A stretch of 45,921 bases of DNA, taken from the IMG/VR virus record IMGVR_UViG_3300030060_001743, positions 1 through 45,921 of that record; one strand, given 5' to 3'. The DNA is from a virus. The translations under genes were made by a program, and so were the position numbers. The notes below the pieces were generated by a model. It was not told the DNA's origin. It saw nothing but the letters and a program-made list of their open reading frames with translations, and made no database searches. How positions within the stretch are numbered: the first letter of the stretch is position 1; each line of letters opens with the position of its first letter. This document shows, piece after piece, positions 1 to 45,921 of this stretch.

Positions 1-3000
1 GTATATCCAAAAGATGTAATTCTATCATTGATTGCTGCAGAAGTCATTAAATGGTCATCTACATCATTAAACTCTCCACCTAAATCAATATCATTTACTG
101 CGTGTCCACCAAGAGTTAAGTTACCTGCTGTAGTGAATCCAGCTGCAGTTATTGTTCCGCTCGTTGTGTCATTAGCATTATTTTTAATAAAATCATCTGG
201 TATTCTTGCTGAAGCAAGAGTTCCAGATACCACTTTACTTGCAGCAATATCATCTGCTACTGCTAAATCACCTAAACCTAAATCACTTCTTGTTTCAGAT
301 GCACTTCGTCCCTCAATAGTATTTGCATCAGTAAATTTAGCAAAATCATTGTCTACAGGGCTACCGCTTGTATCTACAGTACCAGTATTAGTTGTATAAC
401 CAAAGGCTTGTATTCTATCATTAACACCTGCAGATGTCATAATGTGAGAATCATTATCAGTAAACTCCCCAGAATCATCTACACCAGTAATTGTATTACC
501 GTCAAGAGTAAACCCACCAGTTAATGTTGATGTGCCACCAACTTTTAATGCTCCACCAGCATAAATACCCTCTTCGTGTGCAAATCCATAAGTGTCTAAA
601 TCTTCTAATTGATTTCCGTGTAAAGAATAACCACTAATAGTATTTTCTAATGTAGGCGTATGTACTGTATGGTCTGCATAATGAGCATCATCTCCCATAC
701 GAAATATTTTTACATCATAAGAGGAACTTACTGTTACATAAACTTGAAGAACTTTTTCTCCATAAGTATTATCACTATCTTGACTTAATACTCTAACACC
801 AGTTATTCTATTACTATGTCCACCACAATTTATAACAGTAAAGTTGCTATCAGCATAACTTCTTAACCAATGTATTCTAATAAATCCGTGGTCGCCAGAA
901 TCTCCATCTGTAACTAATATTTCTCCAGCTCTTCTACCACTTGTATTTGTAGCTACTGTTATCCAACCTGGACCTACTGTAGCAGAAGCACTTCCTTCTC
1001 TTCTAAAAAATCTTGTTGAATTATAATTATCTAATGTATCAGCATTAATACCCAAAGCATCTATATCAGATTTAGTTTGGTCTGCAGTAGCACTTGCCTC
1101 TATTCCGTCTAACTTACTATGGTCAGAACTTGTAAATGCAACAGATGTAGTTCCATTAATAGTAAGTGCATCAGTTTCTAATGTACCGTCTACGTCTACG
1201 TTTCCAGATATGTCAAGACTAGCTGCTGTTACAGTACCAGATGTAGTAAATCCAGCAGCAGTTATAGTACCACTTGTAGTATCATTAGCATTATTTTTTA
1301 AGAAAACATCATTTACATTAAAAGTTGTTCCGCTTAAAGATAAATTTGTACCAGCACTGTAAGTAGTGTTATCATTAGCAGTCATATCATCAACCACTAA
1401 ATCGATAGTACCGTCTCCGTCTTGGTAGGTTGCAGATACTCTAGTCTCCGTATTAGAAGAGAACATAGCTCCAACAATGTCTTGAACATTTTCTGTAGAT
1501 AGTTGCGTATTATTAGTTGTAATACTGCCACCTAAAGATACAGACGTTCCGTCAATAGTGATTGCACTTTCTGCTAGTTTGCTAATCGCAATAACAGCAT
1601 CAGAAGCAATTTCACTATCTGAAATACCTGTTACAGCAAATGTTAAATCGTATGGGTCTGCGTTACTACCATTAGATGTGTCAGTCCAATTAATATCAAT
1701 ACCAGCACCTTCTACAAACTTAACTTCTTTTCCGTGAGATATTGTTACCTCAGTACCGTCACCGTCTTCAAGTTGAAAAGTTGTAAGCTGGTTTGTATTT
1801 GTATCAGTTGTCATATCATCTACAACAAGGTCTATTGTACCGTCTCCGTCCTGATAAGACGCAGATATTCTAGTCTCGGTGTTGCTATTAAACATAGCAC
1901 CTACTATGTCTTGTACATTTTCTGTTGTTAGTTGTGTATCAGTATCTAAATCATCAACAACTAAGTCTATTGTACCGTCGCCGTCTTGGTAGGTTGCAGT
2001 AATTCTTGTTTCTGTGTTACCACTGAACATATTCCCCACTATATCTTGAACTTGCTCAGTAGATAATTGAGTATTATCATTTGCTGCAGCTATAGTAACT
2101 GAACCACCAGATTCACTTATTGTAACATTTGAACCTGCAACAAAAGCTAATGTTTCAGAAGTGGCTAATGTATTACCACCTGCAGTTACTGTTCTTACGT
2201 GGTCGTTATCTGCTGATAAATCAATAGTTCCGTCTCCGTCTTGATATACAGCTGTAATGTTTGACTCAGTGTTACCGCCGAACATAGCACCAACAATGTC
2301 TTGTACTTGTTCTGTTGAAAGCTGAGTGTCGGTAGCTGCTATAGTTACAGCTCCTCCTGATTCTGAAATACTTATATTTGACCCTGCAGTAAATGCTAGT
2401 GTTTCACTACTACCCAAAGTATTACCACCAGCTGTAACTGTTCTTACACTACCTGTTGCTGTCATATCATCTACGACTAAGTCAATAGTACCGTCACCGT
2501 CCTGATAGGTTGCAGATATACGAGTTTCCGTATTGCTATCAAACATAGCTCCCACTATATCTTGTACTTGCTCGGTGCTCAACTGAGTATTATTTGTACT
2601 AATACTACCACCTAATGAAACTGAAGTGCCGTCTATAGTAATTGCACTTTCTGCTAACTTAGATATAGCTATTAAAGCGTCAGATGCTATGTTACTATCT
2701 GAAATACCTGAAATTCTATTTACAGGAATAGTTCCTGATGTCAGTAAGGCAGCACTATGATTACCTAAACTAAAAGTAGTTCCAGATAAACTCAATCCAG
2801 TACCAGCACTAAATGTATCTTCATAAGCTAATACTTTTGCAGTTCCCCAACTTGTATCACTTTGGTCTGCTAAATAATGTCTAATTTTTTGTTCTGATTT
2901 ATCAAATGCTAAAGCATTTACATCTCCACCAGTATCGTCAGAATATGTAGATAAAACTAATAAGTCTTGATAATTACTATCAGCAGTACCAGTTAATCCA

Positions 3001-6000
3001 GCCAATGAAGTGAAGTATGCTCTAACTTGTTTTTTACCATTAAAAGTAATAGCACTGGGTTTTACATCTCTATCATCTGTTGCTGGTAAATTATCTACAA
3101 CAAAGTCTACAGTACCGTCGCCGTCTACATACGATACACTAATACCAACTTCTGTATTACCAGAAAACATACCACCAGCAATATCTTCTACTTGTTCTGT
3201 AGACAACTGTGTATTGTTTGTAGTTATACTTCCTCCCAACGAAACTGAAGTTCCGTCAATAGTTATAGCACTTTCTGCTAGTTTACTAATTGCTATAGCT
3301 GCGTCAGATGCTACATTACTATCTGATACGCCTGAAATTCTTGCAACGGGAATAGTTCCTGATGTTAATAATGAAGCACTGTGATTACCTAAATTAATAG
3401 TTACTGTATCTGTTGCACCTACAACAGTTGATATTCCTGTACCTCCAGCTATATCTAAATTATTACCGTGTGCTATTACTTGGTCAGAACCACTATCAGC
3501 AGTTAATGTAAATGTTGTTAATTGATTTGTATTATCATTAGCTGTCATATCGTCAACCACGAGGTCAATCGTACCGTCACCGTCTTGGTATTCAACAGCA
3601 ATACGTGTTTCAGTGTTTGATGTGAACATAGCACCTACTATGTCCTGCACTTGTTCAGTAGATAATTGTGTGTTATTAGTTGTTATACTACCACCAAGAG
3701 AAACTGATGTACCGTCTATTGTAATAGCACTATTAGCAAGCTTAGAGTTTCCTATAGCTGAATCAGAAGCTAAGTTAGAATCTGCTATATCTGCTAATCT
3801 AGCTACTGGCACAGTGCCTGATGTAAGTAAAGCAGCACTATGATTTGGTACACTAGTTAAAAATGGTGTGTCATTATTAAACTGACTTAATTTTATTTCT
3901 GATACAAGTTTTCTTTTTTGATTTCCGTCATCAAGATATACTAACTCATCTGCAGAACCAACAATATCATCAGTTCCGTCTGTAAGTTCACTTAGGTCTA
4001 CATCTATAGTTGGTGTAGCTCCTTCTCCACTATTGTTTTGTAAATCTATTAGAGCACCTGCAGTTAATGTTGCAACATAATTACCAGTAGTGTGTGTAGT
4101 TAAATCAACACTATTATTAGCAATAGTTGTTGCAATACTTACATTACCACTACCGTTAAATGTAGTAGCAGTTGTACCTGTTACATCTCCTGTTAAACTT
4201 ATATCTCTACCTGTTGCTAGTGTTGTTGCTGTACTAGCATTACCAGTTACAGCACCTTCTAAATTTGCAACCAGTGTAGCCACTGCATATCCAGTACCAC
4301 CTGTATTTACAGTTGCTGAAGGTTCTGCTTGTAAATCTTTAAATAGTTTAAATTTTCCACTATCATTAGCATCTCTAAATAAACCTGCATATAAATCTTG
4401 TGAACCTGATGTATCATACAATCCATAAAAACCAATGTCTACAGAATCTGCACTATTATTATCTTTTGCTAATTTTATTAAGGGGTCTTGTACAACAAGA
4501 TTTTCTGTAGTTATTGTAACTAAATCACCATTTACAGTTAAGTCTCCAGCAATAGTAACATCATCTGGTAAACCAATAGTAAATGCAGTTCCTTCTCCTG
4601 CACTACCTGTTACTGCTATTTCATTAGATGTTCCTGCTACAGAAGCTGCATAGTTACCAACAGTCATTGAACCTAGTGTAATAAAATTATCTAATGATGT
4701 TTGACCTGTACCACCATTAGCTATTGGTAATGTTCCAGTAACATCTGCTGCAAGGTCTATTGCATTTCTAGTAATTGTTTGTCCACTAATTGTAATATAG
4801 TCTAGTGAGCCACTCAAAGAAACATTGGTACTATTATCTGTACCAGCTGGGTCTACACCTATCGTAGTTCTTACTGCTGTTGCATTTGCATCATCTACAA
4901 TACTTTTACCAAAAGTTGATATAGTAGTATTAGCAGGTAAAACAAATGTTTTTAAATCTGCGTCTACTTCACTATCCATAAGAGCACCTGCTGCAGTTAC
5001 GTTATCTGTATCTGTTACGTCTGCACTTGCTTCTATTGCATTTAATTTAGAGTGGTCATCATCTGTAAATACATTAGAATCAGAAGCTGCTTCTACAGCA
5101 GTTCTTATTTCTGCATTTGTTTGGTCTGCTGTTGCACTTGCTTCTATATTGTCAAGTTTATTTTTCAGTGTTGTTGTAAAATTATTATCTGTTTGACTAC
5201 TTACAGCAAAATCTAATGTTCCGTCTCCGTCTTCATAAGTTACAGCAATACCTGATTCTGTATTACTTGATACCATAGCTCCTACAATATCTTGTACTTC
5301 TTCACTAGATAGTTGAGTATTAGCTGTCATATCATCAACAACTAAATCAATAGTTCCGTCACCGTCCTCGTATGTAGCACTAATTCTTGTTTCTGTGTTG
5401 CTACTAAACATAGCTCCGACTATGTCTTGTACTTCTTCAGCAGAAAGTTGTGTATTGGTGTCGGCAGTCATATCGTCGACTACTAAGTCAATAGTCCCGT
5501 CCCCGTCTTGATAAGTAGCTGATATTCTAGTTTCTGTGTTAGAGCTAAACATAGCTCCTACAATGTCTTGCACTGCTTCAGTGCTTAAATTTGTATCTGT
5601 TACTGATTCTGTAGCTGTAGCAATACCAGTCACGTGTCCATTAGAATCTAATGTAATATCTTGTATATAAGTTCTACCACTGTTATCACTTGAACTAGCA
5701 GCTGATATACTAGGGTGAGCTGTCATATCATCTACGACTAAATCTATTGTTCCGTCTGAATCTTCATAGCTTACACTAATTCTAGTCTCAGTATTACTTG
5801 TAAACATAGCACCTACAATATCCTGAACTTGTTCAGAAGTTAATGTAGCTTCAATTTTAGAATCTAATTGTGTTTGTATATTAGATGTTACTCCGTCAAG
5901 GTAGTCAAATTCTGTAGCAGTTACGCCTGTAGCGTGTAAAGTATCTAAGTAATTTAATTCTACAACACTACCAGTATATCCGTCTAATACATTTAATTCT

Positions 6001-6209
6001 GCTGCAGTAGAAGTAATAGCAGTACCTGCAAGCTGTAATGTACTTGTACCTGTAATATTAACAGCTGCTGAACTAAGTTGTAATACACTAGCTGTACCTT
6101 CTCCGTCTTCAACATTTGTTAAACTCCCCGTGATTCCACTGTTACTGTTTGATACTTGTAATAAATCTTTATATGTATCTGATACTTTTTTACTTGTTAA
6201 TGTTGCCAT
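1..6209 (-). CDS. Giant modular tail fibre, N-terminal part (runs off left edge)
   Basis: This is the receptor-binding fibre of the virion. The frame is open from the ATG at 6209 (MATLTSKKVS) to base 1 with no stop, at least 2,069 residues. It holds LDG repeats near the N-terminus (ELNVLDG, ELNYLDT, EFDYLDG) and about 11 copies of a unit around QDIVGAMFSSNTETRISA followed by Y(Q/E)DGDGTIDLVVDDM. Next come Thr/Gly/Asn-rich spacers, a TENLVVQDPLIKLAKD block often seen in marine phage fibres, and twice a module ending NDRI(Q/T)(A/S)FGYT. GAGG lies 5 nt before the ATG, 2 nt after the previous stop. The C-terminal chaperone at 45,563-45,921 almost certainly belongs to the same gene. Confidence 0.9.
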   Translation of the reverse strand, partial: MATLTSKKVSDTYKDLLQVSNSNSGITGSLTNVEDGEGTASVLQLSSAAVNITGTSTLQLAGTAITSTAAELNVLDGYTGSVVELNYLDTLHATGVTATEFDYLDGVTSNIQTQLDSKIEATLTSEQVQDIVGAMFTSNTETRISVSYEDSDGTIDLVVDDMTAHPSISAASSSDNSGRTYIQDITLDSNGHVTGIATATESVTDTNLSTEAVQDIVGAMFSSNTETRISATYQDGDGTIDLVVDDMTADTNTQLSAEEVQDIVGAMFSSNTETRISATYEDGDGTIDLVVDDMTANTQLSSEEVQDIVGAMVSSNTESGIAVTYEDGDGTLDFAVSSQTDNNFTTTLKNKLDNIEASATADQTNAEIRTAVEAASDSNVFTDDDHSKLNAIEASADVTDTDNVTAAGALMDSEVDADLKTFVLPANTTISTFGKSIVDDANATAVRTTIGVDPAGTDNSTNVSLSGSLDYITISGQTITRNAIDLAADVTGTLPIANGGTGQTSLDNFITLGSMTVGNYAASVAGTSNEIAVTGSAGEGTAFTIGLPDDVTIAGDLTVNGDLVTITTENLVVQDPLIKLAKDNNSADSVDIGFYGLYDTSGSQDLYAGLFRDANDSGKFKLFKDLQAEPSATVNTGGTGYAVATLVANLEGAVTGNASTATTLATGRDISLTGDVTGTTATTFNGSGNVSIATTIANNSVDLTTHTTGNYVATLTAGALIDLQNNSGEGATPTIDVDLSELTDGTDDIVGSADELVYLDDGNQKRKLVSEIKLSQFNNDTPFLTSVPNHSAALLTSGTVPVARLADIADSNLASDSAIGNSKLANSAITIDGTSVSLGGSITTNNTQLSTEQVQDIVGAMFTSNTETRIAVEYQDGDGTIDLVVDDMTANDNTNQLTTFTLTADSGSDQVIAHGNNLDIAGGTGISTVVGATDTVTINLGNHSASLLTSGTIPVARISGVSDSNVASDAAIAISKLAESAITIDGTSVSLGGSITTNNTQLSTEQVEDIAGGMFSGNTEVGISVSYVDGDGTVDFVVDNLPATDDRDVKPSAITFNGKKQVRAYFTSLAGLTGTADSNYQDLLVLSTYSDDTGGDVNALAFDKSEQKIRHYLADQSDTSWGTAKVLAYEDTFSAGTGLSLSGTTFSLGNHSAALLTSGTIPVNRISGISDSNIASDALIAISKLAESAITIDGTSVSLGGSISTNNTQLSTEQVQDIVGAMFDSNTETRISATYQDGDGTIDLVVDDMTATGSVRTVTAGGNTLGSSETLAFTAGSNISISESGGAVTIAATDTQLSTEQVQDIVGAMFGGNTESNITAVYQDGDGTIDLSADNDHVRTVTAGGNTLATSETLAFVAGSNVTISESGGSVTIAAANDNTQLSTEQVQDIVGNMFSGNTETRITATYQDGDGTIDLVVDDLDTDTQLTTENVQDIVGAMFNSNTETRISASYQDGDGTIDLVVDDMTTDTNTNQLTTFQLEDGDGTEVTISHGKEVKFVEGAGIDINWTDTSNGSNADPYDLTFAVTGISDSEIASDAVIAISKLAESAITIDGTSVSLGGSITTNNTQLSTENVQDIVGAMFSSNTETRVSATYQDGDGTIDLVVDDMTANDNTTYSAGTNLSLSGTTFNVNDVFLKNNANDTTSGTITAAGFTTSGTVTAASLDISGNVDVDGTLETDALTINGTTSVAFTSSDHSKLDGIEASATADQTKSDIDALGINADTLDNYNSTRFFRREGSASATVGPGWITVATNTSGRRAGEILVTDGDSGDHGFIRIHWLRSYADSNFTVINCGGHSNRITGVRVLSQDSDNTYGEKVLQVYVTVSSSYDVKIFRMGDDAHYADHTVHTPTLENTISGYSLHGNQLEDLDTYGFAHEEGIYAGGALKVGGTSTLTGGFTLDGNTITGVDDSGEFTDNDSHIMTSAGVNDRIQAFGYTTNTGTVDTSGSPVDNDFAKFTDANTIEGRSASETRSDLGLGDLAVADDIAASKVVSGTLASARIPDDFIKNNANDTTSGTITAAGFTTAGNLTLGGHAVNDIDLGGEFNDVDDHLMTSAAINDRITSFGY

Positions 6210-6211
6210 AC

Positions 6212-6664
6212 TTACCTCATATTAGCTGGAACAACCGCTCTTGTTCCTGCAGTTTTATCTCTTCTCTTTGCTCCAAATTTTCTTACTAGTTCTTTGTATT
6301 CGTTCATTAGTGCTTGTGCATTTGCCATTTTGATTTGTGCTAATTGTGGATTATTTGTAGAAGCAGCTTTATCCATTAAGGCTTTTGCTTTTACATAACA
6401 AATAATAGCAGGGTGAAATACATTATCAATATCTATTTCTTGAGTCATATCAGTATATTCATCAGGTTCTGCATAGTAAGATATAAGTAAACCATTTGCT
6501 ACATAGTCAGAACCACTACCTATAATAGGTGCTTTGTACATAGAATTATCTGTATTTCTTGTACCTCCGTCTCCTTCAATAGTAGCTATAGCTACCTTAT
6601 CTCCTTCTATCCACCATACAAAAGTAGAGTCAGGATTTTTAAATGTACTTGTTACTGCTGCCAT
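6212..6664 (-). CDS. Hypothetical virion/neck protein, 150 aa
   Basis: I recognise no family with certainty. The protein has an aromatic N-terminal half (FVWWIEGDKVAIATIEGDGG), then an alanine-rich helical region with LAQIKMANAQALMNEYKELV, and a basic C-terminus. It sits between the neck genes and the tail fibre, 2 nt from each neighbour, so it is cotranscribed with them. A small tail or fibre-attachment protein is the likely role, from position only. Confidence 0.75.
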   Translation of the reverse strand: MAAVTSTFKNPDSTFVWWIEGDKVAIATIEGDGGTRNTDNSMYKAPIIGSGSDYVANGLLISYYAEPDEYTDMTQEIDIDNVFHPAIICYVKAKALMDKAASTNNPQLAQIKMANAQALMNEYKELVRKFGAKRRDKTAGTRAVVPANMR

Positions 6665-6666
6665 AA

Positions 6667-6972
6667 TTACTCCGTGTCTGTAAGTTTTATTTCTTGTTGT
6701 AGTAATCTAGGTATTCTTATGTACTCACCTTCATCTGTTAATATACTACATCTAAATACTTTGTTTACTGTTACTGCTCTATCATCTGCTAAACCATACC
6801 ACATTTGATTATTGTTCAAATTAGCTTTAGCATATTCAGTTTTTAAATCAAACTCTCCTAAATCTATTAATGCTTCATTAATTAAACTTTTTACATAATT
6901 TTCTGATATATCAGGTACTGCTTGAAGTACTCTTGAGTATATCTTTTTACCGTTAAATTCTATAGCCGCCAC
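6667..6972 (-). CDS. Hypothetical neck/tail protein, 101 aa, GTG start
   Basis: The reading frame extends five codons further upstream to a TTG, but the start is better placed at the GTG at 6972 (MAAIEFNGKKIYSRVLQ). GGGAGG lies 7 nt ahead of it, and the GTG shares its G with the TAG stop of the 56-aa gene (TAGTG). Residues 20-50 look helical (ENYVKSLINEALIDLGEFDL). The gene order next to adaptor-like genes suggests a head-tail joining or tail component. Function is unknown. Confidence 0.7.
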   Translation of the reverse strand: MAAIEFNGKKIYSRVLQAVPDISENYVKSLINEALIDLGEFDLKTEYAKANLNNNQMWYGLADDRAVTVNKVFRCSILTDEGEYIRIPRLLQQEIKLTDTE

Positions 6973-7142
6973 TATAAGTCCTCCCAATTACTATTTACAT
7001 CTTGCCAAAAAACATTACCGTCGTTCCAAAATTGAAACTGTTCTAATACTTCTGCCCATATAGTAGACGGTGCTATTACAACTTCAGTCCAAGAAGTACT
7101 AGGTTGTATAACTTGTTCTGTCCAGTTTGTTTTTACGCTCAT
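6972..7142 (-). CDS. Small tryptophan-repeat virion protein, 56 aa
   Basis: The gene begins ATG at 7142, overlapping the upstream stop as ATGA, and ends TAG at 6972, overlapping the next GTG start. It is therefore translationally coupled on both sides. The sequence is built from repeated W-x-E/D-V units: TNWTEQVIQPSTSWTEVV, then IWAEVLEQF, FWQDV and NWEDL, with seven Trp in 56 residues. Such short beta-hairpin-like repeats fit a small structural protein. No function can be named. Confidence 0.75.
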   Translation of the reverse strand: MSVKTNWTEQVIQPSTSWTEVVIAPSTIWAEVLEQFQFWNDGNVFWQDVNSNWEDL

Positions 7143-7789
7143 CTTCTATCTGGTAAATTCTTTTCTATATATAACTTATCAATACCTAAAACTTGTAAAC
7201 CTTCTTTATATTGTGCGTCAACTAATCTATATTGACCAATTAAAGATGCTACTAGTTCTGGGTCTTCATCTGCATTAGCATTACTTACTAATCTTTCTAA
7301 ACCATTTCTAGCTGCATACAATACAACAACTTGTTCAGCTTCTTGTGGCAAATCCTCTACACTTCCAGGATTAGCGTCGTATGCTACAGTAATACTAGTA
7401 TCTATATATATTACTCTACTATCTGAACCTGAAGCACTAGCAGGAAAAGTCTGTATCAAATGATTGTGTAATATGTATGCAGGGTCACTTGTTGTTGCTG
7501 CTTCCATATAATCTGAGTCAGTTACTTTACCTAAAAACGCAGGACTTAATTTTCTACAAGGCATTTTTTTATTACCATTACTAGCATCTTGTCTTAGTAC
7601 TTGATGTATACGTTTACCTTGACTAGAAGTAGAATCAGTAAAATCTAAATGTTCTGTAACTCTTTCTAACTTATCTAGTGGTAAGTTGTCGAGCACCAAA
7701 CGAGCACCGTCAGTTAACCACTGAGTAAGTGCAGTATTATCGCTCAAACTTCCTGTTAAGTCTTCTACTTGTGTTCCAAATGTTGCCAT
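7139..7789 (-). CDS. Probable head-tail adaptor / tail tubular A-like protein, 216 aa
   Basis: The N-terminal half is helical (TALTQWLTDGARLVLDNLP). The C-terminal part holds the pattern DLPQEAEQVVVLYAARNGLERLV followed by a long helix (LIGQYRLVDAQYKEGLQVL), which resembles phage adaptor or tail-tube-A proteins that fix a tail to the portal ring. Its position downstream of capsid and decoration genes and its size agree. The ATG at 7789 shares a base with the preceding stop (TAATG). The family assignment is by pattern only. Confidence 0.65.
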   Translation of the reverse strand: MATFGTQVEDLTGSLSDNTALTQWLTDGARLVLDNLPLDKLERVTEHLDFTDSTSSQGKRIHQVLRQDASNGNKKMPCRKLSPAFLGKVTDSDYMEAATTSDPAYILHNHLIQTFPASASGSDSRVIYIDTSITVAYDANPGSVEDLPQEAEQVVVLYAARNGLERLVSNANADEDPELVASLIGQYRLVDAQYKEGLQVLGIDKLYIEKNLPDRR

Positions 7790-8034
7790 TATTTATCCTT
7801 AAATAGTTTATCTACCGCTCTATGCGGGTCATTTTTTTCTTTTGTTTTTTTAATATGGTCTTCCATACTTACTTCTCCAAAATTAATTTGGTCTTTTCTA
7901 ATAGCTTCTGCCATTGGCGTATCTCTTACAACAAATTGAGTGCTCCACCTTGGAGGGTGTGCTCTCTTACCACAAGAAGGACAATTAAATAAACCTTCTG
8001 GATTTGGTGTATTACAATGCTGACAATTAGCCAT
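7789..8034 (-). CDS. Zinc-ribbon protein, 81 aa
   Basis: Residues 4-21 carry two CxxC knuckles (CQHC and CPSC, 11 residues between them), a treble-clef zinc ribbon. The remainder is charged and probably helical, with a Lys-rich C-terminus. It sits between two structural genes and is coupled to the next by TAATG. Small zinc ribbons in phage late operons are usually of unknown use. A virion or assembly protein is possible. Confidence 0.75.
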   Translation of the reverse strand: MANCQHCNTPNPEGLFNCPSCGKRAHPPRWSTQFVVRDTPMAEAIRKDQINFGEVSMEDHIKKTKEKNDPHRAVDKLFKDK

Positions 8035-8035
8035 A

Positions 8036-8227
8036 CTACATATAAGTTACTATGTAAGCAACTCTTGTTCTATCTAGCTTTACTGTGTTAATTGAAATAA
8101 TTGTATTATCTGTTAATGTAGCAACAAAGGTTTTAACTTCATTTGCTAACGAACCACTTACGCTACTAGCACTTACGCTAATATCATTTATAATAACTTT
8201 TACTTCTGCTCCGCTGTAATTTGCCAT
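8036..8227 (-). CDS. Hypothetical small beta-rich protein, 63 aa
   Basis: The sequence alternates hydrophobic and polar residues (VKVIINDISVSASSVSGSLA, then VKTFVATLTDNTIISINTVKL), suggesting a small beta sandwich. GGAGATAAAATG gives a good ribosome site. It is the first gene after the terminator-like hairpin at 8257-8293, so its expression may depend on read-through from the capsid genes. Function is unknown, perhaps a minor head or tail protein. Confidence 0.7.
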   Translation of the reverse strand: MANYSGAEVKVIINDISVSASSVSGSLANEVKTFVATLTDNTIISINTVKLDRTRVAYIVTYM

Positions 8228-8256
8228 TTTATCTCCTATTATTAAAAAATTCTTTT

Positions 8257-8293
8257 AAGCTTTCGGGGTGCAATTAAGCACCCCCAGTAGCTT
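8257..8293 (-). terminator. Terminator-like hairpin between decoration and neck genes
   Basis: On the leftward transcript GGGGTGC-TTAATT-GCACCCC forms a perfect 7-bp stem, flanked by AAGCT/AGCTT as a second stem. A run of six T follows about 15 nt later (8244-8249). It lies in the only sizeable gap of this part of the operon. The offset T run suggests partial termination or an mRNA end protecting the capsid messages rather than a full stop. Confidence 0.6.
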
Positions 8294-8303
8294 ATACTGC
8301 TGT

Positions 8304-8765
8304 TTAGTTATCTGCAAAAGCTGGTGCAGTTGTTGAAACAACTTGACCATTTACATACCAAACAGTACCGTCACAAATGAATTTAACCATTGTGCCAGCA
8401 GCAGGTAAATTAATTTGTAATTTACTGTTGCTGTCTGCATCAGATTCAACAAGAGCAATATTGTCTCCTGAAGCATCTGAGTCTAAATGAACTACTCCAC
8501 CTACAAAGTAGTTAGAGTTTGAACCAGAATCGATAATCATATCGTGTCCGTCAGCGTCAGTACCTGCGTACCAAAACTCAAAGTTCAAACCTAGCTCTTC
8601 AGCTGGTAAAGTGATAGTTCTATCTGCTGAATTATCTACTACGATAATTGCTTTACCTGAGTCTTTTGCAGATAAAGTAACATCTGCGTCAGGTAATTTG
8701 CGAAAACCCATTGGTAATCCACCATAATTTCCGCTGTTCTTTTCTAGTACATTTGCTTTAGCCAT
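8304..8765 (-). CDS. Probable head decoration / minor capsid protein, 153 aa
   Basis: The start is the ATG at 8765 (MAKANVLEKNSGNYGG), with GGAGGG 7 nt upstream inside the end of the capsid gene. An upstream in-frame ATG lacks a ribosome site. The protein is acidic and beta-rich, with SGKAIIVVDNSADRTITLP and INLPAAGTMVKFICDGTVWY, like trimeric capsid-stabilising proteins. Position directly after the capsid gene and coupling to it support this role. The family is not confirmed. Confidence 0.65.
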   Translation of the reverse strand: MAKANVLEKNSGNYGGLPMGFRKLPDADVTLSAKDSGKAIIVVDNSADRTITLPAEELGLNFEFWYAGTDADGHDMIIDSGSNSNYFVGGVVHLDSDASGDNIALVESDADSNSKLQINLPAAGTMVKFICDGTVWYVNGQVVSTTAPAFADN

Positions 8766-8766
8766 T

Positions 8767-10131
8767 TTATAATCCCTCCACATTAATCAAATAGTGAGAT
8801 TCTGGTAAACATACTTCAAGACCTGCTTCGGTAATAATCATATCCTTACGTAAGTCTTCGTCTGCACCTTGTACATTTTCGATAACTTCCGTATCTCTAT
8901 TTTGTCCATTACCTACAAGTGGTCTGTAGTATACTTTACTCATATCAGCCATAAGCATTAACCCAGAAGAGTGTCCTCTAAATAGAGGTTCTTTTACTAG
9001 GTAAACAGAACCGTGTACAGTATCAATAGACATAAGTTTATGCCCGAACGCACCTGATAGTTCGTTCATATTGATTCTGTATTGTGAACTGTCTGTGCTT
9101 AGTTCTGAGAAAGAGCCGCCACCCATTTTGTTGAAGTAAGAAATAACTGGTAGAGAAGCTAATGCTAATCTTTCGTTACTACCACCTCTTGCTGGGTCAA
9201 ACAATACTTCAAAGTCCTCTAGTAAAGCATCATAAGTAAGCTCACTAGTTGCATAAGTAGAGAAGTATGATTTACCTGAATTATAAGATAAACTTGCACT
9301 ACTTCTATCTACAACTGTACTGCCTTTAATGATACTACCAACTAGACCTTCTGAGTATTGAATACCTCCGACTCTAGCTTTTTGATTGAAAAGCATAGCT
9401 CTTTCAATATCGATTTTGTGCTCTCTCATTTTTTGAGCTAACACTCTTTCGAACTCGTTTGCTGTGCCTCTCATATTTGTTGCCATAGCTGTATTTGTAA
9501 TTTCAGCTGCAGTCTTAAAGATTTGGGTATACCCATATCCGTCATCAAAACTGTCTGAGAATACGTCTGGTGAACCAGTACCTTCTGCGTAAGCAGAACC
9601 GATTATCTGACATCTGTCTTGTGCTGCGATTGCATCTGAACCTGAAGCTGCTGCTACAGATACTACTTTAGCTGTAAAAGATGTGTTAGCACCATTATCT
9701 ACTGGTGCGTCTTCAACTCTTACGATTGCGTTTCCGTATGCTGCTGCAGTTTTAACTGCAATAACCATACCTTTGATTAAGAAATCAACTGATGCTGCTG
9801 TTGAGTCTAATGTTTCAACTTCCATTGTAAAGGTTTGACCTGCTGTCAAACTTGATACTCCGCTGAAACCAGTCTTCACTTGAAACTCTCTACTTGTGTA
9901 ATCGATTTTTGTTCTGTCTTCTAAGTATCTGAACAATGAATCGTCAGTAGGTAGTTTAGCTGTTTGACTAAGATAGACGAAAAACGGTGATTCTTCTGGT
10001 GCTAATTCTGCAATTCTATCACCGAAGTTATATCTACGTCTTTGGTCTGGTCTTTGTCCGTAATCAGCAGCATTTACAGCTGTATTAAACGGTGCACTTG
10101 TCACGTTTAATTGTCCTTGTGTAATTGCCAT
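8767..10131 (-). CDS. Major capsid protein, 454 aa
   Basis: The shell subunit, probably of HK97 fold. The N-terminal segment contains YNFGDRIAELAPEESPFFVY, a pattern of capsid proteins whose first part describes the N-arm entering the shell. An E-rich spine helix (AQKMREHKIDIERAMLFNQ) and a C-terminal beta-rich domain follow. Length is usual for the family. AGGAGG precedes the ATG. The order portal, scaffold, capsid, decoration agrees. Confidence 0.85.
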   Translation of the reverse strand: MAITQGQLNVTSAPFNTAVNAADYGQRPDQRRRYNFGDRIAELAPEESPFFVYLSQTAKLPTDDSLFRYLEDRTKIDYTSREFQVKTGFSGVSSLTAGQTFTMEVETLDSTAASVDFLIKGMVIAVKTAAAYGNAIVRVEDAPVDNGANTSFTAKVVSVAAASGSDAIAAQDRCQIIGSAYAEGTGSPDVFSDSFDDGYGYTQIFKTAAEITNTAMATNMRGTANEFERVLAQKMREHKIDIERAMLFNQKARVGGIQYSEGLVGSIIKGSTVVDRSSASLSYNSGKSYFSTYATSELTYDALLEDFEVLFDPARGGSNERLALASLPVISYFNKMGGGSFSELSTDSSQYRINMNELSGAFGHKLMSIDTVHGSVYLVKEPLFRGHSSGLMLMADMSKVYYRPLVGNGQNRDTEVIENVQGADEDLRKDMIITEAGLEVCLPESHYLINVEGL

Positions 10132-10153
10132 TTTAAATTCCTCCTAAAGAATT

Positions 10154-10876
10154 TTATTTTTTAATATTACTTCCAATGCTTCGAGTATTACCAAAGCTTA
10201 AAATTCTGTTGAAATAATCTTCTTGCTTATCTGGTTTACGTGGCTCACCGCCTTGTATTACACCAGCAGACTTAGGTTTTGACTGAGTCTGTTTTACGCT
10301 TTCTACATTATTTGCAACTTTAGCTCCTGCTTTTCCTCGCCAAACTTGGAACAAAGTATCTAAAGGAAGATTCTCTTTGGGCTGTGTAACAAAATCTACA
10401 AAGTCTGATGCTTCTGTATTACTTAATTTGTAATCATTTTGCACCTGAAAAGATAGAGTGTCACGTTGACGTTGTTGCTCTAGTCTTTGCATATAGCCTT
10501 TTACTTTTGTATCTACTGCTTTATCAAATTCTTGCTGTCTCATTTTAAATGATTCAGAACTAGGATTTGTAAAAGCTTCCCAAGGATTAAAGTCTTCCTG
10601 TTTCATACTCACTTGTTCTCCGTCTTGTCCCTTATCCCCTGTTAAGTGGTTTCTAACAACATCAACCAACTCAGGATTATCCTGAAATAGCTTTGCTACT
10701 GGTCTTAGTTTGCCTAACTCAGCCTCGGCTTTGTCATACATAGACTGGAATTTACGCACTTCATCTGCGTCTGAACTCAAATCCTGTTCGACTGCTGGCT
10801 CACTTAAGTTATTATTTTCAGAAGTTTCAGAACCTTCTAAAGTTTCTTCTTGTATTTTTTCTTGCACATCTGCCAT
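10154..10876 (-). CDS. Capsid scaffolding protein, 240 aa
   Basis: A very acidic, disordered N-terminus (residues 1-40, with SETSENNN and SDADEVRKF) leads into a coiled-coil region around FDKAVDTKVKGYMQRLEQQR and a Lys/Gly-rich C-terminus. This charge layout and the place between portal and capsid genes are typical of scaffolds, which nucleate the procapsid and are then lost. No protease domain is visible, so scaffold exit is probably not by self-cleavage. Confidence 0.75.
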   Translation of the reverse strand: MADVQEKIQEETLEGSETSENNNLSEPAVEQDLSSDADEVRKFQSMYDKAEAELGKLRPVAKLFQDNPELVDVVRNHLTGDKGQDGEQVSMKQEDFNPWEAFTNPSSESFKMRQQEFDKAVDTKVKGYMQRLEQQRQRDTLSFQVQNDYKLSNTEASDFVDFVTQPKENLPLDTLFQVWRGKAGAKVANNVESVKQTQSKPKSAGVIQGGEPRKPDKQEDYFNRILSFGNTRSIGSNIKK

Positions 10877-10896
10877 AGTAACTCCTTTCAGATATT

Positions 10897-12912
10897 CTAA
10901 TTCTCTTCTGCACCACTATTATTGAGCATACTACCCAAATCAAATGTTGCCAAATCAGACTGTACCTGTGTTTCTTGTTTACGTTTTATCTTTTCTGCAT
11001 CTACTTTCAACTGAGAATTTATATTTGCTTTGCTGTCGTTAAGTTTCGATTTGAACTTCTCAACTTCAACACGTTTTCTATCTGATATAGATTCTCTATT
11101 AGCTGTTTGTAAATCTCCAGACAATTCTTTTACTTGATTTTGTAACTGTTGTATGATGTTTTGTAGCTGTTGTACTTCTCCTGTACGTTTAAGTACTCCT
11201 TCTTTATCATATATTTCTGTCTTTTTAAGAGCTTCGACTTTATCAATTAAACCAAGTTGATATGCTTCCATATACATTTGATATTCAGCATATTTGTTTG
11301 AAGGCATAGTAGAACCTGCTACTATTCTAACATCAAACTGTCCTGATGTAATATCATTTTTAATTTTCATAAGTTCTTTACTCTTGTCATCATATAGACG
11401 ATTATTTACAGTAAACTCAGTTATATCATTATTAGGTTGTACTATTCTAAAACTCTTCTCAAAAGTATAATGACCTTTGGACATTTGATATAATACTTTA
11501 CCTAATTGTTGTAGAGACATTTCTATATCTCTTAATTTGCTAGCACCTCTACCTTCTCCCATTTGAGCAAGTAACATTGTACCACGTACACTATCTGCTG
11601 CACCAGATTTGAAACCTTGTAATAGTTCTGGTACTCCAAAGTTTAAATCTATATATCTTTCTACTTGATTAATCAAAGCATAAAACTCTCCAGATAATGG
11701 TTGTGGTTGTGCTAAATGTGGTTCTCCATAAGTTGGGTCATACTCAATAACTGCATTTGGATTTGCCCAATCTTTTTCTACTTGAGATAAATCTTCTACA
11801 CTTCCTTGTGGTATCATAAGTTTTAAACCAGCTGCAGTTTGAGCGTGAGCTAATGCAAGACTAAATAGTTTATTTAAAAGTCTTTGCATATCTTTTACTT
11901 TATTTACATCTGATTTAGGGTATGGTGTATTAGTCCATATATTAGGTATAGGTATAATAGGATATGTATCTGTATCTAATATAGTTTCATACAACAATAC
12001 TTGACCAATAGAAGCTGTAACTTTAATTCTTGTTTGTGGTATTTCTACGTATGTATATAAGTTAGAGTTAAATTTTTCTGCATTATTTTCCATAAAGATA
12101 GCAAAAGTAGATGCGTTCATAATAACTTCTTTTTCTTCTATAGTATCTGCTACTCTAAAAAATGGTACTCTTACTTTACTAAAACGTTCTAATATTCTAT
12201 ATCTTTCTGTAATAGATATATCATAATTTTTTGAATCTACTTCAGCTGGTGTATATACTGTATTAGTATTTTTATGTTGTGAGTTTGGATAATCATCATA
12301 TACATCTTGTTGACTAAAAGTTTCTATATCATCTATAAACGGAACTATGTCTGGATATAAATTCAATAATTGTTCTTTAGTAATAATAGTAGATAATATT
12401 ATACTGGCAGCATCTTTAAAATATCTGTCTCTAGAAGCTGGGTCTACGTATACCCTAAATGGATTTAAATGTGTAAACATTACCTCTCCTCTTCCATAGT
12501 CAGCTTCTGGTTCTATATACGCATAAAAATATCCTAGACCTGTAGTTGCGTAGTCGTGAACCGCTTGTTTGAAATGATGCTGCCCGTCTGATATATCGAA
12601 TATATATTCTAACAAAGTTTTCCAAACACTAGCTAATTTAGTATCTGAATCTTCTCGTGCTGTAATCCCATACTGTACAGGTCTAGATGTAATTAAAGAT
12701 TTTAATTTATCTATCGCTGCATATATTCTATCTATCGTAAAATCTGCTTGACCTATAGACTGTAATACTTCTGATTCTTCTGCAGTAAAATGATTACCAA
12801 GTGTAAAGTCTATTGCTTCTCTTGCATTAATATCCCAGTCTTTTCTGGCATCTGCATATTTGCGAAATATCTCTCTATTAATTCTGGCTTTGTCGTCTTC
12901 TTTAATTGCCAC
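10897..12912 (-). CDS. Portal protein, 671 aa
   Basis: The dodecameric vertex through which DNA enters and leaves. The protein shows the portal layout: a helical N-terminus (IDRIYAAIDKLKSLITSRPV), a wing region with HLNPFRVYVDPASRDR, a long stem helix around VNKVKDMQRLLNKLFSLALAH, and a C-terminal coiled coil with IIQQLQNQVKELSG, then Lys/Glu-rich sequence. Its size matches podovirus-type portals. It overlaps the upstream 75-aa gene by 11 nt. Confidence 0.85.
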   Translation of the reverse strand: MAIKEDDKARINREIFRKYADARKDWDINAREAIDFTLGNHFTAEESEVLQSIGQADFTIDRIYAAIDKLKSLITSRPVQYGITAREDSDTKLASVWKTLLEYIFDISDGQHHFKQAVHDYATTGLGYFYAYIEPEADYGRGEVMFTHLNPFRVYVDPASRDRYFKDAASIILSTIITKEQLLNLYPDIVPFIDDIETFSQQDVYDDYPNSQHKNTNTVYTPAEVDSKNYDISITERYRILERFSKVRVPFFRVADTIEEKEVIMNASTFAIFMENNAEKFNSNLYTYVEIPQTRIKVTASIGQVLLYETILDTDTYPIIPIPNIWTNTPYPKSDVNKVKDMQRLLNKLFSLALAHAQTAAGLKLMIPQGSVEDLSQVEKDWANPNAVIEYDPTYGEPHLAQPQPLSGEFYALINQVERYIDLNFGVPELLQGFKSGAADSVRGTMLLAQMGEGRGASKLRDIEMSLQQLGKVLYQMSKGHYTFEKSFRIVQPNNDITEFTVNNRLYDDKSKELMKIKNDITSGQFDVRIVAGSTMPSNKYAEYQMYMEAYQLGLIDKVEALKKTEIYDKEGVLKRTGEVQQLQNIIQQLQNQVKELSGDLQTANRESISDRKRVEVEKFKSKLNDSKANINSQLKVDAEKIKRKQETQVQSDLATFDLGSMLNNSGAEEN

Positions 12913-13129
12913 GGAAAAACCTTTGTCTATTCTTTTGTCTTCTGGTTCTTGCGTCTTTTAGTCGCATACCTTCTTTATTTAAGAAAGGTACATTAGTACC
13001 TTGAGTTCTATTTAAAGTATCTATTTGTTGATTAGCATAATCCATAGTAAATCTTTTAGATACATCTGATAATTTTTGTTTTATTTTTTTCTTAGCCATT
13101 TTAGCTAATCTCATTTTATCTTGATACAT
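12902..13129 (-). CDS. Hypothetical basic protein, 75 aa
   Basis: A Lys/Arg-rich protein (KMAKKKIKQKL near the start, ARTRRQKNRQRFFRGN at the end) with no visible fold signature. TAGGAG stands 5 nt before the ATG. It lies between lysozyme and portal genes and overlaps the portal start. Charge suggests binding of nucleic acid or of the portal. Function is unknown. Confidence 0.7.
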   Translation of the reverse strand: MYQDKMRLAKMAKKKIKQKLSDVSKRFTMDYANQQIDTLNRTQGTNVPFLNKEGMRLKDARTRRQKNRQRFFRGN

Positions 13130-13137
13130 AGTTTCTC

Positions 13138-13695
13138 CTAAACTAAATATGGTTTTAAAAACTCTTTGTAAAACTCTTTGTTTCTACCAAGTGGTTTTCT
13201 TTCGCCATTAGGGTCACGATAAACCCTTTCATATTCTTTAAAACCTGGTCTACCTTTATCGTCTGCAACAGCACCTTCAACATCTCCTGATGCTAAACAT
13301 CTAACAGTAGTTGGGAACTTTTTTAAACTTCCAACGTTAAAGACATAATCTGCTAACGCAAATTGTAATCTTAAATCAATACCTTCCCAATCTATATTTT
13401 TTTGCTCACAAAATTTCTGAGCACCTCTATAAGATTTAACTGCCTCTTCTTCAAGTAGTTCTTCAACTTCCGTTGTAGAAAGCCCAGTCTTGTCTAAAGT
13501 ATTTTGTTCTTCTAAAGTTTTAATTTTATATCCATAGCCTATAGTTTTCAATCCACCCTCAGGCGAATCGTATGGATAAAACTTATCCCCTACTTTGTTT
13601 GCGTACCCTTCTACCCTTTTTAAGTAGTCAATGTATTCTGTTATACTATACATAGCCCTGAAAAAGTTACTACCTTTTATTACCCGAAGTCTCAT
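13138..13695 (-). CDS. Endolysin, GH24 T4-type lysozyme, 185 aa
   Basis: Cleaves peptidoglycan for release of progeny. The GH24 core is visible: the catalytic Glu in KRVEGY, the Asp in YPYDSPEGG and the Thr in KTIGYGYK, followed by ALADYVFNVGS in the C-terminal lobe. The ATG at 13695 overlaps the terminase stop as ATGA and has AGGA 8 nt upstream. A start at MYSITEY (15 codons later) is possible. There is no signal peptide, so a holin is needed; candidates are the small membrane proteins elsewhere. Confidence 0.88.
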   Translation of the reverse strand: MRLRVIKGSNFFRAMYSITEYIDYLKRVEGYANKVGDKFYPYDSPEGGLKTIGYGYKIKTLEEQNTLDKTGLSTTEVEELLEEEAVKSYRGAQKFCEQKNIDWEGIDLRLQFALADYVFNVGSLKKFPTTVRCLASGDVEGAVADDKGRPGFKEYERVYRDPNGERKPLGRNKEFYKEFLKPYLV

Positions 13696-15248
13696 ATTTT
13701 TAATCCTGTTACCCAATTAATTTGTCTACGTGCTGATTGTACAAAATCATCTGGTCTAGATTCATCATATAATTCCATAGATTTACTTCTTGGTGGCTTA
13801 GCAAAAAAGTCTGCATAATATAACCCGTCAAGTAAATCGTCGTGTCTTCCCTTAGGAAACTGAAACAATTCATCTACTAATTCTGTATGTTCTTTACGTA
13901 CAAAAAGTTTCTTACTATTTACTATACTACCTAAAGACATTTCTAACCTATCTTCTTTTTTAATACCGTGAGGTGGTCTCACACCTTTATTAATACCTGG
14001 TAATAGTCTTCTTTCTGATGTTGCTATTCTTTCTACCATATCTCTAACCATTTCTTGAGCACCTACTGTTTCCACAGCAACTCTCTTTAGTGGTACATAT
14101 TTTTTAGCATACTCCATAATTTTTTTTGGCATATCAAATGCTGGTATCTTATCGTGAAAGTAATCTATAACATATCTATTTTTAAATGCGTCTATACCCA
14201 TAACCATAATTACTTGATAGTCAGATGATTTAGTAGCAGTGTGAGCTAAGTCAACTCCCATATATACATTGATTGGTATTAGTTCAGTATCATTTCTTAA
14301 ACAAGCAAACCCATTGTTGTTTATAAATTCGTAATTATGATTTTGTATTTTATCCATTTGAAACGTAGCACTCGCTACATCTCTAGCGTCATTTAAATAT
14401 TCTTGTGCAAACTTATCTATTTTACCTGCTTCTATAAACTCTTGTCTTTTTTGTTTTAGTTTAGATAATGGAAATTGTTCGTTCCATACTGCCTTACCGT
14501 CTTCAATAGCTCTAATAAATGTAACGTCCCAAGGATAAGATTTATTTTCTTTTTGAGAATCTAAATATCCGTCGTGTATATTTTGCAAGAAAGCGTCATA
14601 GTGTACAATAGTTCCTGATAACCATATCCAACCTTCTTTACCTGGAGATTCTTCTAATGCTGGGTATACCGTAGATACAATCCATTGTTTAATCTCATCA
14701 CGTCTATCTGCTGTTTTAGTATTTAGTTCTGATTCAAAGTCATCAAGTATAATACCAGTATATCTAGAATCTACTTCAGAACGACCTCTAAGTCTTTGTG
14801 ATGTACCCTTAGCTATAATTCTATGTCCTTTAGTTGTTACTAAATCTTTTTCTGTCCAACGTAGCTTTTCATCTCCACCACATAAATTACCAAAGTAATA
14901 TCTAATAGCATCATTGTTTTCTAAATGTGAACGTATATATTTTAAATGGTCGATTGCCTGACCTTGTTCTTCTGCTACCCAAGCCATAAACTGTGCTTGG
15001 TCTTTAGGTGTGAAACAAAGCTTGTGCATAATGGCTGCTTTCATTAATACTGATTTTCCAAAACCTCTAGGAAGCACGTTACAAATACGTGCTCCAGGTT
15101 TTGTACTAATTAATTTTTTACCTAATTCATAATGAAAGGGGGGTGATTCAGATTTATGTAAAAAATCATTTGGTAAAAATAATTTACCAAACAGAATTAA
15201 ATCTTTAGAAGCTTTATGTAGTATTTGTTCTTTTTCAGATATAGTCAT
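13692..15248 (-). CDS. terL: Terminase large subunit, 518 aa
   Basis: The packaging motor and headful or site nuclease. The ATPase has a Walker A-like LPRGFGKS (near residue 60) and Walker B GIILDDFESE. The nuclease domain has MGVDLAHT with an Asp, and HDDLLDGLYYADFF near the C-terminus. It is coupled by TAATG to the upstream 80-aa gene and by ATGA to the lysozyme gene. Family membership is clear. Confidence 0.93.
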   Translation of the reverse strand: MTISEKEQILHKASKDLILFGKLFLPNDFLHKSESPPFHYELGKKLISTKPGARICNVLPRGFGKSVLMKAAIMHKLCFTPKDQAQFMAWVAEEQGQAIDHLKYIRSHLENNDAIRYYFGNLCGGDEKLRWTEKDLVTTKGHRIIAKGTSQRLRGRSEVDSRYTGIILDDFESELNTKTADRRDEIKQWIVSTVYPALEESPGKEGWIWLSGTIVHYDAFLQNIHDGYLDSQKENKSYPWDVTFIRAIEDGKAVWNEQFPLSKLKQKRQEFIEAGKIDKFAQEYLNDARDVASATFQMDKIQNHNYEFINNNGFACLRNDTELIPINVYMGVDLAHTATKSSDYQVIMVMGIDAFKNRYVIDYFHDKIPAFDMPKKIMEYAKKYVPLKRVAVETVGAQEMVRDMVERIATSERRLLPGINKGVRPPHGIKKEDRLEMSLGSIVNSKKLFVRKEHTELVDELFQFPKGRHDDLLDGLYYADFFAKPPRSKSMELYDESRPDDFVQSARRQINWVTGLKI

Positions 15249-15490
15249 TATGCTTCTCCGTGACCTTTAATAAAACTTTTCGATATACCAACGAGTTCTC
15301 CTTCTTCATCATATACTGCAAAACAAGGACACTCAGTAACCATATATGTTTCTTCTTCTTGTTCTATTTCTGCTACTAGCTCAGGAAAAATATAATTAAC
15401 AAAGGAGATAATACTAGTATGTTTGCTAGTCTTAGTCTTCTTCTGACATATCAGGCAGTTGACGAGTTTGCTCGGCGATTTTTTTGACAT
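15248..15490 (-). CDS. Cysteine-containing hypothetical protein between the terminase genes, 80 aa
   Basis: CLICQKK near the N-terminus and TECPCF in the middle could together bind a metal. The rest is acidic and hydrophobic (FVNYIFPELVAEIEQEEE). Its start lies 59 nt inside the small terminase gene, with AGGGGG 5 nt before the ATG, and its stop overlaps the terL ATG. A packaging accessory protein is likely from location, but nothing in the sequence proves it. Confidence 0.7.
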   Translation of the reverse strand: MSKKSPSKLVNCLICQKKTKTSKHTSIISFVNYIFPELVAEIEQEEETYMVTECPCFAVYDEEGELVGISKSFIKGHGEA

Positions 15491-16193
15491 TTTTACCCCC
15501 TTCTAAGACTTCTAATTGTTCAGGTGTAAAACCTTGGAACAACTGTATAGACTCAGTTTTCTGTTCTTTCTTACCTAATATACCAGATATTTCCATTAAT
15601 ATTTTGATAGATGCAAGCTTATCACTATCTCTAGCTTCTTCGCTATCGACAATATCTTTTGTTTTTTGTAACAAATATTCTGGTGTAATATCTGTTTTAT
15701 GTAATATTTTTTCTATTTCTTTTTCTATCAAGGTACTTATCCTTTCTGTTCTTAACAATAAACTAGTACGTCTTTTAATATACTTTTCTGACTTAGCATC
15801 AGGAAAAGCTTTCTTAAAAGCATCAGTAACACCTTCGCCTTTTGCAATATATCTAGCAAATATATATTCTTGTTTACTAGGTTTTTCTTTATTTAGTACT
15901 CTTTGTTCTTCAAACAAACCACTAAAGTTATAAATGTTAGGTCTCATTTCGCCTGACATCTTATTGGTAGGAGCACATCTAAACATACCGACGACTGTTC
16001 TTACATACGCTTGACCGTTGAGCTCACCACGTTCTAAAATTTGACAAACCTGCTTATCATCTGTTAAAACCCAAGAATTTAAAGGTGCTACTCTCCAATC
16101 TTTGTGTATATCTTTTAATGACATAACCTGTCGAGCTTCATCTTTATTGTTATATAAAACGTGCTCCTTACCTTTTATAATTCTTGTCTGCAT
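15432..16193 (-). CDS. terS: Terminase small subunit, 253 aa
   Basis: Binds the packaging site and loads the large subunit. Residues about 105-150 show the TerS DNA-binding pattern (KQEYIFARYIAKGEGVTDAF followed by KKAFPDAKSEKYIKRR), then helices for ring assembly (SIKILMEISGILG). An extra N-terminal domain of about 100 residues (APLNSWVLTDDKQVCQILER) is unlike minimal TerS proteins and may be a separate beta domain. It starts on TAATG after the phosphoesterase. Confidence 0.82.
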   Translation of the reverse strand: MQTRIIKGKEHVLYNNKDEARQVMSLKDIHKDWRVAPLNSWVLTDDKQVCQILERGELNGQAYVRTVVGMFRCAPTNKMSGEMRPNIYNFSGLFEEQRVLNKEKPSKQEYIFARYIAKGEGVTDAFKKAFPDAKSEKYIKRRTSLLLRTERISTLIEKEIEKILHKTDITPEYLLQKTKDIVDSEEARDSDKLASIKILMEISGILGKKEQKTESIQLFQGFTPEQLEVLEGGKNVKKIAEQTRQLPDMSEED

Positions 16194-16936
16194 TATTTTC
16201 TATGAACTATATATTCAGGGTCTTTGTTAGATAATCTAACTTCTACCCAACCTTTTGTTTGTGGTTCTAGTACAGCATATCTAGCATATTCTGCATATCC
16301 AATAAAAGAACCGCCACGAACAAACCATTGTCTTTTAACTTCTTCGTTTTCTTTTAATATTTCAAAAGAATCAATAGGTTTTGCATATAGTTGATGATTA
16401 TGTCCTAAATAATACATATCAGCGTCTGGAAATATGTTTCTAAGTCTAGTTAACTCCATATCTCCGTTCTTTGCACCGCTCTTACCGTGCCCACTTGCAA
16501 AAGTAAACACACCAGACCCGTAATTTATTTGTGCATACCCTGGAAAAGGGAAGTATGGTACTTCTAAATCATCACACATAACACGCATAATGTCTATACC
16601 TGCTAATCTAACTGAACGTAACGTGTCGTGATTACCGCCTCGAATAAATAAACACTTATTCATAATAGGTCTTACCATATCTACGAATTGAGAGTACTGT
16701 TCGTTGTTATCAAATAGCTGGTCGCCTTCTGGTATGTGATAGTTAGGTGGAATAAACTCTAACATATCTCCATTTCCAAACCATAAAGCGTTTGGGTCTT
16801 TTTTAATCTTGTCTATAGCCTTTAAAAACAGCAATCTATCAAAAACTTTACTACCTACGTGTACATCTGTAAGACAATGTAGGTTTATTTTTTTATTCTT
16901 TACTGTTTTTTCTAAAACTTTACCTGGAACTATCAT
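16193..16936 (-). CDS. Calcineurin-type metallophosphoesterase, 247 aa
   Basis: All metal-binding motifs of the superfamily are present in order: DVHVG, GNGD, GNHD, GHG and GHNH. The enzyme hydrolyses a phosphoester or pyrophosphate; the substrate cannot be read from sequence. GAGG 6 nt before the ATG at 16936 favours this start over an ATG 8 codons upstream. The N-terminus overlaps the end of the NTP-PPase gene. Placement next to terminase suggests either DNA-end processing or nucleotide turnover. Confidence 0.88.
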   Translation of the reverse strand: MIVPGKVLEKTVKNKKINLHCLTDVHVGSKVFDRLLFLKAIDKIKKDPNALWFGNGDMLEFIPPNYHIPEGDQLFDNNEQYSQFVDMVRPIMNKCLFIRGGNHDTLRSVRLAGIDIMRVMCDDLEVPYFPFPGYAQINYGSGVFTFASGHGKSGAKNGDMELTRLRNIFPDADMYYLGHNHQLYAKPIDSFEILKENEEVKRQWFVRGGSFIGYAEYARYAVLEPQTKGWVEVRLSNKDPEYIVHRK

Positions 16937-17246
16937 CTGATTCCTCAAATTTTTGTTCATACATATAATAACTCATAAGTATTACACTATAATTTATTAA
17001 ATCCAACATAGTGTCTTCTACCTTTTCGTCTTTTACTGCTGCTTCAGTATTTCTTTCTAGCAAATTTGCTATTCTTGCTATCTTATCTGATATACGAACT
17101 AGTATTCCTGTAGATGTATTGCATATTTTAATAGCTTCTACCATTTCAAAGTTAGAAAAAGGCTCATCTTGTTGAGCATAGTCGATATTCTTATTATCAC
17201 ACAATGCCTTAGCTTTATTTATTATAGCATCATAGTTAGGAATCAT
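16920..17246 (-). CDS. MazG-like NTP pyrophosphohydrolase, DUF1599 type, 108 aa
   Basis: The pattern RISDKIARIANLLERN, then KVEDTMLDLINYSVILM, is that of the all-alpha NTP-PPase family known as nucleotide-modification-associated domain 1 (DUF1599). The acidic ExxD-type residues bind Mg. Such enzymes hydrolyse particular (d)NTPs and occur in phages that alter nucleotide pools. GGGAGG 5 nt before the ATG at 17246 decides the start (MIPNYDAI). The gene overlaps both neighbours. Confidence 0.75.
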   Translation of the reverse strand: MIPNYDAIINKAKALCDNKNIDYAQQDEPFSNFEMVEAIKICNTSTGILVRISDKIARIANLLERNTEAAVKDEKVEDTMLDLINYSVILMSYYMYEQKFEESDDSSR

Positions 17247-17577
17247 ATTGTCCTCCCATTTTAATCCACAAGTATTCTCCAAAACCTAGCTTAAATAACG
17301 AATTTGCTAGCACTTGTACTTGTGTTTCAGTTAATCCTAAGCTTGTACCATACGTAACACCGTGTAATACTTCGTGTATTAACACTTCTAGTATCTTAGA
17401 GTCTTTCATTTCTCTTTCTACTATAATATCGCAGTTACGCATAGATATAGCTCCTAGTATTTCTACTTCATCACTACCGTATTGAGCTTTTTCCCCTTCT
17501 ATAAATCTAACCGTGTAATTATGGTTATTTATATCTAGAGATAAAGGTTTATTTGGTATCTTTAGTTTCTTTTTCAT
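17236..17577 (-). CDS. HExxH putative metallopeptidase, 113 aa
   Basis: IHEVLHGVTYG around residue 67 is a zinc-protease HExxH helix. Beta strands precede it (YTVRFIEG, CDIIVERE), and a helix (LTETQVQVLANSLFKLGFG) follows, as in compact ImmA/SprT-like minimal metalloprotease folds. The third zinc ligand is uncertain. Related small proteins are common near phage regulatory genes. Here it overlaps the NTP-PPase start. Substrate is unknown. Confidence 0.7.
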   Translation of the reverse strand: MKKKLKIPNKPLSLDINNHNYTVRFIEGEKAQYGSDEVEILGAISMRNCDIIVEREMKDSKILEVLIHEVLHGVTYGTSLGLTETQVQVLANSLFKLGFGEYLWIKMGGQYDS

Positions 17578-17770
17578 TAGCTCTCTTTTCTATTGACGTT
17601 TGTAAATATTTATTAAATTTTTGTGTATCTTTTTTCATTTCTATATATTTATTAATGACTGACTCTATCAACATTAATTTTTCTTGTATACTAAACATTT
17701 CTTGTCTTAAGAGAGCAATATTGTAAACTAAATCTTTTTTCGAAGGTTTCTTTGGTTTATGTATTGCCAT
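17549..17770 (-). CDS. First gene of the leftward operon: small helical protein, 73 aa
   Basis: The start is set at the ATG at 17770 (MAIHKPKKPSKKDLVYN); a longer frame upstream would cross the promoter. There is no Shine-Dalgarno sequence, and the -10 box ends 7 nt before the ATG, so the message is probably leaderless. The protein is basic with a probable coiled coil (LLRQEMFSIQEKLMLIESVI). Function is unknown. As first gene of the structural unit it could be regulatory. Confidence 0.65.
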   Translation of the reverse strand: MAIHKPKKPSKKDLVYNIALLRQEMFSIQEKLMLIESVINKYIEMKKDTQKFNKYLQTSIEKRANEKETKDTK

Positions 17771-17805
17771 ATAAAAGTTTATAGTATATATTTTATATAT
17801 GTCAA
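17770..17805 (-). promoter_or_regulatory. Leftward promoter of the structural operon
   Basis: Reading leftward: TTGACA (17805-17800), 16 nt of pure AT-rich spacer ending in C, then TATAAA (17783-17778). Both boxes are near the sigma-70 consensus. The predicted start point falls at or next to the ATG at 17770. It stands back to back with the rightward promoter at 17848. Confidence 0.7.
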
Positions 17806-17847
17806 GGTTTTTTTTAAAAAAAATACAATAACGGAATAAAGTTCTAC

Positions 17848-17876
17848 TTGACAACGCACGATTTTTGTTTTAACTT
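17848..17876 (+). promoter_or_regulatory. Rightward promoter in the divergent control region
   Basis: TTGACA (17848-17853), 17 nt, TAACTT (17871-17876). It shares the exact -35 and spacing of the other rightward promoters, with a weaker -10. Transcription from here would give a leader of about 510 nt before the first coding sequence at 18396. Confidence 0.55.
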
Positions 17877-17885
17877 CTAGTTAGA

Positions 17886-17929
17886 ATAACTATACGGAGT
17901 TTACTAGCTAGTATAGTTAGTATAGTTAT
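17886..17929. repeat. 10-bp inverted repeat flanking a repeated half-site
   Basis: ATAACTATAC (17886-17895) and its perfect reverse complement GTATAGTTAT (17920-17929). A further GTATAGTTA copy lies at 17911-17919. The element lies just downstream of the rightward -10 box, where a repressor would block transcription. Confidence 0.6.
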
Positions 17930-17937
17930 CTGACCCC

Positions 17938-17963
17938 CTAAATTAAGCAATATCAAGACTTAG
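17938..17963. repeat. 26-bp element, copy 1
   Basis: Begins CTAAATTAAG and ends AGACTTAG. It matches the element at 18084-18109 at 20 of 26 positions. Each copy starts CTAA and ends TTAG, making a weak dyad. Likely a binding site for a phage protein. Confidence 0.45.
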
Positions 17964-18083
17964 AACCTTGTCAGACCCCCACAAACTGAAAAAATAACGC
18001 AAGTATGTGTGTTTCTCTTTTTTTACGTGCAATACCCCCGCCCGTGCCAAATTACGTTAGGAAATCTAGATTGACCTTTTGCT

Positions 18084-18109
18084 CTAAGTTAAGTTATTGC
18101 TAGACTTAG
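18084..18109. repeat. 26-bp element, copy 2
   Basis: Begins CTAAGTTAAG and ends AGACTTAG. In this copy CTAAGT/ACTTAG is a perfect 6-bp inverted repeat. The spacing of 146 bp between copies could allow looping by one bound factor. Confidence 0.45.
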
Positions 18110-18129
18110 CTCGGTGCTCAGTAGACCCG

Positions 18130-18143
18130 ACCGACCAGTCGGT
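18130..18143. promoter_or_regulatory. 14-bp dyad, possible operator
   Basis: ACCGAC-CA-GTCGGT is a perfect inverted repeat with a 2-bp centre. It is too tight for a good RNA hairpin and has no T run directly after it, so a protein-binding site is the better reading. Confidence 0.4.
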
Positions 18144-18270
18144 TTATATATGATTTGAGCACTTTGCCTGACCAGTTCCGTACATTTGAGCACCCTCGCA
18201 TAAGCTTGCCAAAATTGCTACTAAGCCCTAGCTTTACCGACGGCAAAGAAATCTTTAGCAAAATTAGTGC

Positions 18271-18300
18271 TTGACAACTTGGAAAGGCTCGCCGTAATAT
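18271..18300 (+). promoter_or_regulatory. Promoter of the acidic-protein / AAA+ cassette
   Basis: TTGACA (18271-18276), 18 nt, TAATAT (18295-18300). Transcription would begin near 18307, about 90 nt upstream of the ATG at 18396. This is the promoter closest to the sigma-70 consensus in the early region. Confidence 0.65.
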
Positions 18301-18395
18301 ATACTGCTCACGAGGGACAACCCGCCGAGACCCCGACTGAGACCTTGACAATAAAGAAAACAACTAAATATCGGCGTTTCCGAGGAGGAAAAACA

Positions 18396-18881
18396 ATGAA
18401 TAATCAGTTTGAAAACGTATACTTTACCGACGATAAAGGTCGCAACATAACGGACTTAGCGGAGGTAATGAACAACCCTATAACCGACGAGTATAGAGCG
18501 AAAGTGCTCGATATTACCGACCAAGGTGCAAACCCTGAGGCTATTGCCGACATAGATAGTGCCGAGATTTCGGCGTTTATTGACGACCTAGGGCTTAACA
18601 ATGTCGACGATATTGTGCAAGCTTTTACGTCGATAAAGGAGTACCTGGAGTCTATAACCGACGACTATAGAGACCCGCTAGTTGACTTTCTAGCCGTCGC
18701 TATAGATGTCGAGATAGGTCTCAACGGCGGTGCTATAGCCGTCGATATAGGAGACGTTTACGACGACTTCGTCGATTTCAATGCCGAGGGTATTGTATCG
18801 ACAACCACGGCGTTAAGTGCTCAAGCCGAGTACAATGCCGAAGTCTATGCCGAGGGTATAGCAACCGATTTGGACAACTAA
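18396..18881 (+). CDS. Hyperacidic protein, 161 aa (possible DNA mimic)
   Basis: The ATG at 18396 follows GAGGAGG by 7 nt; the longer frame upstream would overlap the promoter. By my count 36 of 161 residues are Asp or Glu and only 6 Lys or Arg, giving a charge near -30. Helical segments alternate with Ala/Asp-rich repeats (IADIDSAEISAFIDDLG; AEYNAEVYAEGIATDL). It is the first gene of the higher-GC cassette. I recognise no family; ArdA-type motifs are not evident. Anti-restriction or DNA mimicry is inference from charge and position. Confidence 0.75.
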   Translation: MNNQFENVYFTDDKGRNITDLAEVMNNPITDEYRAKVLDITDQGANPEAIADIDSAEISAFIDDLGLNNVDDIVQAFTSIKEYLESITDDYRDPLVDFLAVAIDVEIGLNGGAIAVDIGDVYDDFVDFNAEGIVSTTTALSAQAEYNAEVYAEGIATDLDN

Positions 18882-18888
18882 AACAACC

Positions 18889-18906
18889 GCCGACTTTATC
18901 GTCGGC
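18889..18906 (+). promoter_or_regulatory. Hairpin just before the AAA+ gene's ribosome site
   Basis: GCCGAC-TTTATC-GTCGGC is a perfect 6-bp GC-rich stem ending 1-2 nt before AAAGGAG. There is no T run, so it is not a terminator. It could set the ratio of acidic protein to ATPase by mRNA processing or by limiting ribosome access. Confidence 0.45.
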
Positions 18907-18921
18907 AAAGGAGATGAAATT

Positions 18922-20472
18922 ATGGCTTTCATAACGAAAAAGCATAACACAAACGGCTCGTCCCCGAGCGGTAGTAATGACGGGACTAGTCCAGGAAATA
19001 ACGAGATTAGTCTCGAAAACATACGCTCTTTGAACGTCAAGAAAGAGCTCAGACCACTAGCTCGAGACCTAGTCTCAAGGGCTCAAGGCTACGGCGTAAT
19101 CGATAGCCTTGACGCTAGTCAAGACCGAGAGAATATCAAGCGACAAAGCAAAGACAAGGTCGTCGACATTGTACTCGACCTGGCTCAGATGTGCGAGGAC
19201 AAGACGGGCAAAAAGCTCTATATTGACGGCAATAGTGGCAACACTGAGAGTACTACTGATAGTGGTAGCGGTCAAGGTGGTCAAGGTCAAGGCGGTGGGG
19301 GTATACCCGACCTGAAAGACCTAGCTCAGACGAAGTCTGGGACTGGTGCTCAAGGTGGTAGCGGTGGCTCTAGTAGCGACGGCACTAGTAATGAAGGCGA
19401 CGGAGACGGCGACGACGATACTAGTACTGACGACACTAGTACTGAGCCTTCCGAGCCTAGCACTGACCCGAACGACCCGCCGACAATGCAAGACATACAA
19501 GAGCTAATTCAGTCGGCATTAACTCAAACCAAGGTAGTGCCAAAGCCAACTACTACGCCGTCGGCTAGTGGTAAGCTCGAGCACTGGCAAATGCCGTTGC
19601 TCAAGGCTATTGTCGACACAAATAGACAAGCTCTACTTGTGGGTGGTGCGGGTACTGGAAAGACGACTATTGCCGAGCAAATAGCTCAGTACTTAGGCTT
19701 TGATGTCGACAAGCAATTCTATTCTATCTCGCTAAGTAGCGGAGTTTCCGAGGCTCACTTGACTGGACGTATGAATATGAAGGGCGAATTTATCGACACT
19801 GAATTCTTGAACATAGTCGAGAACGGCGGGGTTATTCTACTCGACGAGTTTGATAACGCCGACCCCGACGTATTGGTCGGGCTTAATTCGCTATTAGCTA
19901 ACGACGTAATGAGCACCCCGCTCAGACGTGGGAACGAGATAGCGAGACGAGCCAAGAATTGCTACATTATAGCGACGGCTAATACCTGGGGCAACGGCTC
20001 TAGTGGCTCGGCGGGTTATGTCCGTAAGCAACTAGATACGGCGACACTAGACCGATTTGTATGTAGCAAAATGTATCTCGGTCAAGACCGACGCATTGAG
20101 AACTTGGTCTATGGTTTAGCCGACGAGAAACCAAGATACCCTAAGAGTTTCGAAACTCTAGCCGACAATAGTCCGAAGGGTATTATGCAAGAGGTCAAGA
20201 AATTGCGTACAAGTCTACGAGCAATCAAGACTAGTGTCGACGACCCTAGACGAAATGTTCGCAAGATTGTGGGTATTCGAGCTAGTGCTCAAGGTGCAAA
20301 GTTAATACGTCAAGCTAACTTCGACTTCCGCTCAGTGCTCGAATTGTATCTCAGTAATTGGACGGACGACGAACTCGCTACTATCGAGGTCAGTAGAAAA
20401 CACAATACGAAAGACGACTACTTTCAATACGACTTTAGTCGCTTTTGTGAAAGCAATAGGTTAGCACAATGA
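18922..20472 (+). CDS. CobS/MoxR-type AAA+ ATPase, 516 aa
   Basis: The C-terminal half is an AAA+ module: Walker A GGAGTGKTT near residue 240, Walker B VILLDEFDNAD, sensor 1 IIATANTWG and arginine finger LDRF, as in CobS/MoxR/dynein-like ATPases that remodel a partner. The N-terminal 190 residues are unusual: a short helical domain, then a Gly/Ser/Thr/Asp linker of about 80 residues (GQGGQGQGGGG, DGDGDDDTSTDD). GC is about 47% in a sampled line, well above the structural genes. The stop overlaps the next gene as ATGA, tying it to its putative VWA-like partner. Confidence 0.85.
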   Translation: MAFITKKHNTNGSSPSGSNDGTSPGNNEISLENIRSLNVKKELRPLARDLVSRAQGYGVIDSLDASQDRENIKRQSKDKVVDIVLDLAQMCEDKTGKKLYIDGNSGNTESTTDSGSGQGGQGQGGGGIPDLKDLAQTKSGTGAQGGSGGSSSDGTSNEGDGDGDDDTSTDDTSTEPSEPSTDPNDPPTMQDIQELIQSALTQTKVVPKPTTTPSASGKLEHWQMPLLKAIVDTNRQALLVGGAGTGKTTIAEQIAQYLGFDVDKQFYSISLSSGVSEAHLTGRMNMKGEFIDTEFLNIVENGGVILLDEFDNADPDVLVGLNSLLANDVMSTPLRRGNEIARRAKNCYIIATANTWGNGSSGSAGYVRKQLDTATLDRFVCSKMYLGQDRRIENLVYGLADEKPRYPKSFETLADNSPKGIMQEVKKLRTSLRAIKTSVDDPRRNVRKIVGIRASAQGAKLIRQANFDFRSVLELYLSNWTDDELATIEVSRKHNTKDDYFQYDFSRFCESNRLAQ

Positions 20473-21437
20473 GCGTTAAATACGACGACTTAATCGAACA
20501 CAACGTCAAGGCGTACAACAAGCACGAGCTCGCCAAGCTTTGCAACGGCGGAGGTGCTCAAGTCAAGAGCTCGGCTCGTATCATAGCTATCGAGTATGAA
20601 AGTATCGACGATATGCTTAAGGTACTTAAGCAAGCCGACACTGATATATGGGAGCGAACTCTTGACCGCCAGTACGAGATGTGGTGGACAATGTCCGACG
20701 TTATTGACATTGAAGGTAGGCAAGAGCAACTCGATATAATACGTCGAGGTTATAGCACGACGAGTATATACGAGCACTACACCGAGCTCAAGCGTAAGCT
20801 CAACGCTAACCCCGACAACTTAGAACGTTTGGGTGCTATGGGTGTTGATTGCCGTCGTAAACGACGAGCCGACCTTGCGGGGTGTATCGTCAACATAGAT
20901 AAGGCTATGGCGGGTCTCGACCCTATGGAAAGTCTCAAGCGTCAAAACCAGTCCAAATGTGTGAGGGTATTTATAGACCTTGCTAGGCTTGCAGACGTAG
21001 AGCCCGAGCACATACTCGAGAGCTCTTGCTATGCTATTGCCGTCGCTAATACTCTTGAGGAAAAAGGTTATGCCGTCGAGATAAAGTTCGGCACTACCAA
21101 CTACAACTACGGGCTCAATGGTTGTGGTCGACATAATACAAGCGACGGAGGTAGTGTGATTGTCCGTACTTCCTTCACGGCTAAGAGACCCGACGAGCCA
21201 GTCAACGAGGCTAAGCTCTTGACCTTCTCGTCAGTAGGTATCTTTCGAGACTTCATATTCGATACTAGACGACGTATTCTCGGTCAAGGTAGTATGGGCT
21301 CAAGTCTCTACTCGGTAATTAGACCCGCAAACAACGAGGAATTCTACCGAGAGTTTGCCGATTGTGATGTCTATGTCGGACACAACTCAAGTCTCGAGAC
21401 TATCATCACGGGTATTGAAGGCGTGCTATTGTCCTAG
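20469..21437 (+). CDS. Partner of the AAA+ ATPase, degenerate VWA-like protein, 322 aa
   Basis: Starts on ATGA within the ATPase stop. Residues about 160-250 have a Rossmann-like pattern: a strand with CVRVFIDLARLADV in the place of a MIDAS loop, a helix (SSCYAIAVANTLEEKGYAV), then EIKFGT, and later LLTFSSVGIFRDFIF. This resembles the phage proteins that accompany MoxR/CobS-like ATPases (DUF7192-type), where the metal site is often lost; here DxSxS is not intact. The N-terminal helical part may bind the ATPase. Its cellular target is unknown. Confidence 0.65.
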   Translation: MSVKYDDLIEHNVKAYNKHELAKLCNGGGAQVKSSARIIAIEYESIDDMLKVLKQADTDIWERTLDRQYEMWWTMSDVIDIEGRQEQLDIIRRGYSTTSIYEHYTELKRKLNANPDNLERLGAMGVDCRRKRRADLAGCIVNIDKAMAGLDPMESLKRQNQSKCVRVFIDLARLADVEPEHILESSCYAIAVANTLEEKGYAVEIKFGTTNYNYGLNGCGRHNTSDGGSVIVRTSFTAKRPDEPVNEAKLLTFSSVGIFRDFIFDTRRRILGQGSMGSSLYSVIRPANNEEFYREFADCDVYVGHNSSLETIITGIEGVLLS

Positions 21438-21459
21438 ATTTATAACTCACGTTATAAAT
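21438..21459 (+). repeat. 9-bp perfect hairpin right after the stop codon
   Basis: ATTTATAAC-TCAC-GTTATAAAT begins directly after the TAG of the VWA-like gene. It is AT-rich and has no T run of its own. It may protect the mRNA end or help the terminator that follows 15 nt later. Confidence 0.5.
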
Positions 21460-21472
21460 TGAGCACTGAAAG

Positions 21473-21508
21473 AAGGGCTAGTAGGTTTCCTACTAGTCCT
21501 TTTTTTTT
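21473..21508 (+). terminator. Intrinsic terminator of the AAA+ cassette
   Basis: A 12-bp stem, AGGGCTAGTAGG-TTT-CCTACTAGTCCT with one G-U pair, is followed at once by T tract 21500-21508. It is one of the strongest terminators in the window and cleanly closes the higher-GC cassette. Confidence 0.85.
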
Positions 21509-21728
21509 GTCGTGCTCAAACTCTCTTCTGCTATCTCTTGATGATACATCAAGAGCACATTTTTCTGAGCACTTTCACCTACTTCTTGATTGATTTTTTT
21601 TGTAGGTTATGAGTTGACACTCAGAACTAGCAAAAAAAATACCTACACGCAAAGTCCTAGAGGGTGGGTCGAACAATCCCTTCTACCCCGCACACATTAA
21701 CGCAACCATTGACCGACGACAATGAAAC
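21509..21728. other. Gene-free stretch with alternative pairing segments
   Basis: No gene is visible between the terminator and the next promoter. CTCTTGAT/ATCAAGAG forms an 8-bp stem (about 21533-21555). GTAGGT at 21602-21607 can pair either with ACCTAC at 21577-21582 or with ACCTACA at 21641-21647 (then using TGTAGGT). Runs of 8 T and 8 A flank these. Three GAGCAC/GTGCTC words also fall here. It may be a regulatory leader or a protein-binding region. Confidence 0.4.
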
Positions 21729-21789
21729 CAAGTAATTTATTTACTACGTAAATTAATTTCTTGACAAGTACCGACTGAAACCCTTAAGA
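21729..21789 (+). promoter_or_regulatory. Promoter with upstream dyad operator, copy 1
   Basis: A 39-bp block (21729-21767) is repeated without change at 23404-23442. It contains an imperfect 11-bp inverted repeat with a 3-bp centre (core TTTAC-TAC-GTAAA), directly followed by the -35 TTGACA (21761-21766). After 17 nt comes TTAAGA (21784-21789). The weak -10 and the dyad abutting the -35 suggest activation, or repression, by a phage regulator. Confidence 0.75.
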
Positions 21790-21860
21790 TATTATATGCG
21801 AACAACGACACTACAAAATTTTTTCATCTCAATTACCGCCACATTGATTGTGGAACTAAC

Positions 21861-21925
21861 GCCCGTTGAGTTCGGTCTAGGTTGGTTAGGCGGTAGCCGT
21901 AGACCTGGACGTGTTAGAGACGGGC
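21861..21925 (+). promoter_or_regulatory. Nested hairpin in the leader of the 147-aa gene
   Basis: Three nested stems: GCCCGT (21861)/ACGGGC (21920), GGTCTA (21874)/TAGACC (21900) and GGC/GCC at the tip (21889-21898). It lies between promoter copy 1 and the ribosome site AGGAG at 21941. A structured 5' leader, possibly for mRNA stability or ligand or protein control. Confidence 0.5.
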
Positions 21926-21953
21926 AAGTATTTAATAACGAGGAGATTATAAA

Positions 21954-22397
21954 ATGAAACTGAACGAAATAACTGAAAGTCTAGCAATAGCTAGACAGAA
22001 CAAGCACACTGAGATACGTGAACGATACGAGTGGGACACTCATCAAGGCGAGATTATGTGTATGTTTGCCGACGACGCCAACGGCATTGACATCAAACGT
22101 GCTAAGTACAACGACCTTAAAAAAGGCGACCGAGTTGTTATGCTTGGTATACCAGGTATAAGTAATCACACCAGGACTGGTGTTATTATGGAGAACAAAC
22201 GTGGAGGTATTACACGTATGGTCAAAATCGACGAGGAGAACGGGTACTTTGGAGACATTGGCTCAGTCTATATCGACGAGATAGTTGCACACATCAACGA
22301 CAACGGAGAGTATATCATACTCAGTCCGACTGATACCGAGAAAAAAAATATGGCTAAGACTAGAAATCTTGCCGACAAACTATTTGGGGAGGCATAA
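21954..22397 (+). CDS. Hypothetical protein with SH3/KOW-like segment, 147 aa
   Basis: The first gene under promoter copy 1, with AGGAG 8 nt before the ATG. The middle (DLKKGDRVVMLGIPGISNHT, then RTGVIMENKRGGITRMVKID) looks like a small beta-barrel with a KGDRVV entry, as in SH3/KOW folds. The N-terminus is helical and the C-terminus is Lys/Asn-rich. Function is unknown. The stop overlaps the next start (TAATG). Confidence 0.75.
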   Translation: MKLNEITESLAIARQNKHTEIRERYEWDTHQGEIMCMFADDANGIDIKRAKYNDLKKGDRVVMLGIPGISNHTRTGVIMENKRGGITRMVKIDEENGYFGDIGSVYIDEIVAHINDNGEYIILSPTDTEKKNMAKTRNLADKLFGEA

Positions 22398-22531
22398 TGT
22401 ATTACGACGTAGACACAGACATTGTGTACTGGGCTTGCCTAACTCAAGCGGAATTATTCTTACTAATAATTTTTTGCATTTCGTTATGGGAGTTCCTAAA
22501 ATTCATTGTGAGAAAGGAGTTTCTCAGATGA
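22397..22531 (+). CDS. Small single-span membrane protein, 44 aa
   Basis: The ATG overlaps the previous stop as TAATG and the stop overlaps the next start as ATGA, so the gene is coupled on both sides, and GGGGAGG precedes it. The acidic N-terminus (MYYDVDTDIVYW) is followed by a hydrophobic span around AELFLLIIFCISLWEFLKFIV and a basic tail (RKEFLR), giving an N-out, C-in prediction. It could be a holin-like, superinfection-exclusion or host-takeover peptide. No family is recognised. Confidence 0.65.
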   Translation: MYYDVDTDIVYWACLTQAELFLLIIFCISLWEFLKFIVRKEFLR

Positions 22532-22791
22532 ACAAACTGATTATCGACATCAATCTCAATGGAGCTTGGGTGCTCGAGAGTGTTCTAATGCGGGAGTTGT
22601 TTCCCGCATTAAAGCCGAACGCTAACACTGAGCAACGCATTGAGCACGACGAAAAGCGTAAGGTGTACAAGAGAAAACTTGACGACCTAGAATACATAGA
22701 ACTATTAGCCGAGTTTAATAACAAGCTCGGGCACAAGTACGAGTTAACAAACTTAACCGACGAACAAGTCAAACAACTGGAGGAAAAATGA
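22528..22791 (+). CDS. Hypothetical protein, 87 aa
   Basis: AAGGAG stands 8 nt before the ATG at 22528, which overlaps the preceding stop (ATGA); the longer frame upstream is not used. The protein starts with a strand (KLIIDINLNGAW) followed by charged helices with DEKRKVYKRKLDDLEYIELL and a Glu/Lys-rich end. Its stop overlaps the next ATG. Unknown early protein. Confidence 0.7.
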   Translation: MNKLIIDINLNGAWVLESVLMRELFPALKPNANTEQRIEHDEKRKVYKRKLDDLEYIELLAEFNNKLGHKYELTNLTDEQVKQLEEK

Positions 22792-23114
22792 ACGAGAAAC
22801 AAGCAAAGCTATTGCTCAATAGGTATAGGAACGTTATAGTGCCTATGATGTATGCGGAGTTCAGTGCTCTAATAGACCACGAGAACGAGGACAAAACTAT
22901 AGTCCAAGGACTATTAAATAATTATATCGATAGCTTACTACTTAAGATACACGAGATACTAAACTTGACTGATACCGACGTCAAAGAAAATCTTTCAATG
23001 CACGAACGAGAAACACAATGGGCATACAAGAGTGCTCTTAGTGCGGTACGACACACGGCAAGAGAGAGAAAGATTGAGCACGGACTAGAAACATTTTACA
23101 CTGAGGAGGACTAA
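22788..23114 (+). CDS. Hypothetical helical protein, 108 aa
   Basis: All-helical by appearance (KQAKLLLNRYRNVIVPMMYA; LLNNYIDSLLLKIHEIL), with charged surfaces and no motif I know. ATGA coupling to the upstream gene and TAATG coupling to the next show one polycistronic message. Unknown function in the early region. Confidence 0.7.
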   Translation: MNEKQAKLLLNRYRNVIVPMMYAEFSALIDHENEDKTIVQGLLNNYIDSLLLKIHEILNLTDTDVKENLSMHERETQWAYKSALSAVRHTARERKIEHGLETFYTEED

Positions 23115-23410
23115 TGGCGATAAAAAAACCAATCAAATATTCCATAGAGGAATATAGCCAAGACACGAGAGAGTATGTTGTCGAGAGTGAGCACCAACTT
23201 AATCGAGATGAAATAGTCGAGGTTATATCAAGTGCTTGTCTACACAACCACAATACAAAGGTAGGCGTTTACGTGGAAGGCAAGGGCAAGGCATACGTTA
23301 AACACGTAGACACAATCTACGGAGACGATAGCCAAGTAAATGTCTACGAGGCAGACGATAGCAATCATAGTCTCAAGGACAATAGATTAACAAAGTTAAT
23401 GGACAAGTAA
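23114..23410 (+). CDS. Hypothetical alpha/beta protein, 98 aa
   Basis: The first half contains REYVVESEHQLNRDEIVEVI, the second strands with VGVYVEGKGKAYVKHVDTI. The TAA stop at 23408-23410 lies inside the second copy of the 39-bp promoter block, so the gene ends exactly where the next promoter begins. No family is recognised. Confidence 0.7.
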   Translation: MAIKKPIKYSIEEYSQDTREYVVESEHQLNRDEIVEVISSACLHNHNTKVGVYVEGKGKAYVKHVDTIYGDDSQVNVYEADDSNHSLKDNRLTKLMDK

Positions 23411-23464
23411 TTTATTTACTACGTAAATTAATTTCTTGACAAATACAATTTGAAATGCTTAAGT
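23404..23464 (+). promoter_or_regulatory. Promoter with upstream dyad operator, copy 2
   Basis: Identical 39-bp block (23404-23442) to copy 1, with the TTTAC-TAC-GTAAA dyad and -35 TTGACA (23436-23441), then 17 nt and TTAAGT (23459-23464). Sequence identity stops right after the -35, which points to selection on the operator plus -35. It drives the genes from 23501. Confidence 0.75.
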
Positions 23465-23500
23465 TGATAACATTGAACGACATCACGAGGAGGAAACGAT

Positions 23501-24010
23501 ATGTCTAAACAGATAAAACAAATGCAACAATTACTCGACGATATTGACGACGACAATAAATGTACGTCAATGGAAGTCGACGACAAAGATAGACAACACG
23601 AGGAGGTTATAGAGTTTTCTACGTGGAAAACTAACGAGCCAATGCTTGAGAGTGAGCGTACTAGACTTAAAAACAATCTAGAGTGTGGCTTGTCTATGCT
23701 ACAACCCTTAGAATTATTAGGGGTATTCCAAGTTGTGTCTGACGCAATACGAGAGGCAAAAATTGTAGAGCTAAAAGATATAACAAGTGCTCAACCAGTT
23801 GTTGACCAACACGGCAACAAACACATACACCTTGAGAATATGGGTGGCGATAGCCAACCAGGCGACAAAATCAAATTGATTATGATGAAACTCATATCCG
23901 AGGCGGAGCTATGTATATCTATGCTAGATAATATGTATGAAGTAGCTCGTATGAAACACGAGAAAGAACAAAACCCGTCTATTAATCCGAAGGAGGTGGC
24001 TAATGCCTAA
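23501..24010 (+). CDS. Hypothetical acidic protein, 169 aa
   Basis: The N-terminus is strongly acidic (QLLDDIDDDNKCTSMEVDDK). A helical middle part (LKNNLECGLSMLQPLELLGV) is followed by DQHGNKHIHLENMGGD and a C-terminal helix. GAGGAGG precedes the ATG. It is the first gene of the unit under promoter copy 2. I recognise no family. Confidence 0.7.
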   Translation: MSKQIKQMQQLLDDIDDDNKCTSMEVDDKDRQHEEVIEFSTWKTNEPMLESERTRLKNNLECGLSMLQPLELLGVFQVVSDAIREAKIVELKDITSAQPVVDQHGNKHIHLENMGGDSQPGDKIKLIMMKLISEAELCISMLDNMYEVARMKHEKEQNPSINPKEVANA

Positions 24011-24311
24011 AGACAAATCAGTAAAGGTTGGTAAAGGTTTTACCAAAACTAAAACAGACGCACCTAGTCAAAAAGAAATCGAACAAGCACGAGACTTTGT
24101 ATCAAGTGCCCGAGGTCAACTTATATTAGGTCAAGCTCTTGCTATTGCAAGTCGGGAGCTTAGAGACAAAGAGCCAAGCAACGCAAGTGATATGGCGTAC
24201 ATTGGTAAGACTTTGTTCTCGGTATTCTATCACATATACACTGACGAGTACCAAGAGATAATGAAAAAAGCTCAAGCCGAGGCTAATAAACTAAATCAAC
24301 AAAGTACGTAA
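24003..24311 (+). CDS. Hypothetical protein, 102 aa
   Basis: Overlaps the upstream gene by 8 nt and has GGAGG before its ATG. A basic, flexible N-terminus (MPKDKSVKVGKGFTKTKTD) leads to helices with ARDFVSSARGQLILGQALAI and SVFYHIYTDEYQEIMKKAQA. It ends just before a terminator. Unknown. Confidence 0.7.
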   Translation: MPKDKSVKVGKGFTKTKTDAPSQKEIEQARDFVSSARGQLILGQALAIASRELRDKEPSNASDMAYIGKTLFSVFYHIYTDEYQEIMKKAQAEANKLNQQST

Positions 24312-24338
24312 TGGTACGACACACAAACGGAGACGGAG

Positions 24339-24361
24339 ACCCCCTAGCAATAGGGGGTTTT
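24339..24361 (+). terminator. Intrinsic terminator after the 102-aa gene
   Basis: ACCCCCTA-GCAA-TAGGGGGT is a perfect 8-bp stem with a GNRA-type tetraloop, followed by TTTTCTATTT. The next ribosome site starts only a few bases later, so some read-through must feed the next gene unless it has its own promoter. Confidence 0.75.
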
Positions 24362-24376
24362 CTATTTGGAGGGTAA

Positions 24377-24664
24377 ATGAAAAGACATATAACTAAAATA
24401 GAACAAGAACTAGTAGACAAACTAATCAAAGACATAGACGCAGTCTTAGAAAATGTTATGCTAGGAAGGAGTGATAAAGTGATAGAACGTGAAAAAATAT
24501 TTAGTGCTCAGATTAAAAAGCTTGAGCACCTATTGCCAAAAATGTACTGGCACGTAGACAAATACGGAGAAGTACACATAGACGCCGAAGGTATGGAGGC
24601 GGAATTAGCGGAGGCAATTAAGAAAGCTAACGAACTTATAAAGGAGTTAGGTTATGATAAGTAA
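24377..24664 (+). CDS. Hypothetical helical protein, 95 aa
   Basis: GGAGG precedes the ATG. Helices (IEQELVDKLIKDIDAVLENV; AEGMEAELAEAIKKANELIK) surround a short strand pair (YWHVDKYGEVHID). It is close to the terminator at 24339 and overlaps the next small gene by 11 nt. Unknown. Confidence 0.7.
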   Translation: MKRHITKIEQELVDKLIKDIDAVLENVMLGRSDKVIEREKIFSAQIKKLEHLLPKMYWHVDKYGEVHIDAEGMEAELAEAIKKANELIKELGYDK

Positions 24665-24794
24665 ATCAAAAGGAGACCAAGCTCTTGAAATACAAGAGAA
24701 AATAGATAAGCTAATTGACAAGCTTGAAAAGCTTGGCTTTGAGTTTATGTGGTATAATCGTATCAGTGGTATAAGGAGGCAACGTGATAAGTAA
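24654..24794 (+). CDS. Small charged protein, 46 aa
   Basis: Starts at the ATG inside the end of the 95-aa gene (AAGGAG about 9 nt upstream) and overlaps the following GTG-start gene by 11 nt. The sequence is amphipathic (ALEIQEKIDKLIDKLEKLGF) with a basic tail (RRQRDK). Coupling on both sides argues for a real gene. Function is unknown. Confidence 0.6.
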   Translation: MISKSKGDQALEIQEKIDKLIDKLEKLGFEFMWYNRISGIRRQRDK

Positions 24795-24897
24795 ATTCAT
24801 CAGTATAATTATTATGATTGGATTATTCTTTGGAATAATGTGGGGACTTAAAAAAGGTCTAAGAGCACTTGAAGTATACGAAAAAAATAAAAGTTGA
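24784..24897 (+). CDS. Small membrane protein, 37 aa, GTG start
   Basis: GGAGG lies 4-5 nt before the GTG. Residues 4-21 are a transmembrane helix (FISIIIMIGLFFGIMWGL) followed by a basic, then charged tail (KKGLRALEVYEKNKS). Tiny one-span phage proteins of this kind include holin-like and exclusion factors. I cannot say which this is. Confidence 0.65.
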   Translation: MISKFISIIIMIGLFFGIMWGLKKGLRALEVYEKNKS

Positions 24898-24966
24898 AAC
24901 TAATAACAATTATGTCGTATATTGTATTGATTGCTTGTAAGTTTAACAATATAAGGAGTTAGAGTT

Positions 24967-25158
24967 ATGCTCGATAACGAAACTACTAAGAAGTTAAGTA
25001 ATGGTAAACGCTCAATGTATACGTTTGTGTGGGAACACGAAGAGACTTTGAGCACTAGGATTTGGCAGTGTATTGCAAAAGATATACGAAAAGCCAAAGA
25101 AAATCTACATCAAAATATAGAGGTAGATGAAAAAAAAGTTAAGGTTTTTATAAATTAA
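24967..25158 (+). CDS. Hypothetical protein, 63 aa
   Basis: AGGAG 9 nt before the ATG. A basic, helix-rich small protein (SMYTFVWEHEETLSTRIWQC, then AKDIRKAKENLHQ) ending just before the promoter of the candidate RNA. The preceding 69 bp hold no gene. Unknown function. Confidence 0.65.
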   Translation: MLDNETTKKLSNGKRSMYTFVWEHEETLSTRIWQCIAKDIRKAKENLHQNIEVDEKKVKVFIN

Positions 25159-25161
25159 TTC

Positions 25162-25190
25162 TTGACTTTCGCTAACATACTAGTTAAACT
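25162..25190 (+). promoter_or_regulatory. Promoter of the candidate structured RNA
   Basis: TTGACT (25162-25167), 17 nt, TAAACT (25185-25190). The predicted start, 6-8 nt downstream, coincides with the first base of the first RNA stem (GCTAG at 25196). No coding sequence follows for 500 nt. Confidence 0.6.
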
Positions 25191-25195
25191 AGTAG

Positions 25196-25505
25196 GCTAG
25201 CTAGATAGCTCAAGCAAGAGCTATCAAGGCTAGCGGTGTGTAGCAGTGATACAAGAAAAAGTGAGAGGGTCGTTATTGTGATACCCAACTACACACCAAA
25301 GTATTAAGACCACTGGGTTGTTTGTCCTAGCTTTGTCAAGTATTGACTTTGTTTTGTCAAAACGGCGAAGTTAATATTAGCTAGGGTTTTTTTCAGTGGT
25401 CATCATTAGGGTCGCTTTGTGTACACTAAAGCTACGATATGGCTATAAGCGGTAGAGACCCTACAAAGAGAGAAGGCGAGTACGAAAGTGCTTGCCTTTT
25501 TTTTT
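25196..25505 (+). ncRNA. Candidate structured small RNA, about 305 nt
   Basis: No open frame or ribosome site is present, but stems tile the whole stretch. P1 GCTAG/CTAGC enclosing GATAGCTC/GAGCTATC (25196-25234). P2 GGTGTGTAG/CTACACACC (25235-25297). P3 ACCACTG/CAGTGGT enclosing CCTAGCT/AGCTAGG (25309-25400). P4 TAGGGTC/GACCCTA enclosing GCTTT/AAAGC and CTAC/GTAG (25407-25463). A terminator ends it. P1 and P2 abut, as in coaxially stacked RNA. It has its own promoter. It matches no RNA class I know. Confidence 0.65.
25473..25505 (+). terminator. Intrinsic terminator of the candidate RNA
   Basis: AAGGCGAG (25473-25480) pairs with CTTGCCTT (25491-25498) with one G-U pair and a 10-nt loop. T tract 25497-25505 follows directly. 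Confidence 0.8.
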
Positions 25506-25548
25506 ATTTATAATTATTTTAAAGTATTGGTATGGCTACTAAGAGAGA

Positions 25549-25674
25549 AGGTAGTAGCGTCGTATAAAACAAGAAAGGATTTCTTACCCTTGGTCGACGT
25601 TGCTATCTTTTTTTTTACGCTACCTTTGGAGGTAAAGTTGTACCAAGTGCTCAGAAATGTTGAGCACACGACGC
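25549..25674 (+). promoter_or_regulatory. Attenuator-like leader before the nuclease/recombination operon
   Basis: AGGTAGTAGCGTCG (25549-25562) pairs with CGACGTTGCTATCT (25595-25608) over 14 bp with three G-U pairs, enclosing a small AAGAAA/TTTCTT hairpin and followed by T tract 25608-25616. GCGTCGT of the left arm (25557-25563) can instead pair with ACGACGC (25668-25674), which would undo the terminator. A second hairpin, GTGCTCA/TGAGCAC, lies between. This looks like a terminator/antiterminator pair upstream of the operon. Confidence 0.55.
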
Positions 25675-25697
25675 AAAAAAAAGCAGGAGGAAAAATT

Positions 25698-26594
25698 ATG
25701 GGAGCAATAGGATTTATTTGTCCCGACAAAGAAGTAATAAAGTTTGAGGATTGTTTTGAACATTGTCGTATGTCTGAAAGATGTATGTCAGTAGCGACAT
25801 TGAAAGCTATGTCAGAACAAAGACCCGACAATCGACCACCGAGCACCACAGAACTTTTATCAGGAACTTGTGAGGCTTTCTTAAAAAGAACACAACAATA
25901 TTTCATCAACCCCCAAGAACGTGCATACGCACTTATGGGAACAATACACCACAACAATTTAGAAAATCAAAACCTAGGGTCTCAACATTTAGTTGAGGAA
26001 AAACTAGAGGGTCTAGACATCACAGGAATATTGGATTACTACGACAAAGAAAATGAAATGTTGATTGATTACAAAAATACAGGAAGCTTTAAGGCTATGA
26101 AAGTGCTCGGTATGACGAGCACTCAAGTACCAGACCCGACAGGAGCGAGATACAAACGCTCAGGAAAATGGGGTCGAGCGGGAGAAATAAAGAAAGTAAA
26201 GCAGTGGTATCGAGATGAAAGTATTGCAGACTTTGGAGACTGGTTGTATCAAGTAAATATGTATCGATATTTGCTAGAACAAAAAGGTTATAGAGTAAGG
26301 ACAATGAAACTTCAAATGAATATTAGAGACGCAAGTATGGCTATGTCAAGAGATAGAGGAATAGATAGGAACATTTACTTTGTTGATATTCCTTTTGTAG
26401 ATGACGAAGAAATAGTGGAATACTTCTCGAAGAAAAGAGATTTGTTGGTGAGTGCTCTTGAAAATCTTCAAGTTCCCAGCCAGTGCTCAGAAGCAGAAAC
26501 TTGGGAAGGAAAGAAGTGTGAAAGTTATTGCGAGGTAAGACACCTATGTCCATACGTATCAGATAATAATTTTCTTGACCAAGACGTAGAATAG
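25698..26594 (+). CDS. Cas4-like Fe-S PD-(D/E)XK nuclease, 298 aa
   Basis: AGGAGG 7 nt before the ATG at 25698 sets the start; the longer frame lies inside terminator sequence. Nuclease motifs: GTIHHNNLE (His), DITGILDYYD (Asp), EMLIDYKNT (Asp...Lys) and a QVNMYRYLLEQ helix. Four Cys near the N-terminus (FICPD...DCFEHCRMSERC) and four at the C-terminus (QCSEAETWEGKKCESYC...LC) suggest an iron-sulfur cluster as in Cas4/AddB-type exonucleases. With ERF and SSB downstream it is the probable end-resecting exonuclease of the phage recombination system. Confidence 0.8.
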   Translation: MGAIGFICPDKEVIKFEDCFEHCRMSERCMSVATLKAMSEQRPDNRPPSTTELLSGTCEAFLKRTQQYFINPQERAYALMGTIHHNNLENQNLGSQHLVEEKLEGLDITGILDYYDKENEMLIDYKNTGSFKAMKVLGMTSTQVPDPTGARYKRSGKWGRAGEIKKVKQWYRDESIADFGDWLYQVNMYRYLLEQKGYRVRTMKLQMNIRDASMAMSRDRGIDRNIYFVDIPFVDDEEIVEYFSKKRDLLVSALENLQVPSQCSEAETWEGKKCESYCEVRHLCPYVSDNNFLDQDVE

Positions 26595-26636
26595 TGATAG
26601 ATTAACGTAATAATTTTAATAAAATAAGGATATGAT

Positions 26637-27284
26637 ATGACGACAAAGAAAGAAACAGAAGTGCCAACTCTTACGAGACCCGCACTTCACTTCGAAATGT
26701 CGAGCACCATAGCAAAACTTGCTTTGGCTCAGACAAAAGTTCAAAAAGAAATCAAAGACTTGCCTAAAGAGAGTAAAGGCTTTGCTCACAAGTACACTAC
26801 GTTTGATAAATTAGTTCAGTATCTTAGACCTATATTGTCTAAGCACGGAATATCTTTTATTCAAATGCCTTGTGGGGATAATGAAAACGTGGGCGTTATA
26901 ACTATATATATGCACACGAGCGGAGAGTATATATCTAGCAAGATAGAAACTCAAATCATACAAGCACAAAACAAATATCAATCAATGGGTAGTGCTATAA
27001 CTTACTTTAAAAGATATAGCCTTGCTTCTTTTGTTGGTATTGCAAGTGATGAAGACACCGACGGAAACGTCAAAGCAGCACCGAAAGTTTCGCAGCCAGC
27101 GAAGAAAAAATTAAGTGCTCAACAATTCAAAGATTTAAACTTACTAGTTGCAGATGAGAAAGAAGACTTTAGAGATAAGGTTGTACACTCAGTACAAAGT
27201 TTAAATATACATCAAGATAATCTAGAGGCTTGGACTAAGAAATACAACCAAGCCAAAGAGAATAAGGAGAAGAAAAATGGTTGA
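26637..27284 (+). CDS. ERF-family single-strand annealing recombinase, 215 aa
   Basis: Anneals complementary single strands during recombination-dependent replication. The ERF core is clear: FAHKYTTFDKLVQYLRPILS, then GISFIQMP, EYISSKIETQ, and the signature SMGSAITYFKRYSLASFVGI followed by DEDTDGN. The C-terminal tail is variable and basic. It ends in an 8-nt overlap with the SSB gene, and the exonuclease gene is directly upstream, the standard annealase/exonuclease pairing. Confidence 0.9.
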   Translation: MTTKKETEVPTLTRPALHFEMSSTIAKLALAQTKVQKEIKDLPKESKGFAHKYTTFDKLVQYLRPILSKHGISFIQMPCGDNENVGVITIYMHTSGEYISSKIETQIIQAQNKYQSMGSAITYFKRYSLASFVGIASDEDTDGNVKAAPKVSQPAKKKLSAQQFKDLNLLVADEKEDFRDKVVHSVQSLNIHQDNLEAWTKKYNQAKENKEKKNG

Positions 27285-27810
27285 CGATAATATGTTAAAT
27301 GATATGTTCGGAGAGGATAGTTGGTTTGAGCCTAAAGAAAAGAAACCGCAATCTACATTAGCAGAAGGTAAATATAAAGCTAAGTGTACTGGACTAAATG
27401 TAAAACAAGATAAGGAAATTCAAGGTCAGTTTCTTGCAGATATTTATGAGCCCGAGTTTACTATTGAAGGAACTCAAGTAAAGCATAAAGGTTTGTTTAG
27501 ATTTAAAAAACCCGACCCTTCAGTGTACCCACACTTACAAGCAGATATGGGTAGTAATCAAGGGTACTATTCCTTTTTAAGTTTATGTAATCTTTCTAAA
27601 GAAAAAGACGGAAAGATAATGCTACCGCCATTGACATTAGATATGATTAATGGTATGGAGTTTGAGGTGGAAGTAGTCGTAGAGAAATGGGTAGGACGTG
27701 AAGGTAATGATATGTCTACACCTAGAGTATCTAGAGTACTACAAAAGTTATCAACAAGTAATCAACAAAATGTGGATAACTCAGTGGAAGAGGACGACTT
27801 ACCCTTTTAA
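27277..27810 (+). CDS. Single-stranded DNA-binding protein, 177 aa
   Basis: An OB-like core (KYKAKCTGLNVKQDKEIQGQ; GMEFEVEVVVEKWVGREG) and an acidic C-terminal tip, EEDDLPF, which is the SSB tail that recruits replication proteins. It resembles phage SSB-like DUF669 proteins. It overlaps the ERF gene. It protects single strands for helicase and annealase. Confidence 0.8.
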   Translation: MVDDNMLNDMFGEDSWFEPKEKKPQSTLAEGKYKAKCTGLNVKQDKEIQGQFLADIYEPEFTIEGTQVKHKGLFRFKKPDPSVYPHLQADMGSNQGYYSFLSLCNLSKEKDGKIMLPPLTLDMINGMEFEVEVVVEKWVGREGNDMSTPRVSRVLQKLSTSNQQNVDNSVEEDDLPF

Positions 27811-27835
27811 AATTTGTGTCGTCGTATAAAAGGCG

Positions 27836-27873
27836 AGCCCTACATTAAACTCTTCCTTCTCTTGAGTAGGGCT
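27836..27873 (+). terminator. Hairpin after SSB, possible partial terminator
   Basis: AGCCCTAC (27836-27843) and GTAGGGCT (27866-27873) form a perfect 8-bp stem with a 22-nt loop; only three T follow. It may cap the exonuclease-ERF-SSB message or cause weak termination. Confidence 0.45.
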
Positions 27874-27899
27874 TTGCCACAAACAACATAGGAGAATTT

Positions 27900-28073
27900 A
27901 TGAGTAGAGAAGAATTTGCATTAAAATATGGTAGAGGTTGGTGGATATTCCAAGGAACACCAATCAGACATAACAGAAGAAAGACTTGGATAGAACAATT
28001 TAACACAGAAGGAGAGAGCACGTGTCGGCAAAAAATAAAAGACGTGGAACGACGTATGAAAGAAAATGCGTAG
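27900..28073 (+). CDS. Small basic protein, 57 aa
   Basis: AGGAG 5 nt before the ATG. Sequence with GRGWWIFQGTPIRHNRRKTW then a charged C-terminus. The last 52 nt overlap the resolvase gene in another frame. The aromatic/arginine-rich start suggests nucleic acid binding. Function is unknown. Confidence 0.6.
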   Translation: MSREEFALKYGRGWWIFQGTPIRHNRRKTWIEQFNTEGESTCRQKIKDVERRMKENA

Positions 28074-28354
28074 AGAGAGCTAAAGGATTTGAATTAAAAG
28101 CAGAAAGAACTTGGGGGTCAGACGGCAGAAGTAGAGGCTTACATCAAGAAGTAGATATGGTTATCGAAGATAATGTTTATGTACAATGTAAGAAAAGAAA
28201 ACGAATAGCTGAGCACCTAAAACCTATACCAGAACTACACGTACAATTTGTAGGAGAAGATAGGGGAGAAGACTTAGCAATAATGAGACAAGATTATTTC
28301 TTGTTATTGCTATCATTAATAAAGAAACACTTGAAGGAGTTAAATAATGAGTGA
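28022..28354 (+). CDS. Hjc-like Holliday junction resolvase, 110 aa, GTG start
   Basis: Cuts four-way junctions before packaging. Motifs of the PD-(D/E)XK resolvase family: RRGTTYERKCVERAKG (Arg and Glu), a basic loop WGSDGRSRG, HQEVDMVIED (Asp) and VYVQCKKRKR (Gln-x-Lys). AGGAG is 7 nt before the GTG, which overlaps the 57-aa gene. The size matches archaeal and phage Hjc-type enzymes. Confidence 0.75.
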   Translation: MSAKNKRRGTTYERKCVERAKGFELKAERTWGSDGRSRGLHQEVDMVIEDNVYVQCKKRKRIAEHLKPIPELHVQFVGEDRGEDLAIMRQDYFLLLLSLIKKHLKELNNE

Positions 28355-28625
28355 TAAAAAAGAAAAAAAGAAAACTGATATTGTTGAACAAAACAAATCA
28401 GTAATGGTTAATATTACAACTGATGAAGGTAAATCTTTACAATTAGATTTGTCTAAATCTAGTGATATTGTTAGAGGTTTGTATACTCGAGCACTTGAAC
28501 TAAAAAGAGAGCAAGTAAGATTAGAAACTAGCTTAGTAGAAAACAATATACTAATCAACGACTACATAAACAGAATAGTAGATATTAACGAGGAGAAGAA
28601 AGATGACGGAGAAAGTAAAGAGTAA
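28347..28625 (+). CDS. Hypothetical coiled-coil protein, 92 aa
   Basis: Overlaps the resolvase end by 8 nt, with AAGGAG upstream. Charged N- and C-termini flank a strand (VMVNITTDEGKSLQLDL) and a coiled coil (LYTRALELKREQVRLETSLV). Unknown early protein. Confidence 0.7.
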   Translation: MSDKKEKKKTDIVEQNKSVMVNITTDEGKSLQLDLSKSSDIVRGLYTRALELKREQVRLETSLVENNILINDYINRIVDINEEKKDDGESKE

Positions 28626-28821
28626 GTCAGAATACTTTAAAGAGTGTTATGGAGTTATGGAAGAGACAATCGACCAACAAAATAAATACTTTAATGAACT
28701 CTCAAAACAAGCTACTATGGCAGTAGCAGAAAGAGATATGGCTTTGTCCACGTTAAAAAAGATGAAGGGCTCATTGATAACCTTCCAAAGACTTATAGAT
28801 AAATATAAGGAGGAGGAATAA
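28603..28821 (+). CDS. Hypothetical coiled-coil protein, 72 aa
   Basis: Starts 23 nt before the upstream stop (GAGGAG upstream of the ATG). Mostly one long helix (ETIDQQNKYFNELSKQATMA; ALSTLKKMKGSLITFQRLI). It is coupled to the HTH gene by ATG overlap at 28821. Unknown. Confidence 0.7.
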   Translation: MTEKVKSKSEYFKECYGVMEETIDQQNKYFNELSKQATMAVAERDMALSTLKKMKGSLITFQRLIDKYKEEE

Positions 28822-29036
28822 TGAATCAATCTCAAAATGATATGATATTAGTTGCACTAAAAAACGGAGATAGAATAACGCCGTTGAGTGCTCTAGAAAA
28901 GTTTGGCTGCTTCAGATTAAGTGCTCGTATATGGGACTTAAGAAATGAAGGACACCCAATAAAGACTAGACATATATCAACCCCTCAAGGGAAAGTTGTA
29001 GCTGAATATAGTTATGAGAGTGCTCAAAATGGATAA
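28821..29036 (+). CDS. Helix-turn-helix domain protein, 71 aa
   Basis: The pattern ILVALKNGDRITPLSALEKF followed by GCFRLSARIWDLRNEGHPIK is that of a small phage winged-helix family (HTH of the pfam14090 type). GGAGGAGG precedes the ATG. It could control early transcription, for example at the two dyad promoters, or act in replication; neither is proven. Confidence 0.75.
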   Translation: MNQSQNDMILVALKNGDRITPLSALEKFGCFRLSARIWDLRNEGHPIKTRHISTPQGKVVAEYSYESAQNG

Positions 29037-29253
29037 GATAAGTGTAATTAAAAAGAACGGCTTACCATTAAACGAGCAAGATAAAAAAAACTTTCGTAGT
29101 AGATTAGCTATAGTATGCTTTCAATTAGGCTTTGTTATAGTAGAAGAAGCCGAAGTAATAGATGATGTCGGGCAAAAGTATGACCCGACATTAACTAAAG
29201 AAGACTTACAAATATCAAGGGTAAATCCTAATTGTGAAGTATGCGACGACTAA
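29014..29253 (+). CDS. Hypothetical protein, 79 aa
   Basis: Two starts are possible, ATG at 29014 or ATG at 29029 (MDKISVIKKNG, 74 aa); neither has a clear ribosome site and both overlap the HTH gene. The middle is alpha/beta (FRSRLAIVCFQLGFVIVEEA), with CEVCDD at the C-terminus. Unknown. Confidence 0.6.
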   Translation: MRVLKMDKISVIKKNGLPLNEQDKKNFRSRLAIVCFQLGFVIVEEAEVIDDVGQKYDPTLTKEDLQISRVNPNCEVCDD

Positions 29254-29572
29254 AGTAATAAAGCTTGTCGAAAAAGCTTTATTGTTTATATACGAAAGTG
29301 TATATTCTAAAGAGACGCTAAGGGCTTATTTCAAAGACGACGACTGGTTTGACGACGAGTATATTGAAAGCGAAAGAAGAAAGAAAAACGAAGTAGCTTA
29401 CAATAACAAATCAAAATTTCAACCTTACAGATGTCCTTCGTGTAATAAGCCTTGGCGTTTCTACACTATGCCAAAAGGTAAAGTACCTTTAAGAGAATTT
29501 TTAGGAAAGAGAGTACCAATGGAGGAAAAGAAATGTCCGAAAGAATTGAAGTGCCAAAAAAGAAAGAAGTAA
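29234..29572 (+). CDS. Zinc-ribbon-like protein, 112 aa
   Basis: Probable GTG start at 29234, within the end of the previous gene; the start is uncertain for lack of a ribosome site. An acidic patch (FKDDDWFDDEYIESE) precedes RCPSCNKPWRFY and KKCPKELKCQ, which together offer four Cys for zinc. The C-terminus is Lys-rich. Function is unknown. Confidence 0.6.
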   Translation: MKYATTKVIKLVEKALLFIYESVYSKETLRAYFKDDDWFDDEYIESERRKKNEVAYNNKSKFQPYRCPSCNKPWRFYTMPKGKVPLREFLGKRVPMEEKKCPKELKCQKRKK

Positions 29573-29724
29573 TTTATTATTGTCAGTCTTGTAATAATAA
29601 AATTCCAATAAAAGACCAGTCTTATTCTCTCTCATATTACTTTGCAAAAGAGTTTGATGAATACTATTGTAAGAAATGTGCTCAAGAGAGACACGAAGTT
29701 TTATTAGATAGGCACGTAGATTAA
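29533..29724 (+). CDS. Zinc-ribbon protein, 63 aa
   Basis: GGAGG 7 nt before the ATG. CQSC and CKKC separated by 27 residues form a likely zinc site. It overlaps the upstream gene by 40 nt and the next by 1 nt (TAATG). It is one of three successive small Cys proteins before the helicase. Confidence 0.65.
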   Translation: MSERIEVPKKKEVIYYCQSCNNKIPIKDQSYSLSYYFAKEFDEYYCKKCAQERHEVLLDRHVD

Positions 29725-30068
29725 TGCGTTGTCCCGCTTGTGGTTGGTCAAACACATTAAAAAATTACCCAAGAAAAAATAAAGAATTATTATCTAAATT
29801 AGATGAAGAAGTTATTGAACATTTACGTAGAAATTTCTTAACTTCTTTAAACGATTTGACGTCGTACACACTACTCAAAGCTTGTTCAGATACAACCACC
29901 GAAGTTATAAATCATAGTGTTAATATATGGGAACGTAAACACTTAGCAGATAAAGGATATGACGTTTATTATTTTATAGGAATATTAAGAAACGAAGGAA
30001 AGAAAATTGAAGAAAAAAAATCAAGAGAACAAAAAAGACTTGACCGACTTCCACCAACCATTACTTGA
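29724..30068 (+). CDS. Hypothetical protein upstream of the helicase, 114 aa
   Basis: Starts RCPACGW, a single CxxC, then helices (LDEEVIEHLRRNFLTSLNDL; NIWERKHLADKGYDVYYFIG) and a Lys/Arg-rich end. Its place directly before dnaB is where many phages keep a helicase loader or initiator, but no loader motif or AAA+ domain is present. The role is open. Confidence 0.65.
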   Translation: MRCPACGWSNTLKNYPRKNKELLSKLDEEVIEHLRRNFLTSLNDLTSYTLLKACSDTTTEVINHSVNIWERKHLADKGYDVYYFIGILRNEGKKIEEKKSREQKRLDRLPPTIT

Positions 30069-30084
30069 GAAAGAAACAACCAAG

Positions 30085-31410
30085 ATGTATAGTGGTGTTA
30101 GTGAGCGTGAAGTGCTCGGAATACTACTTAAAGACGACAAGTTAATTAATTCAGTATTAAAATATATACCAACAAGTAAAGTATTTTATCACGAAAAACA
30201 CGAGATAATTTGGAAGGGTATGTATGCTTTATATAAACAAAATAAAGCTATAGATTTAGCTACGTTAACTAATTACCTATCAGAAAAAGGTTATAAGATG
30301 ACATACTATTTAAGTGGTATAGAAATTATAAGCACCGCTAGATTGGAAGAACACGCTAAGACTATTTATAGTTTGTTTATAAGAAGACAATTACACGAAA
30401 AGATTTTAAAGTTTGAGGCTAGATTACGTGAGCAAACTTCTTATAAAGATGTTAGTAGTGATATAAATTACTTACAAAACATTGGAGAAAAGTTTAGTAA
30501 TGTATTAGATATTAATGATAAGAGTATTACAAGCTTAACTGATGACGCAGAAGAAGCTATATTCGCTAGTAAAAACTTAACTCAAACTGGTATTGAACGT
30601 ATAGATAAAGCAATAGTTGGTATGACACGAGGAGAAATATCTATTATAGCAGGTAGACCTGGTAATGGTAAGAGCACCTTGGCTTTAAATCTTGTAAAGA
30701 ATATGGTTCTTGACGGCAAAAAAGTAATGCTTGTGTCAAGAGAAATGCCAAGTGTAGAGATTGTAAAAAAACTTATTGCTATGCACACAAAAGTAAAGAA
30801 CAAAGATATGCGTGGTAATGCAAGTGCTCACAAAGAAGAGATTAAAAAAGGTTTAGAGTTTGTAAAAAAACATTACAAATCGCTTTATTTATTTGATAAT
30901 TTAAGAACGCTAGACGAAGCTTTAAATGAAGCTAAAAAGATTAGACCCGACGTAATCATTGATGACCACGTTGGTTTCATAGAATTTCCACATTACGACA
31001 AGCAAGATGTTAGACATAGAATCGCCGAGATAACTCGTAGATATAAATGGTTAGCTAAAGAAATAGATTGTGGTGTAATACTCGTATCACAACTTAATCG
31101 TAATATCGAGCATAGAGTAGACAAGATTCCAAGGCTCAGTGATTTAGCTGAGTCTGGAAATCTTGAACAAGACGCAGAAATAGTTATCTTTTGTTATTAT
31201 CCTTTTGTCTATGAATATGACCAAGCCGAGCACGGAGAGTTTGGTACTAAAATAATTGTAGCAAAAAATAGATATGGAACAACTTGTAAGTTCGACTTAG
31301 GTTATGACGGAGATAGTGCACTGATTTGCAATTCACCTGAAGAGGCTCGAGCACATAGAGAGAATAGAAAACTGAGCACGCAGGAATACGCTAATGTTTT
31401 ATTTGACTAG
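30085..31410 (+). CDS. DnaB-type replicative helicase, 441 aa
   Basis: Unwinds the fork ahead of the (host) polymerase. The N-terminal domain begins SEREVLGILLKDDKLINSVL. The RecA-like motor has Walker A AGRPGNGKST, LVSREMP (H1a), IIDDHVGFI (Walker B), LVSQLNR and SDLAESGNLEQDAEIVIF, then an arginine-finger region KNRYGTT. The ATG at 30085 gives the usual DnaB length; a TTG at 30007 with AAGGA upstream would add 26 Lys-rich residues. The stop shares CTAG with the convergent gene. Confidence 0.9.
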   Translation: MYSGVSEREVLGILLKDDKLINSVLKYIPTSKVFYHEKHEIIWKGMYALYKQNKAIDLATLTNYLSEKGYKMTYYLSGIEIISTARLEEHAKTIYSLFIRRQLHEKILKFEARLREQTSYKDVSSDINYLQNIGEKFSNVLDINDKSITSLTDDAEEAIFASKNLTQTGIERIDKAIVGMTRGEISIIAGRPGNGKSTLALNLVKNMVLDGKKVMLVSREMPSVEIVKKLIAMHTKVKNKDMRGNASAHKEEIKKGLEFVKKHYKSLYLFDNLRTLDEALNEAKKIRPDVIIDDHVGFIEFPHYDKQDVRHRIAEITRRYKWLAKEIDCGVILVSQLNRNIEHRVDKIPRLSDLAESGNLEQDAEIVIFCYYPFVYEYDQAEHGEFGTKIIVAKNRYGTTCKFDLGYDGDSALICNSPEEARAHRENRKLSTQEYANVLFD

Positions 31411-34400
31411 TTGCTTCCTCTATATTGCATTTCTTGTTGGTAGTTTGGGTAGTCTTTTGTGCGGAACTCTTGCTTAGAATATAACATAACATCTCTAAGT
31501 CTGTTTCTATAAAAAGTTTTTAAGTTCATAAAATCACGTAGTTCTTCTTGTCTACTATCATACATACCTTTATACCAAAGGTCGTAAGTAGAATTTTCTT
31601 TACCACCTCTTTCGGTGCTCAAAAGTTGTGGGTCAAGCTTTTTAATATACTCGTCTACTTGTTCTTGTGCTGTTCTAACAGCTCGTATAGCTGTCATATT
31701 GTTTCTATTTTTTACTTGAAGTTGCATAGCTTTTGCATTGATTGCAGCTCTATATGCTCTTGAAAATTCCTCTACCGAAGCACCACCATAAAAAGCGTCT
31801 CTTAAATATTGATAATGTAAGTTCGCTCTATATCCTGAGCCTTCGCTTGGAATATAGTATTTAGCGTCTTGGTCTTTCTGTCCAGTGAGCACCTGAAAGT
31901 TTCTTTGGTCTTTTACAAACTTACGGAAAATTTTTAATTCATCTGTTTGTTTTACACCTTTAATTACTTTGTATGCTTGACTACTTAAAGCTGTTGTCTG
32001 AGATAATGTTTCATATAAGTTTCTTTTTTCTGCAGCAACATCATATTTAATATCATCAGTATTAAAGAAGTAATCATCTAACTCATCTATATTCATTAAA
32101 CCACTAGCAACAAACACTGCAGCTTGAGCTACATTTCCAGCAAATCTACTGACTGCAAACTGGTCTGCAATAGCTACATCATCTTTGAAGAAAGATTGTG
32201 CTACGTCATTTAATATAGAGAAAGCACCTAAAAATTCTGCATAATCTAAATAGTCCCATATTCTTTCAGACATTGTTTGATATTGATTAGGTTCTGTTTG
32301 ATAAGCTGTATGTACTATGTTGGCATAAGCATAACCACCTACCCCAGCACCTACCGTATATCTTAATAAAGGTAATATGTTTCCTTCTCTAGCGGGTTTT
32401 ACAATATTATTATATGTATTATCAGTCACGATTGTAGCAATTCTAGTAAACAAAGTAAAAGGTTTTACATACTCTTTACCAAATACTCTAGGTAAAAAAG
32501 CAGCGTCAGTAATACCTTGTGTAGTTCCGTGAGCACGTACTAACAAACGGTTTCTTTCTAAGTCTGTAAAGTTTCCACGCTCTACTGCTTTCACATAATC
32601 ATCTCCCATACCGAGAGTGTCTCTTAATAATCTTGCTGCTTCTGATTTTTTATTGGCAGATGCTCTAGGATTTCTTAATACTTTAAGTGCTCGAGCACTT
32701 GCAAAATCACCAGCAGCTACTGCTAACATACGGTTTACTTTTTCTGTGCTCGACATACCTTTCAATAATAACTTACGCCATTGACTAGCATTTTCTATTT
32801 GTAAAGTTGTATCTAAAAGTTTCATACCAGAAGCTTCTCCACCTATCTCAGAAAACTTAGCACTATAAAGCTTTCTAAAGTTTTTGTTAAAGGTAGTATT
32901 AACTATTGCTCTAGTAAAATCTGTTAAAGATGTAGTAGATATAGTTTGTATAGCACCAAACATAAAGTTTCTAAGAGGAGATAAGAAACCACTTAAACCA
33001 AAAGTAGCTGCATATCCAGTCAAGTCTGCTAGTGCTTGTGTTCCAGCACCTCTTGCTTCCGTTCTTATAATATTATCTAAGTCATCTTGGAATAATTTAA
33101 TAAGTTGAGAGCTACTTACTTCTTGTCCTCTACCTCTTGTTTGTAAATCTATTTCATTGATGAGTTTCATAATATCATCACTATATTCTTTCTGTCCTTT
33201 TGTACTACGCATATTACCGTACTTATAAATACCGTCTCCAAAGTGACTACTCAAAGTAATAATGTTAGATATTCTACCACCATATCTATCCATTGAATCT
33301 ACATAGTTAGTAGAATATGATTCTATTCTTTTAGCAATCCTTTGAGCACCTATGGAATCACCTACTTTTAAATTGTAGTCTGCTTTATTTCTAACACTAA
33401 TTGTTTTACCTTGGTCATCTAAAAAGTATACTGGCTCTAAAGTAAATACTCTAGAATATTGTACACCATAGATACCATTTTTTTCTGTATTGTTTGCAAA
33501 TCTTTTATACAATGCTAATAGTTCTTCATCACTAGCTCCTGGATTTTGTACACGTAGAGCCTGAAAAACCTTTTGATATAGGTTGTCATTTTTATTAAAG
33601 ACATCTAATAGTTCATCACTTACAACCAAAGGTACAAAGTTCTTTTCTTTTCTTATTGGTATTCTTGTAAGCTTACCGTTGACATAAACAGTTTCTTTTA
33701 CATTAGCTAGTTTAGCTAGTTTATACACTTCGTCCATAAGTTGGTTGTGTAATGTTTTTACTTCTTCAAACCTTTGTAAGTATGAATCTGAATACTTAGT
33801 AAGTTTATATCCAAATCTTTTAGGGTCTATAATACCAAACATAATATCATTGAACTCATCTGTAGATACGTTTAAACCTTTTCTAAGTTTTTCTTGAGCG
33901 TGTCTCATACGATAAAACTTACCTTTAATTAATTCTGAGTCAGCTACTTTATCTAATAACTTTTGTGCAATCTTTCTAAATACTGGTGCTCCAGTTTTTT
34001 CATATAAAAATTCATAGGTTCTATGTATAGATAATCCAGCTCTAGCTGTTAAAAACTCACTTAATTTTAAATCATTTTTTAAGAAGTCATCAATAAAATT
34101 AACACCAGTTACCCCGTCTACTGATTGGAAAGTAAGTATACCTCTTAATTGTTTTGCTTGTTGTTCTGATAATTGATTTGTTCTTTGTGTGTTGTATAGA
34201 TAATCTTTAATTAATCTATGTTTACCACCACCTTTACTATCTCTTAGTCCTAGCTGTGTTTCTAGTTCTCTTAGTTCTGTATGTGCTCCTAAGTGAGATT
34301 CTTTTTTCTTTACTTTTTTTGTTTGACCTCTAAGTTTATTTATCTCGGTCTCTCCTAAAATTCTTTTAGATGTTTTTGTTTTCCTTGTTACTGTACCAAA

Positions 34401-36293
34401 AGCTATATCATTACCTACCGCTACTCTTCTACCATTATCTAATTCAACTATGTATACATCTCCTTTAAATTTGCTAGGACTTGCGGGTACAAATATACCG
34501 CTACCAGTGTTTGAGTTTCTATGATATGCTCCACGACCTGCTCCTTTAGGAGATAGAATAGTACCACCACCAGTAACTTTTTTTCTTCTACCAATAATTT
34601 TTTTACCTTGTTCTACTGTTTGACCAGTCAAAGAACTACCAGCAATTTTTGAGTGTAGTACTACTTCTGCTATTTCTAATGGTTGCTTTTTGTTGTTTCT
34701 TACAAGTTCATATACACCTTTATTAGTATATATTTGTTCTTGACCTGTAAGTTTACCTAATTCTATAGCGTCAGTTTCTTTTAAGTTCTTGACAACAAAA
34801 GAGTTTTCATATCCTGATGAACCACTTTTCTGTATTCTTAAAATATCTTTTTCATTATATCCTCTAGCAATAATATCTCTTACTAATGCTTCGTCTCTAG
34901 TTTCTCCTGGTAATATTTTTAATGCACTTTTAAATGGTGCTCGGTCAGCACTTATAATTCCCCACTTACCTTGTTCCCAAAATTTAATAATATCTTTATC
35001 TGTTTTAAAAAATGTTTTGAAACCTTTACCATTAGGCAAAGCGTTTTGTAATGTTCTTACAACACTGTCAGGTGTGCTTCTGTATGTTTCTAAAAATTTA
35101 TCTAAGGTGCTCACAACTCCTTTGTTTCTTGGGTCTTTAGCGTTAGGTGCATATACATCATACTTAATTAATAACTTTCCTTTCTCTTGATATATACCTA
35201 AACCTTTTGCACTAAAGCCTGTCTTACTTTTGAAGTCTATACCCTCGAAAGCAGTTGGTATTCTACCCATTTCATCTGCAGCTTTTCTTGTAGCAAAAGC
35301 AGCTAAAGCATCAGCAACTTTCTTTTCTTGTATTTCTGGTACGTGTGCTCGAAGTGCTCTACTTACATTGTTGATAGTGCTCTTGTATTCACTTCCACCT
35401 GAAAGTCCGTTGAAACCAGCAACAAATAAACCACTAACTAATCTTTCTCCAAAGCTTGCGTCTGAACTATTAAGACCAGTAGATAACATACCAGCACCAA
35501 ATGATTCTACACTACCTACGGTATATCTTTTCTTACTAAATAAACTAGCATTTTCTACTGCTTTTTTATATGCTCCTCTTGCATATAGAGCACCACCAGC
35601 CACATCAAACGGTAGTGACTTTAAATTTTGTACAATATCAAATTGCTCACCTGATTGTATTTGTTCTGTTGTACTTCCTATCTGACCATAAGCAGCAAAT
35701 ATAGCTGCTTCTTTTTTTGTTCTTTGACCTCTTAACATTTTAAGAGCAGCATTTGGGTCTTGTGATGCTTTTCTAAAAAAACTATTTACCGCACTACTTT
35801 GAGTTACTCTAGAATTAAAGAAACCGTTTGTATGACCATAACCTATTTTAGCTATAGCTTCTGCTTTCTTTCCTTGATTCCATAAATCTCCTGATGTCTT
35901 AACTGCTTTGTAAGCTGCACTACCTTTTTGTAGAGTTGAACCTGAAGTTATTGCTATTGAAGCTGTACCACCTGTAAAGTAGTTTAATAATCCGTGTACT
36001 GCAAACATACCTAATACATTACCACTAGCTCTTGCAACTCTTTGACCAGTAGTATCTAAATCTAAAATTCCAACGGTAGGTTCTGTGAATAATACACCAG
36101 TTTCTACACCTTCTAAGAAGGCTTGTTTTGCTGTGTATGGTGCTCGTATTTGCTCGAAATCAGCCTTAGGTGCTCGTAAATCAAACGTAGCTGAAGGTGT
36201 GGTTGAAGTGCTCAAACTAGGCAGCTGGAACGTAGCTGTAGTTTTCTTTTTATCTAAACCACTCAAATCAAAAGTTGCAGTTTGTTGTGGCAT
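31407..36293 (-). CDS. Giant internal virion / ejection protein, 1,628 aa
   Basis: Probably ejected with the DNA or forming the inner core, as the long proteins of podoviruses do. The N-terminus has three short repeats (TATFDLSGLD, TATFQLPSLS, SATFDLRAP). Gly/Ala-rich hydrophobic helices (GNVLGMFAVHGLLNYFTGG; LLRYTVGAGVGGYAYANIV) near both ends could cross the host membrane, and the middle is basic and helical. There is no clear transglycosylase or protease motif. It lies last in the leftward operon and carries about 18 GAGCAC words. Confidence 0.7.
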   Translation of the reverse strand: MPQQTATFDLSGLDKKKTTATFQLPSLSTSTTPSATFDLRAPKADFEQIRAPYTAKQAFLEGVETGVLFTEPTVGILDLDTTGQRVARASGNVLGMFAVHGLLNYFTGGTASIAITSGSTLQKGSAAYKAVKTSGDLWNQGKKAEAIAKIGYGHTNGFFNSRVTQSSAVNSFFRKASQDPNAALKMLRGQRTKKEAAIFAAYGQIGSTTEQIQSGEQFDIVQNLKSLPFDVAGGALYARGAYKKAVENASLFSKKRYTVGSVESFGAGMLSTGLNSSDASFGERLVSGLFVAGFNGLSGGSEYKSTINNVSRALRAHVPEIQEKKVADALAAFATRKAADEMGRIPTAFEGIDFKSKTGFSAKGLGIYQEKGKLLIKYDVYAPNAKDPRNKGVVSTLDKFLETYRSTPDSVVRTLQNALPNGKGFKTFFKTDKDIIKFWEQGKWGIISADRAPFKSALKILPGETRDEALVRDIIARGYNEKDILRIQKSGSSGYENSFVVKNLKETDAIELGKLTGQEQIYTNKGVYELVRNNKKQPLEIAEVVLHSKIAGSSLTGQTVEQGKKIIGRRKKVTGGGTILSPKGAGRGAYHRNSNTGSGIFVPASPSKFKGDVYIVELDNGRRVAVGNDIAFGTVTRKTKTSKRILGETEINKLRGQTKKVKKKESHLGAHTELRELETQLGLRDSKGGGKHRLIKDYLYNTQRTNQLSEQQAKQLRGILTFQSVDGVTGVNFIDDFLKNDLKLSEFLTARAGLSIHRTYEFLYEKTGAPVFRKIAQKLLDKVADSELIKGKFYRMRHAQEKLRKGLNVSTDEFNDIMFGIIDPKRFGYKLTKYSDSYLQRFEEVKTLHNQLMDEVYKLAKLANVKETVYVNGKLTRIPIRKEKNFVPLVVSDELLDVFNKNDNLYQKVFQALRVQNPGASDEELLALYKRFANNTEKNGIYGVQYSRVFTLEPVYFLDDQGKTISVRNKADYNLKVGDSIGAQRIAKRIESYSTNYVDSMDRYGGRISNIITLSSHFGDGIYKYGNMRSTKGQKEYSDDIMKLINEIDLQTRGRGQEVSSSQLIKLFQDDLDNIIRTEARGAGTQALADLTGYAATFGLSGFLSPLRNFMFGAIQTISTTSLTDFTRAIVNTTFNKNFRKLYSAKFSEIGGEASGMKLLDTTLQIENASQWRKLLLKGMSSTEKVNRMLAVAAGDFASARALKVLRNPRASANKKSEAARLLRDTLGMGDDYVKAVERGNFTDLERNRLLVRAHGTTQGITDAAFLPRVFGKEYVKPFTLFTRIATIVTDNTYNNIVKPAREGNILPLLRYTVGAGVGGYAYANIVHTAYQTEPNQYQTMSERIWDYLDYAEFLGAFSILNDVAQSFFKDDVAIADQFAVSRFAGNVAQAAVFVASGLMNIDELDDYFFNTDDIKYDVAAEKRNLYETLSQTTALSSQAYKVIKGVKQTDELKIFRKFVKDQRNFQVLTGQKDQDAKYYIPSEGSGYRANLHYQYLRDAFYGGASVEEFSRAYRAAINAKAMQLQVKNRNNMTAIRAVRTAQEQVDEYIKKLDPQLLSTERGGKENSTYDLWYKGMYDSRQEELRDFMNLKTFYRNRLRDVMLYSKQEFRTKDYPNYQQEMQYRGSN

Positions 36294-36301
36294 AGTTATC
36301 C

Positions 36302-37492
36302 TTATTTAACAGTTGTACCTGGTAATGCGTTGTAAAATTCTATTGGTGTGGCGTATCCTGTTATGTTCATATCTATCAATCCTGTAAAGTCTGGCTGTCC
36401 ATTAGGTAATATTCGAGCACCTTTTAAATTACCTCTCTTATCTTCAAAGATAAAAGTAGAATCATTTTCAGTAATACCTGCGTCTGGTGCGGCTACTCCT
36501 GAAACTATTTTACCATAATTATATAATGATGAATATTCATCACTTTGTAATAATTGTAATGTTGATACTCCGTCAGTCATAGAGTTTTTAGCAGATACTG
36601 GTATTTGACTGAATATAGTATCACGTATAAAACTCATCATTGTATTAACATCTTGAGAACTAAAACCATAACTGTCCATAAGTTTATCAGTAACGTTTAT
36701 ACCTGTACCTAAGAAGTCTAACATTGACTTAGATAAATCTCTTTGACCTTGTAAGTTACCTCCACCAGTAGCTATGGTATCGTTAAATATTTTCTTAGCC
36801 ATTTCAAAGTCTCCAGCTTGCATAGCTTGGTCTGACTTTTGTGCAGCTGATTGGAATACATTTATAGGTACTCCAAAGTATTCTGCAAACATTGGTGCAT
36901 TATCATATAAAGCATCTACAGACCTAGACTGCATTAGTTTCTCTACTCCGTCATCATAAATCTGTTTAGTGTTTTTATACAAAGGAGTATCTTGTTTGAT
37001 TCCAACTAAAGAATTACCTAAATCTCCTAGAGCTGTAGCTTTTGCTTCATCAGTATCTGCATTAGTAAAGTTAGTAACTATGTCTGATATGTTAGATGTT
37101 CTAACTTTTTCTATTCGTTGAGTACCTACTAAATTATCTAACAACATATTACCTTCAGAAGTTTGCATATTTACACCACTATAATCAGGTGTAACATCAG
37201 TGAAAGAAGAAGAATTAGCAAAGTCTGCTAAACCTTCTAATAAAAATTTATCTTCAGTTAATTTTAATTTTCTTTCTTCCATATCCATAAGAGCATTTTG
37301 TCTAGTTGATTGCTCTTTTCTTATTTCGTCTGCTTTCTGCTCTTGTCTAGCATTGTTGACACTTTGTGTCATAAAGTTAAATACTTGTTGCGTAAGAAGA
37401 TTAGGGTCAATATCACTTAAGTTATATTTACCAGCTAACTCTCCCATAAACGCACCAAAATTGTCTATTGACTTAGGTATATACTTAGCCAT
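36302..37492 (-). CDS. Internal virion protein candidate, 396 aa
   Basis: Largely helical and Gln/Asn/Asp-rich (FMTQSVNNARQEQKADEIRK; MQAGDFEMAKKIFNDTIA), with SDIVTNFTNADTDEAKATAL. It lies between two other putative internal proteins, 8 nt and 2 nt from its neighbours. No enzyme motif is visible. Role by position only. Confidence 0.65.
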   Translation of the reverse strand: MAKYIPKSIDNFGAFMGELAGKYNLSDIDPNLLTQQVFNFMTQSVNNARQEQKADEIRKEQSTRQNALMDMEERKLKLTEDKFLLEGLADFANSSSFTDVTPDYSGVNMQTSEGNMLLDNLVGTQRIEKVRTSNISDIVTNFTNADTDEAKATALGDLGNSLVGIKQDTPLYKNTKQIYDDGVEKLMQSRSVDALYDNAPMFAEYFGVPINVFQSAAQKSDQAMQAGDFEMAKKIFNDTIATGGGNLQGQRDLSKSMLDFLGTGINVTDKLMDSYGFSSQDVNTMMSFIRDTIFSQIPVSAKNSMTDGVSTLQLLQSDEYSSLYNYGKIVSGVAAPDAGITENDSTFIFEDKRGNLKGARILPNGQPDFTGLIDMNITGYATPIEFYNALPGTTVK

Positions 37493-37494
37493 TA

Positions 37495-38328
37495 TTAATC
37501 TCCTTGTCCTGAACCACTTGGGTTACCCATATAATCGTTATCTTGTTCTTCGTCATCACTGTCATCATCTATGCCAGTATCGTTATCAGTTTTAAATAAA
37601 TCAGCAAGGTCTGCAAGTTTTAACATATCTCCTTTTTGTTGAGCTTCTAAGCTTGCTAAATATCTTGAAGCTGAACCTACTCTATCTATAATAGATTGAT
37701 TTATGTTATATAAGCCTCTACCAAACTGGTCTTGTACAGATTCAAATCCAGCTGCTGCAGCCTCACTAACATCTCCATAAATATTTCTACCTAAAGCAAA
37801 ACCTCTTTTACCTTCCATACCTCTAGCTTGTTCTAAGTTTAAAAACAAACCACGTCTCGCTCTACTTTCTGCAGTATCTCTTTGTGATTCTAGTTGAGCT
37901 GTTCTTTCCTGACGCATAAGTTGATACATTTCAGCATCTGGGTCAGCTGCTTCACGAATTTCGTCTGGGATTACAGACACGAACTTTACTAGTTCTTGTA
38001 GACGTTCATCACTTGCGTCAGGAAAAAATTCTCTCAATAAATCAAACGGGTCTTGACCTCCAGTCTCTTCTGTACCTGTTCCTTCAGTTTCATCTTCTTC
38101 TTCATCTCCGTCCATATCCATAATAGGATTTGTAAAAGTACTTTCAGTAGCATCTGTCATATCAAAGTTAAACAAACTACTATTATTATTCATAAAGAAA
38201 GAAGGTGCTGTAGCAGATACTTGATTACCAGAACCTAATCCAGCAGCATTACCTGGTGCTATTTGATTAGGATTAATTTGCTTAAACATAGCTTCTATAT
38301 CTGGTGATTGGTAAGGTTTAATTGCCAT
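37495..38328 (-). CDS. Internal virion protein candidate with acidic linkers, 277 aa
   Basis: Two acidic runs (MDMDGDEEEDETEGTGTEE at about 70-90 and DDDSDDEEQDND near the C-terminus) enclose a helical core with QERTAQLESQRDTAESRARR and Ala-rich helices (VSEAAAAGFESVQDQFGRG). The ATG overlaps the preceding stop (TAATG). Probably a core or ejection component. The family is not recognised. Confidence 0.65.
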   Translation of the reverse strand: MAIKPYQSPDIEAMFKQINPNQIAPGNAAGLGSGNQVSATAPSFFMNNNSSLFNFDMTDATESTFTNPIMDMDGDEEEDETEGTGTEETGGQDPFDLLREFFPDASDERLQELVKFVSVIPDEIREAADPDAEMYQLMRQERTAQLESQRDTAESRARRGLFLNLEQARGMEGKRGFALGRNIYGDVSEAAAAGFESVQDQFGRGLYNINQSIIDRVGSASRYLASLEAQQKGDMLKLADLADLFKTDNDTGIDDDSDDEEQDNDYMGNPSGSGQGD

Positions 38329-39980
38329 TATAAATTCCCTGCATATAAATTATTCTTTAACATATCTTGCATATTTAGGTATACTTGGTCTGGTCTACCG
38401 TCAATAACACTAGTCTTAAAGTTGTCAAGTATACTATTTAAAAACTTTGAGTTCATTTGATTTACACCAAAATCTAAAGTACCGTCATTGTTTAGATTGA
38501 TTGCTAATGGATTACCACTAGATTCAAACTGTGAAAAGTATGGTTGTATTTGTTCCCAAGTAACTGTCTTTGAATTTATAGCTCCAGTAAAAGAAGGGTT
38601 AGCACTTCTAAATGCTTGTTCTACTTTGTCAGCTGTAGCCCATTGTCCTATTCCTCTTTTTTCATACAGCTCTTTACCTAACATATTATTTACGTTAGGG
38701 TCTAACGCTGCTTTGTATGCTTGCAAATCAGGTGAAAGCATTTCTGTTGGTGTGTTTTGTAAATAGTTTTGAGCATATCTTTTCCAATTATTTTGATAGT
38801 ATTCACTTCTATTACCAGTACCTTGAGCTATATTACCTCCTTGTAAGAACTCTATAAAAAATTCTTTTGGACTATTAAATGATTGATTTGGAAATTGTCT
38901 TCTAAAATCATCTGGTATTCTGTTATATGAATTTTCTAAATACTCTAACATTTGTGGGTCAAACATTTCTAATGCAAAATCTTTAGATAGCTCTTTTCTA
39001 AATGCAGATTGTGGTGTAACATCTACACCTTGAACTCCCATTAAACTAGAGTAATTAGTTACATCTTGTTGAGCTTGAGTTGTTGGTATAGATTGAGGTT
39101 GTTGTCCTGTTAAAAGATTTAAAGTTTCTGATACTTCATCTATATCTAAGCCTTGTATAGTTGTTTCAAATGGTACTCTAGTAGATTGATTTAGTCCTGC
39201 TATTTCTTCAAATACTTTTTTATTAGTAGCTTCTACAGCTGATTGAGCAGTTGATACAAGTCTATCGCCTTCCATTTGACTTAACATATCTAGTGTACTT
39301 CTAGAGCCTTCTCCACCAAGTACAGTTATGTTGGCTATATCTTTTAGATAGTCTTTGTATTTGTAATCTATTAATCCTTCTTTACCAGCTTGTCTTAGCT
39401 CTCCTAAAGTTTCTCCACCTTCTACTTTTAATCCGTCATATTTTAAATTAGATAAACCCATAACAGCGTCAATACCAAACTCCATAAAAGCTTGTTGTTT
39501 TTGTGAATCATTTAAATCGTCGATAGCATTTTCAAAATCTGAGTAAGCATCTTCTAGTTTCTTACCTTTTCTTTTTTGTAATACTAATTGTCCTTGTATA
39601 TCAGGGTCTAAATCTCCAACATCTACGTTTTTAAAACCTCCTGCTATTGCTTTACCTGCTTGTCTACCTAAACCAGGTAATAAAACTTTTGCTGCTTTAG
39701 CTAGAGCACTTCCTCCAGGTATAGCTATTGCTGCCATAAATCCTAAAACACCACCAATAAATCCACCGATACCACCTTTTTTCCTACGTGAGTTATCTTG
39801 TTGTTGAGCTTGTCTTGCTAAAGAATCTAGACTATCGAGTTGGTCTTCTAGCACATCTCCTTCTTTTATAAGTTGTGTGCCAAATTCTACTTGTGCTTCT
39901 GAGCGTGAGCCTATAGCTTCAGCTTGTGCTAAGCTGTAGTCTAATTGTGCTTGTTGTCCTGCTGATATTTCGTAACCCAT
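38328..39980 (-). CDS. Internal virion protein candidate, 550 aa
   Basis: A coiled-coil N-terminus (AQLDYSLAQAEAIGSRSEAQ), then a basic knot and a Gly/Ala-rich hydrophobic stretch (GGIGGFIGGVLGFMAAIAIP), then a long helical region. The hydrophobic stretch resembles membrane-penetrating parts of ejection proteins. The C-terminal 200 residues have a lysozyme-like flavour (SNPLAINLNNDGTLDFGVNQ) but no complete catalytic set that I can point to. Confidence 0.65.
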   Translation of the reverse strand: MGYEISAGQQAQLDYSLAQAEAIGSRSEAQVEFGTQLIKEGDVLEDQLDSLDSLARQAQQQDNSRRKKGGIGGFIGGVLGFMAAIAIPGGSALAKAAKVLLPGLGRQAGKAIAGGFKNVDVGDLDPDIQGQLVLQKRKGKKLEDAYSDFENAIDDLNDSQKQQAFMEFGIDAVMGLSNLKYDGLKVEGGETLGELRQAGKEGLIDYKYKDYLKDIANITVLGGEGSRSTLDMLSQMEGDRLVSTAQSAVEATNKKVFEEIAGLNQSTRVPFETTIQGLDIDEVSETLNLLTGQQPQSIPTTQAQQDVTNYSSLMGVQGVDVTPQSAFRKELSKDFALEMFDPQMLEYLENSYNRIPDDFRRQFPNQSFNSPKEFFIEFLQGGNIAQGTGNRSEYYQNNWKRYAQNYLQNTPTEMLSPDLQAYKAALDPNVNNMLGKELYEKRGIGQWATADKVEQAFRSANPSFTGAINSKTVTWEQIQPYFSQFESSGNPLAINLNNDGTLDFGVNQMNSKFLNSILDNFKTSVIDGRPDQVYLNMQDMLKNNLYAGNL

Positions 39981-40031
39981 AATCCCTCTAAAATTTATAC
40001 AATTCTATTATCTCATTTCTACTATAATTTA

Positions 40032-40400
40032 TTATTTTGGTATAACGTTTCCGCTATCTACTACTGCCTCTCCACTTTGAGCTTCAGAACTACTTGTGTT
40101 TGGCAGTGTAGCAAATAAGTTTTTATTGTCGTCTGCTACTCTTACACCTTCTTTAATAACTTTGATAGCATTTTTTTGTGGACGTTTTACATCTGAAAAC
40201 TTTGCAAAAGTTTCTAACTCTCTATGGTCAGCTCTTTTGTATTCCATTTCAAATAGTTTACCAAATTCTTTTCTTATTACTTTTAGTTTACCGTTGTGGT
40301 ATTGTAATATTTCTTCACCGTTCTTCATAGTACTGGTGCTCACAGCACCTTTCTTGAGCACCTTACTTGAACCTGCTGCGTGTGTAGCTTTAGTTCTCAT
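40032..40400 (-). CDS. Hypothetical virion protein, 122 aa
   Basis: Basic and Ser/Thr-rich at the N-terminus (RTKATHAAGSSKVLKKGAVS). GEEILQYHNGKLKVIRKEFG follows, then a polar tail. The ATG shares its A with the TAA stop of the tail gene (TAATG). The 51 bp to the next gene are AT-rich and empty. Unknown. Confidence 0.65.
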   Translation of the reverse strand: MRTKATHAAGSSKVLKKGAVSTSTMKNGEEILQYHNGKLKVIRKEFGKLFEMEYKRADHRELETFAKFSDVKRPQKNAIKVIKEGVRVADDNKNLFATLPNTSSSEAQSGEAVVDSGNVIPK

Positions 40401-42574
40401 TACCTTACACCCTTAGCTCTAGCTATAATTGTTATATCTTGTAACTGAAAATCTGTTGCTGTAGTTCCAACTATCTGTAGCTGTATAGATTTTTTAAACA
40501 CTGGTGTTGTTATTACATACTCTTGAGTAGTCAATGAACTTGAGTTCAATAAATTACTACCAGTAAATATATCATCAAACGTAGTGTCATTATATTTTGC
40601 TTTAAGTTGTAATCCTGAACCATTGTTTTCGTATGTTACATAAACAGAATAATATTTTTTATCTACTGATTCTGGTGTAGCAAATGTTGGTGTTTGTATA
40701 TCTATTGTTTGAGCAACATCTGTATCAACATCATAGAACTTAAGCATATTATTATTATCTGAATTTGTTGTATCGTCTACAAAAGCACATAGTTCATTGT
40801 TTAGTAATATAAAATTACTTATACTTCTATTATCTGAAACTCCACCAGTGCTCAATGTAGATGTTTCATCTATGTTTACAAATGATTTAGTTTGCAAATC
40901 ATATATATAACCGTCATCTTGCATATCACCAGCGTCTTTCACTACCATTACTTGATTCTTTTTAGGTATAAATCCTACTAAAGCTTGGTCATTGTTAAAA
41001 TTATTTCTCCAGGTTTCTTCTTTTACTAAATCAGAAAGCTTAGATATACCATTTGAAAAAGCAAATAGACCGTGCTCATTAGCCCATATAATACCTATGT
41101 CTGTTTTCACTACAGCTTGTGGACTAGTTATACCTCTATTCATAAACTCTCCTTCAAGATACCAACCAGCATCTGTGTTAGATGAAATGTTTATAATAAA
41201 TAGTTTGTTCTTTTTATATACGAATAATCTATCTCTAAATTCTAAAAGTTTTACAATCTCATCTCCGTCATTAGCACCTATATCTATAAAGTATGTTTGA
41301 GGAAATGTATCATATTTCAATGTAGGTGTGTATTGTATTCTATCTCCCATAATTTTTGTTTTATTAACAGCGTCTTTATACTTTACATTACCTACAAATA
41401 CTCTTTGATTAGCTACTACTGCTGTCTTATATCCAAACGTATCATTGTAAAAATGTATAGCGTGCTCATTAGGTGAAAAACCATTTATAGTAGAATATGT
41501 TTCTATGTTTGCTTGTTTTACTTCGTATGCCATAATACCAGTAGCATCATTTCTTATATCGTTTGTTATAGCATAATTAGCTTGACTGCTATCAAAAGCA
41601 TCAAACTCATCAGTCAAAGATATTCTTGACCCTTGTTCAAAGTCTACATCAATTAATAGTACATACTCTTCATCACCTGCAGTTAAGTTTCTAAGATATA
41701 CTCTCATACCTTGTATAAACTTTTCTTGTGTTGCTGTATCTAATACATCATCATCTATTGATATTTGTACTACGGGATATTGACCCTCAGTTATATCTAA
41801 ATTAGTTCCAAAATTAGTTATAAGAGATTCTTGATTATTATGATACACATAGCTCAACCCTATTGCATAGTTTCCTGGTTGCCATAATCCGTCTGAACCG
41901 TCAGCTTTTATACCAAGTCCTATATCATTAGCTACTGTGCTACCATTAGAAGCACTATCTGGTGTGACAGGGTCAAACTTAGTAAATGTGCCAACTACAG
42001 GTGCAGCTAATCCACTAGTAAACAAATGCATATTATCACCTAGAGTAGTATTATACATAGTATTACTACTGTTTCTTGATTGTCTTATAAACGATTGTTT
42101 TCTTGTATCAGTATTAGCTTCAAAATTATTAGATGATATTCTTAATCCACCGTCAGCATAATAATATACAGCTTTTACATTAGAACCAATGTCTGCAGAA
42201 CTATCAAACTCTATTAAACTAGAACTTCCTGATGATGTAGCAGAATCATTTATATATACTTCTCCTGTGCCACTAGTATATACTAGGTGCTCACCAGAAT
42301 TTTTACCTGACTTAGGTGCTACATCAGATTTAAATGTAAATATCCCATACCCTGGAAGCAGGGATAGGTTTGCATTTGATATTGTAGTTCCACCAGAACC
42401 TGAAGTTAAAGTAGAGCCTGCATTTGCAAACTTACTTGTATTCTTTATAACTCCTCTTACAGTAACATCTACATTTTTAGCTTCAGCTAATGTTCCCGTT
42501 ACTAAATCTCTATCAGATATTTTATCTACAAAACCTTTATCAAATTGTTTTACATTGATAGGTTGTTTAGGCAC
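40400..42574 (-). CDS. Tail tubular B-like / nozzle protein, 724 aa, GTG start
   Basis: The GTG at 42574 (MPKQPINVKQFDKG) has GGAGG 6 nt upstream and overlaps the stop of an 11-residue peptide. A long beta-rich protein with WD/propeller-like phrases (LLEFRDRLFVYKKNKLFIIN; GIIWANEHGLFAFSNGISKL), as in podovirus tail nozzle proteins which form the lower tail tube. The N-terminal phrase DKISDRDLVTGTLAEAKNVD is typical of this protein type in marine phages, from memory. Confidence 0.75.
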   Translation of the reverse strand: MPKQPINVKQFDKGFVDKISDRDLVTGTLAEAKNVDVTVRGVIKNTSKFANAGSTLTSGSGGTTISNANLSLLPGYGIFTFKSDVAPKSGKNSGEHLVYTSGTGEVYINDSATSSGSSSLIEFDSSADIGSNVKAVYYYADGGLRISSNNFEANTDTRKQSFIRQSRNSSNTMYNTTLGDNMHLFTSGLAAPVVGTFTKFDPVTPDSASNGSTVANDIGLGIKADGSDGLWQPGNYAIGLSYVYHNNQESLITNFGTNLDITEGQYPVVQISIDDDVLDTATQEKFIQGMRVYLRNLTAGDEEYVLLIDVDFEQGSRISLTDEFDAFDSSQANYAITNDIRNDATGIMAYEVKQANIETYSTINGFSPNEHAIHFYNDTFGYKTAVVANQRVFVGNVKYKDAVNKTKIMGDRIQYTPTLKYDTFPQTYFIDIGANDGDEIVKLLEFRDRLFVYKKNKLFIINISSNTDAGWYLEGEFMNRGITSPQAVVKTDIGIIWANEHGLFAFSNGISKLSDLVKEETWRNNFNNDQALVGFIPKKNQVMVVKDAGDMQDDGYIYDLQTKSFVNIDETSTLSTGGVSDNRSISNFILLNNELCAFVDDTTNSDNNNMLKFYDVDTDVAQTIDIQTPTFATPESVDKKYYSVYVTYENNGSGLQLKAKYNDTTFDDIFTGSNLLNSSSLTTQEYVITTPVFKKSIQLQIVGTTATDFQLQDITIIARAKGVR

Positions 42575-42609
42575 TAACAGCCTCCACAACAATTACACTC
42601 GCAATTCAT
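42574..42609 (-). CDS. Cysteine-rich micropeptide, 11 aa
   Basis: ATG at 42609 with AAAGGAGA 4 nt upstream encodes MNCECNCCGGC and stops with TAG, whose G is the first base of the next gene's GTG (TAGTG). Five of 11 residues are Cys. Either it is a translated metal- or disulfide-type peptide, or a leader frame coupling translation into the tail gene. The good ribosome site and exact overlap are what support it; length gives none. Confidence 0.45.
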   Translation of the reverse strand: MNCECNCCGGC

Positions 42610-42619
42610 TGTATCTCCT

Positions 42620-42772
42620 TTACTTTAATGCTTTTTTAACTTCAGCCCAGATTTCATCATCTAGCTTATTGTCAGATTTTTTGATGAAATAATCACCAAG
42701 TTTTAACAATACAGCCTTTAAAATCTTTTCACTTAACAAACCTGTTAATAACTTACTTACTACTACGTTCAT
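42620..42772 (-). CDS. Small amphipathic protein, 50 aa
   Basis: GGAGA 5 nt before the ATG at 42772 (MNVVVSKLLTGLLSEKILKA) fixes the start; a longer frame upstream lies inside the neighbour. One amphipathic or hydrophobic helix is followed by a charged C-terminal helix (DDEIWAEVKKALK). It may act at the membrane, but no holin signature is present. Confidence 0.65.
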   Translation of the reverse strand: MNVVVSKLLTGLLSEKILKAVLLKLGDYFIKKSDNKLDDEIWAEVKKALK

Positions 42773-42782
42773 TTTATTCTCC

Positions 42783-43073
42783 TTACCATTTAACTTTATC
42801 AGCCCAATATGCTGCTGACATTTTTCCTCTAGCAATATTCTTTCTATGTCTTGCCTTGAAACTTTTTCTTTTCATTTTCATACGTCTGGACTCACCTTTC
42901 TTAGGTTTACCTGCAGTCTTTGCACCTTTCTGTCCAAAGCGTATAGTTTTAATTTTACTTCCCTCTTTAGCAACCACAATGTGTGATTTCTTAGGGTGAC
43001 CAGGTGTACGTTTAGGTTTATTATAACCTGATACTCCAGCTCTTTTTAGACGTGGGTCTTTTTTCTTAGCCAT
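42783..43073 (-). CDS. Highly basic small virion-associated protein, 96 aa (DUF6321-like)
   Basis: Lys/Arg-rich throughout. The phrase SGYNKPKRTPGHPKKSHIVV, then KTIRFGQKGAKTAGKPKKGE, is a conserved marine-phage protein pattern that I associate with DUF6321. It ends KMSAAYWADKVKW. It may bind DNA in the capsid or after ejection. The function of the family is not known to me. Confidence 0.75.
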   Translation of the reverse strand: MAKKKDPRLKRAGVSGYNKPKRTPGHPKKSHIVVAKEGSKIKTIRFGQKGAKTAGKPKKGESRRMKMKRKSFKARHRKNIARGKMSAAYWADKVKW

Positions 43074-43075
43074 AA

Positions 43076-43357
43076 TTATTTTCTTTTCTTACTATTAGTT
43101 TTTTTAGCAAATGTTTTTACGTTAGTTGGCTTACCACCTACTCCTTGTTTCTTTGCTCTCTTTCTACTTACTGCACTTCGCTTTTGTGAAGCTGACATAC
43201 GTGCAGCTTTAGATGCTGGTACACATTTTGGATATTTTCTTTTACTACCTTTTGCAGATTTACGTCCACATTTCTTATATCCACCACCTTTTTTAGGTGA
43301 ACCAATATCTACCCAGTTCTCACTAAACCACTTTGTTAAACCACCTTTGTAAGCCAT
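43076..43357 (-). CDS. Basic small protein, 93 aa (DUF5872-like)
   Basis: GLTKWFSENWVDIGSPKKGGG followed by YKKCGRKSAKGSKRKYPKCV is a recognisable phage/viral pattern with two Cys in a CGR...KYPKC arrangement. The rest is a Lys/Arg/Ser tail. The ATG overlaps the previous stop (TAATG). Probably nucleic-acid binding. The role is unknown. Confidence 0.75.
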   Translation of the reverse strand: MAYKGGLTKWFSENWVDIGSPKKGGGYKKCGRKSAKGSKRKYPKCVPASKAARMSASQKRSAVSRKRAKKQGVGGKPTNVKTFAKKTNSKKRK

Positions 43358-43536
43358 TAGCTATATCTACCACCACGTTTTTTATATTCACGAACTAACC
43401 AAGCGTTAGCATAGGCAGAAGGATAGACATCAAACTTACGTTTAGCTGCAGCTTTAACCCTATTGTACAATGGTTTATTTGTAGGATTTGGTTTTCCTGA
43501 GCTTTTTCTTTTTGCTTTTCTTTTTTTTCTTGCCAT
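43357..43536 (-). CDS. Basic small protein, 59 aa
   Basis: A Lys/Arg run (ARKKRKAKRKSSGK) is followed by a conserved-looking end, KFDVYPSAYANAWLVREYKK. Phages often carry this short motif in proteins of 60-100 aa beside the two basic genes above. The stop overlaps the next ATG. There is no ribosome site, so translation probably depends on the overlapping 36-aa frame. Confidence 0.7.
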   Translation of the reverse strand: MARKKRKAKRKSSGKPNPTNKPLYNRVKAAAKRKFDVYPSAYANAWLVREYKKRGGRYS

Positions 43537-43585
43537 TTAGATTATACTTTCGTCTTTTACCAGATAATTTAGTTACTTTAATCAT
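43475..43585 (-). CDS. Overlapping very basic peptide, 36 aa
   Basis: Starts on ATGA with the stop of the thioredoxin-like gene, encodes MIKVTKLSGKRRKYNLNG and then a Lys-rich tail, and overlaps the start of the 59-aa gene by 62 nt in another frame. Both frames read through the same A-rich DNA as Lys. It could be a gene in its own right or a coupling frame. Confidence 0.45.
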   Translation of the reverse strand: MIKVTKLSGKRRKYNLNGKKKKKSKKKKLRKTKSYK

Positions 43586-43968
43586 CTGATTTCTTTTTTA
43601 ATCTTATCAAATACTTCTTTTTCATCAAACCTCATACTAATACCAGGTTCATATCTCATAACTTCTTCACCTTCTTTAAGAATTATAATAGTAGGAACTA
43701 CTTTAATACCCCACTCTTTTTGTACAACAGCACCTATAGTTTTATTACTTAAATCTATTTCTGCTACGTAGCAAAGGTCAGCAAGTTGCTCTATGCCGAC
43801 TCTATTTTTATAATTCCAAGAAGCATTAACTTGTACTACTGAGCACTTCTGTACATTTAGTGCTTGTATTTCTTGAAAGCTAGTTAAGTTGACTGACTGT
43901 GAGTGCAACCAAGATAGCGACAAGAACAAAGTTAATCCCAAGTATGATATAAATTTGCTGTTCATCAT
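43582..43968 (-). CDS. Exported thioredoxin-fold protein without CxxC, 128 aa
   Basis: GAGG 4 nt before the ATG. A signal peptide (SYLGLTLFLSLSWLHSQS, cleavage near residue 24) precedes a thioredoxin-like domain: SVVQVNASWNYKN where WCxxC would stand, CYVAEIDLSN, and GIKVVPTIIILKEGEEV with the cis-Pro. Without the two redox Cys it cannot be an ordinary disulfide reductase. It may act as a binding or periplasmic lysis-related protein. It lies next to a membrane protein gene. Confidence 0.7.
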   Translation of the reverse strand: MMNSKFISYLGLTLFLSLSWLHSQSVNLTSFQEIQALNVQKCSVVQVNASWNYKNRVGIEQLADLCYVAEIDLSNKTIGAVVQKEWGIKVVPTIIILKEGEEVMRYEPGISMRFDEKEVFDKIKKEIR

Positions 43969-43974
43969 TTAACC

Positions 43975-44271
43975 TCATTTGTTATTCATATCTATTAGAG
44001 TTTCAGTGATAGCTCTAGTATCTGTTTTGATGTCATCTACTTTTTCTTCAAGCTTATCTACTTTACCTTCTGTGTTTAAAATTGAATCACGTATCATCTG
44101 GTCTTTTAAGTCATATTCCATACGTGAAACTTCTGGTTCTGGTAATTCTTTAGCTAATTCTATTTCTGCTTGTAGAGAATACCACATACCAATAATCATA
44201 CCCACAGTTACAAGTATACTGATAGCTGTTTCTAATGATAAAGTAAACTTAGTGTCTTTACCTACTTCCAT
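43975..44271 (-). CDS. Membrane protein with coiled coil, 98 aa (holin/spanin-like)
   Basis: Residues about 12-32 form one membrane helix (LETAISILVTVGMIIGMWYS). The remainder is a charged coiled coil (KVDKLEEKVDDIKTDTRAIT). The design of one N-terminal span plus a coiled coil is shared by inner-membrane spanins and some holins. It overlaps the upstream gene by TAATG and lies next to the exported thioredoxin-like gene, which could form a lysis pair with it. This is inference. Confidence 0.65.
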   Translation of the reverse strand: MEVGKDTKFTLSLETAISILVTVGMIIGMWYSLQAEIELAKELPEPEVSRMEYDLKDQMIRDSILNTEGKVDKLEEKVDDIKTDTRAITETLIDMNNK

Positions 44272-44387
44272 TACTTTTTGCTCCTATACTTTTTCTTTGT
44301 ACCACGTCCGTTTCCTTGACGTGTTTTTTTCATATTACGTTTCTTTTTTGGTTTTTTTAATCCCATACCTTTTCTTTTGCCGTACAT
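44271..44387 (-). CDS. Very basic small protein, 38 aa
   Basis: GGGG 6 nt before the ATG. MYGKRKGMGLKKPKKK followed by an Arg/Gly/Lys-rich tail. Its TAA overlaps the next ATG. Possibly a DNA-binding capsid peptide like the other basic genes downstream. Confidence 0.65.
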   Translation of the reverse strand: MYGKRKGMGLKKPKKKRNMKKTRQGNGRGTKKKYRSKK

Positions 44388-44388
44388 T

Positions 44389-45519
44389 TTATTCCCCTAT
44401 TTCTGAGTGAACTAATACGCCACCTGCGTAAAAGTTATTATTTTTTGTTAGTATTGTATAAGTTTCTAATTCATTTGGTGAATCTAAATAATCTTTCACT
44501 TCTCTAATTTTATCCATAAATCTAATTTTATCACCTTTTTGTATTTCTTGTGCATCTAGATTATATAATTCTTTTGCCTTTGCAGGGTCTAAACAAACCA
44601 TAGTTCCGTCTTCTTTATATATAGGGTGGTCTTTAGTTATTGTAATACCTTTATTTATAGTTACAGTATTGCCGTGTTTATATTGTATGTCGTCCATATC
44701 TTCAAATCTGTATACTACTAAGTCTGTGTGCATAGGTTTTTCTATTTTTAAAATAGGTGCTTCTTCTATAGAGTTTGTTTCAAAGTTATATGACATTACT
44801 AAATCTCCAACTTCAAGTTCTGATATATGTTTGTATCCACCTTGTGTATTTACAGGAACATACTCTCCAATACAAAATCCACCAAAACTTGTTACACTAG
44901 TAAATACAGTCATATCGGTATTCGTTACACTATTTACTGTCCAAGTTAAAGTTCTTGTTACAGTTTCAGTCTGTACTGCGTGTGGTTTAAAAGCAAATCT
45001 TGCGTTAATAGTATCATTTGATGAACTCATACTTACACTACCTATAGCAGAATTATTTACTATAGTTTCATACCCACTACCACTATTATTTGTACCACCA
45101 CCAAAACTACTTGTAGCAGTTCCTGGGTCATTTATAGCTGATATAGCAACTAAACAACTTCCTCTTACAGTTCCAGAATTTGTGGTTGAATCTATTCCTA
45201 CATTACCAGTTGGGTCTGTCATATCGTTTGTACTTAATGCGTGTGTAGTTACTCCGTCACCAGGGCTACTACCTACAAATCTTATTGTAGCATCACTCCA
45301 AGTTCCAAATGATGTATTACCAGCTTTGTCGTGGTCGTAACTATAAAACTCAGTCATAGCGTGTGGTGCACTTTCGTCTGGTCTATCTGCACTTGCATTA
45401 TTGGTATTAATAGCTGCTATTGTACCGTCAGATGCTTCTTTCAAAGATATAGAACCAGAATCTCCTAACTCACTTCTTATATCACTCATTGATATTTGCC
45501 CTGATGAAGTTAAAGCCAT
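44389..45519 (-). CDS. Virion protein with C-terminal Hint (intein-like) domain, 376 aa
   Basis: Residues 1-215 start SSGQISMSDIRSELG, a common start of phage tail proteins, and continue as Ser/Thr/Gly-rich beta sequence. Residues 216-376 form a Hint module: Cys216 (FCIGEYVPV), ISELEVGDLVMSYN, block B ITKDHPIY (TxxH), QKGDKIRF, and the end block NNNFYAGGVLVHSEIGE. Inteins end in HN plus Cys/Ser/Thr; here it is His-Ser with only four residues after, so cleavage or ligation chemistry rather than full splicing is likely. It lies next to the fibre gene. Confidence 0.8.
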   Translation of the reverse strand: MALTSSGQISMSDIRSELGDSGSISLKEASDGTIAAINTNNASADRPDESAPHAMTEFYSYDHDKAGNTSFGTWSDATIRFVGSSPGDGVTTHALSTNDMTDPTGNVGIDSTTNSGTVRGSCLVAISAINDPGTATSSFGGGTNNSGSGYETIVNNSAIGSVSMSSSNDTINARFAFKPHAVQTETVTRTLTWTVNSVTNTDMTVFTSVTSFGGFCIGEYVPVNTQGGYKHISELEVGDLVMSYNFETNSIEEAPILKIEKPMHTDLVVYRFEDMDDIQYKHGNTVTINKGITITKDHPIYKEDGTMVCLDPAKAKELYNLDAQEIQKGDKIRFMDKIREVKDYLDSPNELETYTILTKNNNFYAGGVLVHSEIGE

Positions 45520-45566
45520 TACTTACCCTGCAGTTTCTTAATTAATCTTATTACAAAACCAATCAT
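45519..45566 (-). CDS. Possible 15-aa cationic micropeptide
   Basis: The frame MIGFVIRLIKKLQGK fills exactly the gap between fibre and Hint genes. Its ATG overlaps the fibre stop (ATGA) and its stop overlaps the next ATG (TAATG). It may be a coupling frame rather than a functional product; sequence alone cannot decide. Confidence 0.3.
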   Translation of the reverse strand: MIGFVIRLIKKLQGK

Positions 45567-45921
45567 TTTTTTAACTCTTCTATCTCTTCTTTAAGTTCTT
45601 TGATTGCTTCGATTAACAATGGTACAAGCTTTTCATATTTAACAGCTTTGTACCCAGTGTCTCTTGTTTGTACTACTTCTGGTAATACTTCTTCAATCTC
45701 TTGTGCTATAACACCTACGTCGTGTCCTTCGTTACCGTGTATAGTTTTCTTCTCTTCTTTTGTTAATGGTTTCCAATCAAACTCTACACCACTAATCTTA
45801 GAAACTTTATCAAGAGCATTATCAAGTGGTTTAATATTTTCTTTTAATCTTTTATCTGATGATGAAAATGCAACAATGTCATTACCAGCATCTATTCTAC
45901 CGTCAGTTCCGTTGCAACTAA
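45563..45921 (-). CDS. Tail fibre C-terminus, S74 intramolecular chaperone (runs off right edge)
   Basis: The frame enters from the right edge and reads NGTDGRIDAGNDIVAFSSSD, KRLKENIKPLDNALDKV, GHDVGVIAQEIEEVLPEVV and a coiled-coil end (LLIEAIKELKEEIEELKK). AFSSSDKRLKENI is the self-cleavage motif of peptidase S74 chaperones, which help fibre trimers fold and are then released. It must be the end of the fibre starting at 6209. In frame it needs a number of missing bases equal to 2 modulo 3 at the contig junction. Confidence 0.88.
   Translation of the reverse strand, partial: SCNGTDGRIDAGNDIVAFSSSDKRLKENIKPLDNALDKVSKISGVEFDWKPLTKEEKKTIHGNEGHDVGVIAQEIEEVLPEVVQTRDTGYKAVKYEKLVPLLIEAIKELKEEIEELKK

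Follow-up and report, generated by a model that had tools for sequence, protein, structure and literature searches.

GAGCAC, a selected DNA word in a family of uncultured phages, and an AAA_5/DUF7192 gene pair as its possible reader

Introduction

What maintains the hexanucleotide GAGCAC at high density in the genome of an uncultured phage, and which protein could be reading it? Only a few words that are distributed over phage genomes and read by proteins are known, such as stoperators and Chi. The virus record studied here belongs to a podovirus-like phage of 46,373 bases, and the window, i.e. the whole stretch of DNA that was analysed, covers its positions 1–45,921. It encodes a P22-type portal, a SU10-type capsid, a terminase, a DnaB-like helicase, an exonuclease and an Erf annealing protein. 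No near match to the first 20 kb was found among cultured phages, and the closest terminase shares about 25% identity with that of the window. Judging from its gene style and its relatives, the phage is probably marine. A search for the host revealed no terminase relative among 84,980 genomes, and one match to the ATPase discussed below lies in a Flavobacteriales MAG contig without the GAGCAC word.

The window contains no GATC, CATG, CCGG, GGCC, GCGC, CATTC, CATCC, CATCG, CAGAG, CATATG, GATATC, GGTACC or CAATTG, while up to about 100 copies of each absent palindrome would be expected. The absence of these restriction-type words suggests a host with many restriction systems and heavy restriction pressure.

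Results

GAGCAC is strongly over-represented in the window

When both strands of the window (1–45921) were counted exactly, 90 sites were found (42 GAGCAC and 48 GTGCTC), compared to 9.5 expected from mononucleotide composition. A sequence-only reading of the same DNA had reported about 88 copies against about 10, a ninefold excess without strand bias. The numbers and the lack of bias were confirmed; the ninefold figure holds relative to base composition, but four- to sixfold is fairer. A second-order Markov model predicts 14.7 sites and the maximal-order model 41.7 (z 10.2; the runner-up hexamer has z 5.3). Under each model GAGCAC is the most extreme enriched hexamer, and none of its one-mismatch neighbours has a comparable excess over the Markov model.

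Synonymous codons were then shuffled gene by gene, with the protein and the local composition held fixed. This gave 18.8±3.4 sites within genes, compared to the 76 observed (z 17); the highest of 200 shuffles reached 29. The word uses reading frames 0, 1 and 2 on both strands (15, 12 and 15 copies of GAGCAC; 9, 23 and 2 of GTGCTC), as had been claimed. Outside the ORF set (4.65 kb) 14 of the 90 copies are found, at 18.1, 21.5, 24.9–25.1, 28.0, 28.9–29.0 and 29.7 kb. Of the non-coding copies reported earlier, those at 18.1 and 21.5 kb were recovered, whereas the sites at 25.65 kb lie just within an ORF with a GTG start.

A dense block of 69 sites, one per 268 bp, extends over positions 17900–36450, in agreement with the density peak described before (17.9–36.4 kb). 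It comprises the early and replication genes and a late gene of 1628 aa, which is also rich in GAGCAC. In the early block on the plus strand, 26 of 50 sites are on the plus strand. Four non-coding sites (21461+, 21512−, 21553+ and 21567+) are clustered at 21461–21572, directly behind the AAA/DUF7192 gene pair, and three (18114−, 18157+ and 18188+) at 18114–18193, in the stretch that separates the late block from the divergent early block. The fibre gene (3–6209) harbours three copies, at 2575, 4052 and 4982, and not the single one counted earlier.

The word differs among related phages

Of 80 terminase relatives, 16 contigs were read whole or nearly so. Group A consists of nine phages (the window, G002, G003, G010, G011, G014, G015, G016 and G018), and group B of seven sister phages (G005–G009, G012 and G013). 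Group C is more distant, and 36 of its contigs were counted. As in the window, where it is the top hexamer, GAGCAC is abundant across group A, with 571 copies seen and 111 expected (5.1-fold) and mild flanking preferences (T-T-GAGCAC-Y-T). The terminases of group B are 80–81% identical to that of the window, yet GAGCAC is not in excess there (87 seen, 74 expected). These phages repeat CGTTTAA within a 20-bp palindrome, GAgagCGTTTAAACGctcTC, centred around CGTTTAAACG. The sequence CGTTTAAA occurs 42–52 times per group B contig, compared to about two expected; G012 has only 22 copies. About 50 copies of the palindrome per genome are spread over the early region of group B, including G013, in phages without the AAA/DUF7192 genes.

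Group C favours CTAGCA (1108 seen, 262 expected), GCTAGC (1162, 216) and GTGCTA (524, 177). GTGCTA is preferred by G027 and G029, and CTAGCA/GCTAGC by the other members. GAGCAC is depleted in this group (15 compared to 106 expected), which thus avoids the word despite carrying the AAA/DUF7192 pair together with another word. A further phage, G025, has 52 copies of GCTAAC where eight are expected. Codon shuffling supported these words as well, with z values of 8.7 for GTTAGC in G025, 8.2 for TGCTAG in G026, and 6.6 and 9.8 for GTGCTA in G027 and G029, respectively.

The other group A phages likewise concentrate GAGCAC on early genes. GAGCAC in group A and the palindrome in group B both crowd the early genes, and few copies lie in the genes for portal, capsid and fibre. 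Between group A phages with 75–81% DNA identity, the fraction of GAGCAC sites retained was 0.39–0.66, compared to 0.19–0.34 for control hexamers of equal GC content. Sites are thus kept about twice as often as controls, which indicates that the word is under purifying selection while roughly half of the sites turn over. The earlier claim of selection on the DNA word itself is therefore upheld by the codon shuffles, the use of all frames, the non-coding copies and this doubled conservation. This family of uncultured phages keeps 50–90 sites in each genome, with several unrelated versions of the word, apparently in step with a gene pair.

Sites facing each other are depleted

Over eight genomes, GAGCAC and GTGCTC occur in a ratio of 291:260, i.e. 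without overall bias in orientation. At short range, however, sites that face each other are depleted. Over five diverged genomes, facing pairs (GAGCAC followed by GTGCTC) were found 0, 6 and 18 times within 20, 60 and 150 bp, respectively, while 7.4, 19.3 and 38.3 were expected. Among 89 abundant words GAGCAC has the most negative balance of facing to back-to-back pairs; two words deviate more, in the opposite direction. In groups C and G025 the depletion was not clearly repeated. It hints at an asymmetric complex that sits on the 3′ side of GAGCAC.

An AAA_5/DUF7192 gene pair tracks the word in three phage groups

The first gene of the pair (18922–20472, plus strand) encodes a MoxR/NorQ-like AAA_5 ATPase of 516 aa (Pfam PF07728, 3.8e-19; phrog_249), a candidate reader or motor. 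It consists of a folded helical N-terminal part, a disordered linker and the AAA+ domain. The second gene (20469–21437, plus strand) encodes a DUF7192 protein of 322 aa (PF23822, 4.2e-9), also a candidate reader, of which the C-terminal two-thirds appear VWA-like. A basic stretch (CRRKRR) is conserved in alignments of this protein, as DCRRKRR in group A and SCKRKR in group C. No paper on DUF7192 was found in the literature searched. The GC content of the 4-kb stretch around the two genes (18500–22500) is about 46%, compared to 35.5% window-wide, which may reflect recent acquisition or local selection.

Both partners were modelled. The ATPase model (pLDDT 76) has NorQ as its top Foldseek match (2e-9), followed by CbbQ and MCM helicases. 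For the DUF7192 model (pLDDT 74) the best match is the VWA domain of NorD (Z 6.6; Foldseek E 0.019), followed by the MIDAS domain of Rea1 (Z 5.7), neither of which is safe alone. NorQ- and NorD-like folds are thus predicted for the two partners, each model independently best matching its own half of the NorQ–NorD complex. PDB sequence searches with either profile gave no convincing match, and no DNA-binding domain was identified in the pair.

In a comparison of gene content, the pair was present in nine of nine group A phages and in none of the seven of group B, and no other genes had that pattern. An ATPase profile search for distant phages also found it in G025, and in every group C contig that extends past the ATPase gene DUF7192 lies behind it. 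When profiles of the window genes of at least 50 aa were screened, only those of the pair and of a small putative nuclease were common to all of G025, G026, G027 and G029. The diverged pairs go with similar-looking words of their own: GCTAAC in G025, GTGCTA in G027 and G029, and CTAGCA/GCTAGC in the other group C phages. The pair therefore tracks AGC-containing words in three phage groups.

When the core-gene tree was rooted with group C, group B was nested within group A, as sister to the pair-bearing G011 (95/97). A monophyletic group A was not rejected by the AU test (p 0.188), and in the unrooted tree A and B are the two sides of one branch. The switch between A and B is a single event, and the nested position of B looks as if pair and word had been lost together.

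Pair phages also exist in other lineages (G022, G024, G030, G032, Faith1, Mithridates and RHph_X2_24), and no strong hexamer was found in these seven. Modest excesses of TTAGC-type words were seen in Faith1 and Mithridates (CTTAGC, 82 seen and 37 expected; CTTTAGC, 26 and 6), the best in Faith1 being 2–2.9-fold. The pair is therefore not sufficient for a clear word. Single-protein scans for further relatives of the pair returned only the queries themselves. The word-bearing phages are moreover a related set that all carry the small nuclease, so that shared lineage confounds the link between pair and word.

Other genes considered as readers

The small nuclease gene (28022–28354, plus strand) encodes a putative PD-(D/E)XK enzyme, based on an EVD...QCK motif; it has no Pfam match. 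All contigs of sufficient length from groups A, B, C and G025 contain it, and it is missing from the pair phages without a word. It was rejected as reader of the word, since it is also found in group B and its tree, although weakly supported, mixes GAGCAC and palindrome phages, which makes it unlikely that the nuclease sets the specificity. A winged-helix (HTH_39) protein of 71 aa (28821–29036), whose conservation among many phages of A and B is 82–91%, was rejected because it is shared by phages with different words. Neither does the switch between Erf and Sak recombinases follow the word, as some group A phages have the Sak type of group B.

Discussion

The sequence-only reading had offered three interpretations: a Chi-like site, a protective motif, or the site of a phage DNA-binding protein. 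Our comparison favours the last, because sister phages have different words and the change goes along with a gene pair of the phages; the Chi-like reading was weakened, and a protective motif found no direct support. We tentatively propose, at close to even odds, that GAGCAC is recognised by a DNA-binding machine which the phage itself encodes, with the AAA_5/DUF7192 pair as the most likely candidate; the pair would then bind the word. A more specific version is possible and somewhat less probable: a MoxR–VWA machine may read an asymmetric hexamer that recurs every 250–300 bp in the early half of the phage's own genome, and word and machine would change in concert from one phage lineage to the next. 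GAGCAC would be read by DUF7192 or by the folded N-terminal part of the ATPase, and the ATPase ring would be recruited there to act with polarity on the early half. More speculatively, it could organise the early DNA, clear host proteins from it, or silence early transcription later in infection.

An AAA_5 ATPase adjoining a predicted VWA-like partner resembles NorQ–NorD and other MoxR AAA+/VWA pairs. However, the known pairs are mainly chaperones that remodel proteins, or they insert metals, which counts against our proposal. To our knowledge, no sequence-guided action on DNA has been described for MoxR/VWA pairs.

The strongest competitor, which we nevertheless consider rather doubtful, is that GAGCAC is a genome-wide, stoperator-like operator of another phage regulator or a nucleoid-type protein, and that the pair merely co-travels. 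In cluster A mycobacteriophages, repressors such as those of L5 and TipsytheTRex bind more than 20 asymmetric 13-bp sites, which lie in promoters and short intergenic gaps and are oriented with transcription (PMC9283540). Like stoperators, which are read by a phage protein (PMC9283540), GAGCAC is asymmetric, spread across the phage genome and clade-specific, and with 90 sites in the window it, too, is repeated more than 20 times. The dense, clade-specific sites over early genes in both A and B fit an operator, as does the palindrome of group B, which is of a perfect-dimer type and occurs where the pair is missing; there the regulator would have been swapped for one whose dimer binds a palindrome. 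The existence of pair phages without a word also fits. In contrast to stoperators, there are 50–90 hexamers per genome, 76 of the 90 window sites lie inside predicted genes, and their orientation does not follow transcription, as seen in the even split within the early block. The sole recognisable DNA binder is the winged-helix protein, and most small genes have no assignment; that protein, however, is 82–91% conserved between phages with different words. Besides the pair and the nuclease, no profile of a window gene is shared by all those phages of A, C and G025 that bear a word.

A host-determined Chi-like site, by which the word would protect the phage DNA from host RecBCD/AddAB or direct recombination by it, seems improbable. 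Lambdoid phages enrich Chi between the replication genes and the terminase (PMC3784561), a region similar to the one enriched here, and GAGCAC is short and asymmetric like Chi. Chi, however, is set by the host nuclease. GAGCAC shows no strand bias over the eight genomes and varies between sister phages: group B lacks it and has a palindrome in its place, although it avoids much the same sites as group A (GATC, CCGG, GGCC, GCGC, CAATTG, GATATC and GGTACC), so that the two groups may share a host. Group C shuns GAGCAC and favours the palindrome GCTAGC. In addition, the phages encode their own exonuclease and Erf or Sak annealing proteins.

Even less probable is a modification or restriction motif, in which the word would carry methylation or another mark, or would label self against a host or phage system. 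The extreme restriction pressure on the window (zero GATC, CATG, CCGG, GGCC and GCGC) would suit it, and the avoidance of GAGCAC in group C suggests that something may act on the word in some hosts. However, restriction targets are normally avoided, and GAGCAC is enriched 5.1-fold in group A. The scan of window proteins, which included some of the small genes, revealed no recognisable methyltransferase, and for the AAA gene PADLOC returned nothing beyond weak matches to generic ATPases. Finally, an artefact of composition, codons or repeats, to which the uneven GC content around the pair might point, is refuted by the codon shuffles, the Markov neighbour test and the recurrence of the enrichment in nine genomes.

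Members of the same two families adjoin or lie near each other in cultured phages, as in Faith1 of Mycobacterium (gp136/gp135), Mithridates of Acinetobacter and RHph_X2_24 of Rhizobium. There the ATPase bears only a homology-based label ('porphyrin biosynthesis'), and its partner is a DUF. LeBron gp128, an AAA-ATPase from the mycobacteriophage cluster of Faith1 that was matched to MCM6, had a toxicity score of 3 upon overexpression (PMC13148394), and it is probably the orthologue of Faith1 gp136. If the link between pair and word is real, the word offers direct access to what this widespread and unexplained pair of phage genes does, and word counts would serve to trace the DNA targets of uncharacterised phage proteins. 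A sequence-guided AAA+ DNA machine, if true, would be a previously undescribed class.

Two further enrichments were observed. Part of group A (G014, G015 and G010) has a second strong set of words around ACGCG, either dispersed or locally repeated, with 21 copies of CGCGTTC in G014 compared to 0.6 expected. In G004, a group-B-like contig without the early region, AGTTCC is in excess (AGGAACT, 24 compared to 4.8), which is perhaps another word or a local repeat.

Follow-up and report, generated by a model that had tools for sequence, protein, structure and literature searches.

In the 45,921-nucleotide window (the whole stretch of viral DNA that was analyzed, by computational means throughout), a block of three open reading frames extended from a promoter-like site at position 18271 to a strong terminator near position 21508. 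The frames lay on the plus strand, at 18396 to 18881 (161 amino acids [aa]), 18922 to 20472 (516 aa), and 20469 to 21437 (322 aa), and they encoded, respectively, a fast-evolving acidic protein with a pI of 4.05 (gene 1), a MoxR/CobS-like AAA+ ATPase, and a VWA-like DUF7192 protein (the partner). The predicted sigma-70-like promoter, TTGACA-18-TAATAT (18271 to 18300, plus strand), was a consensus match only, and the intrinsic terminator (21470 to 21508, plus strand) comprised a hairpin (-26.1 kcal/mol; z, -6.4) and a T9 run ending near 21508; these signals confirmed the initial annotation, which had placed the trio between a strong promoter and a strong terminator. The operon leader (18000 to 18395, plus strand) had a GC content of 0.45 and 52 CpG per kb in the 330 bp 5' of gene 1. 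The left edge of the high-GC island was formed by the first gene of a divergent, leftward terminase/structural block (17549 to 17854, minus strand; GC content, 0.22; open reading frame as listed), and the next rightward promoter-like site, TTGACA-18-TAAGAT, again a consensus match, was located at 21761 to 21790 (plus strand).

Together, the three genes make up a single operon-like unit that opens a rightward gene block; this block includes an exonuclease, an annealing protein, and DnaB and is directed away from the genes for the terminase and head. In record G002, the DnaB match showed a stop-codon irregularity, which was set aside because it falls 5' of the probable start. Phages usually have their early host-takeover genes where such a rightward block begins, and the gene order suggests that this uncultured phage lineage expresses the unit first among its early operons.

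Judged from its sequence, the ATPase is an intact MoxR/CobS-like AAA+ protein. It matched PF07728 (AAA_5) with 69.5 bits (cutoff, 22; E value, 3.8e-19) and phrog_249 (1.1e-34), and its profile matched the structures of CobS (9ujv; 5.9e-6) and NorQ (9qh4; 8.9e-4). In an alignment of seven sequences, the Walker A region VGGAGTGKTT (residues 240 to 249; positions 19639 to 19668, plus strand) was invariant except at residue 245, and the Walker B motif ILLDE (residues 305 to 309; positions 19834 to 19848, plus strand) was invariant throughout. The long low-complexity linker described in the initial annotation was verified: at residues 101 to 190 (positions 19222 to 19491, plus strand), 81 of the 90 residues of this acidic segment were G, S, T, D, E, P, N, or Q, and its length differed among relatives. 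The score against the CobS equivalog model TIGR01650 was 31.3 bits, compared with a cutoff of 558.55. The PADLOC defense models yielded weak matches to the ATPase core only (best, 1.5e-4) and none to genes 1 and 3, and nothing on an ATPase of this kind was found in the accessible parts of PMC12282133 and PMC10770324.

The partner resembled the DUF7192 (PF23822)/phrog_1909 proteins of phages, scoring 36.6 bits against the Pfam gathering cutoff of 27, and it shared 17 to 20% identity in the alignment with the DUF7192 proteins of two isolate phages. The fold search with its predicted structure (pLDDT, 72) returned mostly VWA/I-type domains among the 50 matches listed, every one with a Z score below 8; the top neighbors were the NorD VWA domain (Z, 6.5; 179 residues, 6.2 Å) and the Rea1 MIDAS domain (Z, 6.0; 154 residues, 4.8 Å). 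Foldseek alone gave no match at an E value of ≤0.001. In addition, the model matched predicted structures of named DUF7192 proteins of Gordonia, Mycobacterium, and Lactobacillus phages. These models suggest that DUF7192 is closest in fold to the VWA adaptors of AAA+ motors, although a best Z score of 6.5 is by itself no proof. The earlier assignment of the two proteins as a MoxR-type ATPase and its VWA-like companion was supported; their genes belong to a separate operon where the rightward block begins. Many VWA adaptors bind their partners through a MIDAS. The DxSxS signature was found in none of nine aligned DUF7192 proteins (the partner and eight relatives); therefore, the statement that the partner “has lost” a clear MIDAS was correct as to the absence but does not single out this phage. 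The literature search returned no paper naming DUF7192, and relatives of the partner or the phosphoesterase were not found in genome_contigs. The first-ranked isolate matches of TerL were about 26% identical.

Gene 1 matched no family in profile searches, including PADLOC. The initial annotation had offered a DNA mimic as one putative role for it; among relatives, the equivalents of gene 1 had net charges ranging from -33 to -4. Neither gene 1 nor the partner had a match in 50,697 phage records. Gene 1 appears to be the likeliest candidate for a substrate adaptor or a decoy.

Relatives were compared using the best 80 of 133 matches, and 37 of 81 loci, those in which the right side spanned 2.5 kb or more, were tabulated. 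A DUF7192-like open reading frame was present in 15 of 21 ATPase contigs; among the six others, contig L023 ends inside the ATPase gene. Nine lineages carried the island at the same location, and the ATPase and DUF7192 genes are kept together, in place, with their own maintained base composition. The GC content of 18271 to 21508 was 0.478, compared with a mean of 0.344 (standard deviation, 0.018; maximum, 0.397) for 357 outside windows of 3.24 kb, in agreement with the value of about 47% in a sampled line, above that of the structural genes, that had been noted at the outset. CTAG occurred 8.3 times per kb inside the island versus 3.9 outside, and TCGA occurred 11.5 versus 1.3 times. When the synonymous codons of the window's cassette were shuffled, the observed CTAG count (24; mean, 15.1; range, 8 to 23) was just above the shuffled range and the TCGA count (36; mean, 28.1; range, 16 to 40) was within it. 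When pooled over nine lineages, TCGA (334 versus 239) and CTAG (137 versus 108) both exceeded all 200 shuffles.

Codon adaptation of highly expressed genes would account for the GC3 values near 0.5 in the ATPase and partner genes, but it is a rather unlikely source of the high GC content: the noncoding leader is likewise rich in GC and CpG, the head-protein gene has a GC content of only 0.39, and in loci L022 and L017, where the same pair is displaced about 3 kb downstream, the pair is AT-rich (GC content, 36 to 38%). Because the displaced pair is AT-rich, composition appears to track position; furthermore, in eight loci that lack the pair, the GC content also rose at this location, though to a lesser degree. 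The raised GC content thus seems to be maintained at the promoter-proximal place and not to be imported by the genes.

The initial annotation had proposed that the cassette could be acquired and had stated that equal composition across relatives would refute its reading. Such equality was observed: the same raised GC content was found, at the same position, in 11 of 16 tabulated loci representing the nine lineages. By 4-mer counts, the entire window (1 to 45921) was free of GATC, CATG, GCGC, GGCC, CCGG, and CGCG, and the cassette shared this purge with the remainder of the genome (none seen, 35.8 expected, and a minimum of 21 in 500 shuffles). Silent-site identity between the window and members of the group was as low as 0.23 to 0.34, near saturation, while all kept GC3 near 0.5 to 0.6. 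TerL was 80 to 94% identical, compared with 40 to 62% for the ATPase and 35 to 67% for the partner; cassette and core distances were correlated (r, 0.88; 10 taxa), with the cassette evolving 5.7 times faster. An extra function in the silent sites of the cassette was not supported, as the fourfold-site identity of the ATPase and partner genes was below that of TerL in all nine relatives with TerL in the locus, a rough comparison because base composition differs. In AU tests, the cassette data rejected the core tree (1.2e-5) and the core data rejected the cassette tree (0.013), which leaves room for some exchange. Recent acquisition of a foreign module would fit this lack of exact congruence, the base composition far from that of the rest of the window, and the absence of matches to the partner and gene 1 in the phage records, but it is extremely unlikely and was rejected on the grounds of the shared position and composition, the near-saturated silent sites, and the purged palindromes, which point to a long-resident block.

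A block dense in GAGCAC/GTGCTC extended from 18114 to 36420, starting with the island and ending at the 5' end of a 1,628-aa gene (31407 to 36293, minus strand) with homologs in 9 of 11 related records. The word occurred about four times per kb from the operon promoter to 36.4 kb, and 68 of the 90 copies in the window fell within 18.0 to 36.4 kb. GAGCAC was rejected as the cause of the GC rise because it contributes only 14 × 6 bases of the 3.5 kb of the window's island. Relatives with an SprT-like protease (HELIH present) in place of the pair had CGTTTAAA instead of GAGCAC, the word of this group being a long palindrome around GCGTTTAAACGC. The switch was seen in four of four versus zero of five records, and besides the pair, only a 2,069-aa fiber-like gene tracked it; the joint change of the pair, the fiber-like gene, and the DNA word represents a single evolutionary event. 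Of 54 close-clade loci, 23 (right side, 1.5 kb or more) were assigned a word, and the SprT profile included an L044 seed that was two codons off and contained one stop sign. Chi-like sites are disfavored because the SprT-group word is palindromic and both words lack a pronounced strand preference.

In the accessible parts of the literature on dispersed words, restriction avoidance, Chi, and GC-rich early regions, this pattern was not recognized, and stoperators came nearest. As described in the available portion of PMC6550527, mycobacteriophage stoperators are many genome-wide copies of a lineage-specific site whose sequence varies by lineage, and the GAGCAC and CGTTTAAA words are similar in their many copies and lineage-specific sequence. 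Unlike stoperators, which are characterized by mostly one orientation relative to transcription, GAGCAC occurred in both orientations (42 forward and 48 reverse over the window), mostly inside genes, and at its density of about four per kb in one block.

Phages are already known to encode MoxR-VWA pairs. Neighboring genes for an ATPase and a VWA protein are described, in the available portions of the sources, for phage 0305phi8-36, haloviruses, ATV, and the cobST clusters of tailed viruses (PMC2147016, PMC7911831, PMC4124505, and PMC8651126); there, the halovirus and cobST partners bear a MIDAS, whereas the DUF7192 protein does not, and those portions mention no GC island or repeated DNA words. 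The cassette resembles NorQ-NorD, CobS-CobT, and RavA-ViaA in that an AAA_5 ATPase is directly followed by a protein with NorD and Rea1 VWA fold neighbors, and it differs from them in its MIDAS-less DUF7192 partner, the long acidic ATPase linker, and the third, acidic gene.

The best explanation, with a probability of about one-half, is a fast-evolving early motor that acts on a host-specific, perhaps DNA-bound, target. By analogy with the three systems above, the ATPase ring would work with the DUF7192 protein as its VWA adaptor, and the flexible acidic linker would connect the N-terminal part of the ATPase to the motor. The operon would be expressed first, as its place in the gene order suggests, and the motor may extract or remodel a target that varies from host to host. 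Between the two phage groups, the pair, the tail-fiber-like gene, and the DNA word all differ, which fits a host-facing role; an anti-defense role of the cassette is possible. A chaperone for virion assembly has a precedent in ATV p618, for which, in the accessible text of PMC4124505, such a role with the VWA partner p892 is proposed, but it is improbable here, as the operon has its own promoter-like site and terminator and heads the exonuclease/annealing protein/DnaB block, with an orientation opposite to that of the terminase and head genes. A CobS/CobT-type cobaltochelatase helper, that is, an auxiliary metabolic gene pair, would agree with the “porphyrin biosynthesis” label of phrog_249, the CobS structure matches, and the description of phage cobST clusters in the available part of PMC8651126, but it is very improbable given the low TIGR01650 score, a partner without a MIDAS, evolution of the pair about six times faster than that of core genes, and a protease gene in its place in the related group.

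The early motor would belong to a type of pair that is widespread in phages; what is new here is the GAGCAC-dense early half, with a word that changes where the motor genes were replaced in the family tree. The maintained GC island implies that odd composition within a phage genome need not indicate recent transfer. Furthermore, the SprT-like gene in the same place, together with the joint change of the word and the fiber-like gene, yields a testable hypothesis for the target, a DNA-bound, host-specific protein. A more speculative and unlikely proposal is that the motor and the DNA word constitute one system, in which the first operon would act on a protein bound at the dense, lineage-specific sites of the early half. 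If so, unfolding by MoxR-VWA in one phage group and proteolysis by the SprT-like protein in the other would be alternative means, over this half of the genome, of stripping a tightly DNA-bound host protein or of clearing or loading a phage protein.

The cassette (18271-21508) formed the first rightward operon, at the point where the leftward genes, including those for a head protein, the portal, the terminase large subunit (TerL), and a phosphoesterase ("DNA repair exonuclease"), diverge from the rightward genes, including those for an exonuclease, an Erf-like annealing protein, and a DnaB-like helicase; the source IMG/VR virus record, of which the window is a part, has 46,373 bases. A promoter-like site (18271-18300) was followed in order by genes for a 161-aa acidic protein (gene 1, 18396-18881), a 516-aa ATPase (18922-20472), and a 322-aa partner (20469-21437), the last two overlapping by 4 bases, and by a terminator (folding, -26.1 kcal/mol; z, -6.4). 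The initial annotation had described a higher-GC three-gene unit between promoter and terminator, and this was confirmed: GC was 0.478 in the cassette versus at most 0.397 in 357 equal-sized windows outside it. Elsewhere in the window, 44389-45519 gave a weak, sub-threshold match to a C-terminal pretoxin HINT domain (19.2 versus 27.7 bits). Of 11 related records, 9 had a homologue (27 to 47% identity) of a 1,628-aa protein (31407-36293) encoded next to DnaB; a family search with this protein gave nothing above threshold.

The ATPase matched AAA_5 (3.8e-19) and phrog_249 ("porphyrin biosynthesis"; 1.1e-34), its profile matched solved CobS and NorQ structures, and its 31.3 bits were far under the CobS equivalog cutoff of 558.55. 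Walker A and Walker B were intact, and the low-complexity linker noted earlier was borne out (81 of 90 residues at 101-190 were G, S, T, D, E, P, N, or Q), its length differing among relatives. The partner belonged to DUF7192 (36.6 bits; cutoff, 27). For both structure models, one built from 7 sequences (pLDDT 58) and the other from 17 (pLDDT 72, pTM 0.77), the top-ranked solved structure was the VWA domain of NorD, followed by the MIDAS domain of Rea1 (Z scores of 5.2 and 4.8 for the first model and 6.5 and 6.0 for the second). Foldseek alone gave E values of 0.018 and 0.037 against NorD, and among predicted viral proteins the first model had 13 matches with E values of ≤0.001, 7 of them named DUF7192. 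These nearest folds suggest the VWA-like character proposed for the partner. The supposed loss of its MIDAS is not peculiar to this phage, the DxSxS motif being absent from all nine aligned DUF7192 members. Gene 1 had no matches in Pfam, PHROGs, PADLOC, or NCBIfam.

Among 50,697 phage records, 425 had ATPase matches, none reaching 80% coverage, and neither the partner nor gene 1 had any. A protein similar in size to the partner followed the ATPase in Mycobacterium phage Faith1 (283 aa) and in Acinetobacter phage Herod (297 aa). ATPase relatives occurred on 21 IMG/VR contigs, 15 of which carried a DUF7192-like open reading frame by profile; no partner relatives were found among the genome contigs searched. 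Passages in PMC2147016, PMC7911831, PMC4124505, and PMC8651126 describe viral MoxR-VWA pairs, so the present pair is a variant of that kind rather than a new one.

The pair had a GC content of 0.44 to 0.51, with flanking GC3 of 0.20 to 0.29, in 11 of 16 tabulated loci (nine lineages). In all nine lineages, GC stepped up by 11 to 17 points at the 300-base bin directly before gene 1, and the CpG ratio was higher inside the island than outside. Identity between the window and its relatives was 80 to 94% for TerL, 40 to 62% for the ATPase, and 35 to 67% for the partner; fourfold-site identity in the cassette fell to 0.23 to 0.34, yet GC3 remained near 0.5 to 0.6. Cassette and core trees of 10 taxa were correlated (patristic r, 0.88), with the cassette evolving 5.7 times faster; the exact topology of each was rejected by the data of the other. 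In the L022/L017 lineage, other genes displace the pair by about 3 kb; the displaced pair had 36 to 38% GC, and about 900 bases beside the divergence point still had 40 to 46%. Eight related loci without the pair had a SprT-like gene in its place and a smaller GC rise (to 40 to 47%). From these two sets of loci, the raised GC is read as a property of the genomic place. Some silencing targets AT-rich DNA, and one possibility is that first-transcribed DNA escapes it, maintaining the island's GC.

The window contained no GATC, CATG, GCGC, GGCC, CCGG, or CGCG, against first-order expectations of 110, 131, 40, 38, 25, and 27, respectively. The cassette alone had none of the six, versus 35.8 by codon shuffles (minimum of 21 in 500). 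Across the cassettes of nine lineages, observed and expected counts were 0 and 77 for GATC, 0 and 47 for CATG, 0 and 44 for both GCGC and GGCC, 4 and 26 for CCGG, and 73 and 57 for CGCG, which was retained in four (L005, L006, L016, and L021); no such purge affected TCGA or CTAG. A newcomer would not be expected to have the genome's purge, which counts against fresh import. The suggestion of an acquired host-takeover or anti-defence module is therefore not supported as to acquisition, the island being old and its composition maintained: nine lineages share the GC island, its silent sites have diverged, and the purge is common to the genome. The sets of absent palindromes differed among relatives, with L022 and L040 having CATG but lacking ACGT and with L005, L006, and L021 having CGCG. 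In a sister clade, whose phosphoesterase shares about 50% identity, GATC was absent from six of seven members (L093, L102, L104, L108, L111, and L112), the exception, L087, having 38.

GAGCAC occurred 90 times in the window versus 9.5 expected from base composition, with 68 copies at 18.0 to 36.4 kb, a region that makes up 40% of the window (binomial P = 8e-12). In the genes of this block it ranked first of 1,777 six-letter words (59 versus 15.8 by codon shuffles); in the remaining genes it was also raised, at lower density (22 versus 4.2). The copies, in both orientations and chiefly within genes, made up one contiguous block (18114-36420) that opened at the divergent promoter and closed where the 1,628-aa gene has its 5' end; a block of this kind was also present in related loci L114-L131. 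In ten lineages, densities per kilobase were 0.43 to 0.78 on the left, 2.1 to 4.7 in the island, and 1.9 to 3.7 on the right where long enough; four longer records (G001-G004) showed the same one-sided pattern, G001 most weakly. Second words confined to the island, with flanks having none or almost none, were ACGCGTTC or ACGCGAAG in L005 (5700-8950) and L021 (4600-8000) and ACGCGTAG in L006 (5720-8940) and L007.

In SprT-type relatives, CGTTTAAA occupied the corresponding block in place of GAGCAC. Of 81 loci, 37 were long enough to be compared. In the pair group, all 13 (the ATPase lies inside the locus in 12; L047 stops before it) had GAGCAC at 2.2 to 4.0 per kb on the right; in the SprT group, all 9 had CGTTTAA at 2.7 to 4.5 per kb and GAGCAC at ≤0.4 per kb there; and in the sister clade, all 15 had neither. 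The SprT-group word was part of a palindrome some 18 bases long around GCGTTTAAACGC, which occurred both within and between genes. The gene in the pair's place encoded a SprT-like metalloprotease (L063, 6044-6850; Pfam, 6.3e-6; HELIH present), with equivalents in L057, L058, L061, L064, L066, L067, L073, and L044. The SprT/CGTTTAA group formed one clade nested within the pair/GAGCAC group, indicating a single joint switch. Of 59 window open reading frames with matches in the compared sets, only the ATPase, the partner, and a leftward 2,069-aa gene (3-6209), presumed from its size and place to encode a tail fibre, were present in all four pair records and absent from all five SprT records. Conversely, 11 genes of the SprT record G006, including the SprT-like gene, were in the four other SprT records and none of five pair records (window counted); gene 1 was recognised in only two of four pair records. 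With one switch event, causation is inseparable from hitch-hiking.

In animals, SPRTN, which is of the SprT kind, is described as working on DNA-crosslinked proteins. That the motor serves a protein bound at the repeated word, with SprT proteolysis as an alternative route, is unlikely (probability, roughly 0.15). In the preferred reading, the ATPase would act as an AAA+ ring working with the DUF7192 partner as a MIDAS-less VWA adaptor, gene 1 being a candidate adaptor or substrate. The operon is probably expressed early, and the target of its motor may be host specific.

Follow-up and report, generated by a model that had tools for sequence, protein, structure and literature searches.

A candidate small-RNA transcription unit whose terminator may contain the −35 element of the next promoter in one clade of uncultured phages

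Few phage small RNAs are known, and they come mostly from enterobacterial phages. In the Q-dependent late leader of phage lambda (pR′–6S RNA–tR′), an intrinsic terminator lies ~200 nt after the promoter and the product is a short untranslated RNA. The put RNAs of HK022 are sequence-conserved two-hairpin elements. GOLLD, ROOL and OLE are strongly conserved RNAs of several hundred nucleotides, of which GOLLD and ROOL are often found in phages or prophages. Base-pairing small RNAs also have a phage case, lambda PreS (PMC12197685).

The window analysed here is a 45,921-nt stretch of a 46.4-kb uncultured virus record, in which positions 25162–25505 are non-coding and carry a sigma-70-like promoter (P1), tiled stems and then an intrinsic terminator (T1). 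Its relatives are IMG/VR contigs found through the exonuclease encoded downstream. As in lambda pR′–tR′, a promoter, a short RNA and a terminator lie ahead of an operon. Here, however, that operon serves recombination and replication, the terminator arm itself resembles a −35 box belonging to a further promoter, and no Q-like gene or qut site is seen, with 19 window proteins scanned against PHROGs and 10 against Pfam. As with the cis-acting antitermination RNAs of HK022, a structured phage RNA stands between an early promoter, which it follows directly, and a terminator, but the RNA bodies are seen to differ between relatives. Like GOLLD, ROOL and OLE, the RNA is structured and non-coding, but it is short, variable and without an Rfam match. 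In most relatives the unit resembles small RNAs of the GcvB, DapZ and PreS type in having a hairpin, an apparently free CUCCUU plus G/U-rich segment and an intrinsic terminator. By Rfam it is not homologous to GcvB or DapZ, since the best DapZ match, in relative L018, reaches 20.6 bits against a threshold of 56 (E 0.41) and a permissive scan of the window RNA gives no match to either family; in addition, the window RNA lacks the CUCCUU segment.

A sequence-only reading had proposed that this region encodes a new structured RNA of five stem domains, with its own promoter and terminator and without a reading frame. Folding and the promoter and terminator scans place P1, four stem domains (H1–H4) and T1 where that reading had put them (Table 1). 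Inside the region no ORF exceeds 34 aa, in agreement with the claimed absence of a reading frame; the one exception is the exonuclease frame, which, if extended upstream to a GTG start, has its 5′ end here. The exonuclease gene is followed by Erf, an ssb-like gene and, further on, DnaB. The AlphaFold model of the 63-aa ORF upstream has the order helix–strand–strand–helix–strand (pLDDT 75); a fold search with it gave no significant match, and the ORF was dropped as a candidate RNA-binding partner. Cultured phages contain neither a DNA match to 25162–25505 nor a homologue of the exonuclease, and a search of bacterial genomes also found no exonuclease homologue, so that there is no clue to the host. 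No tRNA or tmRNA was detected by ARAGORN.

Table 1. Features of the RNA unit and its flanks, in window positions
Feature	Position	Strand	Basis or remark
63-aa ORF (MLD...), syntenic upstream partner	24967–25158	+	Stops 3 nt before P1; 63–73-aa homologues directly upstream of the unit in relatives
Promoter P1, TTGACT (25162–25167)–17–TAAACT (25185–25190)	25162–25190	+	9/12 consensus match; conserved position in relatives
Perfect 15-bp inverted repeat ACTAGTTAAACTAGT over P1 −10 box, operator-like	25179–25193	.	Lies in a CTAG cluster that is among the window's two densest
Stem H1 (GCTAGC...GCTAGC)	25196–25234	+	Folding; near-identical hairpin in L010
Stem H2 (GTGTGTAG...CTACACAC)	25235–25297	+	Folding; particular to this phage, no counterpart seen in relatives
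Stem H3 (GACCACTG...CAGTGGTC), U-rich internal loop GUUGUUU/GUUUUUUU	25308–25401	+	Folding; counterpart in L006
Stem H4 (AGGGTC...GACCCT)	25407–25463	+	Folding; not conserved
Intrinsic terminator T1 (GGCGAG...CTTGCC, T9)	25466–25505	+	18-bp stem, GAAA loop; best terminator match of the scanned region
Promoter-like pair P2, TTGCCT (T1 3′ arm)–17 nt (T-tract)–TATTTT	25492–25520	+	Fixed spacing across loci
Structured exonuclease leader	25527–25651	+	z −5.7; stems of differing sequence in relatives' exonuclease leaders
Terminator-like hairpin T2	25540–25617	+	23-bp, runs into T9
PD-(D/E)XK exonuclease, first gene of recombination/replication operon	25698–26594	+	PDDEXK_1; phrog_2139 exonuclease
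Erf-like single-strand annealing protein	26637–27284	+	phrog_2324 and phrog_155

The match score of P1 is ordinary, since 9/12 matches are common in the scanned region (56 found against 36.8 expected); the promoter is credible because it is kept in relatives, with TTGAC and TANNNT at 17–18 nt in the same slot in 18/18 loci listed, the window included. Its predicted start, ~25197, lies one base into stem H1. The inverted repeat over the −10 box occurs as an exact site only once in the window, and in L010 and L024, too, a CTAG cluster at P1 ranks among the two densest of the genome. The L017 clade has no CTAG cluster at P1 and still carries the unit, with different inverted repeats (TTGACACC...GGTGTTAA) overlapping the promoter. 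The palindromes over P1 and the CTAG clusters suggest that P1 may be set by a repressor.

The region as a whole folds with a z-score of −7.5. The RNA predicted from 25197 reaches −116 kcal/mol (z −9.4) and, without T1, −93 kcal/mol (z −5.7), and thus the stems go beyond chance even when the terminator is left out, in line with the original proposal. When 684 stretches of 269 nt from both strands of the window were ranked by folding, ranks 1 and 3 (starts 25461 and 25193, both on the + strand) fell in this region and rank 2 in the intergenic region at 21.4 kb. The minus strand of the region also folds (z −5.2), as expected from stems that are palindromic and CTAG-rich.

The arrangement P1–RNA–T1, between the MLD... 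gene and the exonuclease, recurs in all 17 relatives with an exonuclease identity of at least 66% and upstream DNA present. An upstream scan of 23 distant exonuclease relatives (43–57% identity) found no such terminator/promoter pair, and on this sequence comparison the unit is a marker of one phage clade. The conserved parts are P1 and T1, joined in many relatives by a short segment, CUCCUU/UCCUU. The RNA body is ~309 nt long in the window, 190 nt in L006, 158 in L008, 155 in L009, 163 in L010 and ~81–113 nt in the remaining clades. The idea of a five-domain fold of ~300 nt as a conserved object is therefore not supported, because the relatives have ~81–190 nt with other hairpins. The expectation that individual stems are kept in homologues and change in compensating ways is borne out in part: H3 and its counterpart in L006, matched by hand, differ by five double-compensatory pairs and share a similar U-rich internal loop, and H1 has its counterpart in L010, but comparison by eye revealed none for H2 or H4, so that for part of the fold the outcome which the sequence-only reading had named as refuting is seen. 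In the short clade (L017, L018, L026, L029 and kin) covariation extends over both hairpins and T1: 95.6% of cells are paired and 6 pairs changed on both sides, compared with 1.6 in shuffles. A covariance model of 13 RNAs left only the terminator as consensus and was set aside; minus-strand mini-ORFs (SD plus ATG) within the unit of some relatives were rejected as they are not conserved. Rfam 15 at curated thresholds gave no match in the window or in 15 relatives, and relaxing the thresholds for 25162–25505, L018 and L024 brought up chance-level matches only. A new non-coding transcription unit heading the recombination and replication genes is thus backed as a candidate by synteny, covariation and the lack of an Rfam match. 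The unit is real and not catalogued in Rfam, and its general kind, a phage small RNA or leader unit, is known; the unusual part is the overlap between the terminator and a −35 element.

T1 fits the description of a textbook terminator that it had been given (Table 1), and its stem pairs partly with its own T-tract. The two arms of the stem evolve differently: the 3′ arm is constant, with CTTGCC in 16/17 loci tabulated, whereas the 5′ arm drifts by G–U-compatible changes (GGCAAG, GGCGAG, GGTGAG), the pattern expected if the 3′ arm doubles as a −35 box. TTGCCT is found in the 3′ arm at all loci except L027, which has TTGTCT, and a TANNNT follows at exactly 17 nt in 16/16 loci counted; averaged over 49 other spacings, the box is present in 5.5%. 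The 16 loci include several close relatives and the spacing was spotted after the fact, but the effect is too large for after-the-fact noticing to explain. The hexamers themselves are weak (8/12 in the window, TTGCCT and TATTTT); it is conservation that makes it probable that the −35 element of P2, the putative promoter of the exonuclease–Erf operon, lies within T1. In L024 (2966–3003) and L027 (2967–3003) ~5 nt separate the end of the P2 −10 box from the exonuclease ATG, which leaves no room for another promoter and predicts a near-leaderless exonuclease mRNA.

Besides this promoter-like pair overlapping T1, the sequence-only reading had overlooked a second structured, terminator-like element at 25527–25651, in the exonuclease leader. 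A 16-nt near-repeat of the T1 arm (CTACAAAGAGAGAAGG / CTACTAAGAGAGAAGG) lies at 25536–25551, and T2 with a T-tract is found in the window and L006 only. In the L017 clade and L009, the leader keeps a constant core (AGCACUUAAAAGGAGUGUUGCAGG...CCUG) inside varying closing stems (CTGGAGTAG/CTACTCCAG; CAGGTAGTGATA/TATCGCTACCTG), at L017:1563–1680, L009:5841–5980 and kin, and L020 has yet another closing stem; no Rfam family matches this leader element. At L006:5880–5960, L008:5915–5985 and window 25540–25617 the leader has a hairpin whose small loop contains or adjoins GGA and which is followed by ACCC; its stem covaries from AAGAA/UUCUU to GAGAG/CUCUC, and the order of its parts resembles that of a circularly permuted L017-type core. 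L018 (2700–2990) and L021 (140–305) have an extra structured 180–220 nt with a boxA-like GGCTCTTTAA between the leader element and the exonuclease.

The architecture, the exact spacing, the folding beyond chance and the covariation are properties of the sequences themselves, and our preferred reading of them, a tentative one, is a small-RNA transcription unit combined with a promoter switch, in which polymerase at T1 occludes P2 and the RNA of the relatives acts in trans. P1, overlapped by the operator-like inverted repeats, would drive a non-coding RNA terminated by T1. That terminator's 3′ arm would double as the P2 −35 and the T-tract as the P2 spacer, so that a polymerase passing or pausing at T1 would cover P2 and make the activities of P1 and P2 mutually exclusive until P1 is off. 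The released RNA would be a stable, fast-evolving product. In most relatives the apparently accessible CUCCUU/UCCUU between the hairpin and T1 probably acts on ribosome-binding sites in trans, and in the window RNA, where the segment is missing, the larger fold more likely provides stability or protein binding. We infer transcription, P2 activity and pairing in trans from these features, and occlusion from geometry alone. One DNA segment may thus serve both as the terminator of a small RNA and as the −35 of the next promoter, with a spacing exact across the clade and a replaceable RNA in between, each phage fitting a new RNA into a constant frame; we regard this as possible, if short of probable. 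Such an overlap is a concrete, easily testable design in which the ending of one transcript is coupled to the initiation of the following one, and it offers a plain reason for the constant terminator arm. A syntenic unit in uncultured phages, its promoter and terminator constant and its body turning over, also gives a defined place in which coordinates, instead of sequence, can guide the search for new phage RNAs.

The arrangement could also be read as an attenuated leader, in which P1 would be the main exonuclease–Erf promoter, T1 (and T2 in the window) would be attenuators passed with the help of a phage or host factor, in the manner of Q at lambda pR′–tR′ or of HK022 put RNA, and the short RNA would be the terminated leader. 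P1, T1 and the operon are collinear, nascent stems precede T1, and the near-copy of the T1 arm in T2 stands before the exonuclease. We nonetheless consider this unlikely, as a pure leader would have no use for the promoter-like pair of fixed spacing that every relative has inside T1, a T2 that runs into a T-tract is confined to two phages, the RNA bodies are too different for one common antitermination signal, and the scanned window proteins (19 with PHROGs, 10 with Pfam) include no known antiterminator. A DNA element is very unlikely: the palindromic CTAG-rich stretch would then serve as a replication origin or a cluster of operators, with the RNA fold as a by-product, consistent with the folding of the minus strand, the dense CTAG cluster at P1 in the window, L010 and L024, and the adjoining replication genes. 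Hairpin sequences, however, change while pairing stays, with G–U allowed on one arm; the P1–T1 orientation is fixed in all relatives; the L017 clade keeps the unit without the CTAG cluster; and there are no iterons, the repeat search giving just one repeat of 16 nt and one of 11 nt, each in two copies and both from T1/T2. That the RNA is a decoy against host defence is hardly credible: a fast-changing body under constant signals could mean an arms race, but neither tRNA or tmRNA, a known RNA family nor direct repeat-array features are present.

The RNA might instead be a purely trans-acting antisense RNA, its CUCCUU and G/U-rich stretch blocking host or phage ribosome-binding sites, with the T1/P2 overlap as mere compaction. 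The possible anti-Shine–Dalgarno segment, (A)CUCCUU or UUCCUU (CUCCUUU in L008), comes directly after the last hairpin and before T1; TCCTT is invariant in 13 aligned RNAs, and the segment is unpaired in the ensembles of L017, L018 and L026, partly unpaired in L008 and not predicted clearly unpaired in L024. For L023 and L035, target prediction ranks first the start region of the gene that follows the ssb-like gene (−26.5 and −27.8 kcal/mol), and the weak DapZ match of L018 points the same way. Against this, a free CUCCUU is missing from the window, L009 and L010, the predicted target is absent from the window's clade, and in the L017 clade the site upstream of the post-ssb gene was rejected as unsafe, being partly in its own hairpin (GCGTGGG...CCCACGC). 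The longest complementarity between the window RNA and its own genome is 13 nt, at chance level (shuffled mean 12.1). A scan of bacterial genomes for a dedicated ribosome-binding leader exactly antisense to the segment gave ~4–5 independent matches against ~3 expected, and this candidate was rejected; in unrelated phages, matches to two versions of the segment do occur in leaders. The idea that the RNA pairs with the exonuclease leader was likewise rejected, as the two do not co-vary: L020, L024 and L027 keep the segment yet lack the leader core. We consider a purely antisense role unlikely, and for the window RNA a structural or protein-binding role is as likely as pairing with ribosome-binding sites.

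Several further elements were observed in these genomes. Window positions 21437–21953, heading the early + strand genes, are likewise non-coding: their hairpins are strong (z −6.75), some stems look like terminators, and a TTGACA–18–TAAGAT promoter is present. Between the ssb-like and the next gene (27815–27885) there is a strong hairpin (AGCCCTAC...GTAGGGCT), which in relatives reads GCGTGGG...CCCACGC. In the distant relatives L055–L061 and L069 the place of the RNA unit, just before the exonuclease and directly behind a promoter, is taken by a small ORF (MKNKFQTSFVLDRELWIKFK...) resembling a ribbon-helix-helix repressor. Among hexamers, the strongest over-representation in the window is that of GAGCAC/GTGCTC (90 sites against 41.7 expected, on both strands and mostly at 16–36 kb), with flanks (T)(T/C)GAGCAC(C/T)(T); it is also the top hexamer in the L010, L024, L008 and L009 genomes, and is possibly a genome-wide binding site or stoperator-like motif. 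The sister subclade L023 (L091–L093), L026 (L097–L098) and L035 (L099–L101) has no GAGCAC excess and carries instead a dispersed palindrome around CGTTTAAACG with flanks A...T; with 43–51 strand-counted sites in each of the L023 and L026 genomes, it has the look of a dispersed operator distinct from the first.

Follow-up and report, generated by a model that had tools for sequence, protein, structure and literature searches.

The fibre-neighbour gene and its locus

We analysed a window of 45,921 nucleotides (bases 1-45921 of a 46,373-base IMG/VR virus record). Close to its right-hand end lies a minus-strand open reading frame of 376 codons, with its ATG at 45519 and its stop codon at 44389-44391, which we regard as a real gene. 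The coordinates of this gene, of its parts and of its neighbours are collected in Table 1. The S74 fibre ends 43 bases upstream on the same strand, in agreement with the original prediction, which had placed the gene beside the fibre. Most of this very long fibre is encoded at the opposite end of the record, as the record apparently breaks within the fibre gene. The fibre gene (window 3-6209 plus 45563-45919) encodes more than 2,000 aa, is highly repetitive and is broken by the record ends; its counterpart in locus L046 is interrupted at 1922-1931 by a run of 10 N.

Table 1. Features of the fibre-neighbour gene and its surroundings, in window coordinates
Feature	Position	Strand	Basis or remark
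Whole gene, encoding the 376-aa fibre neighbour that ends in a Hint	44389..45519	minus	
Conserved N-terminal segment, residues 1-66 (MALTSSGQISMSDI...TEFYSYDHD)	45322..45519	minus	most conserved part of the N-domain alignment
Predicted Ig-like beta-sandwich, residues 68-213, variable between phages	44881..45318	minus	AlphaFold2 model, generic Ig-like matches
Predicted cut, Phe215-Cys216	44872..44877	minus	Gly-Phe/Gly-Leu before Cys in 52/54
Hint domain, residues 216-376	44392..44874	minus	Pfam, family profile, AlphaFold2 model, fold superposition
Block B, Thr295-Lys-Asp-His298 (TxxH)	44626..44637	minus	Thr, Asp and His in 57/57
Block F, residues 353-365	44425..44463	minus	Thr355 replaces Asp F:4, Asn replaces block-F His
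Block G, VLVHS372-E373	44401..44418	minus	Ser replaces terminal Asn; Ser and Glu in 57/57, His in 53/57
Fibre C-terminal end with S74 chaperone domain	45563..45919	minus	Pfam Peptidase_S74 E 2e-20, synteny
98-aa gene; its sequence looks like a membrane segment and a coiled coil	43975..44271	minus	conserved beside the locus with or without Hint

Downstream, the Hint gene and the 98-aa gene are separated by a very basic 38-aa ORF (MYGKRKGMGLKKPKKKRNMKK..., window 44271-44387, minus strand), which resembles ORFs in L006, L021 and L072. Beyond the 98-aa gene comes a thioredoxin-like protein (window 43582-43968, minus strand) with a signal-peptide-like start and apparently without a CxxC motif, whose gene most relatives also retain beside the Hint locus. 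Far from the locus, at window 18922-21437 on the plus strand, an AAA-type ATPase-like gene precedes a VWA/CobT-like gene, both named by the look of their sequences.

Searches of IMG/VR identified relatives of the whole protein at 44 loci and of the Hint at no fewer than 80 loci. One of the records concerned (G009, locus L030; 71,600 bases) contains two separate major capsid protein matches and is thus either a chimeric contig or two viruses. Among the 50,697 phage records of INPHARED, nothing matched the window protein or its distant relative L255, and the N-terminal segment retrieved a single match with an E value of 0.4; no relative was found in GTDB genomes. At most loci with enough flank, the gene order is the S74 fibre, (small genes), the Hint protein or a Hint-less homologue, (small genes), the 98-aa gene and the thioredoxin-like gene. 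Among the neighbouring genes examined, we saw no partner gene specific to Hint-bearing loci.

The 376-aa protein has no PHROG match. AlphaFold2 modelled residues 1-66 poorly, and a fold search with the N-domain returned generic Ig-like matches only (best Z 8.8). Such a modelled Ig-like half would suit a structural or adhesive tail part, though it is no proof of one. From its position, we infer that the protein is a tail-type virion protein; the synteny with the S74 fibre and the Ig-like model would make it no more than a candidate tail-fibre partner or adhesin. The Hint itself is not tied to this N-terminal half. In L076, L078 and L081 the same Hint is attached to a different, shorter N-terminal part, and the distant relative L255/L256 (35% identity), which ends in ILVDSVALYKF, has yet another and directly follows a fibre of 1,043 aa whose end looks S74-like from its sequence. 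With both of these further N-terminal parts (L076/L078 and L255), the Hint family again comes after an S74 fibre, so that the link between fibre and Hint seems older than the present N-terminal domain.

A complete Hint domain with an altered C-terminal end

The original prediction held that the protein carries a full Hint module with a block A Cys, a block B TxxH and a terminal block that ends in His-Ser with four residues after it, and all of these were found. Cys216 opens block A (GGF-CIGEYVPV), the block F sequence, TYTILTKNNNFYAGG, is intein-like, and the protein ends in VLVHS372-EIGE. Beyond these motifs, Pfam PT-HINT (PF07591) matched residues 222-371 below threshold (E 0.0015, 19.2 bits; the score of the window protein ranged from 19.2 to 22.4 bits against a curated cut-off of 27.7), and the best PDB sequence match of a profile built from 24 relatives was the NrdJ-1 intein (E 9e-8).

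The prediction had further proposed modelling residues 216-376. An AlphaFold2 model built from 26 relatives, in which the Hint half was well predicted, superposed on BIL domains, inteins and Hedgehog: Tetrahymena BIL2 (6y75; Z 21.3, 1.7 Å over 146 residues), Ssp DnaB (Z 19), NrdJ-1 (8ubs; Z 17.6), a Clostridium BIL (2lwy; Z 17.0) and Drosophila Hedgehog (1at0; Z 16.2). The superfamily matches (6y75 and 1at0) span 130-147 residues of the model. On the strength of this model as well as the motifs, we consider it confirmed that residues 216-376 form a complete Hint domain. In the superpositions, Cys216 aligns with residue 1 of several inteins and with Cys258 of Hedgehog. Ser372 aligns with the last aligned residue of NpuDnaE (137), Mtu RecA (440), GyrA (198) and gp41-1 (125), which we take to be their terminal Asn, and, counted from the aligned ends of 1at0 and 6tyy, with Cys400 of Hedgehog; superposition gives ranges only, so that these residue-level matches of Ser372 assume ungapped ends. 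From the alignment ranges at hand, no match of the invariant His264 to Hedgehog Asp303 could be obtained.

To characterize conservation, we compared 57 distinct complete Hints with pairwise identity down to 36%. Cys216, Thr295, Asp297, His298, Thr355, Ser372 and Glu373 are invariant in all 57, and position 371 carries His in 53 sequences and Asn or Ser in the remaining 4. Loss of the catalytic residues in relatives, which had been named beforehand as grounds for abandoning the prediction, was not found, since Cys, TxxH and the terminal Ser occur in every one of these sequences. For three positions named in advance (Cys1, Thr B:7 and His B:10), the chance that all would be invariant is ~0.004. 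Inteins have Thr B:7 and His B:10 acting in step 1; coordination and C-terminal cleavage fall to Asp F:4, His F:13, His G:6 and Asn G:7, the last three of which act in step 3 of splicing (PMC4031507). In the tail Hints, F:4 is Thr, the block-F His is replaced by Asn, Asp or Lys and Asn G:7 by Ser, each in 57/57; all 11 RNR inteins compared retain Asp F:4, HNF and HN. The N-side set is thus frozen and the C-side set altered. Moreover, relatives have only ~2-6 residues beyond Ser372 and no C-extein, so there is nothing to splice to and splicing by the tail Hint is excluded by anatomy. Judged from these residues, Cys1, TxxH, Thr at F:4 and a terminal Ser define a type of Hint unable to splice, and N-side cleavage, which is what they allow, is likely. 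The altered end had originally been read as pointing to cleavage or to attachment of the tail domain to something else rather than to splicing: the case against splicing and for N-side cleavage is supported, while that for attachment is not.

Homologues that end at the predicted cut

Merging the searches with the N-terminal domain yielded 54 Hint-bearing and 28 Hint-less proteins, 5 of the latter being cut by a contig end. Fifteen of the Hint-less proteins are short forms of the same N-terminal domain. The Hint-less homologues occupy the same locus as the Hint-bearing ones. In the alignment, the fifteen short forms extend ~0-2 residues beyond the position that precedes the Hint Cys in their relatives; their C-termini read SGL (three), TGL, SGF, GGFP, GGFAP, GGFDP, GGFLP, GGLQP, GGLFP (two), GVFQP and, in two, a Gly run plus Arg. 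Several stop exactly at Gly-Leu or Gly-Phe, at the residue preceding Cys216. In L039, a stop codon comes just after TGL and is followed by a remnant of the last 24 Hint residues. A search for a Hint in trans found none elsewhere in 5 of 6 Hint-less records, which are possibly fragments, and only the remnant in the sixth, L039. Since these homologues end at the predicted cut, the N-terminal protein works, in some phages at least, with the very end that cleavage by the Hint would make, which favours plain release. The Gly-Phe or Gly-Leu ahead of Cys may also be conserved for other reasons.

These homologues also bear on the idea that the Hint folds but stays uncut, as a tip or spacer domain whose catalysis goes unused and whose residues are kept for the stability of the fold. 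Consistent with such a domain, 26 of 161 Hint positions are invariant in the 57 distinct sequences, many of them non-catalytic, and the catalytic activity is itself a prediction. Stability alone, however, does not predict an N-side set that is kept beside a C-side set that has changed, nor Hint-less forms that terminate at the cut, and we regard an uncut domain as improbable.

Along the supported branches of a tree built from 68 N-terminal domains, the Hint switches between present and absent at least 4 times. This patchy presence, the remnant in L039 and the fact that the top PDB sequence match is an intein would all be expected of an intein in decay, or of a selfish Hint, that does nothing for the phage. 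Such an element is very hard to reconcile with the rest of the data, as the Hint has neither an endonuclease nor a C-extein, its catalytic residues are invariant, it keeps the same fibre-adjacent place with three kinds of N-terminal part, and close pairs point to purifying selection. For the 25 pairs whose Hint dS is lowest, dN/dS of the Hint was 0.015-0.27; the most telling, L026 versus L034, L079 and L080, gave 0.015-0.033 for the Hint and 0.30-0.33 for the N-terminal part. Across all pairs the medians lay close together, at 0.46 for the Hint and 0.53 for the N-domain, a point against an active module, although dS is near saturation in many pairs and unreliable at that distance. Judged by the close pairs, the Hint is under purifying selection.

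The codon of Ser372 switches between TCN and AGY, with at least 8 changes. We considered this as a sign of strong selection on Ser372 and rejected it, because the AGY versions accompany other downstream genes and recombination of the 3' end may explain much of the switching. In eight loci (L001, L004, L011, L069, L070, L071, L091 and L093), the last Hint codons vary together with the downstream gene and read AGT GAG/GAA instead of TCA GAA, Ser-Glu being encoded in every version; this covariation points to recombination right at the Ser-Glu codons.

Predicted reaction and comparison with known systems

On cleavage, its timing, the acceptor, the location in the virion and the purpose of the Hint, we infer the following. 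Probably, the Hint cuts itself off and so releases the N-terminal fibre-neighbour protein, an activity predicted from sequence and model. It would be a single-cut self-processing module that goes no further than the first step of the reaction shared by inteins and Hedgehog. Aided by Thr295 and His298, Cys216 would attack the Phe215 carbonyl in an N-S acyl shift, and breakage of the resulting thioester would set free residues 1-215, now ending in Gly-Phe or Gly-Leu. The likeliest acceptor would be water or a small thiol, transfer to a partner being possible. As a covalent maturation step, this would make the Hint a removable C-terminal pro-domain, which plausibly caps or delays the protein until the fibre is assembled. 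Plain release agrees with the existence of Hint-less homologues and with the absence of any region that could bind an acceptor. One point against it is the invariance of Ser372-Glu373, for which plain hydrolysis has no need; the Ser may therefore take part in transfer.

A Hedgehog-like transfer would pass the Phe215 thioester, perhaps via Ser372, to a specific acceptor, leaving the N-terminal protein covalently attached; candidates are perhaps a residue of the fibre, another virion protein, a lipid or a sugar. Three observations would suit a transfer: Ser372 is found where inteins have their terminal Asn and where Hedgehog, judged by the aligned ends, has Cys400; Ser-Glu is invariant; and the position beside the S74 fibre is constant even in the distant L255. 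Against this, only four residues follow the Hint, which leaves no acceptor-binding region, no Hint-specific partner gene was seen among the neighbouring genes examined, and the Hint-less homologues manage with a free Gly-Leu or Gly-Phe end. We thus view transfer as possible though doubtful, and the attachment of the tail domain to another molecule, as originally proposed, loses ground for the same absence of a partner gene among the neighbours examined and the same Hint-less ends. In its specific form, in which the Hint conjugates the fibre-associated protein via its Gly-Phe/Gly-Leu end to a virion or host acceptor with Ser372 as a second, Hedgehog-like catalytic residue, we think it unlikely.

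If true, such processing would be a natural case of Hint chemistry providing phage tail maturation with a release or coupling step of its own. The open-access literature searched, outside which most subscription papers lie, contained inteins in phage enzymes and neither a Hint on a tail protein nor a description of Hint-driven release or coupling in phage tail maturation. Homologues with and without the Hint offer a clean natural comparison, and the predicted cut is one named bond. The tail Hint could also find use as a compact means of producing C-terminal thioesters.

Among known systems, the Hint superfamily is marked by the Hedgehog/intein fold, which the predicted model shows, and by an N-terminal Cys/Ser nucleophile with block B TxxH, present in 57/57. 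Class 1 inteins have a terminal Asn and a C-extein starting with Cys, Ser or Thr, whereas the tail Hint has Ser in 57/57, and intein-free homologues continue across the insertion site, whereas the Hint-less homologues stop there. NrdJ-1, the best PDB sequence match, is followed by Ser-Glu-Ile just as the tail Hint ends in Ser-Glu-Ile/Leu (window 44398-44406; L103:3996-5078; L160:4058-5107); SEI are the first C-extein residues of NrdJ-type RNR inteins, and the tail Hint end looks as if Asn had been deleted ahead of Ser-Glu-Ile. The distant L255 ends in Ser-Val rather than Ser-Glu-Ile. An origin from an NrdJ-type intein was not supported by the tree, which unites the tail Hints with L255 in a single clade and keeps the RNR inteins separate. 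NrdJ-1 and the other RNR inteins differ further in retaining Asp F:4, a His in block F and an Asn at the end.

The PT-HINT of polymorphic toxins (PF07591) shares the N-side residues and a weak, below-cut-off profile match; an example, P0002, ends in VHN ahead of a further domain, unlike the tail Hint. Matches from a Ruminococcus phage were rejected as family members, being PT-HINTs with a following domain instead: L183 4092-5789 (Ruminococcus phage NatCom_28775) has a PT-HINT-type domain ending in VHN plus a further C-terminal domain, a polymorphic-toxin-like layout. The S74 intramolecular chaperone is a C-terminal domain that cuts itself off phage fibres. It sits in the gene next door and differs from the Hint in fold and chemistry, involving no thioester.

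The Hedgehog Hog domain resembles the tail Hint in its C-terminal position, its Cys1 and TxxH and its lack of a C-extein. Hedgehog uses Cys258 and TxxH, with a Cys400 that is absent from inteins (PMC9163320), and carries out the first shift only, after which an outside nucleophile acts (PMC7664689). Cys400 is the nucleophile that replaces the last Asn, where the tail Hint, by aligned ends only, has Ser372. Hog domains have a sterol-recognition region after the Hint, whereas the tail Hint has only 4 residues after Ser372, sits on a phage protein and has no known acceptor. BIL domains (types A and B) share with the tail Hint the fold, Cys1, TxxH and an expectation of cleavage over splicing (PMC4031507), and those of Tetrahymena (BIL2, 6y75) and Clostridium (2lwy) are among its closest folds. 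Type A ends in His-Asn, whereas the tail Hint ends in His-Ser; type B, in which cleavage is uncoupled from splicing, has no intein-like block G, and the tail Hint, which has lost the terminal Asn yet retains VLVH and so most of block G, may or may not belong to it; and the tail Hint differs from BIL domains in having no C-terminal flanking protein. Its chemistry would be that of the BIL and Hedgehog Hint domains.
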